This document shows positions 1 through 64,000 of a stretch of 64,000 bases of DNA, piece after piece. The position numbers and the translations under genes were made by a program. This stretch comes from an uncultured Dokdonia sp. (GTDB lineage: Bacteria > Bacteroidota > Bacteroidia > Flavobacteriales > Flavobacteriaceae). The notes under the pieces were generated by a model that was given only the letters and a program-made list of their open reading frames with translations, had not been told where the DNA came from and did not search any database. The first letter of the stretch is position 1. Every line of letters starts with the position of its first letter. Location of the stretch: contig NZ_CANMDS010000003.1 in the NCBI RefSeq assembly GCF_947496725.1, positions 248,001 through 312,000 on the forward strand, written 5' to 3'.

Positions 1-1
1 T

Positions 2-415
2 AGCGTTCCGGCACTAGTTTTACTTGGTGTTGCTACATTATTTGAAGTAGGAGCCTATTTTATTCCTTGGGTAGATAACCTACTGGATACGATATCTGTA
101 CCACTAGCTGCAATCGCGGGTACATTACTTATGGTAGCTACTATGGGAGATATGGATCCTACTATTACTTGGGCACTGGCCATCATTGCTGGTGGCGGAG
201 CAGCGGCAGCTGTTTCTGGTACTGCGAGCGCCACCAGATTAGGGAGTACAGCAACTACAGGCGGTATTGCAAACCCACTAGTTGCGGGTACAGAAACCAT
301 TGCAGCGACTACAGTTTCAGTAGCGAGTATCTTTTCGCCTATACTTGCACTAGTGATTGTATTGTTACTTATAGGTCTTGGCTGGAAGATTATTTCTAGG
401 CTAAGAAGGGCCTAA
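2..415 (+). CDS. DUF4126-family membrane protein, 3' part
   Basis: The reading frame is open from the first bases of the window and ends at TAA 413-415, so the N-terminus lies outside. The visible 137 residues are hydrophobic and rich in Gly, Ala and Thr. They contain a segment VATMGDMDPTITWALAIIAG followed by a Gly/Ala-rich helix and a C-terminal membrane helix (about residues 108-128) ending in basic KIISRLRRA. This resembles the C-terminal half of DUF4126 proteins, integral membrane proteins of unknown function. An internal ATG at 131 exists, but the upstream codons also read as good membrane protein, so the gene is truncated by the window and does not start there. Confidence 0.7.
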   Translation, partial: SVPALVLLGVATLFEVGAYFIPWVDNLLDTISVPLAAIAGTLLMVATMGDMDPTITWALAIIAGGGAAAAVSGTASATRLGSTATTGGIANPLVAGTETIAATTVSVASIFSPILALVIVLLLIGLGWKIISRLRRA

Positions 416-466
416 GTTTTACATTTCTTTTTAAGTAACTTTGCAACTTGTTTTATGGTGTTTTAT

Positions 467-480
467 GCTTTCGCGAAAGC
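467..480. repeat. GCTTTCGCGAAAGC palindrome, site 1
   Basis: Perfect 14-bp core in the intergenic region ahead of kdsB, about 40 bp upstream of its start. The right flank continues as GTAA, matching the extended 20-bp form on that side. See the finding on the whole family. Confidence 0.95.
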
Positions 481-520
481 GTAATTATAACCAAAATAAG
501 ACATTCAAAACGTCAATATA

Positions 521-1267
521 TTGAAAGAAAATCTTAAGATTATAGCAATGATTCCTGCACGTTATGCGGCGTCTAGGTTTCCCGGTAAGATGATGAAAGA
601 TCTTGCAGGTAAGCCTGTTATTGTGCGCACCTATGAGAGTGTAGTGGCCACAAAGTTGTTTGACGAAGTATATGTAGTTACAGATAGTGATGTTATTTAT
701 AAGGCAATAGAAGCCGAGGGCGGTAAAGCCATAATGAGTGTTAAAGAGCACGAGTGCGGTAGTGATAGAATTGCAGAGGCAGTGGCTTCTCTAGATGTAG
801 ATGTGGTTGTAAATGTACAAGGAGATGAACCTTTTACGAGTAGGGAGGACTTAGCACCAGTGCTAGATGTGTTTTATGGAGATGATGCTGTACAAATAGA
901 TCTTGCTAGTGTGATGATGCCTATGAAGGAGGAGCAAGAGATTGTAAACCCTAATAATGTAAAAGTTATTGTAGATAATTTTGACTTTGCACTATACTTC
1001 TCTAGGTCACCACTTCCATATGTGCGCGATAATGAAGCTGGTATAATTACTTATAAACATAAAGGTATTTATGCCTTTAGAAAGCAGGCTATACTTGACT
1101 TTGCATCTATGCATATGACACCCCTTGAAAAGGCAGAAAAAATAGAGTGCATACGATTCTTAGAGTATGGTAAAAAAATTAAAATGGTACGTTCATCAAG
1201 GCTTGCAATAGGTATTGATACTCCAGAAGATCTAGAAAAAGCAATTAAAATTTATTCGAATAAGTAG
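521..1267 (+). CDS. kdsB: 3-deoxy-manno-octulosonate cytidylyltransferase (CMP-Kdo synthetase)
   Basis: This enzyme activates Kdo with CTP to CMP-Kdo for the inner core of lipopolysaccharide, in the cytoplasm. The 248 residues match the usual length of about 245-250. Visible signatures are MIPARYAASRFPGK at the N-terminus (nucleotide-binding loop), VVTDSD, GSDRIAEAV and the VNVQGDEPF motif near residue 99, which carries the metal-binding Asp. The start is probably TTG at 521, because ATG at 548 would remove the first beta strand (KIIAMIPARY). The next gene starts 5 bp after the stop, suggesting a two-gene operon. Identification rests on the family motifs and is secure. Confidence 0.93.
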   Translation: MKENLKIIAMIPARYAASRFPGKMMKDLAGKPVIVRTYESVVATKLFDEVYVVTDSDVIYKAIEAEGGKAIMSVKEHECGSDRIAEAVASLDVDVVVNVQGDEPFTSREDLAPVLDVFYGDDAVQIDLASVMMPMKEEQEIVNPNNVKVIVDNFDFALYFSRSPLPYVRDNEAGIITYKHKGIYAFRKQAILDFASMHMTPLEKAEKIECIRFLEYGKKIKMVRSSRLAIGIDTPEDLEKAIKIYSNK

Positions 1268-1272
1268 CGCAT

Positions 1273-1827
1273 ATGGGACTTGCAAAGTTTATATATAAAA
1301 ATATTTTAGGCTGGAAGGTAAAAGGTGACTTTTCTCAAGACACAGTAAAGAAGGCTGTAGTAATCGCTGTGCCCCACACCAGCTGGCACGATTTTTATAT
1401 GGGTATTTTACTTCGTACTATGCTCGATGTTAAAATTGGCTTCATCGGTAAGAAAGAGCTTTTTAAATGGCCTATGGGACCTATTTTTAAAGCAATGGGA
1501 GGCGCGCCTATAGATCGTACACCAGGTCAAGATAAAGTACAATCTATCGCAAATGTTTTTAAGGATAAAGAGGAGTTTAGACTCACAATAGCCCCAGAGG
1601 GAACACGTAAAAAAGTTGATAAGCTCAAAACAGGGTTTTACTACATTGCTCTTGCAGCAGAGGTGCCTATTATAATGGTTGCTTTTGATTTTGGTAAAAA
1701 GGAGCAACGTATATCTAAGCCTTTATATCCGTCAGGTAATATAGATGAAGATCTTGCACTTATACACGAGTTTTTTAAGGGAGCTGTAGGTAAGGTGCCA
1801 GAATATAGTTTTACTCCAGATGAGTAG
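1273..1827 (+). CDS. PlsC-like 1-acyl-glycerol-3-phosphate acyltransferase family protein
   Basis: Likely membrane-associated acyltransferase acting on a lysophospholipid or another lipid acceptor. It carries the family's catalytic H-x4-D motif (PHTSWHD, residues about 35-41) and the EGTR substrate motif in APEGTRKKVDKLKTGFYYIA (about residue 112). The 184-residue length is shorter than typical PlsC (about 240) but usual for the flavobacterial subfamily. It lies 5 bp after kdsB, so a role in envelope lipid synthesis is reasonable. The exact acyl donor and acceptor cannot be told from sequence. Confidence 0.85.
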   Translation: MGLAKFIYKNILGWKVKGDFSQDTVKKAVVIAVPHTSWHDFYMGILLRTMLDVKIGFIGKKELFKWPMGPIFKAMGGAPIDRTPGQDKVQSIANVFKDKEEFRLTIAPEGTRKKVDKLKTGFYYIALAAEVPIIMVAFDFGKKEQRISKPLYPSGNIDEDLALIHEFFKGAVGKVPEYSFTPDE

Positions 1828-1850
1828 ATATTTTATAAGTACTTAAATAA

Positions 1851-1886
1851 AATGCCTCAATACTATTTAAAGTATTGAGGCATTTT
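1851..1886. terminator. Bidirectional hairpin terminator
   Basis: A near-perfect stem of 14 bp (AATGCCTCAATACT paired with its complement, loop ATTTA) is followed by a T-run on the plus strand. It sits between the convergent ends of the plsC-like gene and dps and could serve both. Confidence 0.85.
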
Positions 1887-1909
1887 TTATTTGTAAGAGT
1901 GATTAGGAT

Positions 1910-2401
1910 CTATGCTTCTTTGTAGGTGCCTGCAGTTTTCTTTCTCCAAGCGTCCAGCATCCAGCTAGTTTTTTCTAATTCACGTATGTAAGCTCCTATG
2001 AGGTCTATGGTACCTTCATCACCGGCATCGTCTGCTTTTTTCACAACAGCGCTTAGTTGTTTGAGAATTTTTCCGTGATCTCCAAGTATCGTGTCTACCA
2101 TATCTCTGTCAGACAGATCAGATTTTGACTCTTTAATGCTAGATGCTTCAAGATAATCTGAGAGATTACTTACTGGTGCAAAACGCAATGTTAGGATACG
2201 CTCTGCAATCTCATCGATTTTAATTTTGGCATCATCATAAAGTTGTTCAAACTGCTCGTGTAAGTCAAAAAAGTTTTCACCAGAAACGTTCCAGTGAAAA
2301 TTGCGAAGTTTTTGGTAGTATACGTGATAGTCAGATAAAAGTATGTTGAGCTCTGTAACTGTCTCTTTAGTTTTTTTTGTGTCTAAGTTTAAATAATTCA
2401 T
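1910..2401 (-). CDS. dps: Dps/ferritin-like DNA-protection protein
   Basis: Dps proteins form 12-subunit shells that oxidise and store iron with hydrogen peroxide and shield DNA in starved or stressed cells. The 163-residue protein has the typical N-terminal helix leading into the ferroxidase signature: FHWNVSGENFFDLHEQFEQLYDD with His, Asp and Glu ligands, then KIDEIAERIL (residues about 38-70). The sequence is full length for the family. It is a single gene facing the kdsB pair, with its start at ATG 2401. No DNA-binding Lys-rich tail is obvious; the N-terminus has some Lys and Thr. Identification is secure; DNA binding is not shown. Confidence 0.93.
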   Translation of the reverse strand: MNYLNLDTKKTKETVTELNILLSDYHVYYQKLRNFHWNVSGENFFDLHEQFEQLYDDAKIKIDEIAERILTLRFAPVSNLSDYLEASSIKESKSDLSDRDMVDTILGDHGKILKQLSAVVKKADDAGDEGTIDLIGAYIRELEKTSWMLDAWRKKTAGTYKEA

Positions 2402-2536
2402 AGTTCTTTGGTTTTTATATAAAATTACAAAGGCTTAGAGGTCTGAGGGTTATTTGAGAGTTGGTTTGGGATAAGTTTAACCCGATATGCTAAGATTGTG
2501 ATAAAAAACAATGTTCTGACGGCATAGAAAATACTT

Positions 2537-2544
2537 TATATTTG
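2537..2544 (+). promoter_or_regulatory. Predicted Bacteroidetes -7 box for the capsule locus
   Basis: TATATTTG fits the TAnnTTTG consensus exactly and lies 16 bp before ATG 2560. A weak -33 element (TTCTG, about 18 bp upstream) is present. It is the only good promoter match ahead of the first capsule gene. Confidence 0.55.
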
Positions 2545-2559
2545 CCAAAAATTAGATGA

Positions 2560-3558
2560 ATGTTAGAGAGTATACAGTCTCAAGTAAAGGATAAGAAAAT
2601 TTTAGTAACAGGAGGTGCTGGTTTTATAGGTTCTAATATATGTGAAGTTCTTATAAAGAATGGTGCAATTGTAACCTGTTTAGATAACCTTGCTACAGGG
2701 CATAAACATAATTTAGATGCTATTAGAGATCATTCAAATTTCACTTTTATAGAAGGTGATATAAGAGATATAGAAACTTGTAAAAAGGCAGTATCTCAGA
2801 GTGACTATGTATTGCATCAGGCTGCATTAGGATCTGTACCAAGATCAATAAAAGATCCTGCAACGAGTAATGAAGTCAATGTAGGTGGATTTTTGAATAT
2901 GCTCATCGCATCTAAAGATAAAGGTGTAAAACGTTTTGTGTATGCGGCAAGTTCTTCGACTTACGGAGACTCTCAAGGATTACCAAAGCAAGAAGATATC
3001 ATAGGGAAACCATTGTCTCCTTATGCAATAACAAAATATGTAAATGAGTTGTATGCAGATGTGTTTCATAAAACATATGGGATAGATTGTATAGGGCTTA
3101 GATATTTTAATGTTTTCGGTAGAAAACAAGACCCAAATGGCGCTTATGCGGCTGTTATTCCTAAGTTTACAAAACTATTAATGGATCACGATTCTCCTGT
3201 TATGAACGGAGATGGAAGCTATTCTAGAGATTTCACGTATATTGATAATGTTATCGAAATGAATATACGCGCAATGCTTACTGACAACAAAGACGCACTT
3301 AACACAGTTTATAATGTTGCATTCGGAGAGCGCACAGACCTCAATGAACTTGTAAATATTCTGAAAGAGGAATTAAGTCAATTTGATGAGAAAATTGCAC
3401 AAGTAGAGGTGAAGTATGGACCGAAAAGAGCCGGAGATGTGCCTCACAGTTTAGCAAGTATCGATAGAGCTAGAGAACGAGTAGGTTATAATCCAGAATT
3501 TAGTATTAAAGATGGTCTCAAAGAGGCAATGGCTTGGTACTGGAAGAATTTAAAATAA
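2560..3558 (+). CDS. UDP-N-acetylglucosamine 4-epimerase-like SDR (WbpP/TviC type)
   Basis: Extended short-chain dehydrogenase/reductase expected to interconvert UDP-GlcNAc and UDP-GalNAc, or their uronic forms. It has the NAD-binding GGAGFIGSN loop near residue 18 and DNLATG after strand 2. The catalytic Ser/Tyr/Lys set is AASSSTYG plus YAITK (about residues 128-161), and RYFNVFGRKQDPNGAYAAVIPKF is typical of the WbpP/TviC clade. At 332 residues it is full length. It is followed after 38 bp, with a palindrome in the gap, by a matching UDP-HexNAc dehydrogenase, the same pair as in Vi-antigen and Pseudomonas O6 loci. UDP-GalNAc or UDP-GalNAcA is therefore the inferred product. Confidence 0.85.
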   Translation: MLESIQSQVKDKKILVTGGAGFIGSNICEVLIKNGAIVTCLDNLATGHKHNLDAIRDHSNFTFIEGDIRDIETCKKAVSQSDYVLHQAALGSVPRSIKDPATSNEVNVGGFLNMLIASKDKGVKRFVYAASSSTYGDSQGLPKQEDIIGKPLSPYAITKYVNELYADVFHKTYGIDCIGLRYFNVFGRKQDPNGAYAAVIPKFTKLLMDHDSPVMNGDGSYSRDFTYIDNVIEMNIRAMLTDNKDALNTVYNVAFGERTDLNELVNILKEELSQFDEKIAQVEVKYGPKRAGDVPHSLASIDRARERVGYNPEFSIKDGLKEAMAWYWKNLK

Positions 3559-3566
3559 TTTTTTTT

Positions 3567-3580
3567 GCTTTCGCGAAAGC
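3567..3580. repeat. GCTTTCGCGAAAGC palindrome, site 2
   Basis: Perfect core in the 38-bp gap between two capsule genes. It follows a run of eight T directly after the upstream stop codon and continues on the right as GTAAA. Confidence 0.95.
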
Positions 3581-3596
3581 GTAAATACAACAATAT

Positions 3597-4877
3597 ATGA
3601 CAAAAATTAAAGTAGGAGTTATAGGGTTAGGCTATGTTGGTCTTCCATTAGCAAGGTTATTTGGAACAAAGTATAATACGGTAGGTTTTGATATTAATCA
3701 AGAGCGTATAGATGAGTTAAGGTCTGGTACTGATAGTACATTAGAAGTGTCTGACGAAGTTCTTCAAAGCGTATTAAAAACTGAGGTAAATGATGCTAAT
3801 GGACTTTTTTGTAGCGCAGATAGTAAGGATATAGAAGACTGTAACTATTATGTAGTTACAGTACCTACACCAGTAGATAAAAATAATAGACCAGTACTCA
3901 CGCCTCTTTATAAAAGTAGCGAGACTGTAGGGAAGGTTCTAAAAAAAGGTGACATTGTTATATATGAAAGCACAGTATATCCTGGAGTAACAGAGGATGA
4001 GTGTGTTCCTGTTTTAGAGCGTGTGAGCGGACTCAAATTTAATGAAGACTTTTATGTAGGCTATTCTCCAGAAAGAATCAATCCAGGAGATAAAGAGCAT
4101 ACTGTAGAAAAAATTCTTAAAGTTACTTCTGGAAGCACACCAGAAATAGGTAAGAAGGTAGATGATTTATATGCTTCTGTGATAACCGCTGGGACGCACT
4201 TAGCGCCTACAATTAAAGTGGCCGAGGCTGCAAAAGTTATTGAAAACTCACAACGGGATATAAACATTGCATTTGTAAATGAGCTGGCTAAGATCTTTAA
4301 CCTTATGGAGATCAATACACACGATGTACTTGAAGCTGCTGGCACAAAATGGAATTTCCTTCCATTTAAGCCAGGTTTAGTTGGTGGACACTGTATAGGT
4401 GTAGATCCTTACTATCTCGCTCAAAAAGCTCAAGAGCTAGGATATCATCCAGAAATTATTCTTGCAGGTAGAAGGCTTAATGACAGTATGGGAGCTTATG
4501 TAGCTGCAGAGGTTGTGAAGCTTATGCTTAAAAATGATATAAAAGTAAAAGGCGCTTCCTTATTATTATTAGGTATAACTTTTAAAGAAAACTGCCCAGA
4601 TGTTAGAAATACGAAGGTTGTTGATGTTGTAAAACATTTAGAAGATTTTGGTGTTAACGTTACTATCTATGACCCTTGGGTAAATGCAGATGAAGTTGAG
4701 CACGAGTATGGTCTCAAAGCCCTAACAGAATTACCGAGCCAAAAGTTTGATTCAATTGTTCAGGCAGTTTCTCACAAAGAATTTGGTGCCTTAGATTTAG
4801 AAGCTCTTAAAAATAATAAATCTGTAGTGTATGATGTTAAAGGAGTTTTAGGCAATAAAGCAGATGCTAAGCTGTAA
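3597..4877 (+). CDS. UDP-N-acetyl-hexosamine 6-dehydrogenase (WbpO/TviB/WbpA family)
   Basis: NAD-dependent enzyme that oxidises C6 of a UDP-HexNAc to the uronic acid in two steps. Visible features are the N-terminal Rossmann motif GVIGLGYVGLPLA, ESTVYPGVTEDECVPVLE, GYSPERINPGDKEH and the active-site loop GLVGGHCIGVDPYYL with the catalytic Cys (about residue 263). A C-terminal UDP-binding half with GITFKENCPDVRNTK follows. The 426 residues are full length. The partner epimerase upstream argues for UDP-GalNAcA. The downstream WbpD-, WlbA- and WbpI-like genes need UDP-GlcNAcA, so this enzyme may serve both routes. Its stop overlaps the rfbB start by 1 nt. Confidence 0.88.
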   Translation: MTKIKVGVIGLGYVGLPLARLFGTKYNTVGFDINQERIDELRSGTDSTLEVSDEVLQSVLKTEVNDANGLFCSADSKDIEDCNYYVVTVPTPVDKNNRPVLTPLYKSSETVGKVLKKGDIVIYESTVYPGVTEDECVPVLERVSGLKFNEDFYVGYSPERINPGDKEHTVEKILKVTSGSTPEIGKKVDDLYASVITAGTHLAPTIKVAEAAKVIENSQRDINIAFVNELAKIFNLMEINTHDVLEAAGTKWNFLPFKPGLVGGHCIGVDPYYLAQKAQELGYHPEIILAGRRLNDSMGAYVAAEVVKLMLKNDIKVKGASLLLLGITFKENCPDVRNTKVVDVVKHLEDFGVNVTIYDPWVNADEVEHEYGLKALTELPSQKFDSIVQAVSHKEFGALDLEALKNNKSVVYDVKGVLGNKADAKL

Positions 4878-5920
4878 TGAACATTCTTATTACAGGAGGA
4901 GCAGGTTTTATAGGTTCTCACGTAGTGAGGCTATTTCTAGAAGTTTTTCCAGAGAGTCATATTTACAATCTTGATGCGCTTACATATGCAGGTAACCTAG
5001 AGAACCTAGCAGATTTAGAAGCGTCTAGCAATTATACATTTATAAAGGGGGACATCAATGATGCCCCCTTTTTGATGAACTTATTTTCCAAATATCAATT
5101 TGATAAGGTAATACACCTAGCAGCAGAGTCTCACGTAGATAGAAGTATTAAAAATCCTCTAGCTTTTGTGCAGACTAACGTCATTGGAACATTAAACTTG
5201 CTCAATGCAGTTAAGGAAATATGGAAAGATAACTTTAATAACAAGCTTTTCTACCATATAAGTACAGACGAGGTGTATGGTACACTTGGTGAGACAGGCT
5301 TGTTTACAGAGACTACGTCATACGACCCAAACTCACCCTATGCCGCGTCTAAGGCAAGCTCAGATCATTTTGTAAGAGCTTATGGAGAAACCTATGGTTT
5401 GCCATATATCATTAGTAATTGCTCTAACAATTACGGACCTAATCAGTTTCCAGAAAAACTCATTCCTCTATTTATAAATAATATTATTTTAAACAAGGCG
5501 CTTCCTGTTTACGGTGATGGAAATTATACAAGAGATTGGTTATTTGTAAAAGATCACGCAAGCGCTATAGCACGTATCTTTAGAGAGGGAAAACTAGGCG
5601 AGACCTACAATATAGGTGGGGTTAATGAATGGAAAAATATTGATCTCGTAAAGTTACTATGTGATAAGATGGATGAGAAGCTTTTGCGAAAGCGTAATAC
5701 CTCTCAATCTCTTATTACCTTTATAAAAGACAGACCAGGTCACGACAAGCGTTATGCGATAGATGCCTCAAAAATTGAAAAAGAACTGGGGTGGAAACCA
5801 TCTGTTACTTTTGAGGAAGGGCTAGAACTCACAATAGATTGGTATCTTGCCAATAGCTCTTGGCTAGAGAACGTCACTTCTGGAGCATATCAAGAATATT
5901 ACAATAAAATGTATACTTAA
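4877..5920 (+). CDS. rfbB: dTDP-glucose 4,6-dehydratase
   Basis: Second step of dTDP-L-rhamnose synthesis: dTDP-glucose to dTDP-4-keto-6-deoxyglucose. NAD-binding [10 protein letters not shown] begins at residue 7. The ISTDEVYG segment holds the Thr-Asp-Glu dehydratase residues, and YAASK supplies Tyr/Lys (about residues 133-162). Near residue 270 a short extra stretch (KLLRKRN) is encoded by an imperfect copy of the palindrome (GCTTTTGCGAAAGC), placed just before the conserved [16 protein letters not shown]. The gene is coupled by 1-nt overlaps to the dehydrogenase before it and to rfbA after it. Confidence 0.95.
5680..5693. repeat. Palindrome variant inside rfbB, site 3
   Basis: GCTTTTGCGAAAGC differs from the core by one base and continues as GTAA. 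It is read in the frame giving Leu-Leu-Arg-Lys-Arg in a variable loop of RfbB. Confidence 0.85.
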
Positions 5921-6774
5921 TGAAAGGTATTGTACTTGCTGGAGGATCTGGAACTAGACTGTCACCACTTACAATTGCTGTAAGCAAGCAATTGCTACCT
6001 GTGTATGATAAGCCTATGATATATTACCCTATATCAGTACTTATGCTTGCTGGTATACGTGAGATTCTCATTATCACAACGCCGGAAGATAGTCATCTAT
6101 TTGAAAGGCTATTAGGTGATGGATCAGGACTTGGATGTTCCTTTTCTTATGAGGTGCAAGAACAGCCCAACGGACTTGCAGAAGCCTTTATTATAGGAGA
6201 ATCCTTTATTGGGAATGATAAAGTAGCTCTTGTACTAGGTGATAATATCTTTTATGGGAATGGTCTCAGTAAGTTATTACAAAGCAAAGTAACAGTAGAT
6301 GGAGGTGCCATATTTGCATATCCTGTGCGTGACCCAGAGCGTTTTGGAGTTGTCGCTTTTGATAAGGATATGAATGTCACGAGTATCGAAGAAAAACCAG
6401 AGAGTCCACAATCTAACTACGCCGTACCAGGTATTTATTTTTATGATAATGATGTAGTTGCTATTGCAAAAGAAATTAAGCCCTCTCATAGGGGAGAGCT
6501 TGAGATTACAGCAATAAATCAAGAATATTTACTTCGTAAAAAGCTTACTGTAGGTGTTATGAGTAGAGGGATGTCTTGGTTTGATACTGGCACAGTAGAT
6601 GCACTAGATGATGCGACAGAATTTATAAGAGTTTTACAACGTAATCAAAGCACAATGATAGCTTGTCTTGAGGAGATTGCTTACAAGATGAATTGGATAT
6701 CATACGAAGCTCTTAAGGCAAGTGCATCAAGATATGGTAAAGGTGCCTATGCACAATACATAAATACACTATAG
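5920..6774 (+). CDS. rfbA: Glucose-1-phosphate thymidylyltransferase
   Basis: First step of dTDP-rhamnose synthesis: dTTP plus glucose-1-phosphate to dTDP-glucose. The nucleotide-binding signature [13 protein letters not shown] followed by [16 protein letters not shown] occupies residues 6-35. [11 protein letters not shown] holds a metal-binding Asp near residue 110, and [22 protein letters not shown] is typical. The length of 284 residues is normal. It starts within the rfbB stop and is followed by a 1-nt overlap with rfbC, so the four rfb genes are translationally coupled. Family assignment is secure. Confidence 0.95.
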
Positions 6775-7328
6775 TGGAATTTCAAAAAACAGCATTCAAA
6801 GATTTAATTATATGCACTCCAAAGGTGTTTGAAGATGATCGAGGTTATTTTTATGAATCCTTTAATGCAAAAGCATTTCAAAGCTTTGCAGGATTTGAAC
6901 CAAATTTTGTTCAAGATAATCAGTCGCAGTCTACATATGGCGTCTTGCGTGGACTCCATTTTCAAATAGGGGAGTTTGCACAATCTAAGCTCGTACGGGT
7001 TGTGGCAGGTGAGGTACTTGATGTAGTTGTTGATTTAAGAAAAAACGAACCTACTTATAAGAAAGCTTACAGCATACGTCTCAGTGCAGAAAATAAAAAA
7101 CAACTTTTCGTTCCTAAAGGGATGGCGCACGGTTTTGTAACACTTAGCGATACCGCAACGTTTATTTATAAATGCGATAACTACTATAACAAAGAGAGCG
7201 AGCGTGGTCTGGCATATAACGATTCATCATTGCAAATCGATTGGTTACTAGATAAGCAGGATGTCATCCTTTCAGAAAAAGATAAGGAAAATACGATGCT
7301 TGCAGATTTACCTTCTAACCTGTTTTAA
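6774..7328 (+). CDS. rfbC: dTDP-4-dehydrorhamnose 3,5-epimerase
   Basis: Third step of the dTDP-rhamnose pathway, a cupin-fold epimerase. VLRGLHFQ near residue 60 carries the catalytic His, and FVPKGMAHGFVTLSD the conserved loop after it. The 184 residues are full length. The start codon is GTG at 6774, sharing one base with the rfbA stop; no better ATG lies upstream. The order rfbB-A-C-D is standard. Confidence 0.93.
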   Translation: MEFQKTAFKDLIICTPKVFEDDRGYFYESFNAKAFQSFAGFEPNFVQDNQSQSTYGVLRGLHFQIGEFAQSKLVRVVAGEVLDVVVDLRKNEPTYKKAYSIRLSAENKKQLFVPKGMAHGFVTLSDTATFIYKCDNYYNKESERGLAYNDSSLQIDWLLDKQDVILSEKDKENTMLADLPSNLF

Positions 7329-8204
7329 ATGAGTACGCTTTCGCGAAATATACGATTACTCATTACAGGTGGTGGTGGTCAGCTGGCTCAAGCCATAAAG
7401 GAGGAAGAAGCTACTTTTGAGAATGTTACGAGTATACATCTGTCAAAATCTGAATTAGACATCACATCAACATCTTCTATTAAAAAAACCCTTGATTTAC
7501 ATCAACCAGATGTTATAATAAACACAGCCGCATACACCGCTGTAGATGCCGCCGAAGAGGACAAAGAGAAAGCTTTCCTAGTAAATGAAATAGGAGTAAA
7601 GAATCTAGCTCAAGTTTGTAAGGATAATGGAATCAAACTCATTCACATCTCTACAGATTATGTCTTTGACGGAGAAAAACCAGAAGAATATATAGAGGAA
7701 GATATTCCAAATCCAACAACGGTTTATGGCAAGTCTAAACTTGCTGGTGAGCAGGCCATAATTACTTCAGGGCTTCTTGACTACGCTATTATAAGAACAT
7801 CCTGGGTCTACAGTGTTTACGGGAGTAATTTTGTGAAGACTATGTTACGATTAGGTAATGAGAAAGACGAGATTTCGGTTGTAAACGATCAATATGGATC
7901 TCCTACGTTGGCAAATAATCTAGCTTCTGTTATTTTACAGTTGTCAAACGTTCTTACTGCACACAACGCAGGCGTATATCATTATACAAATGAGGGTGTC
8001 ACTACGTGGTACGCTTTCGCGAAAGCGGTATTCAGCTATAAGAAAATGAGTATAAACGTTTTGCCTGTGCCCAGTGACCGCTTTATAACAAAGGCCACGC
8101 GGCCAAAAAATAGTAAATTAGAAAGTTCTAAAATCATCAACCTTTTAGGGATTGAGAACGTACCTTGGGAAGAAAGTCTTGCGAAAATGCTGGTTAAATT
8201 ATGA
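7329..8204 (+). CDS. rfbD: dTDP-4-dehydrorhamnose reductase
   Basis: Last step giving dTDP-L-rhamnose. LLITGGGGQLAQAI is the NAD(P)-binding loop, HISTDYVFDG and YGKSKLAGE supply the catalytic Thr/Tyr/Lys, and RTSWVYSVYGSNFVKTML is typical. Two palindrome sites fall in this gene. A half-palindrome encodes part of the leader MSTLSRNIR ahead of the first strand. A perfect copy encodes AFAKA at WYAFAKAVF, a place where RmlD proteins normally carry WYEFAKAIF-like residues, so there the repeat coincides with a conserved protein motif. The gene abuts rfbC with no gap and overlaps cysQ by 4 nt. Confidence 0.93.
   Translation: MSTLSRNIRLLITGGGGQLAQAIKEEEATFENVTSIHLSKSELDITSTSSIKKTLDLHQPDVIINTAAYTAVDAAEEDKEKAFLVNEIGVKNLAQVCKDNGIKLIHISTDYVFDGEKPEEYIEEDIPNPTTVYGKSKLAGEQAIITSGLLDYAIIRTSWVYSVYGSNFVKTMLRLGNEKDEISVVNDQYGSPTLANNLASVILQLSNVLTAHNAGVYHYTNEGVTTWYAFAKAVFSYKKMSINVLPVPSDRFITKATRPKNSKLESSKIINLLGIENVPWEESLAKMLVKL
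7335..7348. repeat. Half-palindrome at the start of rfbD, site 4
   Basis: TACGCTTTCGCGAAATATA keeps the left arm and centre of the repeat but loses the right arm. It supplies codons 3-7 of rfbD. Confidence 0.75.
8013..8026. repeat. GCTTTCGCGAAAGC palindrome inside rfbD, site 5
   Basis: Perfect core with a TAC left flank, read as Ala-Phe-Ala-Lys-Ala at a conserved position of the protein. Confidence 0.95.
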
Positions 8205-9001
8205 TAAGTGATCAATTTAAAAGTATCGCTGTCAAAGCTGCGCTTCAAGCTGGTGACGTAATTAGAGAGGTGTATGCGACCGCATTTGGCAGCATTCTTA
8301 AAAGTGATGATTCGCCCCTTACAGTTGCAGATACTCGTGCCCACGAGGTAATCTATAAGGAGCTGAGTGCTACAAACATTCCTGTTTTAAGTGAAGAAGC
8401 CGCCGAAATCCCTTATGAAGAAAGAAGTACTTGGGACATCTTTTGGCTCGTGGATCCATTAGACGGCACCAAAGAGTTTATAAATCGCAATGGAGAATTT
8501 ACTGTAAACATTGCATTGATAGTAGGAGCTAGGCCAGTTTATGGTATTATCTATATCCCTGTGTCTGATACACTATATCTAGGTGGAAGCTCACTAGGCA
8601 AAAGCTATAAAATTTCAAATCCTACAATAGAGATGGGGTGGAATCAAGTAGTGGATGATAAGCATATAATTTTTACAAATAAGCTAAAATCACAAAAAGA
8701 GATACGAGTCGTGACAAGTCGCTCTCACCTCAATGAGCAAACAGTAGCGTATATAGAGGATTTAAAAAAAAACACCACTTCGGTAAGCTTACTTCCTGCT
8801 GGTAGTGCACTTAAATTCTGTATGCTCGCAGAAGGAAAGGCAGATAGGTATCCTAGATTTGCTCCTTGTATGGAGTGGGATACTGCTGCTGGAGATGCTA
8901 TATGTGAGACCGCTGGAGTTACTGTTTTTATTGCAGGAACAACCCAGAAATTAACATATAATAAGAAGTCCTTATTTAGTCCTAACTTTGAAGCTTATTA
9001 A
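8201..9001 (+). CDS. cysQ: 3'(2'),5'-bisphosphate nucleotidase (CysQ, inositol monophosphatase fold)
   Basis: Mg-dependent phosphatase that removes the 3'-phosphate of PAP (adenosine 3',5'-bisphosphate), the by-product of PAPS-dependent sulfation and of acyl-carrier-protein loading. Metal-binding motifs are EEAAEIPY, WLVDPLDGTKEFI (about residues 83-95) and EWDTAAGDAICE (about residue 225), all intact. The length of 266 residues is normal. Its ATG overlaps the rfbD stop by 4 nt, so it is translated with the rhamnose genes. This is an odd place for it unless the polysaccharide is sulfated, and no sulfotransferase is seen in the window. Confidence 0.9.
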   Translation: MISDQFKSIAVKAALQAGDVIREVYATAFGSILKSDDSPLTVADTRAHEVIYKELSATNIPVLSEEAAEIPYEERSTWDIFWLVDPLDGTKEFINRNGEFTVNIALIVGARPVYGIIYIPVSDTLYLGGSSLGKSYKISNPTIEMGWNQVVDDKHIIFTNKLKSQKEIRVVTSRSHLNEQTVAYIEDLKKNTTSVSLLPAGSALKFCMLAEGKADRYPRFAPCMEWDTAAGDAICETAGVTVFIAGTTQKLTYNKKSLFSPNFEAY

Positions 9002-9009
9002 TACTGTTT

Positions 9010-10017
9010 ATGAAAATTCTTGTTACAGGTGGCGCTGGTTTTATTGGGTATCATCTTTGTGAGCAATTGCTCAAGGAAGGGCATACTGTAGTGGCTCTTG
9101 ATAATGTTAACGATTATTACGACCCTAATCTTAAGTATGATAGATTATCGCAATTAGGTATATCAAAAGCAGAAGCATCAGTCTGGAATTTGACAGTGGC
9201 AAGCCACAAGCATAAAGCACTGCAATTTGTGCGTATGAATCTTGAGGATAGGGAAGCGTTGCCTGAGCTTTTTAAAAAAGAGTCTTTCGACCTCGTATGT
9301 AATCTTGCGGCTCAAGCGGGTGTGAGATATTCTATTGAAAACCCAGAGGTATATATAGATACAAATGTTGTAGGCTTTTTAAATATATTAGAATGCTGTC
9401 GTAATAACGATGTAAAAAGGCTTGTTTACGCAAGTAGTTCTAGCGTATACGGCAATAGTATAGATGTTCCATTTACAGAAAAACAGCCTGTAGACGAGCC
9501 CATAAGTATCTATGCCGCTACAAAAAAATCTAATGAGTTGATGGCGCATACCTATGCGCATCTATTCGGTATAAATGCTGTTGGTTTACGTTTTTTTACA
9601 GTTTATGGTCCTTGGGGAAGACCAGATATGGCAATGTTTTTATTTACAGATGCGATAATAAATAATAAACCTATTAAGGTTTTTAACGAGGGTAATCTCT
9701 CACGTGATTTTACATATATATCAGATATTATTGCTGGCGTAACGGCTGTAATACAAAATGAAGTACAACCCGGAAATACGATTTTAAACATAGGTAATAG
9801 CAAGCCTGTAAAGCTATTAGACTTTATAGAAGCCTTAGAGCTGGAACTTGGCAAAAAAGCAAAAAAAGAAATGCTTCCTATGCAGGATGGTGATGTAAAC
9901 CAGACTTGGGCAAGTGTAAATGCTATGCGTGAACATTATAACTATCAGCCATCTGTAAGTGTAGAAGATGGGATAGCGGCCTTTGTGAAATGGTATAAAA
10001 GTTATTATAAGGATTAG
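9010..10017 (+). CDS. UDP-glucuronate 4-epimerase-like SDR
   Basis: Extended SDR of the UDP-glucuronate epimerase (CapI-like) group, expected to make UDP-galacturonate from UDP-glucuronate. It shows [12 protein letters not shown] at the N-terminus, the group-typical [31 protein letters not shown], and the catalytic SSSSVYG and YAATK pair (about residues 139-169), then [15 protein letters not shown]. At 335 residues it is full length. The adjacent UDP-glucose dehydrogenase would provide its substrate. A perfect 20-bp palindrome begins directly after its stop codon. Confidence 0.9.
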
Positions 10018-10037
10018 TACGCTTTCGCGAAAGCGTA
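10018..10037. repeat. Full 20-bp palindrome TACGCTTTCGCGAAAGCGTA, site 6
   Basis: Perfect extended form starting at the first base after the stop codon of the upstream epimerase gene and ending about 30 bp before the predicted promoter of the UDP-glucose dehydrogenase gene. Confidence 0.97.
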
Positions 10038-10067
10038 AGATTTCCCTGTCATTAGTATGCAAACTGC

Positions 10068-10075
10068 TATATTTG
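10068..10075 (+). promoter_or_regulatory. Predicted -7 box for the UDP-glucose dehydrogenase gene
   Basis: TATATTTG matches TAnnTTTG exactly, with a weak -33 element CTG 19 bp upstream. The TTG inside it could be misread as a start codon. The real start would be ATG 10100, leaving a short leader. Confidence 0.6.
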
Positions 10076-10099
10076 CGATTTGCCAATAATTTGAAAAAT

Positions 10100-11494
10100 A
10101 TGAGCATAAAAAACATTTGTTGCATTGGAGCAGGCTATGTAGGAGGACCTACAATGTCTGTAATTGCGTTAAAATGTCCAGATATAAAAGTTACAGTAGT
10201 TGACCTTAATGAGAAGCGCATCGCAGCTTGGAATGATGAAGATGTAAGTAACCTACCCATTTATGAACCAGGCCTAGCTGAAGTTGTAAAAGAAGCTAGA
10301 GGGAGAAATCTATTTTTTTCTACAGAAGTAGATAAGGCGATAGATGAAGCAGAGCTTATTTTTATATCTGTAAACACACCTACTAAAACGTATGGAGTAG
10401 GTAAAGGGATGGCAGCAGATCTAAAGTACATAGAACTATGTGCTCGCCAGATTGCCAGAGTAGCGACTACAGATAAAATTGTAGTAGAAAAATCTACGCT
10501 ACCTGTACGTACTGCCGAAGCATTACAGAATATACTTCACAATACAGGTAAAGGTGTACGCTTTGATATTTTATCAAACCCAGAGTTTCTAGCCGAGGGT
10601 ACTGCAATTCAAGACTTACTTAATGCAGATCGTGTACTTATAGGAGGAGAAGATACTCCTGGTGGTCAAAAAGCTACCGAAGCTCTTGCAAACATTTATT
10701 CAAATTGGATTCCAGAAGAGCGTATCCTAAGAACAAATGTATGGTCCTCAGAGCTTTCTAAGCTTACAGCAAACGCCTTTCTTGCACAACGCGTTTCTTC
10801 TATTAACGCGATGTCTGAGCTTTGTGAAGTTACTGGAGCAGATGTTCAAGAAGTTGCCAGAGCAATTGGTACAGACTCGAGGATAGGGCCAAAGTTTTTA
10901 AAGGCTTCCGTTGGTTTTGGTGGATCTTGTTTTCAAAAAGATATTTTAAACCTTGTTTATATTGCAAAGTCATATGGACTTAATGAGGTGGCAGATTACT
11001 GGGAGCAGGTCATTATTATGAATGATCACCAAAAAAGACGATTTGCAGAAAAGATAGTCAAGACGCTGTTTAACACCGTTTCTGGTAAGAAGATTACATT
11101 ATTAGGTTGGGCGTTTAAAAAGGATACTAACGATACACGAGAATCGGCAGCTATATATGTGGCAGACTATTTGCTAAGTGAACAAGCAGAGGTGGTTATT
11201 TATGACCCAAAGGTATCTCAAGAACAAATTCTAGCAGACCTAGATTATTTAAACACGCGTTCTGAAGCTGAAAATAGAGCTTTGGTTACAGTAGTTAACG
11301 ACCCTATGGAAGCCTGTGATAATGCACACGCTATTGCAATTATGACAGAGTGGGATGAATTTGTAGGATATGACTGGCAACAAATTTACAATCTGATGCA
11401 AAAGCCTGCTTTTGTTTTTGATGGAAGGGGCCTGCTCGACACGCAAAAAATTGTGAATATAGGTTTTGAATGTTATACAATAGGGAAAGGTTAG
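10100..11494 (+). CDS. UDP-glucose 6-dehydrogenase (long, animal-type UGDH)
   Basis: NAD-dependent oxidation of UDP-glucose to UDP-glucuronate, in the cytoplasm. [14 protein letters not shown] opens the protein, [13 protein letters not shown] and [11 protein letters not shown] follow, and [12 protein letters not shown] carries the catalytic Cys (about residue 270). [15 protein letters not shown] marks the UDP-binding half. The roughly 464 residues and the GGP variant of the Rossmann loop are those of the long, eukaryote-like UGDH class. ATG 10100 was chosen because the upstream TTG 10073 lies inside a promoter -7 box. It supplies the preceding UDP-glucuronate epimerase. Confidence 0.92.
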
Positions 11495-11579
11495 TTTTTC
11501 ACTTTGAATGAAGTGTATAACAGTTAAAAGCTTAGAATTTTAGCCAATCTTTTAATTAGTAGATGCGATACAGAAAAAC

Positions 11580-11587
11580 TATATTTG
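11580..11587 (+). promoter_or_regulatory. Predicted -7 box for the WbpD-like gene
   Basis: TATATTTG matches TAnnTTTG exactly, 36 bp before ATG 11624, in a 129-bp intergenic gap. No clear -33 TTG is visible. Confidence 0.5.
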
Positions 11588-11623
11588 CAACTTAAACAAA
11601 GCTTAGAAAAATAATTTTTATCG

Positions 11624-13182
<1,559 letters not shown>

Positions 13183-13185
13183 ATA

Positions 13186-14271
13186 ATGAAAGTCGTTACA
13201 ATTATAGGAGCTAGACCTCAATTTATTAAATCTGGAGCGGTTAGTAGATCTTTTATAGAGTACAATCAAACCAATCCAAAGGAATCTATAAGTGAGGTTA
13301 TAGTGCATACGGGACAGCATTACGACAGCAATATGAGTGATGTCTTTTTTGAGCAAATGGATATTCCAAAACCTGCATATCAACTCGATATAAATGGACT
13401 TGGACACGGTGCTATGACGGGACAAATGCTAGAGGAAATAGAAAAAGTATTACTTATAGAAAAACCAGATTGGGTGATGGTTTATGGTGATACTAACTCG
13501 ACACTTGCTGGAGCTCTAGCTGCATCAAAACTGCATATTAAATTAGCTCATATAGAAGCAGGGTTACGTTCTTTTAATATGCGTATGCCAGAAGAGGTTA
13601 ATCGTATTCTAACCGATAGAGTAAGTAGTGTGCTTTTTTGCCCCACAGATTCGGCAATAAGTAATCTAGAAAAAGAAGGGTATAATGATCTTGATATCGC
13701 TATTGTTAAGAATGGTGATGTGATGATGGATGCAAGTCTTATGTTTTCCGCTTTCGCGAAAGCACCACAAGAAGAAATCCCATCTAACTTTATCCTTACA
13801 ACTGTTCATAGGGCAGAAAACACTGATGACCCTGAAAGATTAAAGAATATTTTTAAAGCACTAAACACCATATCTCAAGAGACTCCTGTAGTCTTACCAT
13901 TGCACCCTAGAACTAAAAGTTTTATAGAAAAATATGATATACAAATAGGAATTAACCTACACTGTATAGACCCTGTGGGTTATGTTGAAATGTTGTATTT
14001 ACTAAAAAACTGCTCTCTTGTACTAACAGATAGTGGAGGTTTACAAAAAGAAGCATATTTTTTTAAGAAATACTGTCTAACCTTACGTGATGAAACCGAG
14101 TGGGTTGAACTGATAGATAATGGTTTTAACAAACTTGTAGGAGCCGATTTTGAAACTATTATGGCTGCCTTTAAAAATGCTCATTCTCAATCACCAGATT
14201 TTTCGTTAGATCTATATGGTAATGGAGAGGCTAGTAAAAAGATTATAGAAGGTTTACTTAAGCATAAATGA
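13186..14271 (+). CDS. wecB: UDP-GlcNAc 2-epimerase family (WecB/WbpI)
   Basis: Non-hydrolysing C2 epimerase of GT-B fold. GARPQFIKSGAV, VHTGQHYDSNMSDVFFEQM, VMVYGDTNSTLAGALAASKL, HIEAGLRSFNMRMPEEVNR, the LHPRT loop and TDSGGLQKEAYFF are all conserved. The 361 residues match the family. Next to WbpD- and WlbA-like genes it is more likely a WbpI (making UDP-ManNAc3NAcA) than a plain WecB, but this is inferred from context. A perfect palindrome copy encodes AFAKA near residue 190, in a linker between the two domains. Confidence 0.85.
   Translation: MKVVTIIGARPQFIKSGAVSRSFIEYNQTNPKESISEVIVHTGQHYDSNMSDVFFEQMDIPKPAYQLDINGLGHGAMTGQMLEEIEKVLLIEKPDWVMVYGDTNSTLAGALAASKLHIKLAHIEAGLRSFNMRMPEEVNRILTDRVSSVLFCPTDSAISNLEKEGYNDLDIAIVKNGDVMMDASLMFSAFAKAPQEEIPSNFILTTVHRAENTDDPERLKNIFKALNTISQETPVVLPLHPRTKSFIEKYDIQIGINLHCIDPVGYVEMLYLLKNCSLVLTDSGGLQKEAYFFKKYCLTLRDETEWVELIDNGFNKLVGADFETIMAAFKNAHSQSPDFSLDLYGNGEASKKIIEGLLKHK
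13750..13763. repeat. GCTTTCGCGAAAGC palindrome inside the 2-epimerase gene, site 7
   Basis: Perfect core, read as Ala-Phe-Ala-Lys-Ala in SAFAKAPQ. It is the last site before an 11.6-kb stretch without any. Confidence 0.95.
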
Positions 14272-14345
14272 ATAATTAAATCAAAATGTAATTGATTTAG
14301 ATTTAATAAATTTTGACGAATAACATATTACGATATATGACAATA

Positions 14346-16733
14346 ATGAAGAATTTACGTTCTCTATGTGTTTTTTGTTTTATTATACTAATAACAACAA
14401 ATTCTTACAGCCAGACCGTAGAAGATATAAACGCTATGCCGTCACAAGATGTGCAAAGCTTAGTTTCCAAAGCTAAAGCTAGCGGATATACTCCAGAGCA
14501 GCTTAGGGCGCTTGCAGCCTCAAAAGGGATGTCACCAGAACAGGTAAACGCACTTGCAGGTAAAATGCAAGGTGCGCAAGATGTAGGTAATAATAGTCAA
14601 GACCTATTAGCAATTCGTAAGGATACTACAGATGTAAATCAAGAAAATTTTAGAGAGTTAAAAAAGTCTACCTTGTTTGGATACGATTTTTTTAATAATC
14701 CAAAGATTAGTTTTCAACCTAATTTAAATCTTGCAACTCCTGTAAATTATCAGTTAGGTCCTGGTGACGGGCTTGTAGTGAGTTTATGGGGTGCTGCCGA
14801 AAATACTTTTGATCTAGAGGTTAATAGAAATGGAAGTGTAAAAATTCCAAATATAGGTCAAGTATTAGTAAGTGGTTTAACTATGGATGAGGCAAGTTCT
14901 AAAATTAAAAGTAAGTTACTTAACGTATATCGAGGTATCTCTGCACCAGCTAATAGTCCTTATAAAATTTTTACAGATATTTCTTTATCTAGTGTGAGAA
15001 CAGTCCAGGTTAATATAATAGGAGAGGTGGCAGTACCTGGTACATATTCTTTAAGCGCATTATCTACAGTTCTCAATGCATTATATGCAGCTGGAGGCCC
15101 TACAGATCAAGGTACTTTTAGAGAAATAAAGCTTGTGCGTAATGGTGTTGAACTTCCGTACTTTGATATTTATAATTATTTAGTAAATGGAAGTCAAACT
15201 GGAAATGCTACACTGAGGGATCAAGATGTTATTATTGTCAAACCCTATGTATCTAAAGTAAATGTTAGTGGGATGGTAAAGCGTCCAGGGGTTTATGAAA
15301 TGAAGACAAATGAAACTTTTGCAGACCTTCTTAAGTACGTAAGTGGTTTTACATCAAATGCTTTTAAGGATGTAATAAAATTAGAACGTATAGAAGGTGA
15401 TAGAAGAGTTTTAAAAGAATTGAATATTGGAGATTTTAGAAATGCTAGGTTGCGTGATGGTGATGCAATTGTAATCAATGAAATTATTGATAAGGTAGAA
15501 AATAGAATCTCGATAGATGGGGCGGTTTATAGACCCGGTGATTATGAGTTTACACCTAATATGTCACTAAAGCAACTATTAGATAAAGCGAGTGGACTTT
15601 TGGAAACGGCATATTTAGATAGGGTAGTGATAACAAGTAATCCAGAAGGAAAAAATAGTACTTCATCATCATATTCACTTGAAGACGTAATTGACGGTAG
15701 TGTAGATATAACTTTACAGGTTAATGATGTCGTAAGTGTTTTTGATAAGTATAGTTTAAAAGAGCAAGGCACACTCACCATAGGTGGAGCAGTAAAAAAA
15801 CCACAAACTATGTCTTACATAGATGGAGTAGGACTAGAAGAACTAGTTCTCCTAGCTGGTGGATATGAAAAAGATGCAGATCCTAGAGTAATAGATGTTA
15901 CAAGAGAGGTTATTGATGATGATTATAAAACCATTAATCAGACTTTTAAAATATCTGGTAACACTAAGCTAGATATGAATACAAATACCCCTTTTGTATT
16001 TATGCCTAATGATAAGATTATTGTAAGATACCTTAAAGGTTCTGGAGATCAAATAGGTATTTCTGTAGTGGGTGAAGTAATGTTTCCTGGAGAGTATGAT
16101 GTAAGTTATAGAAATGAACGTATTCTTGACCTTATTGAAAAAGCTGGTGGTTTATCCCCTTATGCTTTTAAACAAGGAGGAAGTCTTGTGAGAAGAAACC
16201 CGTATTACAAAGAAGTCATACAACAATTAACATCAGATAAAATTAACGATAGTACGGCGACAAAAAATGTAAACATTAATTTAAACAATCTCGAGGAGTA
16301 CCGCGTTGCTATAGACTTTAATAAATTACTCAAAGAAGGACCAGGATCTTCACAGAATATGGTCTTAAAAGATGGTGATAGAATTATTATCCCGACCATT
16401 AAGGAGACCATAAAGATAGAGGGGGAGGTGTTGCTTCCATCTCTAGTAAGATATGATAAAAGACTAAGATTTAAAGATTACATAAGCAAGTCTGGAGGTT
16501 TTAATAATCAAGCTAAGAAAAGGAAGGCTTATGTAATTTATCCTAACGGAGATATAGCTGCAACAAAAGGCTTTTTGTTTTTTAAGACCTATCCAGCTAT
16601 ACAACCAGGTTCGTTAGTAGTAGTGCCATCAAAAAGTGAGCGCACAGGTGGTATGAGTACCGAAGAAGTGTTGGGTATTACGACAGGATTTGCTACTATA
16701 GCGCTCCTAGTAGAAAGATTATTTTCAAACTAA
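14346..16733 (+). CDS. SLBB-domain polysaccharide export protein (Wza/Wzx-system outer-membrane type)
   Basis: Periplasmic/outer-membrane component that exports the finished polysaccharide. A signal peptide (MKNLRSLCVFCFIILITTNS, ending SYSQ) argues for ATG 14346, although ATG 14337 and TTG 14313 are in frame upstream. A short helical segment with PSQDVQSLVSKA and MSPEQVNALAGKM comes first. A Poly_export domain follows (YQLGPGDGLVVSLWG, about residues 137-210), then six SLBB-like repeats beginning for example VNIIGEVAVPGTY, VNVSGMVKRPGVY, ISIDGAVYRPGDY and ISVVGEVMFPGEY. A hydrophobic C-terminus (GFATIALLVERLF) may anchor it. At about 795 residues it is of the long Bacteroidetes type. Confidence 0.9.
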   Translation: MKNLRSLCVFCFIILITTNSYSQTVEDINAMPSQDVQSLVSKAKASGYTPEQLRALAASKGMSPEQVNALAGKMQGAQDVGNNSQDLLAIRKDTTDVNQENFRELKKSTLFGYDFFNNPKISFQPNLNLATPVNYQLGPGDGLVVSLWGAAENTFDLEVNRNGSVKIPNIGQVLVSGLTMDEASSKIKSKLLNVYRGISAPANSPYKIFTDISLSSVRTVQVNIIGEVAVPGTYSLSALSTVLNALYAAGGPTDQGTFREIKLVRNGVELPYFDIYNYLVNGSQTGNATLRDQDVIIVKPYVSKVNVSGMVKRPGVYEMKTNETFADLLKYVSGFTSNAFKDVIKLERIEGDRRVLKELNIGDFRNARLRDGDAIVINEIIDKVENRISIDGAVYRPGDYEFTPNMSLKQLLDKASGLLETAYLDRVVITSNPEGKNSTSSSYSLEDVIDGSVDITLQVNDVVSVFDKYSLKEQGTLTIGGAVKKPQTMSYIDGVGLEELVLLAGGYEKDADPRVIDVTREVIDDDYKTINQTFKISGNTKLDMNTNTPFVFMPNDKIIVRYLKGSGDQIGISVVGEVMFPGEYDVSYRNERILDLIEKAGGLSPYAFKQGGSLVRRNPYYKEVIQQLTSDKINDSTATKNVNINLNNLEEYRVAIDFNKLLKEGPGSSQNMVLKDGDRIIIPTIKETIKIEGEVLLPSLVRYDKRLRFKDYISKSGGFNNQAKKRKAYVIYPNGDIAATKGFLFFKTYPAIQPGSLVVVPSKSERTGGMSTEEVLGITTGFATIALLVERLFSN

Positions 16734-16734
16734 T

Positions 16735-17832
16735 ATGGAAGAAAGAATTGATCACTCAAATGAAAATGATTATAAAATCATCCTTGGCTTAGTTAAAGGT
16801 TTTCTGCAAACTAAGAAATTTATCTTTGTATCTATTTTAGCATTTGTTTTAATAGGCATTGTGGTGGTATTATTCACCCCAAAAACTTATAGTTCAAGAG
16901 TGTTATTTATCACACAAGATTCTAGCAGTGCACAATCTAGCGGTTTGGGTGGCATTGCATCTCTAATTAGTGGGGGGTCTATTAAATCTTCAAGTTCTAA
17001 TGATATACCTACATTTTTATATCCACAAATAATAAATAGTTGGGAATTTCGAAAACAACTTTTTGATATTCCAATTAAACTTAAAAATGAAGATTCTTTA
17101 ATTACTTTTGAAGAATATGTTATAAATAAAGAGGGTTTATCCTTAAGTGAGAATATTGTAAAATATACGATAGGGTTACCTAAACTAATCTTTAGTGATG
17201 ACTCTTCTCCAGAAAGAGTTGTTAATAAATTAGATTCACTAGAGTATATATCTAGTAATGATAAAAGAGTACTTAAATCACTAAAGAATAAGCTTTCTTT
17301 TAGTATAAGTGAAGAGGATGGTACGCTAGAAATAAAAACTATTTTTGAGGAAGAACCCGTTGCAGCGGCCCAACTTGCCCAACAAGTTCAAGTTCGATTA
17401 CAGAAAGAAATTATAAGATATAGAATAGCCAAAGCTAGAGAGAAATATAATTTTATAGAAAGCCAATATCAAGAGACAAAGCAAGAATATAAAGATGCTC
17501 AGATTAGGCTGGCGAGCTATACAGATCGCAATAGATTTAATGCAACAGAGTCATCTCTTATAAGAAAAAGACAGCTTGAAAATGAGGCCACCTTACTATA
17601 CACTTTATATTCAGATCTTGAACAACAAAAAATTTCTCAAAGCTTAAAAATAAAAGAAGATACTCCAAATTTCACATTAATTAATCCCGCCGTAGTTCCT
17701 CTAAAAGCTGAAAATGGTAATACGTTAACTAAAATTATTCTATTTGCTATTATAGGATTTATGTTTGCAGTATTTAGGTACGTGTTTATTGTGTCAAAAA
17801 AATATATAAGGAGTCTGTGGACTGAAGTTTAA
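16735..17832 (+). CDS. Wzz/GumC-like polysaccharide co-polymerase
   Basis: Inner-membrane protein that sets chain length and contacts the exporter. It has two membrane helices (about residues 29-48 and 335-356) around a periplasmic domain with the typical GLGGIASLISGG stretch and a coiled-coil region (about residues 220-300, KAREKYNFIESQYQETKQEY). The C-terminus is short and basic. There is no Walker-A tyrosine-kinase domain, so this is the Wzz/KpsE-like form and not a Wzc-type kinase. It starts 1 bp after the export gene. No kinase or phosphatase for the system is present in the window. Confidence 0.82.
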   Translation: MEERIDHSNENDYKIILGLVKGFLQTKKFIFVSILAFVLIGIVVVLFTPKTYSSRVLFITQDSSSAQSSGLGGIASLISGGSIKSSSSNDIPTFLYPQIINSWEFRKQLFDIPIKLKNEDSLITFEEYVINKEGLSLSENIVKYTIGLPKLIFSDDSSPERVVNKLDSLEYISSNDKRVLKSLKNKLSFSISEEDGTLEIKTIFEEEPVAAAQLAQQVQVRLQKEIIRYRIAKAREKYNFIESQYQETKQEYKDAQIRLASYTDRNRFNATESSLIRKRQLENEATLLYTLYSDLEQQKISQSLKIKEDTPNFTLINPAVVPLKAENGNTLTKIILFAIIGFMFAVFRYVFIVSKKYIRSLWTEV

Positions 17833-17867
17833 TTTTATTGCCTTTTATAGAGTAACCTTAATTTATT

Positions 17868-19220
17868 TTGAATTTGTACAAGAAAGTTATTTCAATATTG
17901 GAGAAATATAAGGGTGGAACTACAGTTAAATCATTTCACATTGCGATATCACAGAGTTTTGTAGCCGTCCTTTTTATTGCAATTGATTTTATTTTTTCGA
18001 AAAAACTCGAAGTGAATGATTTTGGATTATGGAAAGAAGTTTTTTTTCTACTCAATTTAGGTATTCCATTAGTTTCATTTGGTTTTGCAGAAAGTTATAA
18101 ATTTTTCATTGCTAAAGACATAGTTAATGTCGAGTATTATCTAAATAATGTAGTACTTATTTTCTTTCGAATAGGTATTATTCTATTTACTATACTATGC
18201 GTTTTCAATCTCTTTCACTTTTTTAATTTGGTAAATCTTGGGAGTTATTATCTATATTCTATTTTTTTTCCATTACCACTTTTAGCATATCTTTTTAATA
18301 AAATTCTTAGATATACTTATATAAATATTAATCAAGAGGAAAAGTTAACAATGTTGTCTATTTATGGAGCATTGAGTAGTTTGTGTATTATCTTTTTAGG
18401 CTGGTATATTTTAGATTTAAAACCCGAATACTATATTGGAGTTGCTATACTCACTTATTTTTCTGTGTTTTTTTTTCCTAGTCTATTTTATTTCTATAAT
18501 TCTGGTTTAACATTTAAGGTTTTATCAATTGATAAAGGTATTTTAAAAAAGTTATGGGTTTATGGGTTTCCACTTTACTTGGCTACATTTACAGGCCTCT
18601 TTAGTGCATATCTAGATAAGGCCATAGTTAATATTTTTGAAGATGATACGACATTCGCGATTTTTGCTGTGGGTGCTTTTGAGATACCAATTTTTGCAAT
18701 GCTTAGTGCGGCATTTTCGCAGCAAATATTTCCAAAAATGGTTAGATTTATTGAGTCCAATAAAGAATCTGAGGCAAAACTCTTGTGGCTTCTAACCACA
18801 AAAAAGGTTTCTTTTCTAACCTATCCTTTTATATTAATAGCAATGTTTTTTGCTGATGATATTATTTTCTTTGTTTATAGTAAAGACTACACTGCATCAG
18901 TAACATTATTTAAAACATATTTATTGGTATTACTTTTTAGAAATAATAACTATGGTATTTTATTAACTGCAAAAGGTCAAACTAAATTGATTACAAAAAT
19001 TAGTTTATTAGTTTTATTTTTAAATTTAATAGTTTCTGTCAGCTTATATTACTTCTTAGGTATTAGGGGAGTTGTTTTTGGTACTCTATTCTCTACCTCC
19101 GTAATGTGGATCATATATTTAGTAAAAGAAGATATGTTAAAACGATATTTGCAGATAGTCACTTTTAACAAAATTATATTTGTATTACAAATGTTAATTA
19201 TAATAGCTTATTTGAGATGA
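17868..19220 (+). CDS. Wzx-like oligosaccharide flippase
   Basis: Multi-pass inner-membrane protein of the MATE/MOP polysaccharide transporter type, expected to flip the lipid-linked repeat unit to the periplasm. The 450 residues contain about 12 hydrophobic helices. KLWVYGFPLYLATFTGLFSAYLDKAIVNIF (positions about 224-253) resembles the central region of Wzx proteins. TTG 17868 is the only sensible start, because no in-frame ATG precedes the first helix. The sequence is clearly more AT-rich than the sugar-nucleotide genes upstream, the usual sign of the exchangeable core of a capsule locus. It overlaps the next gene by 4 nt. Confidence 0.8.
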   Translation: MNLYKKVISILEKYKGGTTVKSFHIAISQSFVAVLFIAIDFIFSKKLEVNDFGLWKEVFFLLNLGIPLVSFGFAESYKFFIAKDIVNVEYYLNNVVLIFFRIGIILFTILCVFNLFHFFNLVNLGSYYLYSIFFPLPLLAYLFNKILRYTYININQEEKLTMLSIYGALSSLCIIFLGWYILDLKPEYYIGVAILTYFSVFFFPSLFYFYNSGLTFKVLSIDKGILKKLWVYGFPLYLATFTGLFSAYLDKAIVNIFEDDTTFAIFAVGAFEIPIFAMLSAAFSQQIFPKMVRFIESNKESEAKLLWLLTTKKVSFLTYPFILIAMFFADDIIFFVYSKDYTASVTLFKTYLLVLLFRNNNYGILLTAKGQTKLITKISLLVLFLNLIVSVSLYYFLGIRGVVFGTLFSTSVMWIIYLVKEDMLKRYLQIVTFNKIIFVLQMLIIIAYLR

Positions 19221-19801
19221 TGAAACTTGTTAAGATGTTTGCGTTTATTCCATTCGTAAATAGACTAATTGAAAGAAAGTATTATGCAACAGGAATAGGA
19301 ACTTATCTTCTAAATTCATTTGTTAAGGTTATATTGCGTATTAATGCCCCTAGTCCTTTTCTATTACATTTTACTTCTAGGGTCAATAATCCATCTAATA
19401 TCAAATTATCGGGTAATAATCTTAAGAGTGTCTATTTAAGTCTCGCAACTTCAGGCGGATGTTACTATCAGGCAATAAACGGTATTGAATTTGGCGAGGG
19501 AACCATATGGGCATATAATTGTAGTTTTATTAGCGCAAATCATTCAAGTGATGATTTAACTAAACATAGTTTAAGCGAGCCAATTATTATAGGTAAAAAT
19601 GTATGGTTTGGTAGTAATTGTGTAGTGCTTCCTGAAGTTAATATAGGAGATAATTCTATAATTGGTGCTGGTGCTATTGTCACTAAAAATATACCTAGTA
19701 ATTCAATCGCAGTAGGAAACCCAGCTAAAGTTATAGCATATATTTGTACTAAATGCGAAAAAAAGTATAAGGCAAATAGTAATTGTAGTAGTAGCTCTTA
19801 A
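19217..19801 (+). CDS. Left-handed beta-helix O-acyltransferase
   Basis: Probable acetyl-CoA-dependent acyltransferase acting on the repeat unit. Hexapeptide turns are visible at IGKNVWFGSNCVVLPEVNIGDNSIIGAGAIVTKNIPSNSIAVGNPAKVI (about residues 122-172), with SANHSSDD holding the putative catalytic His. The 194 residues are typical of the maltose/serine acetyltransferase group. The C-terminus has an unusual Cys-containing tail (YICTKCEKKYKANSNCSSSS). It overlaps the flippase gene by 4 nt. Acceptor sugar unknown. Confidence 0.8.
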   Translation: MMKLVKMFAFIPFVNRLIERKYYATGIGTYLLNSFVKVILRINAPSPFLLHFTSRVNNPSNIKLSGNNLKSVYLSLATSGGCYYQAINGIEFGEGTIWAYNCSFISANHSSDDLTKHSLSEPIIIGKNVWFGSNCVVLPEVNIGDNSIIGAGAIVTKNIPSNSIAVGNPAKVIAYICTKCEKKYKANSNCSSSS

Positions 19802-19834
19802 TTAATTTGAAATAATCTTGTTTGTTATTGTTAA

Positions 19835-21085
19835 ATGAAAAATAAAAACTCATTATTAAACATCCCTATATTTTTCATTTATCCTTTTGTGTCTTTTTTG
19901 ATTGCACTACGAAATTTGAAATCTAGAACAAATGGGGTAGTATTTATTGCATTCTGTACCTTATTTGGGTTTTCCTTTGCATTTTCAAATGACTCAGCAG
20001 ATTCTTACCGAGTAGCATTAGTTTTTAATGAGTTTAATTATCAGTCTATTTATGATATATATCAGTTATATTTATTAGGTGGAGCCCCAGATCTTTATAG
20101 ATTTTTAACTTATGCGTTCTTAAAGTCTTTTACTGATAACCCTAAAATTCTTTTTGCAAGTTTTGGTTTAGTTTTTGGAGTTTTTTGGTATTTATCTATG
20201 CGTGTTTTTAAAAAAGAACAGGCTAATTATTCTGGGTTCTACGCATCTTTATTATTCTTTTTATTTATAATAATCAATCCAATAACTAATATTAATGGAG
20301 CTCGTTTTAATACCGCTATTTGGGTATTCTTTTATGGAGTCATTAATGTCGTCCTTTATAATAAGAATAGATATTTATTATTAGTTCTGTGTGCACCTTT
20401 GGTCCATTTTTCTTTCTTATTCGGTGTTATAGTTATTCTATTATACGTATTTATTAAAAAATTCACCTACAGTAATACTGGCGTAAATAACTTATTATAT
20501 TATTCTTTTATTGTCAGTTTCATCGCTTCTTGGGTATTGGAATCTAATATTATAAGTTTAGACTTTATAGGGTCTTTTGTACCTTCAGATAGTATATCAA
20601 ATAAAATTGGCACATATAATAGCTCCGAAGTAGCTGATATTTACAAAGAGAGAGCTTCAAGTTCCCCATTTTTAATGGTATCTAATTTCTTTCAGAATCT
20701 TATAAAAATAGCTTTTTTCACTATACTTATTTATTTGAAGCGTGAATTACAAAAGAATAGTGTTAAAGACTTAGTGATAAATAAGATGTTGGCTTTTGTT
20801 TTCTTTTATTTCACCTTTTCATTCATTATTGCAACTATGCCTTCTGGTGGGAGATTTCTTATGGTAGGTTATTTATTTGCTTTGATTGTAATTTTAATGA
20901 TTCTGAGAGAATATGAAAATTATTTAAATAGTAGATTTGTATTGTTATTAATTCCTGCCTATTCATTCACGTTCTTTTTTAATGTCATTTTTCTAAGCAT
21001 TTCCATTACGAGTAAAACTATCTGGTACGGTAACTTACTCTGGATCATTTATGAAGGTTGGGATTATACTTTCATTTATTTATAA
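19835..21085 (+). CDS. Wzy-like polysaccharide polymerase (EpsG-type)
   Basis: Very hydrophobic 416-residue protein with about 10-12 membrane helices and no enzymatic motif besides NITNINGARFNTAIWVFFYG near residue 150, which resembles the EpsG/Wzy arrangement. Its position between flippase and glycosyltransferase genes, and the lack of any other candidate, make it the likely polymerase that joins repeat units in the periplasm. Such polymerases diverge strongly, so the call depends on topology and context. AT-rich like its neighbours. Confidence 0.7.
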   Translation: MKNKNSLLNIPIFFIYPFVSFLIALRNLKSRTNGVVFIAFCTLFGFSFAFSNDSADSYRVALVFNEFNYQSIYDIYQLYLLGGAPDLYRFLTYAFLKSFTDNPKILFASFGLVFGVFWYLSMRVFKKEQANYSGFYASLLFFLFIIINPITNINGARFNTAIWVFFYGVINVVLYNKNRYLLLVLCAPLVHFSFLFGVIVILLYVFIKKFTYSNTGVNNLLYYSFIVSFIASWVLESNIISLDFIGSFVPSDSISNKIGTYNSSEVADIYKERASSSPFLMVSNFFQNLIKIAFFTILIYLKRELQKNSVKDLVINKMLAFVFFYFTFSFIIATMPSGGRFLMVGYLFALIVILMILREYENYLNSRFVLLLIPAYSFTFFFNVIFLSISITSKTIWYGNLLWIIYEGWDYTFIYL

Positions 21086-21112
21086 AAATTTATCTATTTA
21101 ATAGAAAAACCA

Positions 21113-22420
21113 ATGAAAAACATACTCATCATAAGTTACATCTACCCACCTTATAATGCACCAGCAGCCAGAAGACCTTATAGCTGGGCAAAATATTTGG
21201 ATAAGAGTAAGTATAAGGTAACTGTATTAACGTGTAGTAACCCAGATAGTTCACTTGGTATGGATAGCTCTATGAATGTAGATCTTCCAAATGTAACATT
21301 GGTGAAAGTTAAAAGTTCTCTAAAAGGTAATATAAGCAAGGATTTACGTGATTCTAATACAATACATAATAGTAATGGATTAAAGACTAAGGTTAAGGGT
21401 TATGTAGTAAAAGTAGGATCGTATTTCTTGATACCAGATAAGGCAATATTTTGGTATTCTAATGTTAAGAAATATTTAAGCGCAAATGCTGGATTGTTAG
21501 AAAATATGGACGTGGTAATAACAACATCTCCTGCTATGACCAACCACCTTATTGGTATGTATGTTAAACAAAATTTTCCTAAAATAAAATTAATTGGTGA
21601 TCTACGTGATTATCATTATATAGGCGGACATCAATTACATTCACCTTGGCCACTTTCTTTATTACATAAAAAATTTGAAAATAAAATCCTTAATAAAGCC
21701 GATAAAATCACTTTTATTTCAAATGCAATGCGTGATATCTATGCAAAGCACTATCAAAAGGATGCCGAAAAATTTTCTGTGATTTACAATGGGTTTGATG
21801 CAGATGATTTTAACGTTGAGACAGAGGTAATAACGAGAAGCTCAGAGAAGATAAGGATATTTTATGCTGGTAGCTTCTATGGCGGTATTAGGTCTCCAAA
21901 AGGGCTTTTGCAATTATTAGATTGGGCAATAGAGGAGGGACTGATGTCTCTAGATGATGTTGAAGTTGTGATTGCTGGTAATTTTGAAAAATCACTACAA
22001 GATGAAATGGCAAGTTTTAAATCTTATGCAGTAGTAGATTACATAGGTAAAATACCGCGCAATGAGGTCTTGAAACAATATCAACAGTCTACCATATTGT
22101 GGTTAATAGTAGGGGAGAAGCTCTCACATTATACAGGGGTTCCCTTAAAGTTTTATGAATATCTCGCAGCAAATAAATATATTATTAATTTCGCGCCAAA
22201 TGCTTCAGAACCATCAGCCCTCATCGATACATATAATTTAGGATCAAATTTTGATATTAATAATGATTCTAAAAAAGTTCAAATAGAAAAATGGAAGGCA
22301 ATTTTAACTGAATGGAAGAAGAGTCAATTAGAGGTATCTTCACAAGAAGATGTTTTAACTATATTTAATAGAAAAAACCAAACTAAAAAGTTAGAATCAA
22401 TATTAGAGTCTTTAGATTAA
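21113..22420 (+). CDS. Glycosyltransferase family 4 (WbuB-like)
   Basis: Retaining GT-B glycosyltransferase adding one sugar of the repeat unit on the cytoplasmic face. The N-terminus ILIISYIYPPYNAPAARRPYSWAKYL is typical of WbuB-like enzymes. KIRIFYAGSFYGGIRSPKGLLQLLDWA (about residue 245) starts the donor-binding domain, and TGVPLKFYEYLAANKYII carries the conserved Lys/Glu region near residue 340. At 435 residues it is complete. Donor and acceptor cannot be inferred. Confidence 0.85.
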   Translation: MKNILIISYIYPPYNAPAARRPYSWAKYLDKSKYKVTVLTCSNPDSSLGMDSSMNVDLPNVTLVKVKSSLKGNISKDLRDSNTIHNSNGLKTKVKGYVVKVGSYFLIPDKAIFWYSNVKKYLSANAGLLENMDVVITTSPAMTNHLIGMYVKQNFPKIKLIGDLRDYHYIGGHQLHSPWPLSLLHKKFENKILNKADKITFISNAMRDIYAKHYQKDAEKFSVIYNGFDADDFNVETEVITRSSEKIRIFYAGSFYGGIRSPKGLLQLLDWAIEEGLMSLDDVEVVIAGNFEKSLQDEMASFKSYAVVDYIGKIPRNEVLKQYQQSTILWLIVGEKLSHYTGVPLKFYEYLAANKYIINFAPNASEPSALIDTYNLGSNFDINNDSKKVQIEKWKAILTEWKKSQLEVSSQEDVLTIFNRKNQTKKLESILESLD

Positions 22421-22456
22421 TTGTAATACAATTTTTACTAATTATAAATCATCATA

Positions 22457-23860
22457 ATGATTGACAAAATATATAAGCTTAGTCCTTATTTTATAAAGGT
22501 TATTTTACTCAATTTAAAAGCCTTCTTAAATACGCGCACAAGATATACCAATGACTATTACAGTTATTTAGATGAGTATAATAAGCTATGGAATGCAGAT
22601 TTTGATGTAGTAAAAGAATATCAGAGGGAAAGATTAACGCAGCTTTTATTAGAAGTTGTTGAATATGTCCCATTTTACAGAAATAGTTTTAAAAAGTCTA
22701 ACATCACTACAGAAGATATTTTAAATGACCCATACACTGTATTAAAACGTCTACCACTACTTTCAAAAAAAGATAGAAAGATTAAAGTTGAGGAACTTAT
22801 AAATAGTAATCCAAAACGAAAATTAATTGAAGTGGGCTATACGAGTGGTACGTCAGGGTCGCCTACAGTAAATTATTTAGATAGTGAATCTGTTGAAAGA
22901 GCTTTTGCTTTATGGACAAGATTTCAAAATAGTATAGGTATAAAAAAAGAAGATAAAAGCATTAGATTTTCTGGAAGGATTATTATTAAACCATCCAGTA
23001 TTAGACCACCATTTTGGGTTGCTAATTATGTTCAAAATCAGTTGTTTATGTCTACTTATCATTTGACAGAAGATAACATAGTTCACTATGTAAAAAAAAT
23101 GAATAAGTTTAAGCCTGCCTATATGGATGGTTATCCATCAGCTTTTTATATCATAGCTAAGTTTATTGATGATAATAATCTGAAGATAAATTTTAAGTTG
23201 AAAGGAATTACAACAACAGCAGAAACGCTTCACGACTATCAAAGAATTTTGATTGAAAAAGTTTTCAATTGTAAAGTGTTTAATCAATATGCATCTAGCG
23301 AAGGCAGTCCATTTATTACAGAGTGTATAAATGGAAATTTACACGTAAATCAAGATTCAGGTGTATTTGAATTTTTAAATAAGAACGATGAACCTGCTGG
23401 CCCCAATGAGATTGGTAGAATGGTAGTAACTAGTTTTAGAAACTACAAAACTCCATTAATTCGATATGATATTCTAGATACCGTCTTAATGCCGTCAGAG
23501 AACTATTTTTGCGATTGTGGATGCAGTATGCCGGTTATAGAGAAAATAATAGGTAGAGAAGATGACTTACTATGGACAAGTGAGAAGGGTTACATTGGTA
23601 GAATGGATACCGCTTACAAAGGACTAGTAGGAATTAATAAAAGCCAAATTATACAAGTGGATCATAATGATTTTCTTGTAAAAAATGTTGTTAATGATGA
23701 TTATACAGATTCCGTTGAGAGAAAGTTTATTCTAAATTTAGAAGAACGATTAGGAAAAAAAGCCAATGTTAAAATGGAATATTTAGATGATATCCCTCTT
23801 GGAAAAAATGGTAAATTCAACGCGGTTATAAGAAAGTGCAAATTACCAATTGAAATATGA
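22457..23860 (+). CDS. CapK/phenylacetate-CoA-ligase-like adenylate-forming protein
   Basis: Member of the ANL-like superfamily group that includes PaaK and capsule protein CapK. The ATP-binding loop GYTSGTSGSPTVNYLD lies near residue 129, and NQYASSEGSPFITEC near residue 275 matches the A4/A5 region. IGREDDLL and a Lys-containing C-terminus (LGKNGKFNAVIRK) complete the fold. CapK proteins occur in many capsule loci and probably activate a carboxylic acid (acyl or amino acid) for attachment to a sugar. The real substrate is not known. It overlaps the next acyltransferase gene by 4 nt, so both may decorate the same sugar. 467 residues, full length. Confidence 0.8.
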   Translation: MIDKIYKLSPYFIKVILLNLKAFLNTRTRYTNDYYSYLDEYNKLWNADFDVVKEYQRERLTQLLLEVVEYVPFYRNSFKKSNITTEDILNDPYTVLKRLPLLSKKDRKIKVEELINSNPKRKLIEVGYTSGTSGSPTVNYLDSESVERAFALWTRFQNSIGIKKEDKSIRFSGRIIIKPSSIRPPFWVANYVQNQLFMSTYHLTEDNIVHYVKKMNKFKPAYMDGYPSAFYIIAKFIDDNNLKINFKLKGITTTAETLHDYQRILIEKVFNCKVFNQYASSEGSPFITECINGNLHVNQDSGVFEFLNKNDEPAGPNEIGRMVVTSFRNYKTPLIRYDILDTVLMPSENYFCDCGCSMPVIEKIIGREDDLLWTSEKGYIGRMDTAYKGLVGINKSQIIQVDHNDFLVKNVVNDDYTDSVERKFILNLEERLGKKANVKMEYLDDIPLGKNGKFNAVIRKCKLPIEI

Positions 23861-24435
23861 TGATTAAATTATATTATGGATTAACTACTCTTTTATCCAG
23901 ATTTAAGTGTATTGTTAAAGGTGTTAAATTGGGGAATGGCGTCCTTTTTAAAGGGTTGCCATCAATTATTAAAAAGACGTCTGCAATAATTGAGGTTGGA
24001 AGTAATACTTTATTAAACTCTAGTAATTACGGATACCATATAAATATGCATTCATCTTGTAAGTTACTTGCTGATAGGAATGATGCTAAAATTAGCATTG
24101 GTTCAAATTGCAGAATTCACGGTACTTGTATACACGCTTATAATTCAATTACAATTGGCAATAATGTATTAATTGCGGCAAACACTCAAATTATCGATGG
24201 TAATGGACATCAATTATCATTTAATAATACAGCAGATAGAATTCACACAACAGATATGGGTAAACCTATAATTATTGAGGACAATGTTTGGATTGGTGCA
24301 AACTGTTTTATTCTAGGAGGAGTTACTATTGGAGAAGGTGCAGTTATTTCGGCAAATAGTGTAGTACATAAAGATATTAAGAGGAATACCATTGTAGGAG
24401 GTAATCCAGCAAAGCTTATTAAAGATGCAAATTAA
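23857..24435 (+). CDS. Left-handed beta-helix acyltransferase
   Basis: 192-residue hexapeptide-repeat transferase: ISIGSNCRIHGTCIHAYNSITIGNNVLIAANTQIIDGNGH (about residues 78-118) and IIIEDNVWIGANCFILGGVTIGEGAVISANSVV (about 135-170). The DGNGH His is the likely general base. It is coupled to the CapK-like gene by a 4-nt overlap. Its substrate is probably a sugar hydroxyl or amine of the capsule unit. Confidence 0.8.
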   Translation: MMIKLYYGLTTLLSRFKCIVKGVKLGNGVLFKGLPSIIKKTSAIIEVGSNTLLNSSNYGYHINMHSSCKLLADRNDAKISIGSNCRIHGTCIHAYNSITIGNNVLIAANTQIIDGNGHQLSFNNTADRIHTTDMGKPIIIEDNVWIGANCFILGGVTIGEGAVISANSVVHKDIKRNTIVGGNPAKLIKDAN

Positions 24436-24485
24436 TTATTATGGATTTATTGTTAATAATTATTATATTCAAGAGATAAGATAAG

Positions 24486-25658
24486 ATGTCCAGAGCAAAA
24501 CTTATTAGAATTACCACCGTTCCCATTTCTTTAGATAAGCTTCTAGAGGGACAACTTGCTTTTATGAAAGAGTACTACGAGGTTACAGCTGTTTCATCAC
24601 AAGAGGAAGAGCTTAAAAGAGTAGCAAGCAAGCAAGGTGTACCTTATTTTTTTCTTCCTTTAACTAGAAAGATAACGCCTATACAAGATCTCAAAGCGGT
24701 ATATAGGCTTTATAAGTTTTTGAAAAAGGAAAAACCAGAGATAGTACATACACATACACCTAAGGCTGGTATTGTAGGTATGCTTGCGGCAAGGCTTGCT
24801 GGTGTGCCTCTACGATTACATACAGTAGCGGGTCTCCCTTTACTTGAGGCAACCGGTGCAAAGAGAAAAATACTAGACATAGTTGAAAAACTTACCTACC
24901 GTTGTGCCACAAAAGTGTATCCTAATGCACAAGGTTTAAAAACCATTATAGAAGCGTTAAATTTTACAAAGAACACTAAGCTTAAAGTGATAGGGAAAGG
25001 CTCTTCAAATGGTATTGATACTACGTACTTCTCCCCAGATTATGAATCAAGTGATATGGTAGATGTAGCAAAGAAGCTTCACATATCACAGACTGATTTT
25101 ACATTTATACTGGTAGGTAGGCTTGTAGGAGATAAAGGGGTAAATGAATTAGTAAAAGCATTTGTAACTGTTCAAGAGAAACACCCAGAGACCTCACTTC
25201 TGCTTGTTGGCCCATTAGAAGAAGAGCTAGACCCTCTTATGCCTTCTACACAAGAAACAATTAAAACACATAGTAAGATTTATACAACTGGATATGTGGA
25301 TGATGTGAGGCCTTATTTTGCTTTCGCGAAAGCGTTAACCTTTCCATCGTACAGAGAGGGTTTTCCTAACGTCGTATTACAAGCAGGTGCAATGGGGTTA
25401 CCATCTATAGTGTCTGATATAAATGGATGTAACGAGATTATAGTAAACAACCGCAATGGATTGATTGTTCCTGTAAAAAGTAGTACCGCACTAGAGATAG
25501 CAATGTGTAAACTTATAGAGGATAAGGGACTTTATGATCGGGCTAAGGCAAATGCAAGAAGCGTCATCACTGATAGTTATGAGAGAAGGGAAATATGGCA
25601 AGCATTGCTAGAAGAGTACAGAGGACTATTAAACGGCTTAATGGCCAAAAAAAAATAA
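24486..25658 (+). CDS. Glycosyltransferase family 4 (PglA-like)
   Basis: GT-B glycosyltransferase, 390 residues. IVHTHTPKAGIVGMLAARLAGVPLRLHTVAGLPL (about residues 84-118) is characteristic of the PglA/GT4 subgroup that acts on undecaprenyl-linked bacillosamine-type sugars. FILVGRLVGDKGVNELVKAF begins the C-terminal domain and FPSYREGFPNVVLQAGAMG has the E-x7-E motif. A perfect palindrome encodes AFAKA exactly where related enzymes have an Ala-rich AAAD stretch before FPSYREGFP. It is followed after 3 bp by the first phosphoglycosyl transferase gene. Confidence 0.87.
   Translation: MSRAKLIRITTVPISLDKLLEGQLAFMKEYYEVTAVSSQEEELKRVASKQGVPYFFLPLTRKITPIQDLKAVYRLYKFLKKEKPEIVHTHTPKAGIVGMLAARLAGVPLRLHTVAGLPLLEATGAKRKILDIVEKLTYRCATKVYPNAQGLKTIIEALNFTKNTKLKVIGKGSSNGIDTTYFSPDYESSDMVDVAKKLHISQTDFTFILVGRLVGDKGVNELVKAFVTVQEKHPETSLLLVGPLEEELDPLMPSTQETIKTHSKIYTTGYVDDVRPYFAFAKALTFPSYREGFPNVVLQAGAMGLPSIVSDINGCNEIIVNNRNGLIVPVKSSTALEIAMCKLIEDKGLYDRAKANARSVITDSYERREIWQALLEEYRGLLNGLMAKKK
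25320..25333. repeat. GCTTTCGCGAAAGC palindrome inside a glycosyltransferase gene, site 8
   Basis: Perfect core followed by GTTA, read as Ala-Phe-Ala-Lys-Ala just before the conserved SYREGFPN motif. Confidence 0.95.
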
Positions 25659-25661
25659 TAT

Positions 25662-26264
25662 ATGTGGTATAAAAATTTTCTCAAACCACTTATGGACATA
25701 AGTTGTGCTTTTATAGGTTTAATAGTCATTGCTCCCATTTTTTTACTAATTACGTTGCTATTGACCATAGCAAATGGTGGAAAGCCCTTTTACACACAAT
25801 TAAGAACGGGTAAGAACGATATTATTTTTAGAATCATAAAGTTTAGATCTATGAATAATAAACGTGATACATCTGGTAATTTATTACCAGATGCTGTGAG
25901 GCTTACTCCAGTGGGTAAGTTTATAAGAAAAACATCGCTAGATGAACTCCCACAACTCATAAATGTACTTAAAGGTGATATGAGTTTTATAGGGCCTAGA
26001 CCATTACTCCCAGAGTATGTTGAGCTGTATTCTCAAGAGCAACGTAAGCGAGGGCTTGTTAAACCAGGCATATCTGGATGGGCTCAAGTTAATGGACGAA
26101 ATGCAATAAGTTGGGAAAGGAAATTTGAGTTAGACGTCTGGTATGTAAATAATCAAAGTCTTTTACTTGATATTAAAATTTTATTAATGACTATTAAAAA
26201 GGTCTTTATTTCTGAAGGGATATCACAAGAGGGAGAAGCAACAACGACTAGATTTAAAGGGTAA
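25662..26264 (+). CDS. Initiating phosphoglycosyl transferase (PglC-like), first copy
   Basis: Monotopic membrane enzyme that moves a phospho-sugar from its UDP form to undecaprenyl phosphate, the first committed step of repeat-unit assembly. It shows a hydrophobic re-entrant helix (residues about 12-36), the KFRSM motif, TSLDELPQLINVLKGDMSFIGPRPLLPEY with the catalytic Asp-Glu pair (about residue 87), and KPGISGWAQVNGRNAI. 200 residues is the minimal PglC size. The stop overlaps the PglD-like start by 1 nt, so UDP-diNAc-bacillosamine is the likely donor. Confidence 0.87.
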   Translation: MWYKNFLKPLMDISCAFIGLIVIAPIFLLITLLLTIANGGKPFYTQLRTGKNDIIFRIIKFRSMNNKRDTSGNLLPDAVRLTPVGKFIRKTSLDELPQLINVLKGDMSFIGPRPLLPEYVELYSQEQRKRGLVKPGISGWAQVNGRNAISWERKFELDVWYVNNQSLLLDIKILLMTIKKVFISEGISQEGEATTTRFKG

Positions 26265-26857
26265 TGAAAATTTTTGGAGCAAGTGGCCACGGCAGGGTAG
26301 TAAATGCCATCGCAACTAATAATGGTATTGTTGTAGAGGGATTTATAGACGATAATTATCAAAAAGATACTTATTTAGGAATACCTATATGTAAGATTCA
26401 AGATTTTGATGAAATTATCATTGGTATAGGAGATAATAGTATCAGAAAGAAACTTGCAGATAGATATAAAAATCAATGGCACAAAGCTATAATACATAGC
26501 AAGGCAACTGTTTCTGTACAAGATGAGATTGGTCTAGGAACTGTGATAATGCCTAATGCTGTGGTAAATGAATCCATTTCAATAGGTAATCATTGTATTA
26601 TTAATACTAGTGCTGTTGTGGAGCACGATTGTATTATCAAAGACTTTGTACATATCTCACCTAACGCTACTTTAAGTGGCGGCGTAAGCGTAGATGTAGG
26701 AACACACATTGGAGCTGGAGCGGTAGTTATACCTGGTATAAAAATAGGTAAATGGTGTACGATTGGAGCTGGCGCAGTTATTATAAAAGATGTTCCAGAT
26801 TATGCTGTTGTGGTGGGCAATCCTGGTCGCATAATAAAATTTAAGGAAATTGATTAA
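26264..26857 (+). CDS. PglD-like UDP-4-amino-sugar N-acetyltransferase
   Basis: Acetyltransferase with an N-terminal Rossmann-like UDP-sugar domain (MKIFGASGHGRVVNAIA) and a C-terminal left-handed beta helix. The His-containing VVEHDCIIKDFVHISPNATLSGG (about residues 117-139) is the PglD signature, followed by GAGAVVIPGIKIGKWCTIGAGAVI. It is expected to acetylate the 4-amino group of UDP-4-amino-4,6-dideoxy-GlcNAc made by the PglF- and PglE-like proteins 0.5-4 kb downstream. 197 residues, full length. Confidence 0.87.
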   Translation: MKIFGASGHGRVVNAIATNNGIVVEGFIDDNYQKDTYLGIPICKIQDFDEIIIGIGDNSIRKKLADRYKNQWHKAIIHSKATVSVQDEIGLGTVIMPNAVVNESISIGNHCIINTSAVVEHDCIIKDFVHISPNATLSGGVSVDVGTHIGAGAVVIPGIKIGKWCTIGAGAVIIKDVPDYAVVVGNPGRIIKFKEID

Positions 26858-27401
26858 ATCTATTTTTGATTTTTTATTTGCTACTGTGATAATTTTTTGT
26901 CTCATACCATTTTGGATAATTATGATTATTGTCCCAACTTTCACAATTTTTAAACAAACTAGAATTGGTCAATTTGGTAAGCCATTTACCATCTATAAGA
27001 TCAGAACAATGCATAGTGGTAAAGTCACGAGTGTAGGTAAATTTCTTAGAAAATTTAAAATAGATGAGCTTCCGCAGCTTTTTAATATCATAAAGGGAGA
27101 TATGTCTTTTGTAGGCCCAAGACCAGATATACCTGGGTATTATGATAAGCTTGAGGGTAGTGATAGACAAGTCCTTAAACTTAAACCAGGGTTAACTAGT
27201 CTAGCGGCTATTAAATATGTAAATGAAGAGGCATTGCTTAAAAGACAAAAAGATGCTAAGCAATATAATGATGATGTAATCTTTCCAGATAAACTACAAA
27301 TGAATCTAGATTACTGCTCTAAAAAGAGTCTAACCTATGATCTCTATATCGTAGGTCTCACCCTAAAGGGTATATTTGTAAAAAATAAAATCTCTATATA
27401 A
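26850..27401 (+). CDS. Initiating phosphoglycosyl transferase, second copy
   Basis: A second small sugar transferase of the PglC/WbaP family with KIRTM, KIDELPQLFNIIKGDMSFVGPRPDIPGYYDKL (catalytic Asp-Glu near residue 73) and KPGLTSLAAIKY. It is shorter (183 residues) and diverged from the first copy, for example SLAAIKYV in place of GWAQVNGR. The start is TTG 26850, overlapping the PglD-like gene by 8 nt, as no ATG precedes the membrane helix. Two intact initiating transferases in one locus suggest two lipid-linked products or two donor sugars. Confidence 0.83.
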   Translation: MIKSIFDFLFATVIIFCLIPFWIIMIIVPTFTIFKQTRIGQFGKPFTIYKIRTMHSGKVTSVGKFLRKFKIDELPQLFNIIKGDMSFVGPRPDIPGYYDKLEGSDRQVLKLKPGLTSLAAIKYVNEEALLKRQKDAKQYNDDVIFPDKLQMNLDYCSKKSLTYDLYIVGLTLKGIFVKNKISI

Positions 27402-27404
27402 ATA

Positions 27405-28553
27405 ATGTCAAGTTCTAATAAAATCTGGTTATCATCTCCACATATGGGAGGTACTGAGCGCAACTTTGTAACAGAAGCTTTTGATACTAACTGGGTCGCT
27501 CCACTTGGGCCTAATGTTAATGGTTTTGAAAATGACCTAGAATTATATCAGGGGCAGGATACTCACGTTGCTGCCTTAAGCTCTGGAACTGCGGCTATTC
27601 ACCTGGCATTAATACAGTGTGGTGTTGAAGCTGGAGACGAAGTAATCTGCCAATCATTTACCTTTTGTGGTAGTATTAATCCTATAAAATATCTGGGAGC
27701 AAAGCCTGTACTTGTAGATAGTGAGTCTACTACCTGGAATATGTGCCCAATTCATTTAGAAGAAGCCATACAAGATAGAATCAAGCAGGGTAAAAAACCT
27801 AAGGCAATTGTTGCTGTACATCTATATGGTATGCCTTATCAGGTTGACTTAATAAATGAAGTTGCTAGCAAATATGATATACCTGTAGTTGAAGATAGTG
27901 CAGAGGCTCTGGGTTCTACCTACAAAGGTCAAAAGTGTGGTACATTTGGTCGTTTTGGCATATTATCATTTAACGGCAATAAGATTATCACGACAAGTGG
28001 TGGTGGGGCTATGGTTTGTCATTCTGAAGAAGATAAAAAGCAAACCGTTTTTCTTGCAACGCAAGCACGTGATGACGCTCCCCATTATGAACATACAACC
28101 ATAGGATACAATTACAGACTAAGTAATATTTCAGCAGGAATAGGAAGAGGTCAAATGGAAGTGCTAGATAAGCATATAGGTCTGCGTAGAGCTATGAATT
28201 CTTTTTACGTTAATGCATTTCGGGATATTGATGGTGTTACTGTTTTTCAAGAACCATCAGAAGATTATTATAGCAATCACTGGCTAAGTGCTATATTAAT
28301 TGATACAAATAAAACAAATGGGATAAGTAGAGAGGACTTACGTCACGCTTTCGCGAAAGCAAATATAGAGTCAAGACCGCTATGGAAACCTATGCACTTG
28401 CAGCCTATTTTTAAAGATGCTCCTTATTATGGTACGGGTGTTGCAGAAGAACTATTTGAGACGGGATTATGTCTTCCTTCTGGATCAAATTTGACAAATG
28501 ACGATAGAGAACGAATTCAAAAAGTTATATTTGAATTATTCAACAACAAATAA
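27405..28553 (+). CDS. PglE-like PLP-dependent sugar aminotransferase (DegT/DnrJ/EryC1)
   Basis: PLP enzyme expected to aminate the 4-keto sugar nucleotide made by the PglF-like protein. Conserved are NVNGFENDLE, ALSSGTAAIHLAL, VVEDSAEALGSTYKG with the PLP-contacting Asp, and FNGNKIITTSGGGAMV with the Schiff-base Lys (about residue 192). RPLWKPMHLQPIF is near the C-terminus. A perfect palindrome encodes AFAKA within DLRHAFAKANIESRPLW, without disturbing the alignment. 382 residues. It could also supply the missing WbpE activity, but its neighbours favour bacillosamine synthesis. Confidence 0.87.
   Translation: MSSSNKIWLSSPHMGGTERNFVTEAFDTNWVAPLGPNVNGFENDLELYQGQDTHVAALSSGTAAIHLALIQCGVEAGDEVICQSFTFCGSINPIKYLGAKPVLVDSESTTWNMCPIHLEEAIQDRIKQGKKPKAIVAVHLYGMPYQVDLINEVASKYDIPVVEDSAEALGSTYKGQKCGTFGRFGILSFNGNKIITTSGGGAMVCHSEEDKKQTVFLATQARDDAPHYEHTTIGYNYRLSNISAGIGRGQMEVLDKHIGLRRAMNSFYVNAFRDIDGVTVFQEPSEDYYSNHWLSAILIDTNKTNGISREDLRHAFAKANIESRPLWKPMHLQPIFKDAPYYGTGVAEELFETGLCLPSGSNLTNDDRERIQKVIFELFNNK
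28347..28360. repeat. GCTTTCGCGAAAGC palindrome inside the aminotransferase gene, site 9
   Basis: Perfect core, read as Ala-Phe-Ala-Lys-Ala. The left flank CAC differs from the extended TAC by one base. Confidence 0.95.
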
Positions 28554-28556
28554 CGA

Positions 28557-30572
28557 ATGCTAAGTAGATTAAAAGCCGCTATAAATAGGTTGTTTTCTGA
28601 CGAAAACAAGTTAGATATTCGTAATGTTCGCTATTTACCTAGGTGGACAGTCCTGTTTATAGATACTTCGTTGATTTTGGTATCAACACTTATTACTTAT
28701 TTTTTATTATCAGATCTACATATAAAGCCATTAAGCGTTATAAGCAGTGGACAACAGTTAAGCTTAGTAATAGGAGTCAATTTTGTTTTTTTACTTGTTT
28801 TTAAAACATATGCAGGTCTCATAAGACATTCTTCTTTTATGGATGCTATGAAGCTTTTGTTTGCAACTGTTGCAACTTTTGCTACATTGATGGTCTTCAA
28901 TTTGACTTGGCAATATATATATGACCTGAAAGTTTTTATTACAACGGGTCTTATTCTTTTTTCATTTATATCGTTTACAGCATTATTTACTTTTAGGCTT
29001 GCAGTAAAACAATTGTACGAACGTTTTAAAATTGCTCAAAACAATGCAGAGATAATTAACGCAGTTATTGTAGGTGTAGATGATGGAGCAATATCTGTTG
29101 CAGCTGCCCTAGATATTGAGCATCCACAGCGTTTTATAATCAAAGGGTTTATTTCAAAAAGGCAGAATAAGAGTTTAAGAATTCTTGATAAACCAGTATT
29201 GGAACTTGATAAAAGCGTTCAGCATTTAGTGCAAAAACTAAAAGCAGAGGCAATTGTCTTTGCTGGAAACTCAATGAGTGCAGAAGAACGGTTTTCAATC
29301 GTAAAAGAATGTCTCGAGCACGACATTAAAGTGTATAACTCTCCGCTTGTGATAAATTGGAGTGAAAAGACAACGGTAACAGATCAGCTAAAAAGTCTCC
29401 AGATTGAAGATTTATTAAACAGAGATCCCATACAGCTTAATGATAGTGTAAAGTCTAGTAAACTTCAAGGAAAGACAATTTTAGTGACAGGAGGAGCTGG
29501 TTCTATAGGTAGCGAAATAGCAAGGCAAGTTGCTTCTTATAATCCAAATAAATTAATTGTATTAGACCAAGCAGAAACACCTTTGCATTCTCTTAGTTTA
29601 GAATTACAAGGAGCTTTTCCAGATATAGATTTTGAGTTTGTAATTTGTGATGTAGCAAATAGAAATAGGTTGAGAATTCTTTTTGATGCGTTTAAAATTG
29701 ATATAATTTATCACGCAGCGGCCTACAAGCACGTACCTTTAATGGAGAATAACCCTTCTGAAGCTATACTCACAAATATTTATGGTACAAAAAACCTTGC
29801 AGACATTGCAGCTAAGCATAAAGTGAGTCATTTTGTGATGGTGAGTACAGATAAAGCGGTAAACCCAACAAATGTTATGGGTGCTACAAAGAGGGCTGCC
29901 GAAATGTATGTCCAGTCTAAGTATTTTAATTTACAAGCCAAAGGAAAAAAGAAGAGCACCAGATTTATTACAACTAGGTTTGGTAATGTACTTGGGTCTA
30001 ATGGGTCTGTGGTTCCATTATTTAAGAAGCAAATAGAGAGTGGAGGGCCAGTTACGATAACACATCCAGATATCATACGCTATTTTATGACCATACCTGA
30101 AGCTTGTCAACTAGTTTTGGAAGCTGGAACAATGGGTAAAGGAGGTGAGATTTTTATATTTGATATGGGAGAGCCTGTACGTATTATGGATCTTGCAGAA
30201 AAGATGATTAAACTAGCGGGGCACACTCTTAATGAGGACATAGAAATAAAAATTACAGGACTTCGACCTGGAGAAAAACTCTATGAGGAATTGCTAAGTA
30301 ATGAAAGTAAAACCTTGCCTACTCATCATAATAAAATAATGATAAGTGAGGACCTAGAGAATGACTATGAGCAGGTAAATACGGTCATAAATTCAATTAT
30401 CAAAGCCGCAATAAAAAATAATAACACGATAAGTGTAGCAAAGCTTAAATCTTTAGTTCCTGAGTTTAAAAGTAATAATTCTGAATATGAGATTCTTGAT
30501 GTAGAAGTGACAGAAGATATTTCGAAGAACTTAGGAATGGAAGAAGACTTACCTCAAGATCTTTTTAAGTAG
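28557..30572 (+). CDS. PglF/WbpM-like UDP-GlcNAc 4,6-dehydratase (membrane-bound)
   Basis: Large SDR that makes the 4-keto-6-deoxy intermediate from UDP-GlcNAc. Four membrane helices (about residues 30-135) are followed by a CoA-binding-like domain (about 150-290) and the SDR domain. That domain has [19 protein letters not shown] (about 304), AAYKHVPLMENNP, VSTDKAVNPTNVMGATKR with the altered Met-x3-Lys catalytic site, and ITGLRPGEKLYEEL. 671 residues is typical. It completes the PglF-PglE-PglD set and is the last enzyme of the locus. The 95-bp gap after it separates the Wzi-like gene. Confidence 0.9.
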   Translation: MLSRLKAAINRLFSDENKLDIRNVRYLPRWTVLFIDTSLILVSTLITYFLLSDLHIKPLSVISSGQQLSLVIGVNFVFLLVFKTYAGLIRHSSFMDAMKLLFATVATFATLMVFNLTWQYIYDLKVFITTGLILFSFISFTALFTFRLAVKQLYERFKIAQNNAEIINAVIVGVDDGAISVAAALDIEHPQRFIIKGFISKRQNKSLRILDKPVLELDKSVQHLVQKLKAEAIVFAGNSMSAEERFSIVKECLEHDIKVYNSPLVINWSEKTTVTDQLKSLQIEDLLNRDPIQLNDSVKSSKLQGKTILVTGGAGSIGSEIARQVASYNPNKLIVLDQAETPLHSLSLELQGAFPDIDFEFVICDVANRNRLRILFDAFKIDIIYHAAAYKHVPLMENNPSEAILTNIYGTKNLADIAAKHKVSHFVMVSTDKAVNPTNVMGATKRAAEMYVQSKYFNLQAKGKKKSTRFITTRFGNVLGSNGSVVPLFKKQIESGGPVTITHPDIIRYFMTIPEACQLVLEAGTMGKGGEIFIFDMGEPVRIMDLAEKMIKLAGHTLNEDIEIKITGLRPGEKLYEELLSNESKTLPTHHNKIMISEDLENDYEQVNTVINSIIKAAIKNNNTISVAKLKSLVPEFKSNNSEYEILDVEVTEDISKNLGMEEDLPQDLFK

Positions 30573-30667
30573 GCAATATGAGTAATGGAAATTATTGCAA
30601 ATCCAGAGAATATCTTTAGCTAAATATTTCAAAGGCTATAGCTTTAATTATATACAAAAGTAGTTTT

Positions 30668-32002
30668 ATGAAGTTTGGGAAATTATTGTTTTTATTAGTA
30701 TTAATTTCATCCCAACTCGAGGCTCAGGAAAATATAGAAATTAATGGAGCTATAAACGTAAACACTTATTTAAGTGAAAGTGAATTGCCTTTCTGGTTTT
30801 ACAGAAATACTGAAGGTCTTGTTAAATCTAACTCAAACGCTGCATTGAGTGCATTCTCTAGCTTTGAATACAAATTAACCCCATTATCTACGTTAGAAGG
30901 AGGCATATCATTATTTTATAGGGATGGGAGTCTAGAACGCTTACAACGTGGAGACTTATTTGTACGTTTTAAGGCTAAACATTATCAAATTACACTAGGT
31001 TCTAAAAGTGCAGATGTTGTAAATGGTCTCTCAAGTACCAATAATAATATTTTAAACAGCGGAAATACACGTCCTTTTCCAGGTTTAGTTATTGAGTCAC
31101 CAAAATTTATTTCTCTTCTAAAGAATATGTATATAGATTATGGACTGGGTCATTACGTACTAAATGATATGCGTTATGTAAAAAATACTCGAGTGCACTA
31201 TAAGCGTATTAATGTAAAATATACAACGGAATTATATGGCGTATTTACCGCTGGTGTGCAACATTATGCTCAGTGGGGAGGTAAAAGCCCAATTGATGGA
31301 GATTTACCTAATAGTGCAAGTGATTTTTTTAAAATATTCTTAGCTCAATCAGGTGGGGATAATTCTGATGAAGGCGAACAAGTAAATGCCTTAGGCAACC
31401 ACTTGGGGAGTTTTGATTTTTCATACCAAAGAAACTTTGAGAATGGAACTTTGAAAATGTATCATTTACACCTTTTTGATGATGGTTCTGGAACGGCATT
31501 CAAAAATTTTCCAGATGGTGTTTGGGGAATTAACTATACATTTAAAAATAAAAAGTTTTTTAAAAACCTTTTATATGAGTACGTAGATACTCGAAGTCAA
31601 AGCGGAAGTTCAGGGAGAAGCGGTCGTGATAATTACTTTAGTAATAAAGGATATAGAAGCGGCTGGACGTATGAGAGCGATATAATAGGTTTGCCTTTTT
31701 TTGAACTTAATCCAGAGACAGGACTAGGTATTACAAATAATAGGGTTATCGCTCACCATTTTGGCGCAGGTGCAGCCATAGGTAACTTTTATTTTCAAGC
31801 AAAACTAACATATCTTGAGAGCTTAGGTACATACGCAGCTCCCTTTGAACCAAAGCAGAAAAGCTTTTTAGGCTATTTATCCACAAAATATAATACCGAC
31901 AAATTTGGAATTTTTAATATAGATTTAGGCTTAGATGTAAAAAACTATGAAAAACCTGTTTTTGGTCTTAGTCTAGGATACTATTATACAATAAATAACT
32001 AG
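30668..32002 (+). CDS. Wzi-family capsule assembly outer-membrane protein
   Basis: Secreted beta-barrel of the Capsule_assembly_Wzi family, which anchors or organises capsule at the outer surface. The signal peptide MKFGKLLFLLVLISSQLEAQ is followed by alternating polar/hydrophobic strands, with SESELPFWFYRNTEGLV near the N-terminus typical of the Bacteroidetes members, ending in LSLGYYYTINN. 444 residues. It lies at the end of the locus and converges on the polyamine operon 43 bp away; no hairpin terminator is evident between them. Confidence 0.8.
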   Translation: MKFGKLLFLLVLISSQLEAQENIEINGAINVNTYLSESELPFWFYRNTEGLVKSNSNAALSAFSSFEYKLTPLSTLEGGISLFYRDGSLERLQRGDLFVRFKAKHYQITLGSKSADVVNGLSSTNNNILNSGNTRPFPGLVIESPKFISLLKNMYIDYGLGHYVLNDMRYVKNTRVHYKRINVKYTTELYGVFTAGVQHYAQWGGKSPIDGDLPNSASDFFKIFLAQSGGDNSDEGEQVNALGNHLGSFDFSYQRNFENGTLKMYHLHLFDDGSGTAFKNFPDGVWGINYTFKNKKFFKNLLYEYVDTRSQSGSSGRSGRDNYFSNKGYRSGWTYESDIIGLPFFELNPETGLGITNNRVIAHHFGAGAAIGNFYFQAKLTYLESLGTYAAPFEPKQKSFLGYLSTKYNTDKFGIFNIDLGLDVKNYEKPVFGLSLGYYYTINN

Positions 32003-32045
32003 CAGAATCAAGGTTGTTTAAGTGTTGCATCTCAAAAACAGATAC

Positions 32046-33572
32046 TTACCTTCTAACCACTTCAAAAAGATCTGTGCGTCTATCACGTAAATTTTTTACC
32101 GCGCCAAATTGATTGAGTTCTTTTAGTAAATCTAGGTCAACATCGGCTATTAATATCATCTCTGTATTTGGTGTTGCTTCTGCTTTTATGCCATTAGTAG
32201 GGAAGGAGAAGTCACAAGGAGTAAACACCATAGATTGTGCAAACTGTATATCCATATTTTCTACATTAGGTAAGTTACCTACACTACCAGCAATTGCTAC
32301 ATAACATTCATTTTCTATAGCTCTAGCTTGTGAACAGTGGCGCACTCTTGAGTATCCATTTTGTGTGTCTGTAAGAAAGGGAACAAATAGTATATCCATT
32401 CCTTCATTTGCTAGTAGTCTACTTAACTCTGGAAACTCAGAATCATAGCAAATTAATATTCCTATTTTTCCACAATCTGTATCATATGTTTTAAGCTCAG
32501 TACCACCTTGCATACCCCATACTTTTGCCTCGTCTGGAGTAACGTGTAGTTTTTCATAACGTTCAGTACTGCCATCACGTCTACATAGATAGCCTACGTT
32601 GTATAAGCGTCCATCGCGTATCTCAGGCATACTACCGGCTATAATATTGATATTATAGGTTATAGCAAATTCAGAAAATTGCTTAACTATAGCTTCTGTA
32701 TGCCTTGCAAGTTTTCTTATCGCATCTGACGTTTTGAGATGATTATCTTTTGCCATAAGGGGTGCATTAAAAAACTCTGGAAATAACACAAAGTCAGATC
32801 TGTAACCAGCAACAGCATCTATAAAATACTCTGCTTGGTTAAGTAACTCCTCTAAGCTATTATAAGGTCGCATTTGCCACTGTATGAGCCCTAGACGAAC
32901 ATTTGATTTTTTTGTAGCTGCTTTTCTAGATGGTTTTTTATAGTAAATGTTATCCCATTCCATCAGTATAGCAAACTCTCCAGATGCTTTATCTCCTTCT
33001 AGATATCCTCTCATAACTTTTGCTGGGTGAAAGTCATTAGAGATTTGAAAGTTAAGCACTGGGTCATTTATCTCTTTGCGCTTAACTTGCTCTATATATT
33101 CTTTAGGTTTCAGGTCTTCTGCATAAAGACTGTAATTGGGCATTCTACCGCCAAAGGTGATACCTTTTAAGTTAAGTTCTTCACATAGCTCTTTGCGATA
33201 ATCGTAGAGCCTTCTGCCTAAGCGCAGACCTCTATATGCCGGTTTGATAAATACATCTATACCATAAAGGACATCACCATCATCTGAGTGGGTAGAAAAT
33301 GTGTAGTTGCCAGTAATATCTCTATACGTGTGATCATCTTCAAAATCATCATAGTTGACAATGATAGATAGTGCACAGCCGGCAATTTGCCCGTTAATTT
33401 TTATTACGGCTTGTCCCTTTGGGAACTTTTTAATCAAAGTTGATATATGTTTCTCCTCCCAGTATGAATCTGGCATATTTGTATATGCAGATATCATAGC
33501 CGTTTTAAGTTCTTGATAGTCATTGAGCTCAAGATACTTGAGCTCAATGTGTTGTATATCTCCAGTTTTCAT
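32046..33572 (-). CDS. GNAT N-acetyltransferase fused to a carbon-nitrogen hydrolase (nitrilase)
   Basis: Two-domain enzyme of 508 residues. The N-terminal GNAT domain (about 8-200) has YGIDVFIKPAYRGLRLGRRLYDYRKE as acetyl-CoA loop. The nitrilase domain (about 225-500) has the complete Glu-Lys-Cys triad: LFPEFFNAPL, YEKLHVTPDE and GILICYDSEFPELSRLL. As last gene of the speA operon, overlapping the preceding gene by 1 nt, it probably acts on an agmatine-derived or acetylated polyamine amide, for example as an N-carbamoylputrescine-amidase-like step. The substrate is not shown. The fused architecture occurs in other bacteria, so this is not an assembly artefact. Confidence 0.87.
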   Translation of the reverse strand: MKTGDIQHIELKYLELNDYQELKTAMISAYTNMPDSYWEEKHISTLIKKFPKGQAVIKINGQIAGCALSIIVNYDDFEDDHTYRDITGNYTFSTHSDDGDVLYGIDVFIKPAYRGLRLGRRLYDYRKELCEELNLKGITFGGRMPNYSLYAEDLKPKEYIEQVKRKEINDPVLNFQISNDFHPAKVMRGYLEGDKASGEFAILMEWDNIYYKKPSRKAATKKSNVRLGLIQWQMRPYNSLEELLNQAEYFIDAVAGYRSDFVLFPEFFNAPLMAKDNHLKTSDAIRKLARHTEAIVKQFSEFAITYNINIIAGSMPEIRDGRLYNVGYLCRRDGSTERYEKLHVTPDEAKVWGMQGGTELKTYDTDCGKIGILICYDSEFPELSRLLANEGMDILFVPFLTDTQNGYSRVRHCSQARAIENECYVAIAGSVGNLPNVENMDIQFAQSMVFTPCDFSFPTNGIKAEATPNTEMILIADVDLDLLKELNQFGAVKNLRDRRTDLFEVVRR

Positions 33573-33892
33573 TATTCTTTTATATCCTCGTCTGTGTCAA
33601 AAGGATCTTGTACAGCTGTTGGGTCATTATCTTGGTATGACTCGTAATCATCTTCATCATATTGTTCCATCACACGTTCTAGTTTTGCACTAATTTTTAC
33701 TAGGTATTTTGTGTCCTCTGTAATAATTTCAATACACTTTACGAGTTCATCTTTTACGTTTCTAAAACGTATGATATCACTATCATCATAACCGTAAGGA
33801 TACTTCTCGACCACTAGGGCAAGTATCTCAGGAGTTAACTTCTTGAAGTCTACGATTACTCTATTGAGGTTTGGATTATTTGAGTTTTTCAT
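33572..33892 (-). CDS. Small acidic protein of unknown function in the polyamine operon
   Basis: I do not recognise this 106-residue protein. It has a mixed N-terminal half (VIVDFKKLTPEILALVVEKYPYGYDDSDIIRF) and a very acidic tail (residues about 78-106, rich in Asp and Glu). It is inserted between the deoxyhypusine-synthase-like gene (2-bp gap) and the GNAT-nitrilase gene (1-nt overlap), so it is certainly co-translated. It might act as a small subunit or regulator that binds polycationic polyamines. That idea comes only from charge and position. Confidence 0.75.
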   Translation of the reverse strand: MKNSNNPNLNRVIVDFKKLTPEILALVVEKYPYGYDDSDIIRFRNVKDELVKCIEIITEDTKYLVKISAKLERVMEQYDEDDYESYQDNDPTAVQDPFDTDEDIKE

Positions 33893-33894
33893 AA

Positions 33895-34869
33895 TTACAT
33901 ATCTAGAAGGTAAGCAAATATGAGTGGTGCTACGATGGTTGCATCACTTTCTATAATAAACTTAGGCGTATTCATATCTAGTTTACCCCAGGTTATCTTT
34001 TCATTAGGTACTGCGCCACTATAAGAGCCATAGCTAGTTGTGGAGTCACTTATCTGGCAGAAATAACTCCAGAATGGTGTATCTGTGCGTTCCATATCTT
34101 GATAAAGCATAGGCACAACACAAATAGGAAAATCGCCAGCGATACCACCACCTATCTGAAAGAAACCTATACCGTTATCTGAGTTTGCCGTATACCAGTC
34201 TGCTAGATAGGTCATATACTCAATACCAGATTTTACAGTACTTGCTTTAAGTTCACCCTTCATCACGTAGCTTGCAAAAATGTTACCCATTGTACTATCT
34301 TCCCAACCTGGCACTATAATAGGTAGGTTTGCCTGTGCGGCAGCATACATCCACGAGTCTTTTATGTCTATCTCATAGTATTCTTCAAGTACGCCAGAGA
34401 GTAATAATTTATACATAAACTCGTGTGGGAAGTAGCGCTCACCGGCAGCCTCTGCATCTTTCCATATTTTTACAATATGTTCTTGTATTCTTCTAAAGGC
34501 TTCCTCTTCTGGAATACACGTATCTGTAACTCTGTTTAAACCACGTTCTAATAAATCCCACTCATCTTGTGGGGTTAGATCGCGATAGTTAGGCACGCGC
34601 TCGTAGTGGCTGTGCGCCACAAGATTCATTACATCTTCTTCTAGGTTTGCACCAGTACAAGAGATGATCTGTACTTTATCTTTACGTATCATCTCTGCAA
34701 ATATTTTACCTAGCTCTGCCGTACTCATAGCACCTGCAAGAGATACAAGCATTTTTGAGCCCTTATTAAGTTGCTCTTCGTAGGCCTTTGCTGCATCTAC
34801 TACAGAGGCCGCGTTAAAGTGTAGGTAGTACTTCTCTATAAATTGAGAGATTGCTCCTTTAGTCTTCAT
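33895..34869 (-). CDS. Deoxyhypusine-synthase-like protein (bacterial polyamine transferase)
   Basis: 324-residue member of the deoxyhypusine synthase family. Bacteria lack eIF5A, and relatives act on small amines such as putrescine (homospermidine synthesis). KMLVSLAGAMSTAELGKIFAEMI and CTGANLEEDVMNLVAH form the NAD-binding part. WGKLDMNTP retains the Lys that corresponds to the catalytic Lys of eukaryotic enzymes. The eukaryotic KHH segment that binds spermidine is replaced by GGGIAGDFPI, so the amine specificity differs. The gene overlaps the agmatinase gene by 11 nt. A role downstream of SpeA and the agmatinase is inferred from the operon. Confidence 0.85.
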   Translation of the reverse strand: MKTKGAISQFIEKYYLHFNAASVVDAAKAYEEQLNKGSKMLVSLAGAMSTAELGKIFAEMIRKDKVQIISCTGANLEEDVMNLVAHSHYERVPNYRDLTPQDEWDLLERGLNRVTDTCIPEEEAFRRIQEHIVKIWKDAEAAGERYFPHEFMYKLLLSGVLEEYYEIDIKDSWMYAAAQANLPIIVPGWEDSTMGNIFASYVMKGELKASTVKSGIEYMTYLADWYTANSDNGIGFFQIGGGIAGDFPICVVPMLYQDMERTDTPFWSYFCQISDSTTSYGSYSGAVPNEKITWGKLDMNTPKFIIESDATIVAPLIFAYLLDM

Positions 34870-35797
34870 CTTGATCGTATTTTAACTTTGTGATTGTGTT
34901 TTGATTTTTTGCATAGAGATTATCATTATCCTCATCTGCATCGTGCTCCACAAATTTGTAGCTCAACATTTTATAGTAAAGCTTAGCCGCTAGAAAGTCT
35001 GAAGATTTTTCTGAGGGATTAGGGCATAGCTCTACGATGTCAAAGCCAACCACATTTTTTTCTTCAAAGACCTTTCTTAAAAACTCAAGTGTCTCATACC
35101 ATAAAAGTCCGCCTGGTTCTGGAGTACCTGTAGATGGCATTATAGAAGGGTCAAGGGCATCGAGATCTAGCGTTATGTACACATTATCTGTCATAAGCTC
35201 TATGGCATTATCCATCCAGTAGTCATCTGTACTCATATCGTGTGCATAAAACACGTTTTCTTCATTGAGAACTGTTTTTTCTGAGGCATCCATACTGCGT
35301 ATACCTACTTGCACAAGGTTTGTAGTCTCATTTGCTTCATACATCGCGCAAGCGTGATTATATACAGACCCTTCATATTCCTTACGTAGGTCTGTGTGCG
35401 CATCTAGTTGTAGTACGGTTAAGTCATTATAACACTCATTAAAAGCGCGTATAGATCCTATAGACACAGAGTGCTCTCCACCCATCATCGTGACAAACTT
35501 ATTGCGTAAAATAGCAGCTTTTACCTCTTTGTGTACTTCAGCTACCATTTCTTCTGGAGTGCTATGACCCGTAAGAGCCTCTGCAAGAAATACGCCTTGT
35601 TTATAAACCTCTGTATCTGTCTCTATATCGTACAGCTCCATATTTTCAGATGCGTGTAAAAAGGCTTCAGGACCTTTATCTGCACCTTTTCCCCAGGTAC
35701 TAGTACCGTCATAAGGGACAGGGATTAATACGATTTTTGAAGATTCGGCGCTGGCATATTTTTCATCTATACCGGCATACGTTTTTTGAGATTTCAT
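34859..35797 (-). CDS. speB: Agmatinase/arginase-family ureohydrolase
   Basis: Mn-dependent ureohydrolase, 312 residues, probably converting agmatine (product of SpeA) to putrescine and urea. All metal motifs are present: MGGEHSVSIG (His), LQLDAHTDLRKEY (Asp-x-His-x-Asp, about residue 140) and ITLDLDALDPSIMPSTGTPEPGG (Asp-x-Asp, about 228). The N-terminal VPYDGTSTWGKGADKGPEAF is typical of agmatinases. It lies 29 bp after speA in the same operon. The exact substrate is not proven by motif. Confidence 0.87.
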   Translation of the reverse strand: MKSQKTYAGIDEKYASAESSKIVLIPVPYDGTSTWGKGADKGPEAFLHASENMELYDIETDTEVYKQGVFLAEALTGHSTPEEMVAEVHKEVKAAILRNKFVTMMGGEHSVSIGSIRAFNECYNDLTVLQLDAHTDLRKEYEGSVYNHACAMYEANETTNLVQVGIRSMDASEKTVLNEENVFYAHDMSTDDYWMDNAIELMTDNVYITLDLDALDPSIMPSTGTPEPGGLLWYETLEFLRKVFEEKNVVGFDIVELCPNPSEKSSDFLAAKLYYKMLSYKFVEHDADEDNDNLYAKNQNTITKLKYDQDED

Positions 35798-35826
35798 TGT
35801 AATTTGTTTAAGTTTTGTTACTTGTG

Positions 35827-37290
35827 TTAGTTTACTGTTTCTTTGGTTTGTGAGGCTGTTTTTGATTCCGCTTTCGCGAAAGCGTCATTAACCCCATAAT
35901 CATATCCTAAAATGGATAGTAGTTGCTCAGAGGTTTGCTGCTCTGCAAAAACGCTAGTTACCAGCTTACCATCTTGATCACGATCTATTAAAACGTGTTT
36001 TGGGGTAGGGATGAGGCAGTGTTGCAATCCGCCAAAACCGCCTATACTTTCTTGATAAGCACCCGTATTAAAAAAGCCTATATACAGTGGTTTATCCTTA
36101 TTATACTTAGGTAAATAGATCCCGTTCATATGCTGCTCGCTGTTATAATAATCATCACTATCACAGGTAAGACCACCTAGTAAAACGCGCTCATATTCCT
36201 TTTGCCAGCCGTTTATGGCAAGCATTACAAAACGTTTATTAATCGCCCAGGTATCTGGTATGGTGGTGATAAATGATGAGTTTATCATATTCCATTTTTC
36301 GCGATCATTCTGTTGTTTTTGATATAGCACTTGGTAAATCGCACCGCCACTTTCTCCTACGGTAAAACTGCCGAACTCTGTAAAAATGTGAGGCACCGCA
36401 ACGCCAGCCTCATCACAAGTTTGCTTAATCTGGCCTATAATCTCGCTCACCATATATGCATAATCATAGTCAAAGGCGAGTGAGTTTTTTATAGGAAAAC
36501 CACCACCTATGTTAAGGCTATCTAGTGACGGGCACACCTTTTTAAGAGAGACATACACCTTCATACATTTAAGAAGCTCGTTCCAGTAGTATGCGGTGTC
36601 ACGTATGCCCGTATTTATAAAAAAGTGCAGCATCTTAAGAGTCACCTTAGGGTTATCCTTTATCTCTTTATTAAAAAAAGGCACAATGTTTTTATAACCC
36701 AGACCTAAACGAGAGGTGTAAAACTCAAACTTAGGCTCCTCTTCTGAGGCGATACGTATACCTATGTTATAATTACCATCTATAGCATCGCTTAGCAGGG
36801 TGATCTCTTCATAATTATCTATAACCGTGATACAGTTTTTATGACCATTGTTTATGAGACGTGCGATGTTTTGAACATACTGGTCACGTTTAAAACCGTT
36901 GCTTATCACAAAGGTGTCGTCATTGATCTTGCCCTGTGCCTTGAGATTTTCTACAATATCTATATCAAAAGCAGAGGATGTCTCAATATGAATATCATTT
37001 TTTAAAGCCTCGTCTAGCACGTGCTTAAAATGTGAACTCTTAGTACAATAGCAGTAGTTATAACTACCGGCATAGTTGTGCTCTTTTATAGCAGCTGCAA
37101 ACCAGGTTTTTGCTCTGTTTATATTATCAGAGATTTTAGGTAGGTATGTAAACTTAAGTGGTGCACCGTGTTCTTTTATAAGTGCCATTAAATCAATCCC
37201 GTGGAACTGGAGCTCATTTGTTTTTAGGGTGAACTCTTCCTGCGGAAAATCAAAAGTTTGATCTATAAGATCAAAGTATTTTGTCTTCAT
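35827..37290 (-). CDS. speA: Biosynthetic arginine decarboxylase (short Bacteroidetes form)
   Basis: PLP fold-III decarboxylase turning arginine into agmatine, the entry to polyamine synthesis. YNYCYCTKSSHFKHVLDEAL contains the PLP Lys (about residue 83). IGGGFPIKNSL is the Gly-rich phosphate loop, and GGLTCDSDDYYN with its conserved Cys-x-Ser-x-Asp lies near residue 375. 487 residues is shorter than E. coli SpeA (about 658) and normal for this phylum. The C-terminal tail DAFAKAESKTASQTKETVN is partly encoded by a palindrome copy. The long structured leader in front suggests RNA-level control. It heads a five-gene operon. Confidence 0.9.
   Translation of the reverse strand: MKTKYFDLIDQTFDFPQEEFTLKTNELQFHGIDLMALIKEHGAPLKFTYLPKISDNINRAKTWFAAAIKEHNYAGSYNYCYCTKSSHFKHVLDEALKNDIHIETSSAFDIDIVENLKAQGKINDDTFVISNGFKRDQYVQNIARLINNGHKNCITVIDNYEEITLLSDAIDGNYNIGIRIASEEEPKFEFYTSRLGLGYKNIVPFFNKEIKDNPKVTLKMLHFFINTGIRDTAYYWNELLKCMKVYVSLKKVCPSLDSLNIGGGFPIKNSLAFDYDYAYMVSEIIGQIKQTCDEAGVAVPHIFTEFGSFTVGESGGAIYQVLYQKQQNDREKWNMINSSFITTIPDTWAINKRFVMLAINGWQKEYERVLLGGLTCDSDDYYNSEQHMNGIYLPKYNKDKPLYIGFFNTGAYQESIGGFGGLQHCLIPTPKHVLIDRDQDGKLVTSVFAEQQTSEQLLSILGYDYGVNDAFAKAESKTASQTKETVN
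35870..35883. repeat. GCTTTCGCGAAAGC palindrome in the 3' end of speA, site 10
   Basis: Perfect core, read on the minus strand as Ala-Phe-Ala-Lys-Ala in the C-terminal tail of SpeA. Confidence 0.95.
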
Positions 37291-37299
37291 TATAAAGTT

Positions 37300-37570
37300 G
37301 TAAAATATGTAAATAGAGATGTGGGCCCAGTGATAATAGGGCAGTGGAGTGATCTTCTAGTACATTCAGATGCGGAAAATGAATACCGTATAAGGATCAA
37401 AGCTTAGAAGCTTTAATGAAGTAAGGGTAGTAATGATTTCAGAAGTCAGCCTAAAAATTCGGGTCTCTATCCCTAGAGCAGCTTTCGAAGTAGACTTCCT
37501 TATCCTTCTAAGCCCGAATATGAAAAAAGATTTCATCGTTATGACAATTCGATTTAACTATGCCCGAATT
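37300..37570 (-). ncRNA. Candidate structured leader RNA (cis-regulatory) of the speA operon
   Basis: Read on the minus strand, the gap before speA holds several strong stems. The 5' segment AATTCGGG (37563-37570) can pair with CCCGAATT (37456-37463). Between them are hairpins at 37520-37536 (ATGAAA/TTTCAT), 37487-37498 (GAAG/CTTC, loop TCTA) and 37465-37478 (CTCTA/TAGAG, loop GGGA). A further hairpin lies at 37400-37413 (AAGCT/AGCTT, loop TCTA). A second copy of the 5' segment (ATTCGGG, 37513-37519) competes for the same partner, which is followed by TTTTT. This is the layout of an attenuator or riboswitch. I cannot match it to a known class, and ligand and mechanism are unknown. Confidence 0.5.
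37366..37536 (-). CDS. 56-codon ORF in the speA leader (possible leader peptide)
   Basis: An ATG-initiated frame of 56 codons runs through the structured leader, beginning MKSFFIFGLRRIRKSTSK and ending VFIFRI. It is basic with seven Arg, three of them in RRIR near codon 10, encoded by AGA/AGG. An Arg-containing leader before an arginine decarboxylase could sense arginine by ribosome stalling. However, the start codon is itself within a hairpin and the frame may be incidental to an RNA structure. No other support is visible; there is no ribosome-binding site, as is usual here. Confidence 0.3.
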   Translation of the reverse strand: MKSFFIFGLRRIRKSTSKAALGIETRIFRLTSEIITTLTSLKLLSFDPYTVFIFRI

Positions 37571-37576
37571 ATGCGG

Positions 37577-37584
37577 TAAACATA
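37577..37584 (-). promoter_or_regulatory. Weak predicted -7 box for the speA operon
   Basis: On the minus strand TATGTTTA differs from TAnnTTTG by the last base. A transcript starting about 7 nt after it would begin at the first paired base of the leader (37570). The -33 TTG candidate is only 15 bp away, so the match is imperfect. Confidence 0.35.
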
Positions 37585-37735
37585 GTAAAAAAAACAAATC
37601 AAAAAACTTTTTTATAAAAATTTTAAAATTATTTTTAACTAACTGAATAACAATAGTTTAATTTGGTTTTTAAGGTGGTAATTATTACTCAGGTATGCAA
37701 TATTCTAGACTTAAAAGATCTTAATGTAGTGTGAT

Positions 37736-37755
37736 TACGCTTTCGCGAAAGCGTA
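37736..37755. repeat. Full 20-bp palindrome, site 11
   Basis: Perfect TACGCTTTCGCGAAAGCGTA between the speA leader and the DUF2200 gene. The left context GTGAT is shared with site 14 near 47.1 kb. Confidence 0.97.
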
Positions 37756-37824
37756 CTTAATATCATTATACCGCTGGAGTACATAATAAGTAGTAAAAAT
37801 GTGTTTAGGGATGCGATGTACCTA

Positions 37825-38196
37825 TTAAGACGTTCTTAATATCTTGTCCATCTTGCGACCTTTTGCCAGCTCGTCTATAAGTTTTTCCATCTGCCTGCAC
37901 TGCCTGTAAAGTTCAAACTCATCATCTATCTCCTCAATGCGGTAACCGCATACAACACCTTTTATGAGATGAGCGTTAGGGTGAATAGTTGCTTCTTTAA
38001 AAAAGGTCTGAAATGTCACCTTCTCGTCTATAAGTCCCTGTAGCTGTGCCTCATTATAGCCGGTATACCATTCTATAACTTGATGAAACTCCTCTCTGGT
38101 ACGTCCATTTTTTTCTAGTCTATTCCAGTAAAGTGGGTATATGGATGCAAATATCATTTGTGCAACCTTATCTTCTTTGGCAGCAGTAACTTTCAT
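37825..38196 (-). CDS. DUF2200-family protein
   Basis: 123-residue cytoplasmic protein matching the DUF2200 family, whose function is unknown. Typical stretches are VAQMIFASIYPLYWNRLEKNGRT (residues about 10-33), HQVIEWYTGY, TFFKEATIHPNAHLIKGVVCGYRIEEI and MEKLIDELAKGRKMDKILR. It is a single gene on the minus strand, with a palindrome downstream and the accessory island upstream. Full length for the family. Confidence 0.82.
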   Translation of the reverse strand: MKVTAAKEDKVAQMIFASIYPLYWNRLEKNGRTREEFHQVIEWYTGYNEAQLQGLIDEKVTFQTFFKEATIHPNAHLIKGVVCGYRIEEIDDEFELYRQCRQMEKLIDELAKGRKMDKILRTS

Positions 38197-38368
38197 AGTG
38201 TTGTCTATATTAATGAACTTAAATATACAATTATTTACAGATAGCGATGAAGATGTGATGATGTGCTGAGTATAATAGAGGTAGAGTTGTTTCTAACTCA
38301 GTTCTTTGTTGTGTACTTGATTTCCGTCCTAATCTAGTTTGCTGTGCTAATTTGTTACTAAATTGATT

Positions 38369-38662
38369 TTAAATAAAATTCAATATTAGAGGTATAATTC
38401 CGAGTACAAATATTCCGACTATCGCAATCCAAAATTGATAATTTCGTTTTTCTTTTCTAATCATACTCATTATAATAAAAGCTAAAGCGAGAAACATTAA
38501 GACAATTGATATTACTTCTAAATATAATAAAGTTGAATCTGTGTTGTTTTCCACACCTGGGAAATTCACATAATTAATTGTCAAATAAAATACGATAATA
38601 TTAATTATTATAATCCAAATCATAAATCGGAAAGCCCAATTTTTAAAAATAATTTTATTCAT
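38369..38662 (-). CDS. Small membrane protein of unknown function
   Basis: Unrecognised 97-residue protein with three predicted membrane helices (about residues 11-31, 46-67 and 77-97) and a basic loop MIRKEKRN. Codon use is very AT-rich. It stands at the left edge of the accessory island, just downstream of a dispersed repeat copy, like the other small genes of the island. Confidence 0.6.
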   Translation of the reverse strand: MNKIIFKNWAFRFMIWIIIINIIVFYLTINYVNFPGVENNTDSTLLYLEVISIVLMFLALAFIIMSMIRKEKRNYQFWIAIVGIFVLGIIPLILNFI

Positions 38663-38713
38663 TTCGTAAGTTTATTTGTTGTTCGGTATTTTGTTTTTAA
38701 GCTTGTACACAAC

Positions 38714-38780
38714 AGGCCACTACATAAAGCGAGTGCGGCATACTTCGACAAGCTCAGTACAAGCCTTGCTGGTGTGCCTG
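38714..38780. repeat. Dispersed repeat R1, copy 1
   Basis: Begins AGGCCACTACATAAAGCGAG, continues with GCGGCATACTTCGACAAGCT and ends GGTGTGCCTG. Near-identical copies occur at 42128-42191 and 43552-43618. The internal segment CTTCGACAAGCTCAGTAC can be read as Thr-Glu-Leu-Val-Glu on the minus strand but is not a gene. Confidence 0.9.
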
Positions 38781-38833
38781 TTTTTTATTTTTTAATTAAT
38801 TGTTTAAATATACGAGTATTTGAGAAAGAGCAC

Positions 38834-38847
38834 GCTTTCGCGAAAGC
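38834..38847. repeat. GCTTTCGCGAAAGC palindrome, site 12
   Basis: Perfect core flanked by CAC and GTA, one base short of the full 20-bp palindrome. Intergenic, 50 bp after dispersed repeat R1. Confidence 0.95.
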
Positions 38848-39043
38848 GTAAAATCAGGAAGTCCTTATGACGAAAATTATAGATCTAAACAAGCTTAAAA
38901 GCTTGTGCTTAGAGTAACAGATATTGGCTTTTTTACTAAGTTGTTTGTGTTGTACATTATTGTTGTGCTAAAATCAATTTGTCATTTGTGATTTATCATT
39001 ACAAGTACTACATTTCAGTTTTCAAATCTTAATAATAAATTTA

Positions 39044-40189
39044 ATGAAAAACCTACTCTCTGTAATTCTTGTATTGATTCTAATTATGTCTTGCTCAAAA
39101 GATGAAATTAATGAAGATACTACACCAACTAGTTATGACGATTTAATTGTCACTAGCTCCGTTAGTCAGATAGGCTTAGATGATGCTAAGGTAGTATTAT
39201 CAACAAATATTATAACTCCATTAGGTTCAACTAGAACTTTTTTTTATAAAGAGTTTGGAACTCAAAGTTTTTTAGAATCAACTAACGGAATACTTACTAA
39301 TTTAGTAAGCGGTAAAAAGTATGAGGCAAAGGCGAGAGTAACCATAAACGGCACAGACTATGATTCACAAACATTATTTTTTACTACAAAGGGATATCTT
39401 AGTGACTCTGAAGTATATGGAGAGGTAGATGAATTTAATAAAAAGTTTACTATAACATTTGTGGATGGCGGTCAAAATGTATCCGAATTTGTTCAGCCAC
39501 TTGTAGCATATGCTAAAGTAGGACAGGATAGTGTGCAAGTTGAGAATATCAGTTATGTGGATAATATAATATCATTTGAAATTAACGCAGATACACAGCA
39601 ATTTTTTGAAAATGATACTCAGTATATTTCTAACAAAGAATTTACCTTAGGGTTTTTCAGTGGAGATTACTATCAAAACTTAATTACGCCTCAATCTAGT
39701 ATTAATTATGATGGAGAAATTACTAACAGATGGAATTTCTTTAATAAAAAACCTAGATTAGATTCTTATATGAATATTGAGAATTCAGATTGTCTGGAAC
39801 CAGATAATAGAAAAGAGGTTCTTGACATTCAAGGTAAATTTTGGGGTCTCTTTACTGGGCCCTCGCTCAACACAGGAACAGGAACACCTAATATTCCTGA
39901 TAATCTAACAATACGATTAACAAATATTAATAACCCTGATATTGAGAAACTATATTTTATAAATGATTTAGAGAGTATATACGAGGTTTATACACAATGT
40001 GATTTAGAAGCATTTGGAATGGCTCACGAAATAGTTGATGGTGCTTTCACCGGTTTCCATTCAGATAATTTCTTACGATTGCGTTTCAATAAAAACTTTA
40101 TTATTACAGGAAATTATAATCTAACTTTTGCAGTTGAAAAAGAGAACGTTACTTATACTTCAGATGAGTTTATGGTGGTTATTGACTAA
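39044..40189 (+). CDS. Secreted lipoprotein of unknown function
   Basis: 381-residue protein with a lipoprotein signal peptide (MKNLLSVILVLILIMSCSKD, lipobox cysteine at residue 17). The mature part has beta-rich sequence, including two stretches like bacterial Ig/fibronectin domains (FFYKEFGTQSFLES, SGKKYEAKARVTINGTDY). It is the only plus-strand gene of the island and ends in a strong hairpin terminator. No enzyme motif is visible. Probably an outer-membrane surface lipoprotein. Confidence 0.72.
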   Translation: MKNLLSVILVLILIMSCSKDEINEDTTPTSYDDLIVTSSVSQIGLDDAKVVLSTNIITPLGSTRTFFYKEFGTQSFLESTNGILTNLVSGKKYEAKARVTINGTDYDSQTLFFTTKGYLSDSEVYGEVDEFNKKFTITFVDGGQNVSEFVQPLVAYAKVGQDSVQVENISYVDNIISFEINADTQQFFENDTQYISNKEFTLGFFSGDYYQNLITPQSSINYDGEITNRWNFFNKKPRLDSYMNIENSDCLEPDNRKEVLDIQGKFWGLFTGPSLNTGTGTPNIPDNLTIRLTNINNPDIEKLYFINDLESIYEVYTQCDLEAFGMAHEIVDGAFTGFHSDNFLRLRFNKNFIITGNYNLTFAVEKENVTYTSDEFMVVID

Positions 40190-40260
40190 CAGTTAGCCTT
40201 CTATTGGAACGTAACTAATATCGTATTAATTCTACTCATAATACAGTTTAATATACTATG

Positions 40261-40313
40261 TAAAGCGAGTGCTTCTCCCTTATAGCTATAGGTAGAAGCA
40301 CTCGCTTTATTTT
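40261..40313 (+). terminator. Strong hairpin terminator after the lipoprotein gene
   Basis: A 16-bp perfect stem (TAAAGCGAGTGCTTCT and complement at 40294-40309), loop of 17, then TTTTA. Its left arm TAAAGCGAGTGC equals the beginning of dispersed repeat R1. Confidence 0.85.
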
Positions 40314-40353
40314 ATGCTCTTCTTAATTTATTTGAGCATACAATTAATTTTCG

Positions 40354-40565
40354 ATTTGTGCGCCGCGCATAGCGCTTTAAAATCCTAGCAGATTAGCTTT
40401 ATTATCTATCTGTACAAGATCCTTGATTATAGCTCTTACAATCGCTCTTAAACCTATTTTGAAGCGTTGCCATACGATTGCGGTAACCATCAAGTATACA
40501 GCTGCCTTTTGTGTGGCTTATTTTGTCGTGAACTGCGAGCCCTTGGGCAATCAGCCGCCACGGTT
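40354..40565. repeat. Repeat R2 (about 210 bp), copy A
   Basis: From TTTGTGCGCCGCGCATAG to CAGCCGCCACGGTT. Copy B at 42242-42453 is about nine-tenths identical by eye and colinear, and a fragment lies at 43652-43682. It contains the short palindrome GCCCAAGGGC (or its complement GCCCTTGGGC). Short frames on the minus strand are not conserved enough to call a gene. Confidence 0.85.
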
Positions 40566-40574
40566 TTGTATAAG

Positions 40575-40696
40575 ATTAGTGGCGTGTCTAGGCAATTAAT
40601 TTAGTAAACAAAAACTTGCCAGCGGAAAATTCCGCAAGAATTTTCCAAGTAGGCTAAAACCAGCCATTAATTATACACGGTTTTGGCAACTGCCTT
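40575..40696. repeat. Inverted-repeat element 1 (attC-like layout)
   Basis: A 9-bp perfect apical stem (GGAAAATTC/GAATTTTCC, loop CGCAA) is nested in imperfect outer arms (GCAATTAATTTAGT and CATTAATTATACAC). The element ends at TTTTGGCAACTGCC, just downstream of the small lipoprotein gene. Similar overall plan to element 2. Confidence 0.55.
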
Positions 40697-40703
40697 TTAT
40701 TTT

Positions 40704-41069
40704 TTAATGTTCCCAATATTCTAATCTAAAATCAATTACAATTGAGTCTTTGTCAAATTCTACGTATAATTCTTTTCCTTCCACTGGGTCGATATTCCAA
40801 CCATAATCAACCATTATTTCGTAAGTAATTTCGTTTTCTTTTTTAATTTGATAATTACCAGGTTCTCCTAATAATCCAATGACTTTTTTTAATTCCATTC
40901 CTTTTTCGAGATGATTTTCCATTAAGTCTTGGACCATATTTTCTCGATATTCATAAAATCCGTCAAATCTTTCATTCCATTTAGATTTGTCAAATTCCAT
41001 TTCTTTTACTCCGCAACTTGATATTAGCGTTATGATAATTAAAAGGAATATTCTATTTAATATTTTCAA
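40704..41069 (-). CDS. Small lipoprotein, BamE/SmpA-like fold possible
   Basis: 121-residue protein with lipoprotein signal MKILNRIFLLIIITLISSCG (lipobox Cys at 19). The segment LEKGMELKKVIGLLGEPGNY (about residues 54-73) resembles the BamE-type motif of lipoproteins that form a small alpha/beta fold. The rest is unremarkable. Its start overlaps the stop of the CDI-immunity-like gene by 4 nt, so the pair is a co-translated cassette. Function unknown. Confidence 0.65.
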   Translation of the reverse strand: MKILNRIFLLIIITLISSCGVKEMEFDKSKWNERFDGFYEYRENMVQDLMENHLEKGMELKKVIGLLGEPGNYQIKKENEITYEIMVDYGWNIDPVEGKELYVEFDKDSIVIDFRLEYWEH

Positions 41070-41458
41070 CTTGTTTTTTCATTTATTCGGTCAAATTTAT
41101 TTTCTCCGAGTTCACTTTTTATTAATTCCGAATTCCGTTCCACAATATTTTTAAAAGTCAAAAATTCGGTTTTATTTTCATTCCAAAATTCAGTCGGTAA
41201 ATTCGAAACTACAATAAGTAAATCGCCTTCATAAATATCACATTCGGTCAAAATATTCCGTTCAAGTTTTTCGAGTGCGATTCCGATTAGATATTTAGTT
41301 CCGATTTGTTGAGAAATCAGAAGTCTTATCTGTTCGTTTGTCAATTCTGCAATGCTGATTTTTCGATAACGATAACATTTTTCAACCAAATTAGTAGGAA
41401 ATTCGGAAGGGTTTTTCCAAATATCTTTTTCTAATTGTTCGATTGATTTTATTTCCAT
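41066..41458 (-). CDS. Contact-dependent growth-inhibition immunity-like protein
   Basis: 130 residues, beginning SIEQLEKDIWKNPSEFPTNLVEKCYRYRKI and containing LTNEQIRLLISQQIGTKYLIGIALEKLERNILTECDIYEGDLL. I recognise this pattern from flavobacterial proteins annotated as CDI immunity proteins (CdiI family). Such proteins neutralise a cognate toxin delivered by neighbours. No toxin gene, CdiA or T6SS/Rhs gene lies in the window, so it may be an orphan immunity gene. Its cassette is bounded by inverted-repeat elements on both sides. Confidence 0.6.
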   Translation of the reverse strand: MEIKSIEQLEKDIWKNPSEFPTNLVEKCYRYRKISIAELTNEQIRLLISQQIGTKYLIGIALEKLERNILTECDIYEGDLLIVVSNLPTEFWNENKTEFLTFKNIVERNSELIKSELGENKFDRINEKTS

Positions 41459-41470
41459 TCTCGGTTTTTT

Positions 41471-41632
41471 TCAGCTTGTTGCCAACGGTTTAGTATATGG
41501 AAAGTTGCGGGTTTGCGTGCGAGGAATTTTCGAAGGAAATTCAGACGTAGCAAACTTGCAACGACCTTTGATTTAGCCCAAAACCAGCAATTTTTTATAT
41601 ACTGTGTTGGGCACAGTTTTTTATTTTTCAAA
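41471..41632. repeat. Inverted-repeat element 2 (attC-like layout)
   Basis: About 160-bp imperfect inverted repeat. The outer arms GTTGCCAACGGTTTAGTATA and TATATACTGTGTTGGGCAC pair imperfectly. The inner arms GTTGCGGGTTTGC and GCAAACTTGCAAC pair at 11 of 13 positions, and the apex is GAATTT/AAATTC. The right end GTTGGGC fits the integron core GTTRRRY, while the left end fits only loosely. It separates two gene cassettes. Confidence 0.65.
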
Positions 41633-41845
41633 TGTTGAAAAGTATCCACAACTATAAATAACTGTCAAAAACTCTCCTAAATCGTCTTTTAAAAGCGAAA
41701 AAGTCGCATCTATTTCCTCTGAATCGCTACTTCCGATATAATCGATATCCACAATCCATTCATAATTCAATTCCTTTAGTTTCTTTATAATTGTCTGTAA
41801 TTCCTCGTACTCAAAATGTTTTGAACGAATATAAATTTTTTCCAT
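41621..41845 (-). CDS. Small protein of unknown function
   Basis: Unrecognised 74-residue protein, beginning MEKIYIRSKHFEYEELQTII and containing YEWIVDIDYIGSSDSEEID. It has a probable small alpha/beta fold and no motif. It lies 4 bp after the HTH-like gene on the same strand, so the two likely form one transcript. Its last codons run into inverted-repeat element 2. Confidence 0.5.
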   Translation of the reverse strand: MEKIYIRSKHFEYEELQTIIKKLKELNYEWIVDIDYIGSSDSEEIDATFSLLKDDLGEFLTVIYSCGYFSTFEK

Positions 41846-41849
41846 TCAA

Positions 41850-42077
41850 TTATTTTTTTGGAACTACATATTCAGCCAATTTCACACCTTTAGTCAGTTC
41901 AGTCAAATAAGAAGCAGAAATTCCAGATTGCTCAATTATGTCTTTCTTTGAGTAATCGCTTTGTTTTATTTCATTCGCATATTTAATTCCGAACAAATGT
42001 ATCATAGCTACAGCATCTCCTTTTGGTGCATCATTATACATTTCGCTGAGTTTAGTTCCTAATTCATTTAAGGTCAT
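41850..42077 (-). CDS. Small HTH-like protein
   Basis: 75 residues, MTLNELGTKLSEMYNDAPKG then VAMIHLFGIKYANEIKQ. The C-terminal part has the spacing of a helix-turn-helix (YSKKDIIEQSGISASYLTELTKGVKLAEYV, about residues 41-70). It resembles small proteins annotated as HTH-like in many Bacteroidetes. It may regulate its own cassette or act as the antitoxin-like partner of the 74-residue protein; both ideas rest on position only. Confidence 0.6.
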   Translation of the reverse strand: MTLNELGTKLSEMYNDAPKGDAVAMIHLFGIKYANEIKQSDYSKKDIIEQSGISASYLTELTKGVKLAEYVVPKK

Positions 42078-42127
42078 ATTTACTGTTTTTAGTGTTCAGA
42101 TTGTTGTTTGGTCAAATTGTGCCCAAA

Positions 42128-42191
42128 AGGCCACTACATAAAGCGAGTGCGGCATACTTCGACAAGCTCAGTACAAGCTTTGCTGGTTTGC
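42128..42191. repeat. Dispersed repeat R1, copy 2
   Basis: Same 65-bp element as at 38714 and 43552, preceded here by TTGTGCCCAAA, a possible cassette boundary. Confidence 0.9.
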
Positions 42192-42241
42192 TTTACTTTG
42201 TGGTCTTGATTTGTTTGATCTAAATATACAATGAATTTTGG

Positions 42242-42453
42242 ATTTGTGCGCCGCGCATAGAGCTTTCAAATCCTAGTAGATTTGCTCTATGACCCATCTG
42301 TGCCAGATCCTTGATTATTGCTCTCACAATCGCTCTTAAACCTATTTTGAAGCGTAGCCATACGATTGCGGTAATTACCAAGTATACAACTACCTTTTGT
42401 GTAGCTTATTTTATCGTGAACTGCGAGCCCTTGGGCAATCAGCCGCCACGGTT
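42242..42453. repeat. Repeat R2 (about 210 bp), copy B
   Basis: Colinear with copy A at 40354-40565, with about 20 substitutions and no visible indel. Begins 50 bp after repeat R1. Confidence 0.85.
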
Positions 42454-42505
42454 AGTATATGGTTAGTTACGTGGTTAAGGAACTAGTTTAGGTTATAAAG
42501 TCACA

Positions 42506-43516
42506 TCATCTAAACTGATACAACTTATTGGATCGTAGTACGCACAAACCAAATGATCGCTTCTTAGAAAATTGAAAGTCCTCTACGCAGGTGTTATTAT
42601 CTAATTCTACAAAATCGATGAGATTGCCTTGCTTTGAAGAAAATTGTGCCACACAATTCTTTCCATTTTCATTAATCATAGCAAAAATTGTTTCACTTAA
42701 AACAATAGGTTTTCTTCTGGGATGGGCTAAAACTTTAGTTCCATCCTTAAAAATAATGTTATCAAAGACTAGTTCATTCGTTAATGGCTCTCCTGAAGTA
42801 CTGTTAATCCATTTGAATTTATCAAAATTGGACGTTAGTAAAATTTCGCCCTTAATAACCTGAATATTTTTGAATTTACTTACTTCCCTAGTTTCCCAAA
42901 CAACCTGTCCTGTAGATATCGCTAATTGTACTAATGTATTACCAGCCAGTACGTATAAAAAGTCATCACTTACTGCTATATCTGTAATAGAACCTTGCGT
43001 TTTTTCACCTAATATATTTATGTAATCACTTTTATGAGTGAGCCGGTATTCCCAGATTATACGATTTTCTTTTTGGCCATAGATTGAATTAACACTACGC
43101 AGTATTACTATATCTTTTTGAATAAATACTGGTTTGCTATTAGAGAATAACGTGTTTAATTTTCGTACTTTCTGAGTATTAGGATTAAAACAAAAGTATT
43201 GAAGATCTTCATCTTCCAAATATACTAACCATTCTGAATTGCTATATCTTAAGCCTGTAGGTGTAAAAGGTTGAGCCATTTGATCTTCAAATTCATCCTT
43301 GTTTAGATTAAAACGATAAAGTCCTGACCAAGTGAGATAGGTGCCTAAATGATTGATGGTAAATCTGGAATAGGGTATTTCATAATCCTTGTGTAATACA
43401 AAATCAAAATCACCTTGTAACTTATAAATTCTCATTCGATTTTCTCCGAAAATAAATAAGCGATCGTAGAGCAATTTAAATTGATCGACGTTGTTAAAAG
43501 AGTTTATGAGTTCCAT
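42506..43516 (-). CDS. Beta-propeller-like protein of unknown function
   Basis: 336 residues from ATG 43516 (MELINSFNNVDQFKLLYDRL). The frame continues upstream to 43579, but those codons come from dispersed repeat R1, so the downstream ATG is preferred. Repeating blade-like strands such as VSDDFLYVLAGNTLVQLAISTGQVVWETRE (about residues 185-215) resemble PQQ/WD-type propellers. No signal peptide is present, so it is probably cytoplasmic. It is flanked by repeats R1/R2 on both sides, like a cassette. No function assigned. Confidence 0.65.
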   Translation of the reverse strand: MELINSFNNVDQFKLLYDRLFIFGENRMRIYKLQGDFDFVLHKDYEIPYSRFTINHLGTYLTWSGLYRFNLNKDEFEDQMAQPFTPTGLRYSNSEWLVYLEDEDLQYFCFNPNTQKVRKLNTLFSNSKPVFIQKDIVILRSVNSIYGQKENRIIWEYRLTHKSDYINILGEKTQGSITDIAVSDDFLYVLAGNTLVQLAISTGQVVWETREVSKFKNIQVIKGEILLTSNFDKFKWINSTSGEPLTNELVFDNIIFKDGTKVLAHPRRKPIVLSETIFAMINENGKNCVAQFSSKQGNLIDFVELDNNTCVEDFQFSKKRSFGLCVLRSNKLYQFR

Positions 43517-43551
43517 ATTTCTAATTCGTTTTTCATTTAATGAACTACAAT

Positions 43552-43618
43552 AGGCCACTACATAAAGCGAGTGCGGCATACTTCGACAAGCTCAGTACAA
43601 GCTTTGCTGGTGTGCCTG
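43552..43618. repeat. Dispersed repeat R1, copy 3
   Basis: Near-identical to copy 1, including the end GGTGTGCCTGTTTTTT. The spurious N-terminal codons of the propeller gene come from it. Confidence 0.9.
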
Positions 43619-43942
43619 TTTTTTGATTTTCTAAATATACAATGAATTTTGAATTTGTACGCCGCGCATAGAGCTTTCAAACCTGCCTCCGACGAACGTA
43701 GCGAGAGGAAGGCATAAATTCGCGTTATGTAATAGTTCTTGCATCCGACGAGAGAGGGACGACCGAGAGGAATGCACTCTTGCAACTAAGTGTGAGCTTT
43801 CTATAATTGAGATTTGTAACCTTTAGGCATTTTTGAGTAGTGGCCTGTGGCGGCTGATTGAGTAGGGTGGGAGCTTTAAAATCCTAGCAGATTTGCTTTA
43901 CAATACATCTCTGCCATTTATGCGTGTAATGCGGAGCAATAC

Positions 43943-43956
43943 CCTTTCGCGAAAGC
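43943..43956. repeat. Palindrome variant, site 13
   Basis: CCTTTCGCGAAAGC, one base different from the core, intergenic at the right end of the accessory island. Confidence 0.85.
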
Positions 43957-44110
43957 GGAATTAAGCAAGGTACAGCTTCAAAGTGAAGACAAAATCATCA
44001 CCAGGGTGCTATACATTTGCGTATTTAAACCGTCTCGTGATAAATAACAAATGACTACAAAACAGACGCTAACTGCCCGTTTTTCAAAAGATATCTCTCT
44101 CCAAAACTAG

Positions 44111-44145
44111 AAAAGCTCAGAAAGAAATATCAATCTGAGCTTTTT
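44111..44145 (-). terminator. Hairpin terminator of the desaturase gene
   Basis: AAAAGCTCAGA pairs with TCTGAGCTTTT around a 12-nt loop. On the minus strand it follows the desaturase stop and ends in a T-run. Confidence 0.8.
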
Positions 44146-44151
44146 AAAAAA

Positions 44152-44907
44152 TTAACGGTGCCTTTGTACGTCTATTTTGATAGGCTTCATATGAATGAGA
44201 TGTATACGGTGTAAAAAACGCATAATGAGATACGTCACATCTATCTCATACCGTCGCACCCCTCCAAAGTTAGGCCTAGACCCAAACTTGTGATGATTGT
44301 TATGATATCCTTCTCCCATCATCAAGAAGTCAAAGCGAAAGAGATTTTTAGAAGTATCCTTCGTTTTAAAGTTTCGGTAACCTAAAATATGTCCAAACCA
44401 GTTAATGATGACACCGTGTATAGGAGCCATAGCAAGTACTACAGGTAAAAATAGCCATTGCCACCAAGCGGTTGCAAATACAGCAAAAAAGGCAATATAC
44501 AATGCACCCCAAAGCAATCTAGAGAAACGAGAACTGGCAAAAGCATCAAAACGTTTCCATTGTGGAACGTTCTTTTTAAACTTTTCATCTACTGCTACTC
44601 GGTCGTTATTAATGTCTTGGTAGATGTTTTTTGTTTTCCACATCATAGCAAATGGATTTTCATCATAACTAGGGGAGTGTGGGTCCTTATCTGTATCTGT
44701 ATAGGCGTGATGCATTCTATGCATAATACCATAGCCATAGGCACTCAGGTAACTAGGCCCTTGAAAAAGCCAGGTTAGTATAAAGGTTATTTTTTCGGCA
44801 GTTTTTGACATTGTAAATGTCTGGTGAGCGGCATATCTATGTAGAAAGAATGACTGAAAAAACAGGCCACTATACCACATCACTATAACAAAGATGAGAA
44901 TAAGCAT
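44152..44907 (-). CDS. Acyl-CoA/acyl-lipid desaturase
   Basis: Membrane di-iron fatty-acid desaturase. The three His boxes are complete: HRYAAH, HRMHH and HNNHH (about residues 24, 62 and 207), with four hydrophobic helices. Length about 251 residues. I place the start at ATG 44907 (MLILIFVIVMWYSGLFF). The in-frame TTG at 44922 is part of a good promoter -7 box. It likely adjusts membrane fluidity by introducing a double bond. It lies next to a Crp-like regulator gene on the same strand, 54 bp away. Confidence 0.88.
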   Translation of the reverse strand: MLILIFVIVMWYSGLFFQSFFLHRYAAHQTFTMSKTAEKITFILTWLFQGPSYLSAYGYGIMHRMHHAYTDTDKDPHSPSYDENPFAMMWKTKNIYQDINNDRVAVDEKFKKNVPQWKRFDAFASSRFSRLLWGALYIAFFAVFATAWWQWLFLPVVLAMAPIHGVIINWFGHILGYRNFKTKDTSKNLFRFDFLMMGEGYHNNHHKFGSRPNFGGVRRYEIDVTYLIMRFLHRIHLIHMKPIKIDVQRHR

Positions 44908-44919
44908 TTCTTTTTTATA

Positions 44920-44927
44920 CAAAGGTA
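44920..44927 (-). promoter_or_regulatory. Predicted -7 box for the desaturase gene
   Basis: On the minus strand TACCTTTG matches TAnnTTTG exactly, with TTG 20 bp upstream. It leaves a leader of about 5-12 nt before ATG 44907. Confidence 0.6.
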
Positions 44928-44960
44928 CTCTGGCAGTAAAGGCAATACAATGAACCTACA

Positions 44961-45533
44961 TTAAGTAATACGCTTGCGTATACGGCTTAGGGCTTGTGGG
45001 GTCACGCCTATGTAAGAGCTTATGTATTTGAGAGATACCTCCTTGAGAAGCTGTGGTCGTTCTTTAAATATACTTAAATAGCGTTGCTCTGCCGTTTGAT
45101 CAAGAAGCGATTGTAGCCTTTTTGACTTAGTAATAAAGAGGTTTTCGGCAGTGAGCCTTCCTATAAGGTTACCTATGGCCGTCTTATTGTAAATTTCTTG
45201 AAGATCGTTATAAGAAATACTAAGCATACTCGTATTAGAAAGTGCCTGTACAGCGTGCTCAGAAGGTTGTTGTAACAAAAACGAGTCGTAAGCACTCACA
45301 AATTGATTCTCAAAACAAAAGCCAAAGGTGATTTCCTTTTCGGTTTTGGGTTTTGGTATAAATAATCGCACCGTGCCTGTAGTAATAAAGGAGATATAAT
45401 TTTCTACTACACCAGCTTTATGTATGATTTCTTTTTTCTTAAAAGTACGCTCTTTTAGCTTAGAGCTAAAGAGCTCCCAATCACTGTCTGAAACGGGTGA
45501 AAACTTATTTATATAATTACGTATCTCTGTCAA
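44961..45533 (-). CDS. Crp/Fnr-family transcriptional regulator
   Basis: 190-residue regulator with a cyclic-nucleotide-binding-like beta roll (about residues 15-120, FKKKEIIHKAGVVENYISFITTGTVRLF) and a short C-terminal HTH (LKEVSLKYISSYIGVTPQALSRIRKRI, about 160-190). The ligand-binding Arg of true cAMP receptors is not evident, as is common in Bacteroidetes members. It stands divergent to the EamA transporter gene and upstream of the desaturase gene, either of which may be its target. Confidence 0.85.
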   Translation of the reverse strand: MTEIRNYINKFSPVSDSDWELFSSKLKERTFKKKEIIHKAGVVENYISFITTGTVRLFIPKPKTEKEITFGFCFENQFVSAYDSFLLQQPSEHAVQALSNTSMLSISYNDLQEIYNKTAIGNLIGRLTAENLFITKSKRLQSLLDQTAEQRYLSIFKERPQLLKEVSLKYISSYIGVTPQALSRIRKRIT

Positions 45534-45555
45534 CGGTTTGCAAATGTTTGTATAG

Positions 45556-45563
45556 CAAAGATA
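45556..45563 (-). promoter_or_regulatory. Predicted -7 box for the Crp-like gene
   Basis: On the minus strand TATCTTTG matches TAnnTTTG, 23 bp before the start codon. No clear -33 TTG is visible. Confidence 0.45.
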
Positions 45564-45666
45564 CTACTCATACATCTCTTTAAAATCGTTATCTAAAGAT
45601 GTTTTTACTTTAGTTATTATCGTTATGTTCGTATAGCCTTATTTATCCCCCATAAAACAGTCACTT

Positions 45667-46596
45667 ATGAAAAAGGAAACCTACTTAATTATTCTTGCGT
45701 TTTTCTCAATTTATGTCTTTTGGGGCTCAACTTATTTATGGAATAAGATTGTAGTGAGTGAGGCTCCCGCTTTTATGCTTGCGGGATTGCGATTTACAAT
45801 GGCTGGATCGCTTATTTTTCTCATAGCAAAGATGACAGGAAAATCACTTAAGGTTACTCCAAAACAGCTGCGCAACTGTGTTCTGGCGGGGTTTTTCTTT
45901 CTGGTGTATGGTAATGGAGTTTTTGTATGGGCACTTAATTATGTAGATAGTGGTTTTGCTGCATTGCTTGCTGCGCTGCAACCGCTATCCATCTTATTGT
46001 TAATGAGAATTACCCAAAAGAAAGGTCTCAAGCCTAAATCTATTATAGGTGTACTATTAGGGCTTATAGGTATGTATTTACTCGTGTCACAGCAAGAAAT
46101 TGCGATGAAAGAAGGTGCTGCTCTAGGTATAGGAATGATTTTTACCTGTATTTTAAGTTGGAGTATAGGGAGTCTATTTGTAGCAAAAGCAGACCTTCCT
46201 AAAAACTTCTTCATCACAACAGGGTATCAGATGGTAAGCGCTGGTATCTTATTATGGATTATAAGCCTAGTTATTAATGAATCGTGGGTTTTTCCAAACG
46301 CCTGGAGCACACGCGCACAAATATCTATGGTGTGCCTCGTTATATTTGGTGGGATTGCTGCATTTACATCTTTTAACTATTTACTCAAAAAAGTATCTAC
46401 AGAGAAGGTTGCAACCTCTGCATATGTAAACCCTGTTGTAGCATTATTTTTAGGGTGGTATTTTCTTGATGAGCAAGTCACCTTACAATCTATGATTGCT
46501 GCCGTAGTACTTCTAAGCGGTGTTTATTTTATAAATAGTGTAAAGAAAACTGATAATACAGCCTTAAGAAAGCCCTGGCGTAGAGGTAGGGGCTAA
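45667..46596 (+). CDS. EamA/DMT-superfamily transporter
   Basis: Inner-membrane transporter of 309 residues with ten predicted helices in two EamA repeats (about residues 8-140 and 155-290). FWGSTYLWNKIVVSEAPAFMLAGLRF at the N-terminus and VNPVVALFLGWYFLDEQVTLQSMIAAVVLLSGVYFI at the C-terminus are typical. Such carriers export amino acids or other metabolites; the substrate is unknown. It diverges from the Crp-like gene and ends at a hairpin terminator. Confidence 0.88.
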   Translation: MKKETYLIILAFFSIYVFWGSTYLWNKIVVSEAPAFMLAGLRFTMAGSLIFLIAKMTGKSLKVTPKQLRNCVLAGFFFLVYGNGVFVWALNYVDSGFAALLAALQPLSILLLMRITQKKGLKPKSIIGVLLGLIGMYLLVSQQEIAMKEGAALGIGMIFTCILSWSIGSLFVAKADLPKNFFITTGYQMVSAGILLWIISLVINESWVFPNAWSTRAQISMVCLVIFGGIAAFTSFNYLLKKVSTEKVATSAYVNPVVALFLGWYFLDEQVTLQSMIAAVVLLSGVYFINSVKKTDNTALRKPWRRGRG

Positions 46597-46622
46597 AGGA
46601 GTTAAAACGCTTTATAGTACAT

Positions 46623-46654
46623 AAAAAAGTCTCGCTTCAAGGCGAGACTTTTTT
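46623..46654. terminator. Bidirectional hairpin terminator
   Basis: AAAAAAGTCTCGC/GCGAGACTTTTTT with loop TTCAAG, between convergent genes and usable from both sides. Confidence 0.88.
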
Positions 46655-46674
46655 ATGATAAGCTATGAATTCTA

Positions 46675-47004
46675 CTATACAAACTTTGTTTCTTGTGTAT
46701 CTAGAGCTTCCTTTGCATCTAGTATAGTTGCGTCTTCAATATCACTTGCGTGAGCAGTTTTATGTCGTACCTTATTATTTGCCTTAGATAACTCTCTGTC
46801 AAGAGCATTTTTTAAACTTGTGAGTTTTTCAGACACTTGATCTTCTACTTCGTTATAACTTTCTTTAAGTGTATCACCAGCCTTTCTTGCTTTGTCCTTA
46901 AGAGCTGCTTTCTCCTCTGGTGATAGTCTATTGTATTTATATAAGCCTAGAGCTCCCGCTGCAACAGCAAGTAAACCTAGTATTCCCTTTGTGTTATTAT
47001 TCAT
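46675..47004 (-). CDS. YtxH-like small stress-associated protein
   Basis: 109 residues. A short N-terminal membrane helix (GILGLLAVAAGALGLYKYN, about residues 8-26) is followed by a charged amphipathic helix (EEKAALKDKARKAGDTLKESYNEVEDQVSEKL) typical of YtxH/DUF883-like proteins. Probably membrane-anchored and facing the cytoplasm. Function not known. Single gene, with a shared terminator downstream. Confidence 0.7.
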   Translation of the reverse strand: MNNNTKGILGLLAVAAGALGLYKYNRLSPEEKAALKDKARKAGDTLKESYNEVEDQVSEKLTSLKNALDRELSKANNKVRHKTAHASDIEDATILDAKEALDTQETKFV

Positions 47005-47148
47005 AATTATATCTTTTAAGTTGAATATATAATATACAAATTCTGAACCAATTCTTCTTACAGCAGTAGGGTATTGGGATTTTGTTAATACACTTTTAGC
47101 AAAAAGCAGAATTTATTTATGACATCATCACTTTACATATGTGATTAC

Positions 47149-47162
47149 GCTTTCGCGAAAGC
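47149..47162. repeat. GCTTTCGCGAAAGC palindrome, site 14
   Basis: Perfect core with left flank GTGATTAC as at site 11 and right flank ATAA. Located 25 bp downstream of a minus-strand gene end. Confidence 0.95.
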
Positions 47163-47187
47163 ATAACAGAAAACAGCTCAATTATTA

Positions 47188-47544
47188 CTAAGCTACAGCC
47201 TCTGTCATTGCATAATAATGCAAGATGTTTTTATAAAAAGAGATGTTTTCTTTAGTCTCACGTATACAAGATTTTAAAAACTTCTGTAAATCGTCAAAAG
47301 TAATTTCTACCTCGGCTCCTTTTTCTAGCATATCTACACCTAGTAATGCGGTGCCATTATCTATATCAAGTACCACAGATGTAGCATTAAAATGATTTTT
47401 AATAATAGCGATATGCAATTGTTTAAAGCTGGCTCTACGTTGATAACGGAAGTCTGTAGAGTACTCTATAAGATTACTAATACTTCTTACGATGGTGTTG
47501 TTTGGTTGGATCATAGCGTTTGGTTTTTTTCTTTTGAACATCAT
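47188..47544 (-). CDS. Conserved-looking protein of unknown function
   Basis: 118 residues, not recognised. The sequence is mixed alpha/beta with FKQLHIAIIKNHFNATSVVLDIDNGTALLGVDML in the middle and a helical C-terminus (LQKFLKSCIRETKENISFYKNIL). The start is either of two adjacent ATGs (47544 or 47541), or the Met at codon 11 (MIQPNNTIV). No signal peptide or membrane helix. Single gene with a 25-bp gap to palindrome site 14. Confidence 0.55.
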   Translation of the reverse strand: MMFKRKKPNAMIQPNNTIVRSISNLIEYSTDFRYQRRASFKQLHIAIIKNHFNATSVVLDIDNGTALLGVDMLEKGAEVEITFDDLQKFLKSCIRETKENISFYKNILHYYAMTEAVA

Positions 47545-47869
47545 AAAAGTAAAATGTTAAGTGTTAATAAAAATCTAACTATCAGTAATTTATAAATTGT
47601 TTAACTTGAATTGTTAAAGGTTGCACAAAACAAGAAGACGCTAGTAATTGTACGTTTTACATAGCCCAGTTAGATCTTTTGTGAGACACACTTTACTGAT
47701 CAAAATTGTTATTATTCTGATTCTTAACGCTATATGTTTTTCTGCTTAGGTTTTTGATAAAGGACGGTACTGGGCTCTTAAGTAATTTGTTGTGTTATTT
47801 TCTTTAAATAAACGCGCTCTTAAAACCATAAATAAGGCGTACTTTCGCGCTCTTATAAAAGCCCTGATT

Positions 47870-48319
47870 ATGAAGCGAATAAATGAATACAAAAAACTCT
47901 TTGGAGTTGAAAAAGAAATAGATCTTAAAATGCTCAAAAAGAGCTATAGAAACCTTGTAAAAGAGTGGCATCCAGATAAGTTTCAAGCAGGAGATCCTAA
48001 GCAAGAAGAGGCAGAGCTGCAAAGTCGTCGCATCATAGATGGTTACCACTTTCTAGTAAGTATGGCACCTGAGACTAAGGAAGCAAATCTTGAAGCATAT
48101 ACAGAAACCATAACTAATGCCGCCATTGCAGATTACCAGCATAAAGGTTTACTACTTGAGGTTACATTTACAGATGGTACTACCTATGAGTACTTTGGGG
48201 TGACAAAAAAGACGTACATAAAAATGGTTAATGCAGGCAATCTTAACCGTTTTGCAAAGCGTAGTATTTACCCTAAGCATAACTACCGTAAGTCAAAAAG
48301 ACATTTACAAGAAGCATAA
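47870..48319 (+). CDS. J-domain-like protein with C-terminal KTSC domain
   Basis: About 149 residues from ATG 47870 (MKRINEYKKLFGVEKEIDLK); the frame extends upstream to 47792, but those codons look non-coding. Residues about 10-65 form a J-domain-like segment, with KKSYRNLVKEWHPDKF carrying the HPD motif that stimulates DnaK. The C-terminal part (LLEVTFTDGTTYEYFGVTKKTYIKMVNAGNLNRFAKRSIYPKHNYRK) matches the KTSC fold. Combined J/KTSC proteins are probably chaperone or nucleic-acid-related factors. The neighbouring helicase gene on the same strand, 43 bp downstream, supports an RNA link, but this is inference. Confidence 0.8.
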   Translation: MKRINEYKKLFGVEKEIDLKMLKKSYRNLVKEWHPDKFQAGDPKQEEAELQSRRIIDGYHFLVSMAPETKEANLEAYTETITNAAIADYQHKGLLLEVTFTDGTTYEYFGVTKKTYIKMVNAGNLNRFAKRSIYPKHNYRKSKRHLQEA

Positions 48320-48362
48320 AACAAACGCACATCTAGTAAACAGATTATAAGGCACATTATAT

Positions 48363-49649
48363 ATGACAAGTACATTTACAGCACTAGGAATCACAAACTC
48401 AATACAAGAAGCACTGGCTGCTCTTGACATCACACAACCTACAGACATACAACAGCAGGCCATACCTGCACTACTTACTTCAAAAAAGGATGTCGTGGCC
48501 CTAGCGCAAACTGGTACTGGTAAAACGCTAGCCTTTGGCGTGCCTTTATTGCAACTTATAGATCGTACTAATCCTACGGTGCAGGCTGTTATACTTGTCC
48601 CTACACGAGAACTAGGACAACAGATATACTCAAACATTGTAGCCTATGCGGCACAATTACCAGAAGTATCGGCAGCGGTGTTTTATGGAGGAATACCTGT
48701 AAAAGAAAATGTAGAACGTCTTAAAGAGCCCGCTCAGATTGTAATTGCAACGCCTGGACGTCTTATAGACTTAATGGAGCGTAAGGCAATAAACATCTCT
48801 CAAGCCAATTATCTTGTGCTCGATGAGGCAGATGAGATGGTAAGTGCTCTTAAAGACAGTATAGATGTTATTGTAGAGACAATGCCTAATAATAGACGTA
48901 CCTTCTTATTTTCTGCTACTATGCCCGGTACGGTTAAACAACTCGTACAAAATTACCTGTCTAAAAATCCGCTAGAGATTACTGCAGAGCGAGCAAATCT
49001 TGCTAGTCACAAAATCACACACGATTATGTAGTGGTGGAGCCTATAGAGAAGCTAGATGTATTAATGCATTTCTTAAACTCAAAAATAGGGGAGCGTGGT
49101 ATTATCTTCTGTAAGACAAAGGCAGCTGTAAATAAACTTGCAAAAAACCTGGCTATTAATAAGTTTTCTTCAGGGGCCTTGCACGGTAGCTTGAGCCAGG
49201 CTATACGTGACCGTATGATGGGACAGTTTAGAGAAGGTCACATAGATATACTCGTAGCGACAGATCTTGCGGCACGTGGTATAGATGTAAAAGATATCTC
49301 TTATGTGGTTAACTACCACTTACCAGAGTTTTATGATATGTATGTACATAGAACGGGACGTACTGCCAGAGCAGGAAAAACAGGCTATGCGCTTACTGTT
49401 TTACAACAAGAAGAGGTTGCAGAAATACCAGAATTTGAAGAAGAGCTGGGAATCACTTTTTCCGCTTTCGCGAAAGCGTCACCTCAAGAAATCGCAGATA
49501 ATAATCTCATACTCTGGGCGCGTAAAATTTTTAAAACAAAGCCTAATCGTGAGCTCTCACCAGAACTAAGAGATAAAGTACACAAGGTTTTTCACCACCT
49601 TACTAAGGAAGAACTTATAGATAAGCTACTTGCAGGGCAGACCTCTTAA
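48363..49649 (+). CDS. DEAD-box RNA helicase
   Basis: ATP-dependent RNA helicase, 428 residues, with all core motifs: a Q-motif near residue 25, AQTGTGKT (about 49), PTRELGQQ, TPGRLIDL, VLDEADEM (about 155), SATMPG, ARGIDV (about 303) and HRTGRTARAG. The C-terminus beyond the helicase core is short and basic. A perfect palindrome encodes AFAKA in the linker ITFSAFAKASPQEI near residue 370. Likely works in ribosome assembly or mRNA turnover, particularly in the cold. It converges on yceI with a 4-nt overlap. Confidence 0.93.
   Translation: MTSTFTALGITNSIQEALAALDITQPTDIQQQAIPALLTSKKDVVALAQTGTGKTLAFGVPLLQLIDRTNPTVQAVILVPTRELGQQIYSNIVAYAAQLPEVSAAVFYGGIPVKENVERLKEPAQIVIATPGRLIDLMERKAINISQANYLVLDEADEMVSALKDSIDVIVETMPNNRRTFLFSATMPGTVKQLVQNYLSKNPLEITAERANLASHKITHDYVVVEPIEKLDVLMHFLNSKIGERGIIFCKTKAAVNKLAKNLAINKFSSGALHGSLSQAIRDRMMGQFREGHIDILVATDLAARGIDVKDISYVVNYHLPEFYDMYVHRTGRTARAGKTGYALTVLQQEEVAEIPEFEEELGITFSAFAKASPQEIADNNLILWARKIFKTKPNRELSPELRDKVHKVFHHLTKEELIDKLLAGQTS
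49464..49477. repeat. GCTTTCGCGAAAGC palindrome inside the helicase gene, site 15
   Basis: Perfect core with GT on the right, read as Ala-Phe-Ala-Lys-Ala. Confidence 0.95.
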
Positions 49650-50212
49650 AACTGTAAGTCTGCCTTAAATTCTATTGCTTCAGAGATGGCTCGGTTCTTT
49701 ACTTCATTATTATAAGTAATACCCCAGCGCGTACGATCTATTTTAAAATGGGCTTTAAAGGATCTTGCTTGACCATCTAAGATGGCATAAAACTTTATAT
49801 TTTTAGTAACGCCTTTAATAGTAAGGTCTGCAAATACTTCGTGTGTGTTTGTATCTTCAAAATATGTAATAGAAGTAATGGTTAGACTCGCCTCTGGGTA
49901 TTTTTCTATATAGAAGAAGTCTTCATCTTTAAGATGCGTCACAGGACCTCTGTTATGTAGATGATCTTCATTAGTGATAGACGTCATATCTATCGTAAAA
50001 GAACCACCTATCACATTATCATTTATACTGTTGAGATAACCATCTTTAAAGTATACCTCGCCATTGTGTTCACTTACGTTAAAAACGTATGACCCCTTCC
50101 AGTGCAAGATGCTTTTACCCGTGTCAAGATTGTGAGTTTCTGGTGCGACTACTTGCGAGTGTATTTGAGAAGTTACTACTAAAATAATGAGTGTGCTTAT
50201 GAGCTTATACAT
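49646..50212 (-). CDS. YceI-family periplasmic protein
   Basis: 188-residue secreted lipocalin-like protein of the YceI family, which binds polyprenoid-type lipids. Signal peptide MYKLISTLIILVVTSQIHSQ. HNGEVYFKDGYLN, IGGSFTIDMTSI and HLKDEDFFYIEKYPEASLTITSI are typical family stretches, and FKIDRTRWGITYNN is near the C-terminus. It converges with the helicase gene and overlaps it by 4 nt. Confidence 0.87.
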   Translation of the reverse strand: MYKLISTLIILVVTSQIHSQVVAPETHNLDTGKSILHWKGSYVFNVSEHNGEVYFKDGYLNSINDNVIGGSFTIDMTSITNEDHLHNRGPVTHLKDEDFFYIEKYPEASLTITSITYFEDTNTHEVFADLTIKGVTKNIKFYAILDGQARSFKAHFKIDRTRWGITYNNEVKNRAISEAIEFKADLQF

Positions 50213-50329
50213 AGGTTTAATATTTTGGAAGTAAAACTAGAAGCACACCGCTACAAAAGTGTCAAAAGAATGTAAAAGAACTGTCAACGGTTGTAAAATC
50301 TCGATTTTTTGGCGGTTCTTTGTGATAAG

Positions 50330-51199
50330 ATGAATAAAACGAGACTCTTATTAGTATGTCTTTTTGTAATGTGTGCAAGCATATCTTGGTTATTACCTCA
50401 AGCCGATATGCCGGCTACTATGCGTGAAGAACGCAGTAAGATTGTTATACGCGAAGTGGGTAACCAGCTATTACTTGCACAACGAGACACTATATCTCGC
50501 ATACTACCTGTGCGTCAACTTGAGAGCGACATTTATGTACTTGCTTTCTCTAGTGATTTATCCTTCTTACCAGAACAGCTTGTAGCCATCGCTAGTGAGC
50601 AATTTAGTAGAGCTCAGTTTCCTAAAAATTATATTATCGAAGTTTATCAGTGCTATGATAATGAGGTAGCTTATAGTTTTGAAATCAATAAAACCATTGA
50701 AAACACGATTGTTCCCTGCTCTGGCCGCAAGTTGCCGTTAGATTGTTATACGATCAAAATTCAATTTATAGAAGAAAATATTGCCCCTCCTCAAACATCC
50801 TATTCAAAGATGGGACTATTATTTATAGCAGGTGGTGCTTTATTATTTTTAGGATTCCGCTTTCGCGAAAGCAAAAAAGAAACCCTTCCCAGTACCGAAA
50901 AGATAGTAACTATAGGAAGTTTTTCTTTCTATCCAGAACAGCATAAACTAGTAAAGTCACCCGATGAACTTGTTTTGTCTAAAAAGGAATGTGAACTACT
51001 AACCCTATTTGCTAGTAGGCCTAACGAGGTGATAAAACGTGAAGAGTTGTCTAAAAAAGTATGGGAAGATAAAGGGGTGATTGTAGGTAGAAGTCTAGAT
51101 ACCTACGTCTCAAAACTTAGAAAAAAACTACAGACAGATCCTGCTATAAAGCTTACAAACATACACGGAGTAGGGTATAAGCTAGAGATAAAGGAGTAA
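50330..51199 (+). CDS. Membrane-anchored winged-helix transcriptional regulator
   Basis: 289 residues from ATG 50330 (MNKTRLLLVCLFVMCASISW). A signal anchor precedes a periplasmic domain of about 130 residues with two Cys (QCYDNE, VPCSGRKLPLDCY). Then come a membrane helix (MGLLFIAGGALLFLGF, about 161-177) and a cytoplasmic OmpR-type winged helix (about 190-289; LSKKECELLTLFASRPNEVIKREELSKKVWE, DTYVSKLRKKL, NIHGVGYKL). A periplasmic signal would thus reach DNA directly. The topology is the mirror image of ToxR. The palindrome encodes RFRES at the membrane/cytoplasm junction. TTG 50309 upstream is unlikely. Confidence 0.82.
   Translation: MNKTRLLLVCLFVMCASISWLLPQADMPATMREERSKIVIREVGNQLLLAQRDTISRILPVRQLESDIYVLAFSSDLSFLPEQLVAIASEQFSRAQFPKNYIIEVYQCYDNEVAYSFEINKTIENTIVPCSGRKLPLDCYTIKIQFIEENIAPPQTSYSKMGLLFIAGGALLFLGFRFRESKKETLPSTEKIVTIGSFSFYPEQHKLVKSPDELVLSKKECELLTLFASRPNEVIKREELSKKVWEDKGVIVGRSLDTYVSKLRKKLQTDPAIKLTNIHGVGYKLEIKE
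50859..50872. repeat. GCTTTCGCGAAAGC palindrome inside the regulator gene, site 16
   Basis: Perfect core read in a different frame from the others (Arg-Phe-Arg-Glu-Ser), forming the basic juxtamembrane stretch of the regulator. Confidence 0.95.
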
Positions 51200-51245
51200 A
51201 TCACACTAGTTTCAACCTCTTAAATTAACTGCATTTACATAATTA

Positions 51246-51253
51246 TAGCTTTG
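51246..51253 (+). promoter_or_regulatory. Predicted -7 box for the following secreted-protein gene
   Basis: TAGCTTTG matches TAnnTTTG; the same octamer recurs at 51265-51272. The first leaves a leader of about 16 nt before ATG 51276. No good -33 element. Confidence 0.4.
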
Positions 51254-51275
51254 TAATTATTACTTAGCTTTGGCT

Positions 51276-51845
51276 ATGACATTAAAACAAAGCCTTTTAC
51301 TAGTATGTCTTATCATAACTAGTAACCTATTTGCTCAAGAAAAGCAACCTTCAGATATATTTTGGGAAACACTCGCTAGTCATTGCGGTAAAGCTTACAA
51401 GGGTCATCTTGCTTTACCAGAAAATGATGAAGCCTTTGGCGGTAAAGAACTTGTAATGCACGTGCGCTCTTGCTCAGATAACGAGATAAAGGTTCCTTTC
51501 TTTGTAGGAGAAGATAGATCGCGTACTTGGGTCTTTACAAAGAAGGATGGTATTATCACTTTAAAACACGATCATCGCCACGAGGACGGTAGTGAAGATG
51601 CCGTAACTCAATATGGAGGTACAGCAAGTAATATGGGGAAGGGAGATATTCAATTCTTTCCTGCAGATCCACATACACAACAACTTATACCTGCCGCAGC
51701 AACAAACGTCTGGTGGGTAACTCTAGATGACACCACCTTTACATATAATTTAAGAAGACTAGGCCGCGATAGTGTCTTTAAAGTAGTGATGGATATCACA
51801 GAGCCTATTGCCACACCAGAAGCGCCTTGGGGCTGGAAAGATTAA
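51276..51845 (+). CDS. Secreted protein of unknown function
   Basis: 189 residues with signal peptide MTLKQSLLLVCLIITSNLFAQ. The mature part starts with SDIFWETLASHCGKAYKGHL, contains two Cys (SHCGKAY, RSCSDN) and a His-rich strand region TLKHDHRHEDGSEDAVTQYGG (about residues 106-126). It is probably a periplasmic beta-rich domain, with a family name not recalled. It precedes the M13 peptidase gene by 33 bp and may be co-transcribed. Confidence 0.65.
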   Translation: MTLKQSLLLVCLIITSNLFAQEKQPSDIFWETLASHCGKAYKGHLALPENDEAFGGKELVMHVRSCSDNEIKVPFFVGEDRSRTWVFTKKDGIITLKHDHRHEDGSEDAVTQYGGTASNMGKGDIQFFPADPHTQQLIPAAATNVWWVTLDDTTFTYNLRRLGRDSVFKVVMDITEPIATPEAPWGWKD

Positions 51846-51878
51846 ATAATAACGAGATTACAACAAACACAACCAACT

Positions 51879-53894
51879 ATGAAAAAACTATGGTATCTCT
51901 CAATGATTGCTGCTAGCTTTATAGCCTGTGAGCAGTCTGAGCAAAAAAACGAAACACACCCTGAGGTAGTCTTTGACGGAATATCTGAACAAATTGCTCC
52001 AGGTGATGATTTTTATAACCACGTAAATAAAAACTGGTATGATAATGCTGTCATTGCAGATGACCAAGTGGGAGTGGGAGCATACCGTTTTCTCAATATA
52101 CCACAGCAAGAACTTCTTAAAAATATACTCGAAGAGGTTTCTGAGCAATCACACGACAAGGGTAGTGTTGAGCAACTAGTGGGAGATTTTTATGCCTCTG
52201 GTATGGATACGCTCAGTATTGATAAGCGTGGTATCACGCCTATACAACCACTGCTAGAAAAGATAGATGGTACTTCTACTACAGAGGAGTTGATGGATGT
52301 AGTAGCAAATCAAATTAAAACGGGTGATTATTCCTTTCTAGCACCTTACATCTCACCAGATCAAAAAAACAGCAAGCTTAACATCTTGCATCTAGCTCAA
52401 ACGGGATTAGGTCTACCAGATCGTGATTACTACTTTAATGAAGATCCTTCATCTGTAGCCATACAAGATGCGTATAAAACGTATTTAACTACACTTTTTG
52501 AATTAGTAGGTGACACAGAAGCAACTGCAAACGCTGCAATAGTCTACGCTATAGAAAAAAAACTTGCAGATTCTCATAAAACAAGAATACAGCGTCGCGT
52601 TATAAAAGATAATTACAACAAAGTCTCTGTGGTAGACCTAGATAATGGACATAATCAAATAGACTGGAAACATATTTTTACAACGCTAGGTACAGATATA
52701 GACTCATTAAATGTGAGACAGCCGGCATACTATGATAAAGTAAATGATGTACTTGCGAGTACTTCTCTCAAAGATTTAAAGCTTTATGTAAAGGCAAAGT
52801 CTTTAAGCAATCACGATAATATATTAAGTACACCTTTTCAAGATGCCTCTTTTGCATATACTAAGGTGATCTCTGGACAAAGCGAGCAACAGTCACGTAC
52901 TAAACGTATGGTGCGCAATGTAGATAGACAAATAGGATTTGCCTTAGGCCAGCTGTATGTAAAGCGATATTTTAATGAAGAAGCAAAGGAAAGAGCACTT
53001 GACCTGGTAAACAATTTTCAGAAATCACTCGAGCAACGCATAGAAAATCTGGAGTGGATGAGTGATAGTACTAAAGTAAAAGCCAAGGAGAAACTCTTTG
53101 CTATCAATAAAAAAATAGGCTATCCAGATGTATGGAGAACATATGACGTAGAGATAAACAGAGATCAGTTTTTTGAGAATGTAGTTGCCTTACGCAATGA
53201 CAGTTACCAGTACGAACTTAAACAACTTAATAAAGCACCTAACCGTGATGAATGGGGTACTACACCATCTACAGTTACCGCTTATTACAACCCATCACTT
53301 AACGAGATAGTGTTCCCTGCAGGAATATTACAGGCACCATACTTTGACCTATATGCAGACGATGCCGTAAACTATGGTGGTATAGGGATGGTAATAGGTC
53401 ACGAGTTTACACACGCCTTTGACGATCAAGGAGCTCAATATGATAAAGAAGGAAATGTGAAAAACTGGTGGACAGAAGAAGACTATACCAAGTTTAAAGC
53501 AAAAACACAGCAAATTATTGAGCAGTACGACAGTTTCACTGTTCTTGACAGTGTGCACCTTAAAGGAGCACTTACAGTAGGAGAAAACACGGCAGATAAT
53601 GGCGGAATCTCTATCGCTTACGATGCCTTTAAAAGAACAAAGCAAGGTCAAGACACCACAAAAATAGGAGGTTTTACTCCAGACCAGCGTTTCTTTTTAT
53701 CTGTAGCGCGTATCTGGCGTGTCAAGACAAGAGATGAGTATTTAAGAAATTATGTAGCTACAGATCCACACTCACCACCTATCTGGCGTGTAAATGGACC
53801 ACTTATGAACTTCACTCCATTTTATGAAGCTTTTGATGTAAAAGAGGGGCAAAAGAACTTTAAAACACTAGAAGAAAGAATTAAAATCTGGTAA
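51879..53894 (+). CDS. M13-family zinc metallopeptidase (neprilysin/PepO-like lipoprotein)
   Basis: 671-residue secreted endopeptidase that cleaves oligopeptides. The lipoprotein signal MKKLWYLSMIAASFIACEQS has its lipobox Cys at 17. The peptidase M13 N-terminal domain begins PGDDFYNHVNKNWYDN, typical of the family. The zinc site is VIGHEFTHAFDDQG (HExxH, about residue 508) with the third ligand Glu in GENTADNGG (about 569). The C-terminus ends EERIKIW, as in family members. All catalytic residues are present. Confidence 0.93.
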   Translation: MKKLWYLSMIAASFIACEQSEQKNETHPEVVFDGISEQIAPGDDFYNHVNKNWYDNAVIADDQVGVGAYRFLNIPQQELLKNILEEVSEQSHDKGSVEQLVGDFYASGMDTLSIDKRGITPIQPLLEKIDGTSTTEELMDVVANQIKTGDYSFLAPYISPDQKNSKLNILHLAQTGLGLPDRDYYFNEDPSSVAIQDAYKTYLTTLFELVGDTEATANAAIVYAIEKKLADSHKTRIQRRVIKDNYNKVSVVDLDNGHNQIDWKHIFTTLGTDIDSLNVRQPAYYDKVNDVLASTSLKDLKLYVKAKSLSNHDNILSTPFQDASFAYTKVISGQSEQQSRTKRMVRNVDRQIGFALGQLYVKRYFNEEAKERALDLVNNFQKSLEQRIENLEWMSDSTKVKAKEKLFAINKKIGYPDVWRTYDVEINRDQFFENVVALRNDSYQYELKQLNKAPNRDEWGTTPSTVTAYYNPSLNEIVFPAGILQAPYFDLYADDAVNYGGIGMVIGHEFTHAFDDQGAQYDKEGNVKNWWTEEDYTKFKAKTQQIIEQYDSFTVLDSVHLKGALTVGENTADNGGISIAYDAFKRTKQGQDTTKIGGFTPDQRFFLSVARIWRVKTRDEYLRNYVATDPHSPPIWRVNGPLMNFTPFYEAFDVKEGQKNFKTLEERIKIW

Positions 53895-54018
53895 TACGAT
53901 TTACAAGAGATTTGTATTTACGATATTTGCCACGTAAAAAATTAAAAATAGTGATGAGGAAGAAGAGATTACAATCACTAGGACTTAATTAAAACAACCA
54001 AAATAAAATTAAGATATA

Positions 54019-54267
54019 ATGATTAAAGCATTTTTTAATAGACTCTTTGGGTCTACTAAAGCATCGATAAGAAAAGAAGGAAAGGTAAAATTTTTCAATA
54101 CAAAAAAAGGGTTTGGATTTATTGCCATAGACAATTCTGACGAGGAGGTTTTTGTACATACTACAAACGTAACTGGAAGATTGAGAGAGAATGACAAAGT
54201 TACATTTGAAGTAGAAGACGGAGAAAAAGGACCTAGCGCTGTAAATGTAAAGCGAGTAAAAAAATAA
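54019..54267 (+). CDS. Cold-shock-domain protein with N-terminal extension
   Basis: 82 residues. The cold-shock domain starts at about residue 21 (KVKFFNTKKGFGFIAIDNSDEEVFVHTTNV) with both RNA-binding motifs RNP1 (GFGFI) and RNP2 (VFVHT). The first 20 residues (MIKAFFNRLFGSTKASIRKE) form a basic amphipathic extension absent from classical CspA. It could be a membrane-surface or RNA-contacting helix. It has its own terminator, followed directly by a palindrome. Confidence 0.9.
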   Translation: MIKAFFNRLFGSTKASIRKEGKVKFFNTKKGFGFIAIDNSDEEVFVHTTNVTGRLRENDKVTFEVEDGEKGPSAVNVKRVKK

Positions 54268-54295
54268 TATTCGTTTTACAAGATCTGTATTATTA

Positions 54296-54330
54296 ACTCC
54301 ATAAGCACAATAGTGTTTATGGAGTTTTTT
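54296..54330 (+). terminator. Hairpin terminator of the cold-shock gene
   Basis: CTCCATAA-GCAC pairs with GTG-TTTATGGAG around a short loop, then a run of T that runs straight into palindrome site 17. Confidence 0.85.
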
Positions 54331-54350
54331 TACGCTTTCGCGAAAGCGTA
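54331..54350. repeat. Full 20-bp palindrome, site 17
   Basis: Perfect TACGCTTTCGCGAAAGCGTA immediately after the T-run of a terminator. Confidence 0.97.
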
Positions 54351-54478
54351 ATACAGCTATATAAAAGAATCGCAGAGTATAAAGCGGCTTTTACAGAATG
54401 TCATACTGTAACGACTTAAAATCAAAAAAGCACACGTTTAATCACAGTACATTTATCAAACAAAAAGATAAGCTTACT

Positions 54479-55246
54479 ATGACAAAAACACTAGCCATAC
54501 TACTAATTGTGATGAATGTAGCCCTTGTAAATGCTACATCTCCTAATGACTATCGTAAAAAGAAGGATATTAAGATAACACCAACTGCGACCACAGATGG
54601 TACGTATATCTATGTAGATATACGCACGGCAGATCAAGGGGTTATCACTTCATTTTTAAGAAGAGGTTTTACAGTATATTTTGATAAAAAGGGAAAAAAG
54701 AAAAAAAGAGTAGGAGTAAGCAGTCCTACATTAGATCGAAAAAAACTAGGTAATACTCCGCCAAATTCTAACGAAAGAGAATCTAGAAACTCTGACGAAG
54801 AAAGAGAATTGCCCGTTGCACGTATGATAGAAGATATAGACCGTAAAGCTGTTTATATAAAAGACGACAGCGCGCAAGAGTTTCACCTAGACCTTAATGC
54901 GCTAGATATCACAATTAACTACAGTTATCAAAAAGAACCTCAAGGAGGTATTCTTGTATATAAACTCAGAATACCTGTTTCAAAAATTGATGAGAATCCT
55001 ATTGATTTTGAAAAACTAACTTTAGGTATCATTTCTACACCACTACCCGAAAGAGAAAATCAAGGCCCTCAAGACCGTGGAGGTTTGTCTCTAGGTGGTG
55101 GCGGTAGATCACAAGGTGGTCCTGGTGGAGGAAACCGTGGTGGAGGTGGAGGCCGTCCCGGTGGACAAGGACAGGGTGGTGGTCAAAAAAAGGCACCACA
55201 ACAATCTCAAGACGTAGCGCTATGGTTTGGTCTCACAATAAACTAA
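54479..55246 (+). CDS. Secreted protein with Gly-rich C-terminal region
   Basis: 255 residues from ATG 54479 (MTKTLAILLIVMNVALVNA signal peptide); the frame continues upstream to 54398, but without a sensible N-terminus. The first part (residues about 25-185) is a beta-rich domain with VYFDKKGKKKKRVGVSSP. It is followed by a low-complexity stretch of Gly with Gln, Arg and Pro (about 198-240) and a final hydrophobic strand QDVALWFGLTIN. The final strand after a flexible linker might anchor in the outer membrane. The family was not recognised. Confidence 0.65.
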   Translation: MTKTLAILLIVMNVALVNATSPNDYRKKKDIKITPTATTDGTYIYVDIRTADQGVITSFLRRGFTVYFDKKGKKKKRVGVSSPTLDRKKLGNTPPNSNERESRNSDEERELPVARMIEDIDRKAVYIKDDSAQEFHLDLNALDITINYSYQKEPQGGILVYKLRIPVSKIDENPIDFEKLTLGIISTPLPERENQGPQDRGGLSLGGGGRSQGGPGGGNRGGGGGRPGGQGQGGGQKKAPQQSQDVALWFGLTIN

Positions 55247-55299
55247 ATCTCCCCATTTGATAAAGCACCAATAATTGGTGGTTGACTATGTATGTTTAA

Positions 55300-55329
55300 A
55301 AAGGCTTCTCTTGATTGAGAGGCTTTTTT
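55300..55329 (+). terminator. Hairpin terminator of the Gly-rich protein gene
   Basis: Stem AAGGCTTCTC with GAGAGGCTTT (two G-T pairs), loop TTGATT, then seven T that lead directly into palindrome site 18. Confidence 0.8.
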
Positions 55330-55349
55330 TACGCTTTCGCGAAAGCGTA
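55330..55349. repeat. Full 20-bp palindrome, site 18
   Basis: Perfect TACGCTTTCGCGAAAGCGTA adjoining the T-run of the terminator, as at site 17. It is the last copy in the window. Confidence 0.97.
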
Positions 55350-55427
55350 CCTATACTTTTTAATAGTAAATAGAAAAAGGCGGTCTACTTGATGTAAACC
55401 GCCTTCATAAAAGTTATATGGCATCTT

Positions 55428-55988
55428 TTATTCTTCTTCGCCAGTAAGAGAATCTGCCATTGCCAGCTCTTCATTCTCACTATTATCTGCAGGAACAGAA
55501 TCTTTTACTCTTGTAAACTCTTCCAGACGCTCTAGATCTCCTTCTTCACCAGAAAAGTATGGAAAAACATCTTCTATAGGAGACTCAGCAATGGCCGGTA
55601 TGGTGTATTCACCCATAGTATCCTTCATAGTAGAAACCGTGTTTTCAAAGGCTTCTTTAACGTCATTTGCCTGCACGAGTAGGTATAGACTCGTTTTGCG
55701 CTCCTTACCGCTTTCCTCATCATAAGCTATAAGAGATACGCGTGATTTAAACCATCTGTCGGTATTTTCAAAAGGGTGAATCTCTGCATAGTTTGCCACC
55801 TTGATGTTTGTAATTTTTATTTCTTCACTATCTGGAAGGTAAGCTGCCATCTCTTGTGTGATTCTACTTTCGGCCTCTGTATATGAAATTGCATCTACTA
55901 GAAAAGGTGCTGTTTTAACCTTTTGCGTTCCCGATGCTTCATCTAGTTTTCTATATTTTACTTTACACTCGTACCACGTTGCGCTCAT
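55428..55988 (-). CDS. DUF4494 protein
   Basis: 186 residues, matching the DUF4494 family common in Bacteroidetes and of unknown function. WYECKVKYRKLDEASGTQKVKTAPFLVDAISYTEAESRI at the N-terminus and MKDTMGEYTIPAIAESPIEDVFPYF are characteristic. The C-terminus is an acidic tail (residues about 160-186). Cytoplasmic by appearance. Single gene. Confidence 0.82.
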   Translation of the reverse strand: MSATWYECKVKYRKLDEASGTQKVKTAPFLVDAISYTEAESRITQEMAAYLPDSEEIKITNIKVANYAEIHPFENTDRWFKSRVSLIAYDEESGKERKTSLYLLVQANDVKEAFENTVSTMKDTMGEYTIPAIAESPIEDVFPYFSGEEGDLERLEEFTRVKDSVPADNSENEELAMADSLTGEEE

Positions 55989-56167
55989 ATCTATTTTGTT
56001 TTAAGGTTGCCAAAAATAGGGTATTGTAAATGTCAAAAAAGTGATGCTATGTAATAGATATTCACAATTTAAAATATCATTTCCTAGCGCATTTAGGTTA
56101 AGTCACTTAGGAATTCTCAATGACTGAAATATGTTGTTTATATATGATTATCTCAAACAATTATCAT

Positions 56168-56198
56168 AAAAAAGCTTCCCACAAAGGAGAAGCTTTAA
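56168..56198 (-). terminator. Hairpin terminator of the ABC/TonB operon
   Basis: AAAGCTTC/GAGAAGCTTT stem with loop CCACAAAG, followed on the minus strand by six T, 30 bp after the stop of the last permease gene. Confidence 0.8.
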
Positions 56199-56228
56199 AA
56201 ACACATCATACATTTTTACCTGTAAGAT

Positions 56229-57572
56229 TTATGAGATTTTCTTAAAGTTTAAAAAAGTAAAAATACTGATGATTAGGATAGTTATGATAGTAGGAAGTAA
56301 CAGCAATAGCCAGCTAAATTCTGTGTTGTGTTTATAAAACTTCGCATTATAATTGTCCCATTGTACCGCATCTGCTGTTTTTAAATCAAATATTTTTTTA
56401 TAAAAACCAACACGTAAATTTTTGTGAAATTCTGTGAGTCCATCTAAAAAGTTGAGATGACTTAACATATCTGTACCAGCCAGCTTATTAAAACTAAGTT
56501 GAGCGTGCATTGTAGGTACAAAAAGTGCAATGTTTGTACTTACTTTATTTCTAAGTAATAGTTTTTCTCTGAGCTCTTTACTGGTCGCTTTTGCAGTGAG
56601 ATCTCCCATATGTTGCATACCGTAATACCATATCCAACTGAATTCATCCTCCGGCACCTCATAAGATGCATATTGAGGATACTCTTCAAGAAAGCCTGTC
56701 ATTGTAACATCCTTTTCAAGATCCCATTTCTCGTGATATCCATCACGTTGCTCTACCATTGCATCAAGAGCCTCAGGGAGTTGATATTCATTTACGATAA
56801 AATTATTTACAATAGCAGGGACAAGAATTGTGAGGACAACCCAAGTAGAAATAAGTATAAGCGCGTTAAAGCTAGAATTCTTTAAAAACGAGACCACCCA
56901 AAAACTCAAAACCACCCAAAATAAAAGGTATAAGAATCCTTGCACATAAATAGCCAGAAGTGGAGCTCCAAGCGGTATCTGTAATACCAAACTTGCCGTA
57001 ACCATTAAAAATGTAAAAATAGTTAATACAAAAATGGCTCTAACCGAAAGCTTTTGCATTAAAAATTTAGTCTTTGCCGAGGTTTGTGCTGCAAGTATTC
57101 CCCAAGTACCTAGTTCCTTCTCTTCTGAGTATAGATTAAAACTCATTGCTATAAGAACAAGAGGAAAGAGGTAAATAATAACAAAACCTAAATCTAAATT
57201 ACCAGACATAAGTAAGGATGGATTTTCAAAATCTGTATCATACTTTTGTGCCTCAAGCCCTCGTATAGTGACCGCTTGTAAAGCAGGATTTACATCAGTC
57301 TGACCTATAGAAATGGCATTTATATTTGACGGTTCTTTCATTAGGGTAAACCTAAGATAGTATAATAAAAGACCTAAGTCTTCTCCGTGATAATCTACAT
57401 TTTGTTTTATACTTTCTATTTGAAACGCTTGTGCCGCTTCAATATTAGTTTGTTGCTTAATGAGATATTGCTTTCCTATAAATATGCTTACGATACCAAG
57501 AGCTAGCAATAGCACAAGACTAAAGAGGAAAATCTTTGTTCTAAAAAATGACTTGAATAATAGTGTATACAT
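56229..57572 (-). CDS. ABC-2-type permease (DUF3526-like), second subunit
   Basis: 447-residue inner-membrane protein with a large extracytoplasmic loop after helix 1 (about residues 35-125). A cluster of five membrane helices (about 130-260) and a last one near the C-terminus follow. MSFNLYSEEKELGTWGILAAQTSAKTKFLMQK resembles the coupling region of NosY/DUF3526 permeases. It follows the first permease gene without a gap and precedes a terminator. It probably forms a heterodimer with it, driven by the ATPase encoded at 61.5-62.2 kb. Substrate unknown. Confidence 0.8.
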   Translation of the reverse strand: MYTLLFKSFFRTKIFLFSLVLLLALGIVSIFIGKQYLIKQQTNIEAAQAFQIESIKQNVDYHGEDLGLLLYYLRFTLMKEPSNINAISIGQTDVNPALQAVTIRGLEAQKYDTDFENPSLLMSGNLDLGFVIIYLFPLVLIAMSFNLYSEEKELGTWGILAAQTSAKTKFLMQKLSVRAIFVLTIFTFLMVTASLVLQIPLGAPLLAIYVQGFLYLLFWVVLSFWVVSFLKNSSFNALILISTWVVLTILVPAIVNNFIVNEYQLPEALDAMVEQRDGYHEKWDLEKDVTMTGFLEEYPQYASYEVPEDEFSWIWYYGMQHMGDLTAKATSKELREKLLLRNKVSTNIALFVPTMHAQLSFNKLAGTDMLSHLNFLDGLTEFHKNLRVGFYKKIFDLKTADAVQWDNYNAKFYKHNTEFSWLLLLLPTIITILIISIFTFLNFKKIS

Positions 57573-59012
57573 CTAGATAGCTTTTAGATTTGAAGACAAT
57601 TTTAAAAGACCAAAAATGGCGAGAACACTCCATAAGAGTAAGGCTATTATTGAGATAAGCTCATTTTGTATCACCTTATTTACACTTAAAAACTCATACT
57701 CAAAAGGTGGAAAATTTTTCCAATACTCACTTGAAATTTTGTTAGGCGCTTCTTTTCCTTTATTAGGTATTAAGTCCATTTGCAATTGGTTCATCTCTTG
57801 TGCTAGATGATAGCGGTATGCCTCTGCTTCTGATTTGAAGTTTAAATAAGATTGAAAATCTGTACCAGAAAATGCCATAGACACATTTTTAATCGCAGTA
57901 TATGGATTTACAAAGGCTGAGTAGCGCTCTACATTATTCTGTTTTGAGTATACGTTGTACAAATCATCTTGATGTTTTAAATATACTTTTGTACTTAACT
58001 CTTCTCCTTGTGCCATAATATAACCACCATAATTAAAGGGTAGATCATTTACATCATTAACATTGTGCACACGTAATACTGAATCTCTTATAGCGTTAAA
58101 ATGCTCATCATCTGGATCGTGACTATCGCCTACGAGTTTCATATCACTTTCTACAGCTCTTTCCATTTCAATTTTTGAAGGAGTAGGGTACAAGTAGTGC
58201 CCAGCAGCTTGAAGTGATTTTGGCAATACAATAACAAATAATAGCCAGATAGCTAGCAACTTAACTAATGCTCCTTTCGCAGTTGCAGAATATGCTGATA
58301 CTAAAATGGTAATCGCACTTAATATTCCGAAGAAAGCGAGATAAGAAACAAATAATATCCCATAGCGTATAAAGCTTTGAGGTGACCACATACCGTGTGA
58401 AGCCGCTACAATAAAAAAGAAAAGAATTAAAAATATACTCACCAAAAATAAGAGTGATAGACTATAAAGGCCTATCCATTTACCAAAAACAATCTCTTTT
58501 CTTGTAATCCCTTGACCTATGAGAAGTTTAAGAGTTCCATTTTCTCTTTCTCTAGCGATTGAAGCAAAACCTAGATAAAAAAGTAATAATGGCACAATCA
58601 CTTTAAGTAGCATCGCAAGACTCACTTCGCCAAAACGTAGTAGTCCGGATGACATACTTACCTCAGAAAAGTTAACCGTGTTTTGCTTGTGTGCTTCTAA
58701 GAAGACCGCATTCCCCACAAAGTTTTCCATCCCAAGGTCAAAAACACTTAGCTCGTGCTTCATCCTCAACGCAAATGATCCATAATGAGACATACGGTGC
58801 GGGTGCTTATCTGGGTTGTTTTCCCAGCTTTCTTGCACTTCCTCTTGCACATCTGTTCTTATATGGTTTTGGTCCTCATAGTTATGCCAGCCCGTATATG
58901 ACGAAAATAGGATTAAGATGGCCATAAGACCCAAAGTTATAATCATAACTTTGGATCTAAAGGCATCTTTCCATAGCTGGCGGGCTATTAAAGAGATTAC
59001 TTTTTTTCTCAT
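57573..59012 (-). CDS. ABC-2-type permease (DUF3526), first subunit
   Basis: 479 residues with the same plan: helix 1 at about 20-38, an extracytoplasmic domain, then helices from about 130. LLFYLGFASIARERENGTLKLLIGQGITRKEIVFGKWIGLYSLSLLF (about residues 140-186) is the conserved coupling segment. It lies 2 bp after the TonB-dependent receptor gene, an unusual mix of inner- and outer-membrane parts in one transcript, and suggests a linked transport function. Confidence 0.82.
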   Translation of the reverse strand: MRKKVISLIARQLWKDAFRSKVMIITLGLMAILILFSSYTGWHNYEDQNHIRTDVQEEVQESWENNPDKHPHRMSHYGSFALRMKHELSVFDLGMENFVGNAVFLEAHKQNTVNFSEVSMSSGLLRFGEVSLAMLLKVIVPLLLFYLGFASIARERENGTLKLLIGQGITRKEIVFGKWIGLYSLSLLFLVSIFLILFFFIVAASHGMWSPQSFIRYGILFVSYLAFFGILSAITILVSAYSATAKGALVKLLAIWLLFVIVLPKSLQAAGHYLYPTPSKIEMERAVESDMKLVGDSHDPDDEHFNAIRDSVLRVHNVNDVNDLPFNYGGYIMAQGEELSTKVYLKHQDDLYNVYSKQNNVERYSAFVNPYTAIKNVSMAFSGTDFQSYLNFKSEAEAYRYHLAQEMNQLQMDLIPNKGKEAPNKISSEYWKNFPPFEYEFLSVNKVIQNELISIIALLLWSVLAIFGLLKLSSNLKAI

Positions 59013-59014
59013 TC

Positions 59015-61516
59015 TTAAAATTTATAGGATGCGTTAAGCAATACATTTCTTGGAGCTCCGGGTCCAAGCCTAGATGGATTAAGACCACCTAACCAGTAGG
59101 TCTCATCTAATATATTGTTCAGTTTAAGCGTTAGTTGTATTCCTGAGCTATTTGGTTTGTAATACACTGCTCCATCAAAAACTGTATAAGAAGGTAATAA
59201 CACTCTATCTGTAGCATAAGTAGGGTTGTACCACGTAAATCTCTCATCTACATATTGGGCTCCAAGACCTATACCTATTCCTTTTAATGGAGTATCTGAT
59301 GTAAAATCATATCTACCCCAGAAGTTTGCATTGTGCTTAGGTGCTCCACCTATGCGTGCTCCTATAAATTCTTCTATGGCATCTTCTTCTATTGTTGCAT
59401 CTGTATATGCATAAGAAGCTGTAAGTTGAAGATTAGGCAATATATACCCAGATATATCTGTTTCAAAACCTCTACTTCTTTGTTCACCCCTTGTAGTAAG
59501 GTTATCTAAATCATAGGTGTCACCTAGTAAAATATTCTTTTGTGTAATGTTGAATATTGAAAGGTTTGCAAATATTTTTCCATTCATAAACTCACCTTTA
59601 GCACCTATTTCTGTTAGGCTACTTTCTAGTGGGTCAAATCTTGCTGGAGATGCAGCCCAGAAGAAACCTTCGGCAGTAGGAGAGAGTGATACCGTGTTTG
59701 TATGAGGCTGAAAACCTTGTAAATATGTTCCATATGCACTAATCTCATCTGTTACTTCATACGTTAATCCAAGTCTCGGTACAAAAGCACTAGTTTTAAA
59801 CTCTTCCTCGTCACCTTTATAGTTAAATATATCGGTAAACCACTCATAACGTAAATTTACAAGGGCAGAAAAGCGTGCTATCTTAAACTGGTTTTGAACA
59901 TAGATACCGCTTGAAGTATTGAGGTTTGCTGGTATAGTTAATTCAGCAAGGTTGTAATTATCTGTATTTCTCGCTCCATTAAAAGGATTTGCAAGATTAA
60001 AGTGGGGAACAGCAGGTACAGGCATAGTAACGCCATCTACCACCATTTGCTGAAAATTATCTGGGTTACTCGGGTCAAAATTAGCCTGACCACCACTAAC
60101 AGTTAGGTATCTTCTAGCTCTTAAGAAACCAGCGCCTATCTGTCTTTCCCAGCGAGTTGCGTCATAACCCACAAGAATTTTGTTTGTTATGTTACCTTTT
60201 TTAATGTCGTAATTAAAATACCCACTAAAGTTATCTGTCTCCCAGAACTGTTGTCTTCTATCATAACGCATTCTTGCAAGAGTAGGTATCACGTTACCTT
60301 CTATATCTACCGCCGTACCATCTACTCTGTGCTCTGCAAGATCTTCATCCCAGGTTTGCTTCATAAACTGTGCATTAAACCCAAAGTTTTCTGTAAACTT
60401 CTGTTTGAAGTTTGCCATAAAGATCACCTCTTTGTTTTTGTAATGATCGTTTGATGCACCTACATTTCTTGTTATTGGTGTACTATCTAAATCAAACTCA
60501 CCATTAATGGCCCCAAAGATAGGCTGGCCTCTATCTAGATTACCCTCAGCGTCATTATAAATCATCTCTACATTAAGAGAGGTATTCTCATTAGGAACAA
60601 AACTTATAGATGGCGCAATAAGTATCGCATTATTGTTTACCACATCTCTAAAAGAATCTGCCTCTTGAAATGCTGCATTAAAACGATATAATAAAGTTTT
60701 AGACTCATTAAGTGGTCCTGTAAAATCTGCCGTAGCTCTTAGTGTACCAAAGCTTCCAGCAGTAAGACTTACTTCATTCCTCTTTTCTGTAAGCGGTTTT
60801 TTTGTAACCATATTTACCGTTCCTCCTGGATCTGCACTTGAAAATGTAACAGATGCTGGACCTTTTATAACTTCTACCCGTTCTAGATGTGACGTAATAG
60901 GTTGTAAGAAATAGTACTGACGCGTGCGCATCCCATTAAGCACTTGTCCATCATCTGCTTGAGTGATTCCACGTATGTTATAGTGATTATATAAACCTGT
61001 AGCAGATACACCACTTACTGTTTTAACAGCATCCGGTAGTTGAAAAGCAAGACGATCGCCTATAAGCTCTTTTGTAACAGTAGCTACAGCTTGAGGCAAT
61101 TCCTTGTTTTTGATTGCAATTTTAGTAGCCGAAAAGGAGTAATCACTATTGTAATCCTTTCTCACACGACCTAAAATCTCAACCGTTTGTAGTTGATCTA
61201 CATTATCTTCTAGCACAAGTGTCCCTAGGTTATAGGCTTTTTCTTCTGTGAAGTCTTTTTTGATATCTTGAGAATACATTCCTAGATAACTTATAGATAC
61301 TCTATAGCTGCCAGTATTAGAAAGCTTAAAGCGAAAAATTCCATCCGCATCGGTAACTGTACCATCGCGTAGTCCTGTTGCAAGATTTGTATAAACCACA
61401 GAGGCACCAGAGATGACCTCATTTTCTGTATTTTTAACAGAGCCCTCTACCGAAACTTGGCTAAATACCGAAGTCATAGAGAAGGTGAGTAATAAGAGTA
61501 AAATAATTTGTTTCAT
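59015..61516 (-). CDS. TonB-dependent siderophore-type receptor
   Basis: 833-residue outer-membrane receptor. Signal peptide MKQIILLLLLTFSMTSVFS; carboxypeptidase-regulatory-like domain (about residues 22-100, EVISGASVVYTNLATGLRDGTVTDADGIFRF). The plug (about 125-240) includes VEVIKGPASVTFSSADPGGTVNMVTKKP, and the 22-strand barrel ends in an aromatic Phe (LLNASYKF). Plug and barrel are of the ferric-siderophore (FhuA/FpvA-like) type. It lies in one operon with ABC transporter genes, 9 bp after the ATPase gene. Confidence 0.9.
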   Translation of the reverse strand: MKQIILLLLLTFSMTSVFSQVSVEGSVKNTENEVISGASVVYTNLATGLRDGTVTDADGIFRFKLSNTGSYRVSISYLGMYSQDIKKDFTEEKAYNLGTLVLEDNVDQLQTVEILGRVRKDYNSDYSFSATKIAIKNKELPQAVATVTKELIGDRLAFQLPDAVKTVSGVSATGLYNHYNIRGITQADDGQVLNGMRTRQYYFLQPITSHLERVEVIKGPASVTFSSADPGGTVNMVTKKPLTEKRNEVSLTAGSFGTLRATADFTGPLNESKTLLYRFNAAFQEADSFRDVVNNNAILIAPSISFVPNENTSLNVEMIYNDAEGNLDRGQPIFGAINGEFDLDSTPITRNVGASNDHYKNKEVIFMANFKQKFTENFGFNAQFMKQTWDEDLAEHRVDGTAVDIEGNVIPTLARMRYDRRQQFWETDNFSGYFNYDIKKGNITNKILVGYDATRWERQIGAGFLRARRYLTVSGGQANFDPSNPDNFQQMVVDGVTMPVPAVPHFNLANPFNGARNTDNYNLAELTIPANLNTSSGIYVQNQFKIARFSALVNLRYEWFTDIFNYKGDEEEFKTSAFVPRLGLTYEVTDEISAYGTYLQGFQPHTNTVSLSPTAEGFFWAASPARFDPLESSLTEIGAKGEFMNGKIFANLSIFNITQKNILLGDTYDLDNLTTRGEQRSRGFETDISGYILPNLQLTASYAYTDATIEEDAIEEFIGARIGGAPKHNANFWGRYDFTSDTPLKGIGIGLGAQYVDERFTWYNPTYATDRVLLPSYTVFDGAVYYKPNSSGIQLTLKLNNILDETYWLGGLNPSRLGPGAPRNVLLNASYKF

Positions 61517-61525
61517 TGTGTTTGA

Positions 61526-62215
61526 TTAAATAGTTTGTAAATAAAGTTGGTTGAGTTCTTCTGCGTTGATGTCTTTTGCTTTGAGTTGTTGGGCAAGCAC
61601 ACCCTCTTTCATTATGCCTATGGTTGTCCCTAGTTCTACAGCGTTGAATATATCGTGCGTAGCCATAAAAATGGTTTTACCCATAGCCGTCAGTTCTTTA
61701 CAAATCTTTGTAAACTCTGCTGTTGCCTTAGGGTCTAGTCCAGATGTGGGCTCATCCATAAAAATGACTTCGGCATTTTTTGATAGGGCTATGGCGATAC
61801 CTACCTTTTGGCGCATTCCTTTTGAGTAGGAGGAGAGGCGGTTGTTGTAGGCTTCTTTTTCTAAACCAGTTTTCAGTAGAAATTCTTCTAGCTGTTCTGA
61901 GGTATAGTTAAATCCAGCGAGCCTACTAAAGAAATCTAGATTTTCAATACCGTTTAAGTTTCCATAAAGTTGTACTGTCTCAGGGATATATGCCGTAAGA
62001 TGATTACAGTCATCTACGCCCACTTCCTTGTCGCCTATATATGCAAGACCACCATCTTTTTTTAGAAAACCTAAAAAGATATTGATAGTCGTTGTTTTAC
62101 CGGCTCCATTTTGACCCAGTAAACAAAAAATTTCGCCTTGAGCTACTTTAAAAGTAACATCCTTAAGCGCCTCTTTTCCATTGTAGGACTTTGTAATATT
62201 CAATGCTCTTAGCAT
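61526..62215 (-). CDS. ABC transporter ATP-binding protein
   Basis: 229-residue ATPase with Walker A GQNGAGKTTT (about residue 35), signature SYSKGMRQK (about 129), Walker B VIFMDEPTSGLDP (about 150) and the switch His in MATHD. It is of the CcmA/NosF type that works with ABC-2 permeases, here probably the two downstream ones, separated from it only by the receptor gene. It is the first or second gene of the operon, 253 bp from the small His/Cys protein gene. Confidence 0.9.
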   Translation of the reverse strand: MLRALNITKSYNGKEALKDVTFKVAQGEIFCLLGQNGAGKTTTINIFLGFLKKDGGLAYIGDKEVGVDDCNHLTAYIPETVQLYGNLNGIENLDFFSRLAGFNYTSEQLEEFLLKTGLEKEAYNNRLSSYSKGMRQKVGIAIALSKNAEVIFMDEPTSGLDPKATAEFTKICKELTAMGKTIFMATHDIFNAVELGTTIGIMKEGVLAQQLKAKDINAEELNQLYLQTI

Positions 62216-62468
62216 AAAATCAAAAATTTAAAAATGTGATATAAACTGTATAAACACTACTAGGTACAGCCAGATGCTGCCTATAAAAGCGTTATATAAT
62301 CAAGGGAGTAACCCGTACGAAGTTTTATAATGGACACCATACAAGAGCATAAAATGCTCTATATGTGTAGATTGTAGATAATCATATATGATGATTAGCC
62401 ACAGTAGACCTGTAACAAAAAGTATCTCCTCTATGTAGAGAGATAATTGTATAGTTGTACAAAATAAA

Positions 62469-62771
62469 TTAAGATAGGGCAGGGGGAGGCCTCGTACGAG
62501 ATGTATCTAAGAAATACTTATTCTCAAAACTAATGGTACCAGTTGCGCTTGTAAGCGAAGTAGCTATGTAAACAGCTTCTGGAACCGGCACTTGAGCTAT
62601 TTCTGTCTCAAGTAGTGGGGTGAAGTTAGTTATTGAGGTAATCTCACAAACTTCACAATGGTCTATGCCGCCATCATCTGTATGATGTGTAAACGCGTGC
62701 AAACCCGCCACCTTGAAAACCATAATCAAGGCAATATAGAAAAGTGCTATATAGTGTTTTTGCTGCTGCAT
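62469..62771 (-). CDS. Small secreted protein with His/Cys metal-binding motif
   Basis: 100 residues. A signal peptide/anchor (HYIALFYIALIMVFKVAGLHA) is followed by HAFTHHTDDGGIDHCEVCEI (residues about 26-45). The His, Asp and paired Cys-x2-Cys suggest metal binding. The C-terminus is Pro-rich (RTRPPPALS). Such small proteins precede TonB receptor genes for metals in many Bacteroidetes. Here the ABC/TonB operon follows on the same strand, so a role in metal sensing or delivery is plausible, not shown. Confidence 0.65.
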   Translation of the reverse strand: MQQQKHYIALFYIALIMVFKVAGLHAFTHHTDDGGIDHCEVCEITSITNFTPLLETEIAQVPVPEAVYIATSLTSATGTISFENKYFLDTSRTRPPPALS

Positions 62772-63176
62772 TTATTGACGGGTAAATGTATAGATACAAT
62801 TACATAGCAAACAAGAAATTTTAAAATTAATTTTAATACACTGCAAAATAGTTACTTACAAAAAAAAGGACTAAAGCTCCTATAGTCTTCTTACATAGTG
62901 CATTTACTTATTTAAAATATTTACGTGTCATTGTCACCCTTCAACAGTGTGATTTTTGAAAAATGACAACATAACAAATTTTAGATTAAATGAGAACTAG
63001 TGGAGATGAGAAGCTCATTTTATTTATAAAAACAGTGTGCTCAACTTATTATGTAAGCACTTGAATTTAAAGAAGTAAGAAAAGTAATATCGTATGTATT
63101 TAGTCGTAAAAATGATTTTTTATTTAGTTTTTAGACTATTCTTGTCTATCTTTTAACACCCCAAAAAATAATTCTC
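62772..63176. other. Intergenic region, no gene seen
   Basis: About 400 bp of AT-rich sequence between divergent genes. It holds the predicted promoter of the His/Cys protein gene and nothing else I can identify. Confidence 0.6.
62783..62790 (-). promoter_or_regulatory. Predicted promoter (-7 box) of the His/Cys protein gene
   Basis: On the minus strand TTTG, 17 bp, then TACATTTA, close to the Bacteroidetes consensus (TTTG-N17-TAnnTTTG), 12 bp before ATG 62771. Confidence 0.45.
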
Positions 63177-64000
63177 TTGAAAAACAAGCTCCTCATTATC
63201 ATAATAGTATGTTGTTACGGTGGGCTCGTGTATTGCCAGACTGGTAATAATAAAGTAGTAGATAGTGTAACTGTTCTTCTGTCTTTATCTAAAGATGAAA
63301 ACATAAGCGGTAACTACAAAGAGGGGCTACAATATGCCACCTCTGCTGTGCAATATGCAAATCAGTATAAGGATAAATCACTACAGGCAAAGGCCTACGT
63401 AAGTCTAGCCAATACCTATCAAGCTATAAAAGATTATGCTGATGCAAAAAAATACTACAACCTCGCATTAGATAAAAATACAGACGATTACTTTGTAAAC
63501 GTAGCGTCACTTAATGGTCTCGGTAATATATATTCTATGGATATTGCCACTGCAGACAAGGCTGCAGCTTTCTTTGAAAGATCAATAGATTATACATTAG
63601 AAGCAGGTAACACTGAGCATTCTTTTTACACCTACTATAATATAGCTGGTATGTATCTTAATTTTAAAGATCCAGATAAGGCTTATCCCTACATTTTAGA
63701 AGCTAATAAGTTATTACCTACAATTCAAGAAGAAGATCCTATCTATGAACTCTTACAACAGTTAAACTTTGCTATCTATTACAACCAAAAGGAAAACCAT
63801 ACACTTGCGCTAACATATATTGATAAAGCGCTAGAAATAGGAGAGGAGCATACCCTTACTAGAGAGCTTATAGATGTTTATGATTTTAAAAGTGAGATAC
63901 ATCAAGAGCGAGGGGAATATGATTTAGCATTAGAAAGTCTAAAAAAACATTTTTATTATAAAGATTTAGATTTTAATGAGGTAAAAACTCTTCAAATAGA
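63177..64000 (+). CDS. TPR-repeat protein, 5' part (runs off the window)
   Basis: Starts at TTG 63177 (MKNKLLIIIIVCCYGGLVYC, a signal peptide) and is open to the last base; no stop is seen in 274 codons. At least five tetratricopeptide-like repeats are visible, for example YKEGLQYATSAVQYANQYKD, AYVSLANTYQAIKDYADAKK and YIDKALEIGEEHTL. In Flavobacteria, proteins that begin this way are usually TPR sensors with a C-terminal histidine-kinase or HTH domain. The missing part decides, so no function is assigned. Confidence 0.75.
   Translation, partial: MKNKLLIIIIVCCYGGLVYCQTGNNKVVDSVTVLLSLSKDENISGNYKEGLQYATSAVQYANQYKDKSLQAKAYVSLANTYQAIKDYADAKKYYNLALDKNTDDYFVNVASLNGLGNIYSMDIATADKAAAFFERSIDYTLEAGNTEHSFYTYYNIAGMYLNFKDPDKAYPYILEANKLLPTIQEEDPIYELLQQLNFAIYYNQKENHTLALTYIDKALEIGEEHTLTRELIDVYDFKSEIHQERGEYDLALESLKKHFYYKDLDFNEVKTLQI

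Follow-up and report, generated by a model that had tools for sequence, protein, structure and literature searches.

A 14-bp palindrome, GCTTTCGCGAAAGC, occurs in hundreds of evenly spaced copies in the genomes of a handful of related marine bacterial groups, where it is shielded from mutation. It therefore probably serves as a genome-wide signal for a candidate reader protein. The whole 3.29-Mb source genome holds 905 copies, and its reversed control sequence was found 0 times. Few chromosome-wide sequence signals are known. The literature searched yielded no published account of this palindrome, and none for Flavobacteriaceae of any signal of the uptake, Chi, or HIP kind. Our tentative preference is for a role in RecA-type recombination or DNA-end processing, in which the palindrome would mark "self" DNA along the whole chromosome and act like Chi, but in both directions; DNA uptake and nucleoid organization rank as close rivals. 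Our work adds to the preliminary description the even spacing of the sites, their resistance to mutation, the turnover of their positions, their phased flanks, the class of one-arm sites, their uniform density, their presence on phage contigs, and the transfer of an island that carries them.

In the window (the whole 64-kb stretch of DNA analyzed), a search allowing up to two mismatches found 15 perfect copies and three variants. Shuffling the window gave a mean of 0.13 matches and a maximum of 2. All 18 sites first described were recovered in place, 15 of them perfect, although the half site begins at 7337 rather than 7335. The four said to be intergenic and to have a full 20-bp form (cores at 10021, 37739, 54334, and 55333) each lie between listed ORFs. 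The sites, to which no strand is assigned, are as follows.

467 to 480: perfect 14-bp palindrome, 5' of the ORF starting at 521
3567 to 3580: perfect palindrome, intergenic (3558/3597)
5680 to 5693: one-mismatch variant GCTTTTGCGAAAGC, within ORF 4877-5920
7337 to 7350: one-arm site GCTTTCGCGAAATA, the decamer core plus a single GC arm, located where ORF 7329-8204 begins
8013 to 8026: perfect palindrome, within ORF 7329-8204
10018 to 10037: full 20-bp form TACGCTTTCGCGAAAGCGTA, intergenic
13750 to 13763: perfect palindrome, within a UDP-GlcNAc 2-epimerase gene (13186-14271)
25320 to 25333: perfect palindrome, within a glycosyltransferase gene (24486-25658)
28347 to 28360: perfect palindrome, within a DegT/DnrJ aminotransferase gene (27405-28553)
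35870 to 35883: perfect palindrome, within a decarboxylase-family gene (35827-37290, minus strand)
37736 to 37755: full 20-bp form, intergenic
38834 to 38847: perfect palindrome, not covered by any ORF of at least 100 aa
43943 to 43956: one-mismatch variant CCTTTCGCGAAAGC, not covered by any ORF of at least 100 aa
47149 to 47162: perfect palindrome, intergenic
49464 to 49477: perfect palindrome, within a DEAD-box helicase gene (48363-49649)
50859 to 50872: perfect palindrome, within ORF 50309-51199
54331 to 54350: full 20-bp form, intergenic
55330 to 55349: full 20-bp form, intergenic

Abundance, spacing, and conservation of the sites

In 400 kb of genome G000, 116 palindromes were seen against ~0.0006 expected from base composition, so a count explicable by composition, which was to have spoken against the motif, can be set aside. 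The copies are also not those of one transposed element with longer shared flanks; past outward position 4, the commonest flank base of the G000 copies never exceeds 61%. At high density, the motif is confined to a few lineages. Every one of the 18 same-genus genomes searched (probably Dokdonia) carries 369–905 copies. Of the 237 genera sampled in the family, 3 have the motif in dense form, and one of these is probably Nonlabens. The 20-mer is present in named Dokdonia and Nonlabens records, and over 7.5 kb G000 DNA matches a named Dokdonia MAG at 89.5% identity, both of which support the genus Dokdonia. Other dispersed palindromes ("dialects") of at least 12 bp at three or more scattered places were not found in other Flavobacteriaceae, in a survey of 20-kb stretches that is blind to motifs rarer than ~1 per 7 kb (40 genomes requested, 6 too short, 34 examined). 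Dialect candidates were dropped, among them TGATGGTACCATCA as a tandem array and GTTCCACGTGGAAC as parS-like.

The sites occur at a density of ~1 per 3.6 kb and recur every 3–5 kb. In three cases, the inter-site spacing had a CV of 0.54, 0.57, and 0.48, compared with 0.96–0.97 under a gene-structured null, and a CV this low arose in 0 of 2000 simulations in each case. Neighbors <1 kb apart number 2 in G000 where 26.6 are expected. Such even spacing fits a signal for which the distance to the next copy matters. Density also stays uniform between origin and terminus, with 2–8 sites in every one of 40 stretches (20 kb each) spread around G016 and a dispersion index of 0.40.

The core is under selection. 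One-mismatch copies number 9 beside the 116 perfect ones in the 400 kb of G000, and divergence is 3.1% (37/1191) in the core compared with ~20% in the flanks. At 80% identity, 67 of 83 aligned sites are kept in G005, against 12.4% of random 14-mers. The losses are mostly single substitutions, and the lost letters fall mainly in the outer arms. Positions are conserved within a genus and mostly differ between genera. The palindrome is an unusually clean signal; its length, the rarity of degraded copies, its even spacing, and its density in just a few genera should bring its reader within reach of a simple DNA pull-down.

Flanking sequence and one-arm sites

In two of the three motif-dense genera, the 5' flank of each strand is G/T-rich and C-poor for ~30 nt. 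On the outward strand, G averages 7% at positions 3–19 and is back to 16–17% by 31–40 nt, against a background of 18%. The bias is chiefly one of keto versus amino bases by strand, with A+T at 67% compared with 62% genome-wide. No left–right pairing of the flanks was found past position 4, which rules out a longer hairpin formed through them. Together with the strandwise keto/amino bias, this makes it natural to read the flanks as a single-strand signature.

Close to the core, A is phased at 3 nt over positions 4–15 (79 intergenic sites, a sample not selected by flank). Phased A amounts to 4.59 per site versus 2.70 and 3.24 (p = 3e-10 and 2e-8, one count per site), and the phase is gone at positions 16–27 and 28–39 of intergenic sites (p = 0.4–0.8). 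A similar 3-nt A phase is present at intergenic sites of G005 and of the probable Nonlabens; in the latter, a helical period of 10–10.5 is also raised, as much as period 3 for T and ~60% for A. In G222, G depletion is limited to the first few bases and the phase is absent. Phased, strand-asymmetric flanks offer a testable trace of the reader's mode of action.

One-arm sites fill gaps between full sites. In G000, 3 of 20 lie <1 kb from a full site where 55% would be expected (p = 3e-4), and in G005 the figure is 8 of 31 against 49% (p = 0.008). G depletion at these sites is greater on the intact-arm side (p = 0.011), with no difference in A+C content between the intact and broken sides (p = 0.84).

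Possible functions of the palindrome

In the recombination reading, a half-site, in which ~30 nt of G/T-rich, C-poor DNA (the last ~12 triplet-phased) lie 5' of GCTTTCGCGAAA, would form one directional unit. The palindrome would then consist of two such units, overlapping and back to back, so that DNA ends arriving from both sides would meet a correctly oriented signal. The core could be recognized by a candidate dimeric DNA-binding protein or by a lineage-altered AddAB-type helicase-nuclease, and the strand remaining as a 3' tail would carry the keto-rich, triplet-phased sequence, suiting the start of a RecA-type filament. The likeness to the Chi sites of RecBCD and AddAB lies in a density of one per few kilobases chromosome-wide and in G/T-rich DNA 5' of the site. 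Known Chi sites, however, are asymmetric sequences of 5–8 nt, whereas the palindrome is long, two-directional, and asymmetric solely in its one-arm form. In favor of this reading we count the selection on the core, the even spacing, the flank signature, and the one-arm sites that avoid full ones. Portions of one study of RecA filaments report the greatest stability on TGG repeats and TG-rich DNA surrounding Chi, which also speaks for it (PMC3763553). The same study's finding that nucleation is not enhanced on Chi or TG-rich DNA counts against recombination, as does a 3-nt phase that ends after about four triplets and is short for a filament. Also against it are the helical period in the probable Nonlabens, the short G depletion and absent phase in G222, and the lack of an A+C difference between the two sides of one-arm sites. 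No recombination trace in the form of altered divergence was seen around sites, where G000 and G016 show neither a dip nor a rise. All 16 genomes searched have PDDEXK_1 proteins whose size matches AddA/AddB, one or two apiece, as open frames of ~900 and 1060 aa in G000, G016, and G005 and as a single match in G042 and G273; we infer that these are AddB and AddA. No reader protein was found, and motif-free genomes also have AddAB-like proteins. Rather unlikely in its entirety is the fullest form of the recombination reading, that Bacteroidota have here their first signal for recombination or self-recognition, comprising two overlapping directional units that serve both sides, with 5' flanks triplet-tuned near the core to a RecA-type filament, spaced by selection every 3–5 kb, and acquired by the hosts' temperate phages.

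Nucleoid organization is the possibility that we rank next: a candidate dimeric protein, bound every 3–5 kb and contacting the extended flank, may bridge or loop the chromosome. The sites of parS, Noc, and MatP are palindromes of 13–16 bp, the size read by dimeric organizers, and the even spacing, uniform density, and within-genus conservation of positions would all suit this role, as would the fact that the 3-nt phase extends so short a distance, which could reflect direct protein contact. Sites of that type cluster regionally (at the origin, at the terminus, or by exclusion from the terminus), whereas the palindrome is far more numerous and showed no such clustering in the 40 stretches of G016. 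Canonical parS-like sites are separately retained at the origin, and a regional parS- or matS-type role thus finds no support. The ParB HTH is single in 19 of 20 genomes, and the exception, G133 with two, is motif-poor; an extra ParB therefore does not accompany the motif, and an extra ParB or Noc paralogue as reader is ruled out. Strand-asymmetric G depletion over ~30 nt is also not readily explained by such a protein. Possible too, if somewhat doubtful, is a DNA uptake sequence, in which a candidate outer-membrane or pilus receptor favors palindrome-bearing DNA, and biased uptake with recombination spreads and maintains it. Likening the motif to HIP1 and to uptake sequences, as was done earlier, is justified in the sense of "works like", since the motif is dispersed, genic and intergenic, lineage-specific, and selected. 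Like the uptake sequences of Neisseriaceae and Pasteurellaceae, it is an over-represented, dispersed, lineage-specific tag of self DNA, and it is evenly spaced; uptake drive would predict positions that change from genus to genus, as they do here. To our knowledge, uptake sequences are non-palindromic, whereas this motif is a palindrome with keto-rich flanks whose 3-nt phase has no obvious reason under uptake. Parts of PMC7965970 describe other Flavobacteriaceae as naturally competent and R. columbina as favoring its own DNA without an established uptake sequence. Near-misses are few here, but in the portion of PMC1939737 that bears on known uptake sequences, mismatched forms are over-represented too.

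We regard as improbable a HIP-like by-product of methylation and mismatch repair, in which an orphan methyltransferase would read an inner sequence such as TCGCGA. Such enzymes generally accompany cyanobacterial HIP sequences, according to sections of PMC4390886, and the motif resembles HIP1 (GCGATCGC) and alternate cyanobacterial HIPs in being a short perfect palindrome, lineage-specific, far above expectation throughout the genome, and prone to lose its outer letters first. It is sparser, however, and 14 bp long; HIP1 in Synechocystis occurs once per 1.1 kb (an excerpt of PMC6604393). Of 10 motif-rich genomes, 6 have no PF00145, 5 have no PF02086, and 7 have no PF01555, which in another one falls below its cut-off; G008 and G273 lack all three families, and the methylation role suggested earlier finds no support for these three families. 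The inner core is also infrequent alone, with TCGCGA outside the decamer under expectation (23 versus ~52) and TTCGCGAA absent there, and the flanks, unlike those of HIPs, are asymmetric. A repetitive mobile element or transcription terminator (a REP-like hairpin) is hardly credible. Sites are short perfect palindromes, 4–12 times denser between genes than within them, but 65 of the 115 classified G000 sites are genic, most differences at aligned sites are substitutions rather than insertions, and long shared flanks are absent. The sequence is T-rich before the core and A-rich after it, the opposite of a terminator's U-tract requirement, and random scatter does not produce even spacing. An 18-nt palindrome of Caldithrix abyssi is similarly over-represented and spread along its genome, but there, in the relevant part of PMC5317091, the 38 perfect copies are mostly intergenic and REP-like.

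Phage contigs, foreign DNA, and stray copies

Sites are present on some contigs bearing temperate-phage genes. Two related Nonlabens-group phages have no sites, and a 32-nt motif query returned no convincing plasmid or phage record. Five G000 segments missing from G016 (16.3 kb) contain 1 site against ~4.7 expected at regional density. Eleven segments (76 kb) without an alignment in the G005 stretch, some of which simply lie past the limits of that stretch, contain 23, a normal density, and we therefore do not claim that foreign DNA is site-poor.

Stray copies in other genera are partly explained by transfer of a metal-efflux island. All 16 stray copies in G108 fall within 78 kb that enclose a CusA/CzcA-type efflux gene. 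Eleven of 12 motif-poor genomes with a homologue of this gene at 87% or above carry 3–17 copies (G071 has none); 8 of 19 motif-poor genomes with at least three copies in the sample are without so close a homologue. Like a natural watermark, the motif marks DNA that has left the motif-dense genera, as with this island elsewhere in the family. In the recipient G108, 3 central-base variants accompany 16 perfect copies, compared with 2 for the 116 copies of G000, a hint of site decay after transfer (Fisher p = 0.019, on small numbers).

Copy number, distribution and conservation

The palindrome GCTTTCGCGAAAGC is a genuine signal that recurs across the genome at even spacing and under strong selection. 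The preliminary description had counted 15 perfect copies and three variants in the window, and all 18 lie where it had placed them, except that the half site starts at 7337 (given there as 7335); the mean over 100 shuffles is 0.13 copies. As it had also claimed, the full 20-mer (three further bases on each side) occupies four intergenic sites, all of them between ORFs. The whole Dokdonia source genome (G000; 3.29 Mb, 121 contigs) holds 905 copies of GCTTTCGCGAAAGC and none of its reversed control. In 400 kb of this genome it is the top 14-bp palindrome with 116 occurrences, the next among those listed occurring once, and every one of the 12 commonest 14-mers overlaps it.

All 18 genomes of the genus that were searched, G000 included, carry 369–905 copies, and 21 more distant genomes searched carry none. 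Within the family, 80 of 397 genomes (237 genera) have at least one match; copies are dense in three genera only, namely g1 (905 and 857), g26 (578, 664 and 609) and g206 (408), and the remaining matched genomes have 1–19 each. In an order-wide sample of 148 genomes, matching genomes other than G000 have 1–4 matches. Genus g1 is probably Dokdonia, because G000 DNA is 89.5% identical over 7.5 kb to a Dokdonia MAG, and g26 is likely Nonlabens. Named records with the 20-mer are, among the matches listed, mostly Dokdonia and Nonlabens.

One-mismatch copies number 9 vs. 116 perfect ones in G000 and 11 vs. 115 in its congener G016. G016, 94.5% identical to G000, retains 111 of the 115 G000 sites that align, compared with 56% of random 14-mers, and the seven site differences, both directions counted, are all substitutions without indels. 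Against the more divergent congener G005 (80% identical), 67 of the 83 aligned sites are kept, with 33 unalignable sites outside that count, compared with 12.4% of random 14-mers; the 16 losses include one-base differences in 10 and core gaps in two. Core divergence is 3.1% (37/1191) and flank divergence ∼20%. Between genera, 58 best-hit segments (53 kb) of Dokdonia and Nonlabens-type genes, with BBFL7 classed as Nonlabens, contain 14 genic sites, two shared, nine Dokdonia-only and three Nonlabens-only; one of three is shared with genes of G222, a genome of a third group. Thus, a site is protected for long periods within this genus, and most positions differ from one genus to another.

Outside the decamer TTTCGCGAAA, the inner core of the palindrome, G000:C2:200001-600000 contains no TTCGCGAA and less than half of the expected TCGCGA, as if partial sites were avoided. 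Separately, eight ORFs tested at window positions 2560-30572 encode polysaccharide biosynthesis proteins (epimerases, UDP-sugar dehydrogenases, a glycosyltransferase and an aminotransferase), so this region is probably a surface-polysaccharide locus.

Spacing and flanks

Over 400 kb each, the coefficient of variation (CV) of spacing is 0.54 in G000, 0.57 in G016 and 0.48 in G005, vs. 0.96–0.97 under a null preserving genic and intergenic site numbers; no simulation out of 2000 came down to the observed value. Neighbors closer than 1 kb number 2, 2 and 3, vs. 21–27 expected; G000 and G016 are not independent in this test, since most sites are common to both. The CV is 0.38–0.42 in probable Nonlabens (three 80-kb samples, 14–18 sites) and 0.68 among the first 97 sites listed in G222, where no neighbors lie within 1 kb (12 expected). 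In G016, 230 sites over 40 stretches of 20 kb fall at 2–8 per stretch (dispersion index 0.40), and their density shows no origin–terminus trend, the origin being placed near 740 kb by the skew switch and by parS-like sites. Spacing is less regular among the first 100 G016 sites (CV 0.74, p = 0.001), which take in two ∼17-kb gaps.

On the outward strand, outside the core and the G-T-A that extends it, G is depleted to 7% at positions 3–19 and is back at 16–17% by 31–40 nt (246 sites, not selected by flank); either strand therefore has a G/T-rich, C-poor 5′ flank. Single flank bases are unconserved between species. From position 4 outward, A is enriched at intervals of three bases. At intergenic sites (n = 79, each counted once) this phase at positions 4–15 is 4.59 vs. 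2.70 and 3.24 (p = 3e-10 and 2e-8), positions 7–15 alone give p = 2e-7 and 2e-6, and none is present at 16–27 or 28–39. Genic sites show weak phase at these two outer intervals, to which codons may contribute. At positions 4–30, p is 7e-12 and 1e-7 in a larger set of 242 intergenic half-sites, some of them selected for the 20-mer. The phase repeats, more weakly, in G005 and probable Nonlabens; in the A spectrum, period 3 dominates in Dokdonia, and probable Nonlabens is also raised at 2, 3.5 and 10–10.5. In G222, G depletion is confined to the first few bases and the flanks show no phase. Left and right flanks do not pair beyond position 4.

All 136 decamers in G000 retain a GC arm (116 both, 20 one, none neither), as do those of G005 (100, 31 and none). 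One-arm sites keep away from full sites: those within 1 kb of one number 3 of 20 in G000 (55% expected, p = 3e-4) and 8 of 31 in G005 (49% expected, p = 0.008), some being common to both genomes; adding one-arm sites gives spacing CVs of 0.52 and 0.56. Among 65 such sites, the intact-arm side is more strongly depleted in G (p = 0.011), and A+C content does not differ between sides (p = 0.84). By eye, the phase is on the intact side only. This suggests that each half-palindrome and its own flank may form one unit.

Candidate roles

A simple ORF-based caller placed 65 of 115 classified G000 sites within genes and 50 between them, one site being dropped. Intergenic density per kb is 4–12 times genic density in three genomes, whatever the orientation of neighboring genes, and conservation is alike (40 of 50 aligned genic sites kept, 27 of 33 intergenic). 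This pattern, with genic sites conserved as well as intergenic ones, speaks against a role in gene regulation or in termination. DNA bending or groove shape would not by itself produce the strand keto/amino bias and local triplet phase. One natural reading of both would be a single strand bound at three bases per subunit, for which RecA would be the obvious candidate. One paper (PMC3763553) describes RecA filaments as most stable on TGG repeats and Chi as surrounded by TG-rich DNA, with no enhancement of RecA nucleation by Chi. A RecA-type reading is weakened by how short the phased zone is, which shifts the balance slightly towards organization of the nucleoid and a HIP-type model.

A recombination signal is the leading but tentative proposal, itself rather improbable; organization of the nucleoid and a DNA uptake signal follow close behind. 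The palindrome is akin in kind to HIP, uptake and Chi sequences, and we place it in none of these classes. A reader protein was not found among ParB HTH, PDDEXK_1, PF00145, PF01555 and PF02086 profiles in the sampled genomes. Of 20 genomes, 19 encode a single ParB HTH protein and G133 encodes two. PDDEXK_1 proteins as large as AddA/AddB number one or two in each of 16 genomes, motif-rich or not. Among 10 motif-rich genomes, PF00145 is missing from 6, PF01555 from 7 and PF02086 from 5; G008 and G273 lack all three.

The full-text literature searched, mostly outside subscription journals, does not mention the 14-mer; the decamer appears in 10 papers, none of which, judged by title, deals with such a signal. 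Searches on HIP and uptake signals in Flavobacteria or Bacteroidetes, Chi in Bacteroidetes, HIP1, RecA preference, even spacing, Dokdonia/Nonlabens palindromes and Riemerella uptake likewise gave no description among the matches listed, and a term search of Elhai's HIP paper gave no mention of Flavobacteria or Bacteroidetes.

Mobile DNA and other repeats

Eight IMG/VR contigs, chosen for their matches among those listed, have 2–6 matches to GCTTTNNNNAAAGC each, five of them holding 4–6 in 24–40 kb. Two of these contigs carry temperate-phage genes: one has an integrase and a tape measure, the second a transposase. The 22 half-sites of the five have 12% G and an A phase; these viral flanks prove little, because a small low-GC control from other contigs (19 half-sites, 16% G) also shows the A phase. 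The related phages P12024S and P12024L, from a Nonlabens-group host, have no sites.

In G108, another Flavobacteriaceae genome, all 16 copies lie inside one 78-kb block that contains two efflux genes, one CusA/CzcA-type (RND) and one outer-membrane. This DNA is 78% identical to G005 DNA, with two sites in common. The island was seen in:

G108:C3:32331-110029 (L400, 54501-59000), efflux island
L301 (G005), efflux island
L024 (Muricauda sp. TY007), efflux island with a tyrosine integrase nearby

Of 12 motif-poor genomes with a homologue of the CusA/CzcA-type gene at least 87% identical, 11 have 3–17 copies; eight further motif-poor genomes with at least three copies have no such homologue. The island seems to have moved across about a dozen Flavobacteriaceae genera with the palindrome aboard, and we infer transfer out of the motif-rich genera.

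Other arrangements were met in sampled Flavobacteriaceae:

L026:147-4872 (unclassified MAG), palindrome copy adjoining a TOTE primase-helicase gene and an AbiEii/DUF6088 pair
L324:1797-3162 (G064), 273-bp tandem repeats, each with a GGTACC-centered palindrome
L336:12135-13863 (G222), 576-bp tandem repeats, each with a GGTACC-centered palindrome
L353 (G077), 10-mers such as ATACACGTTG and ACAACGTGTA, ∼12 times in 18.8 kb, at least 500 bp apart
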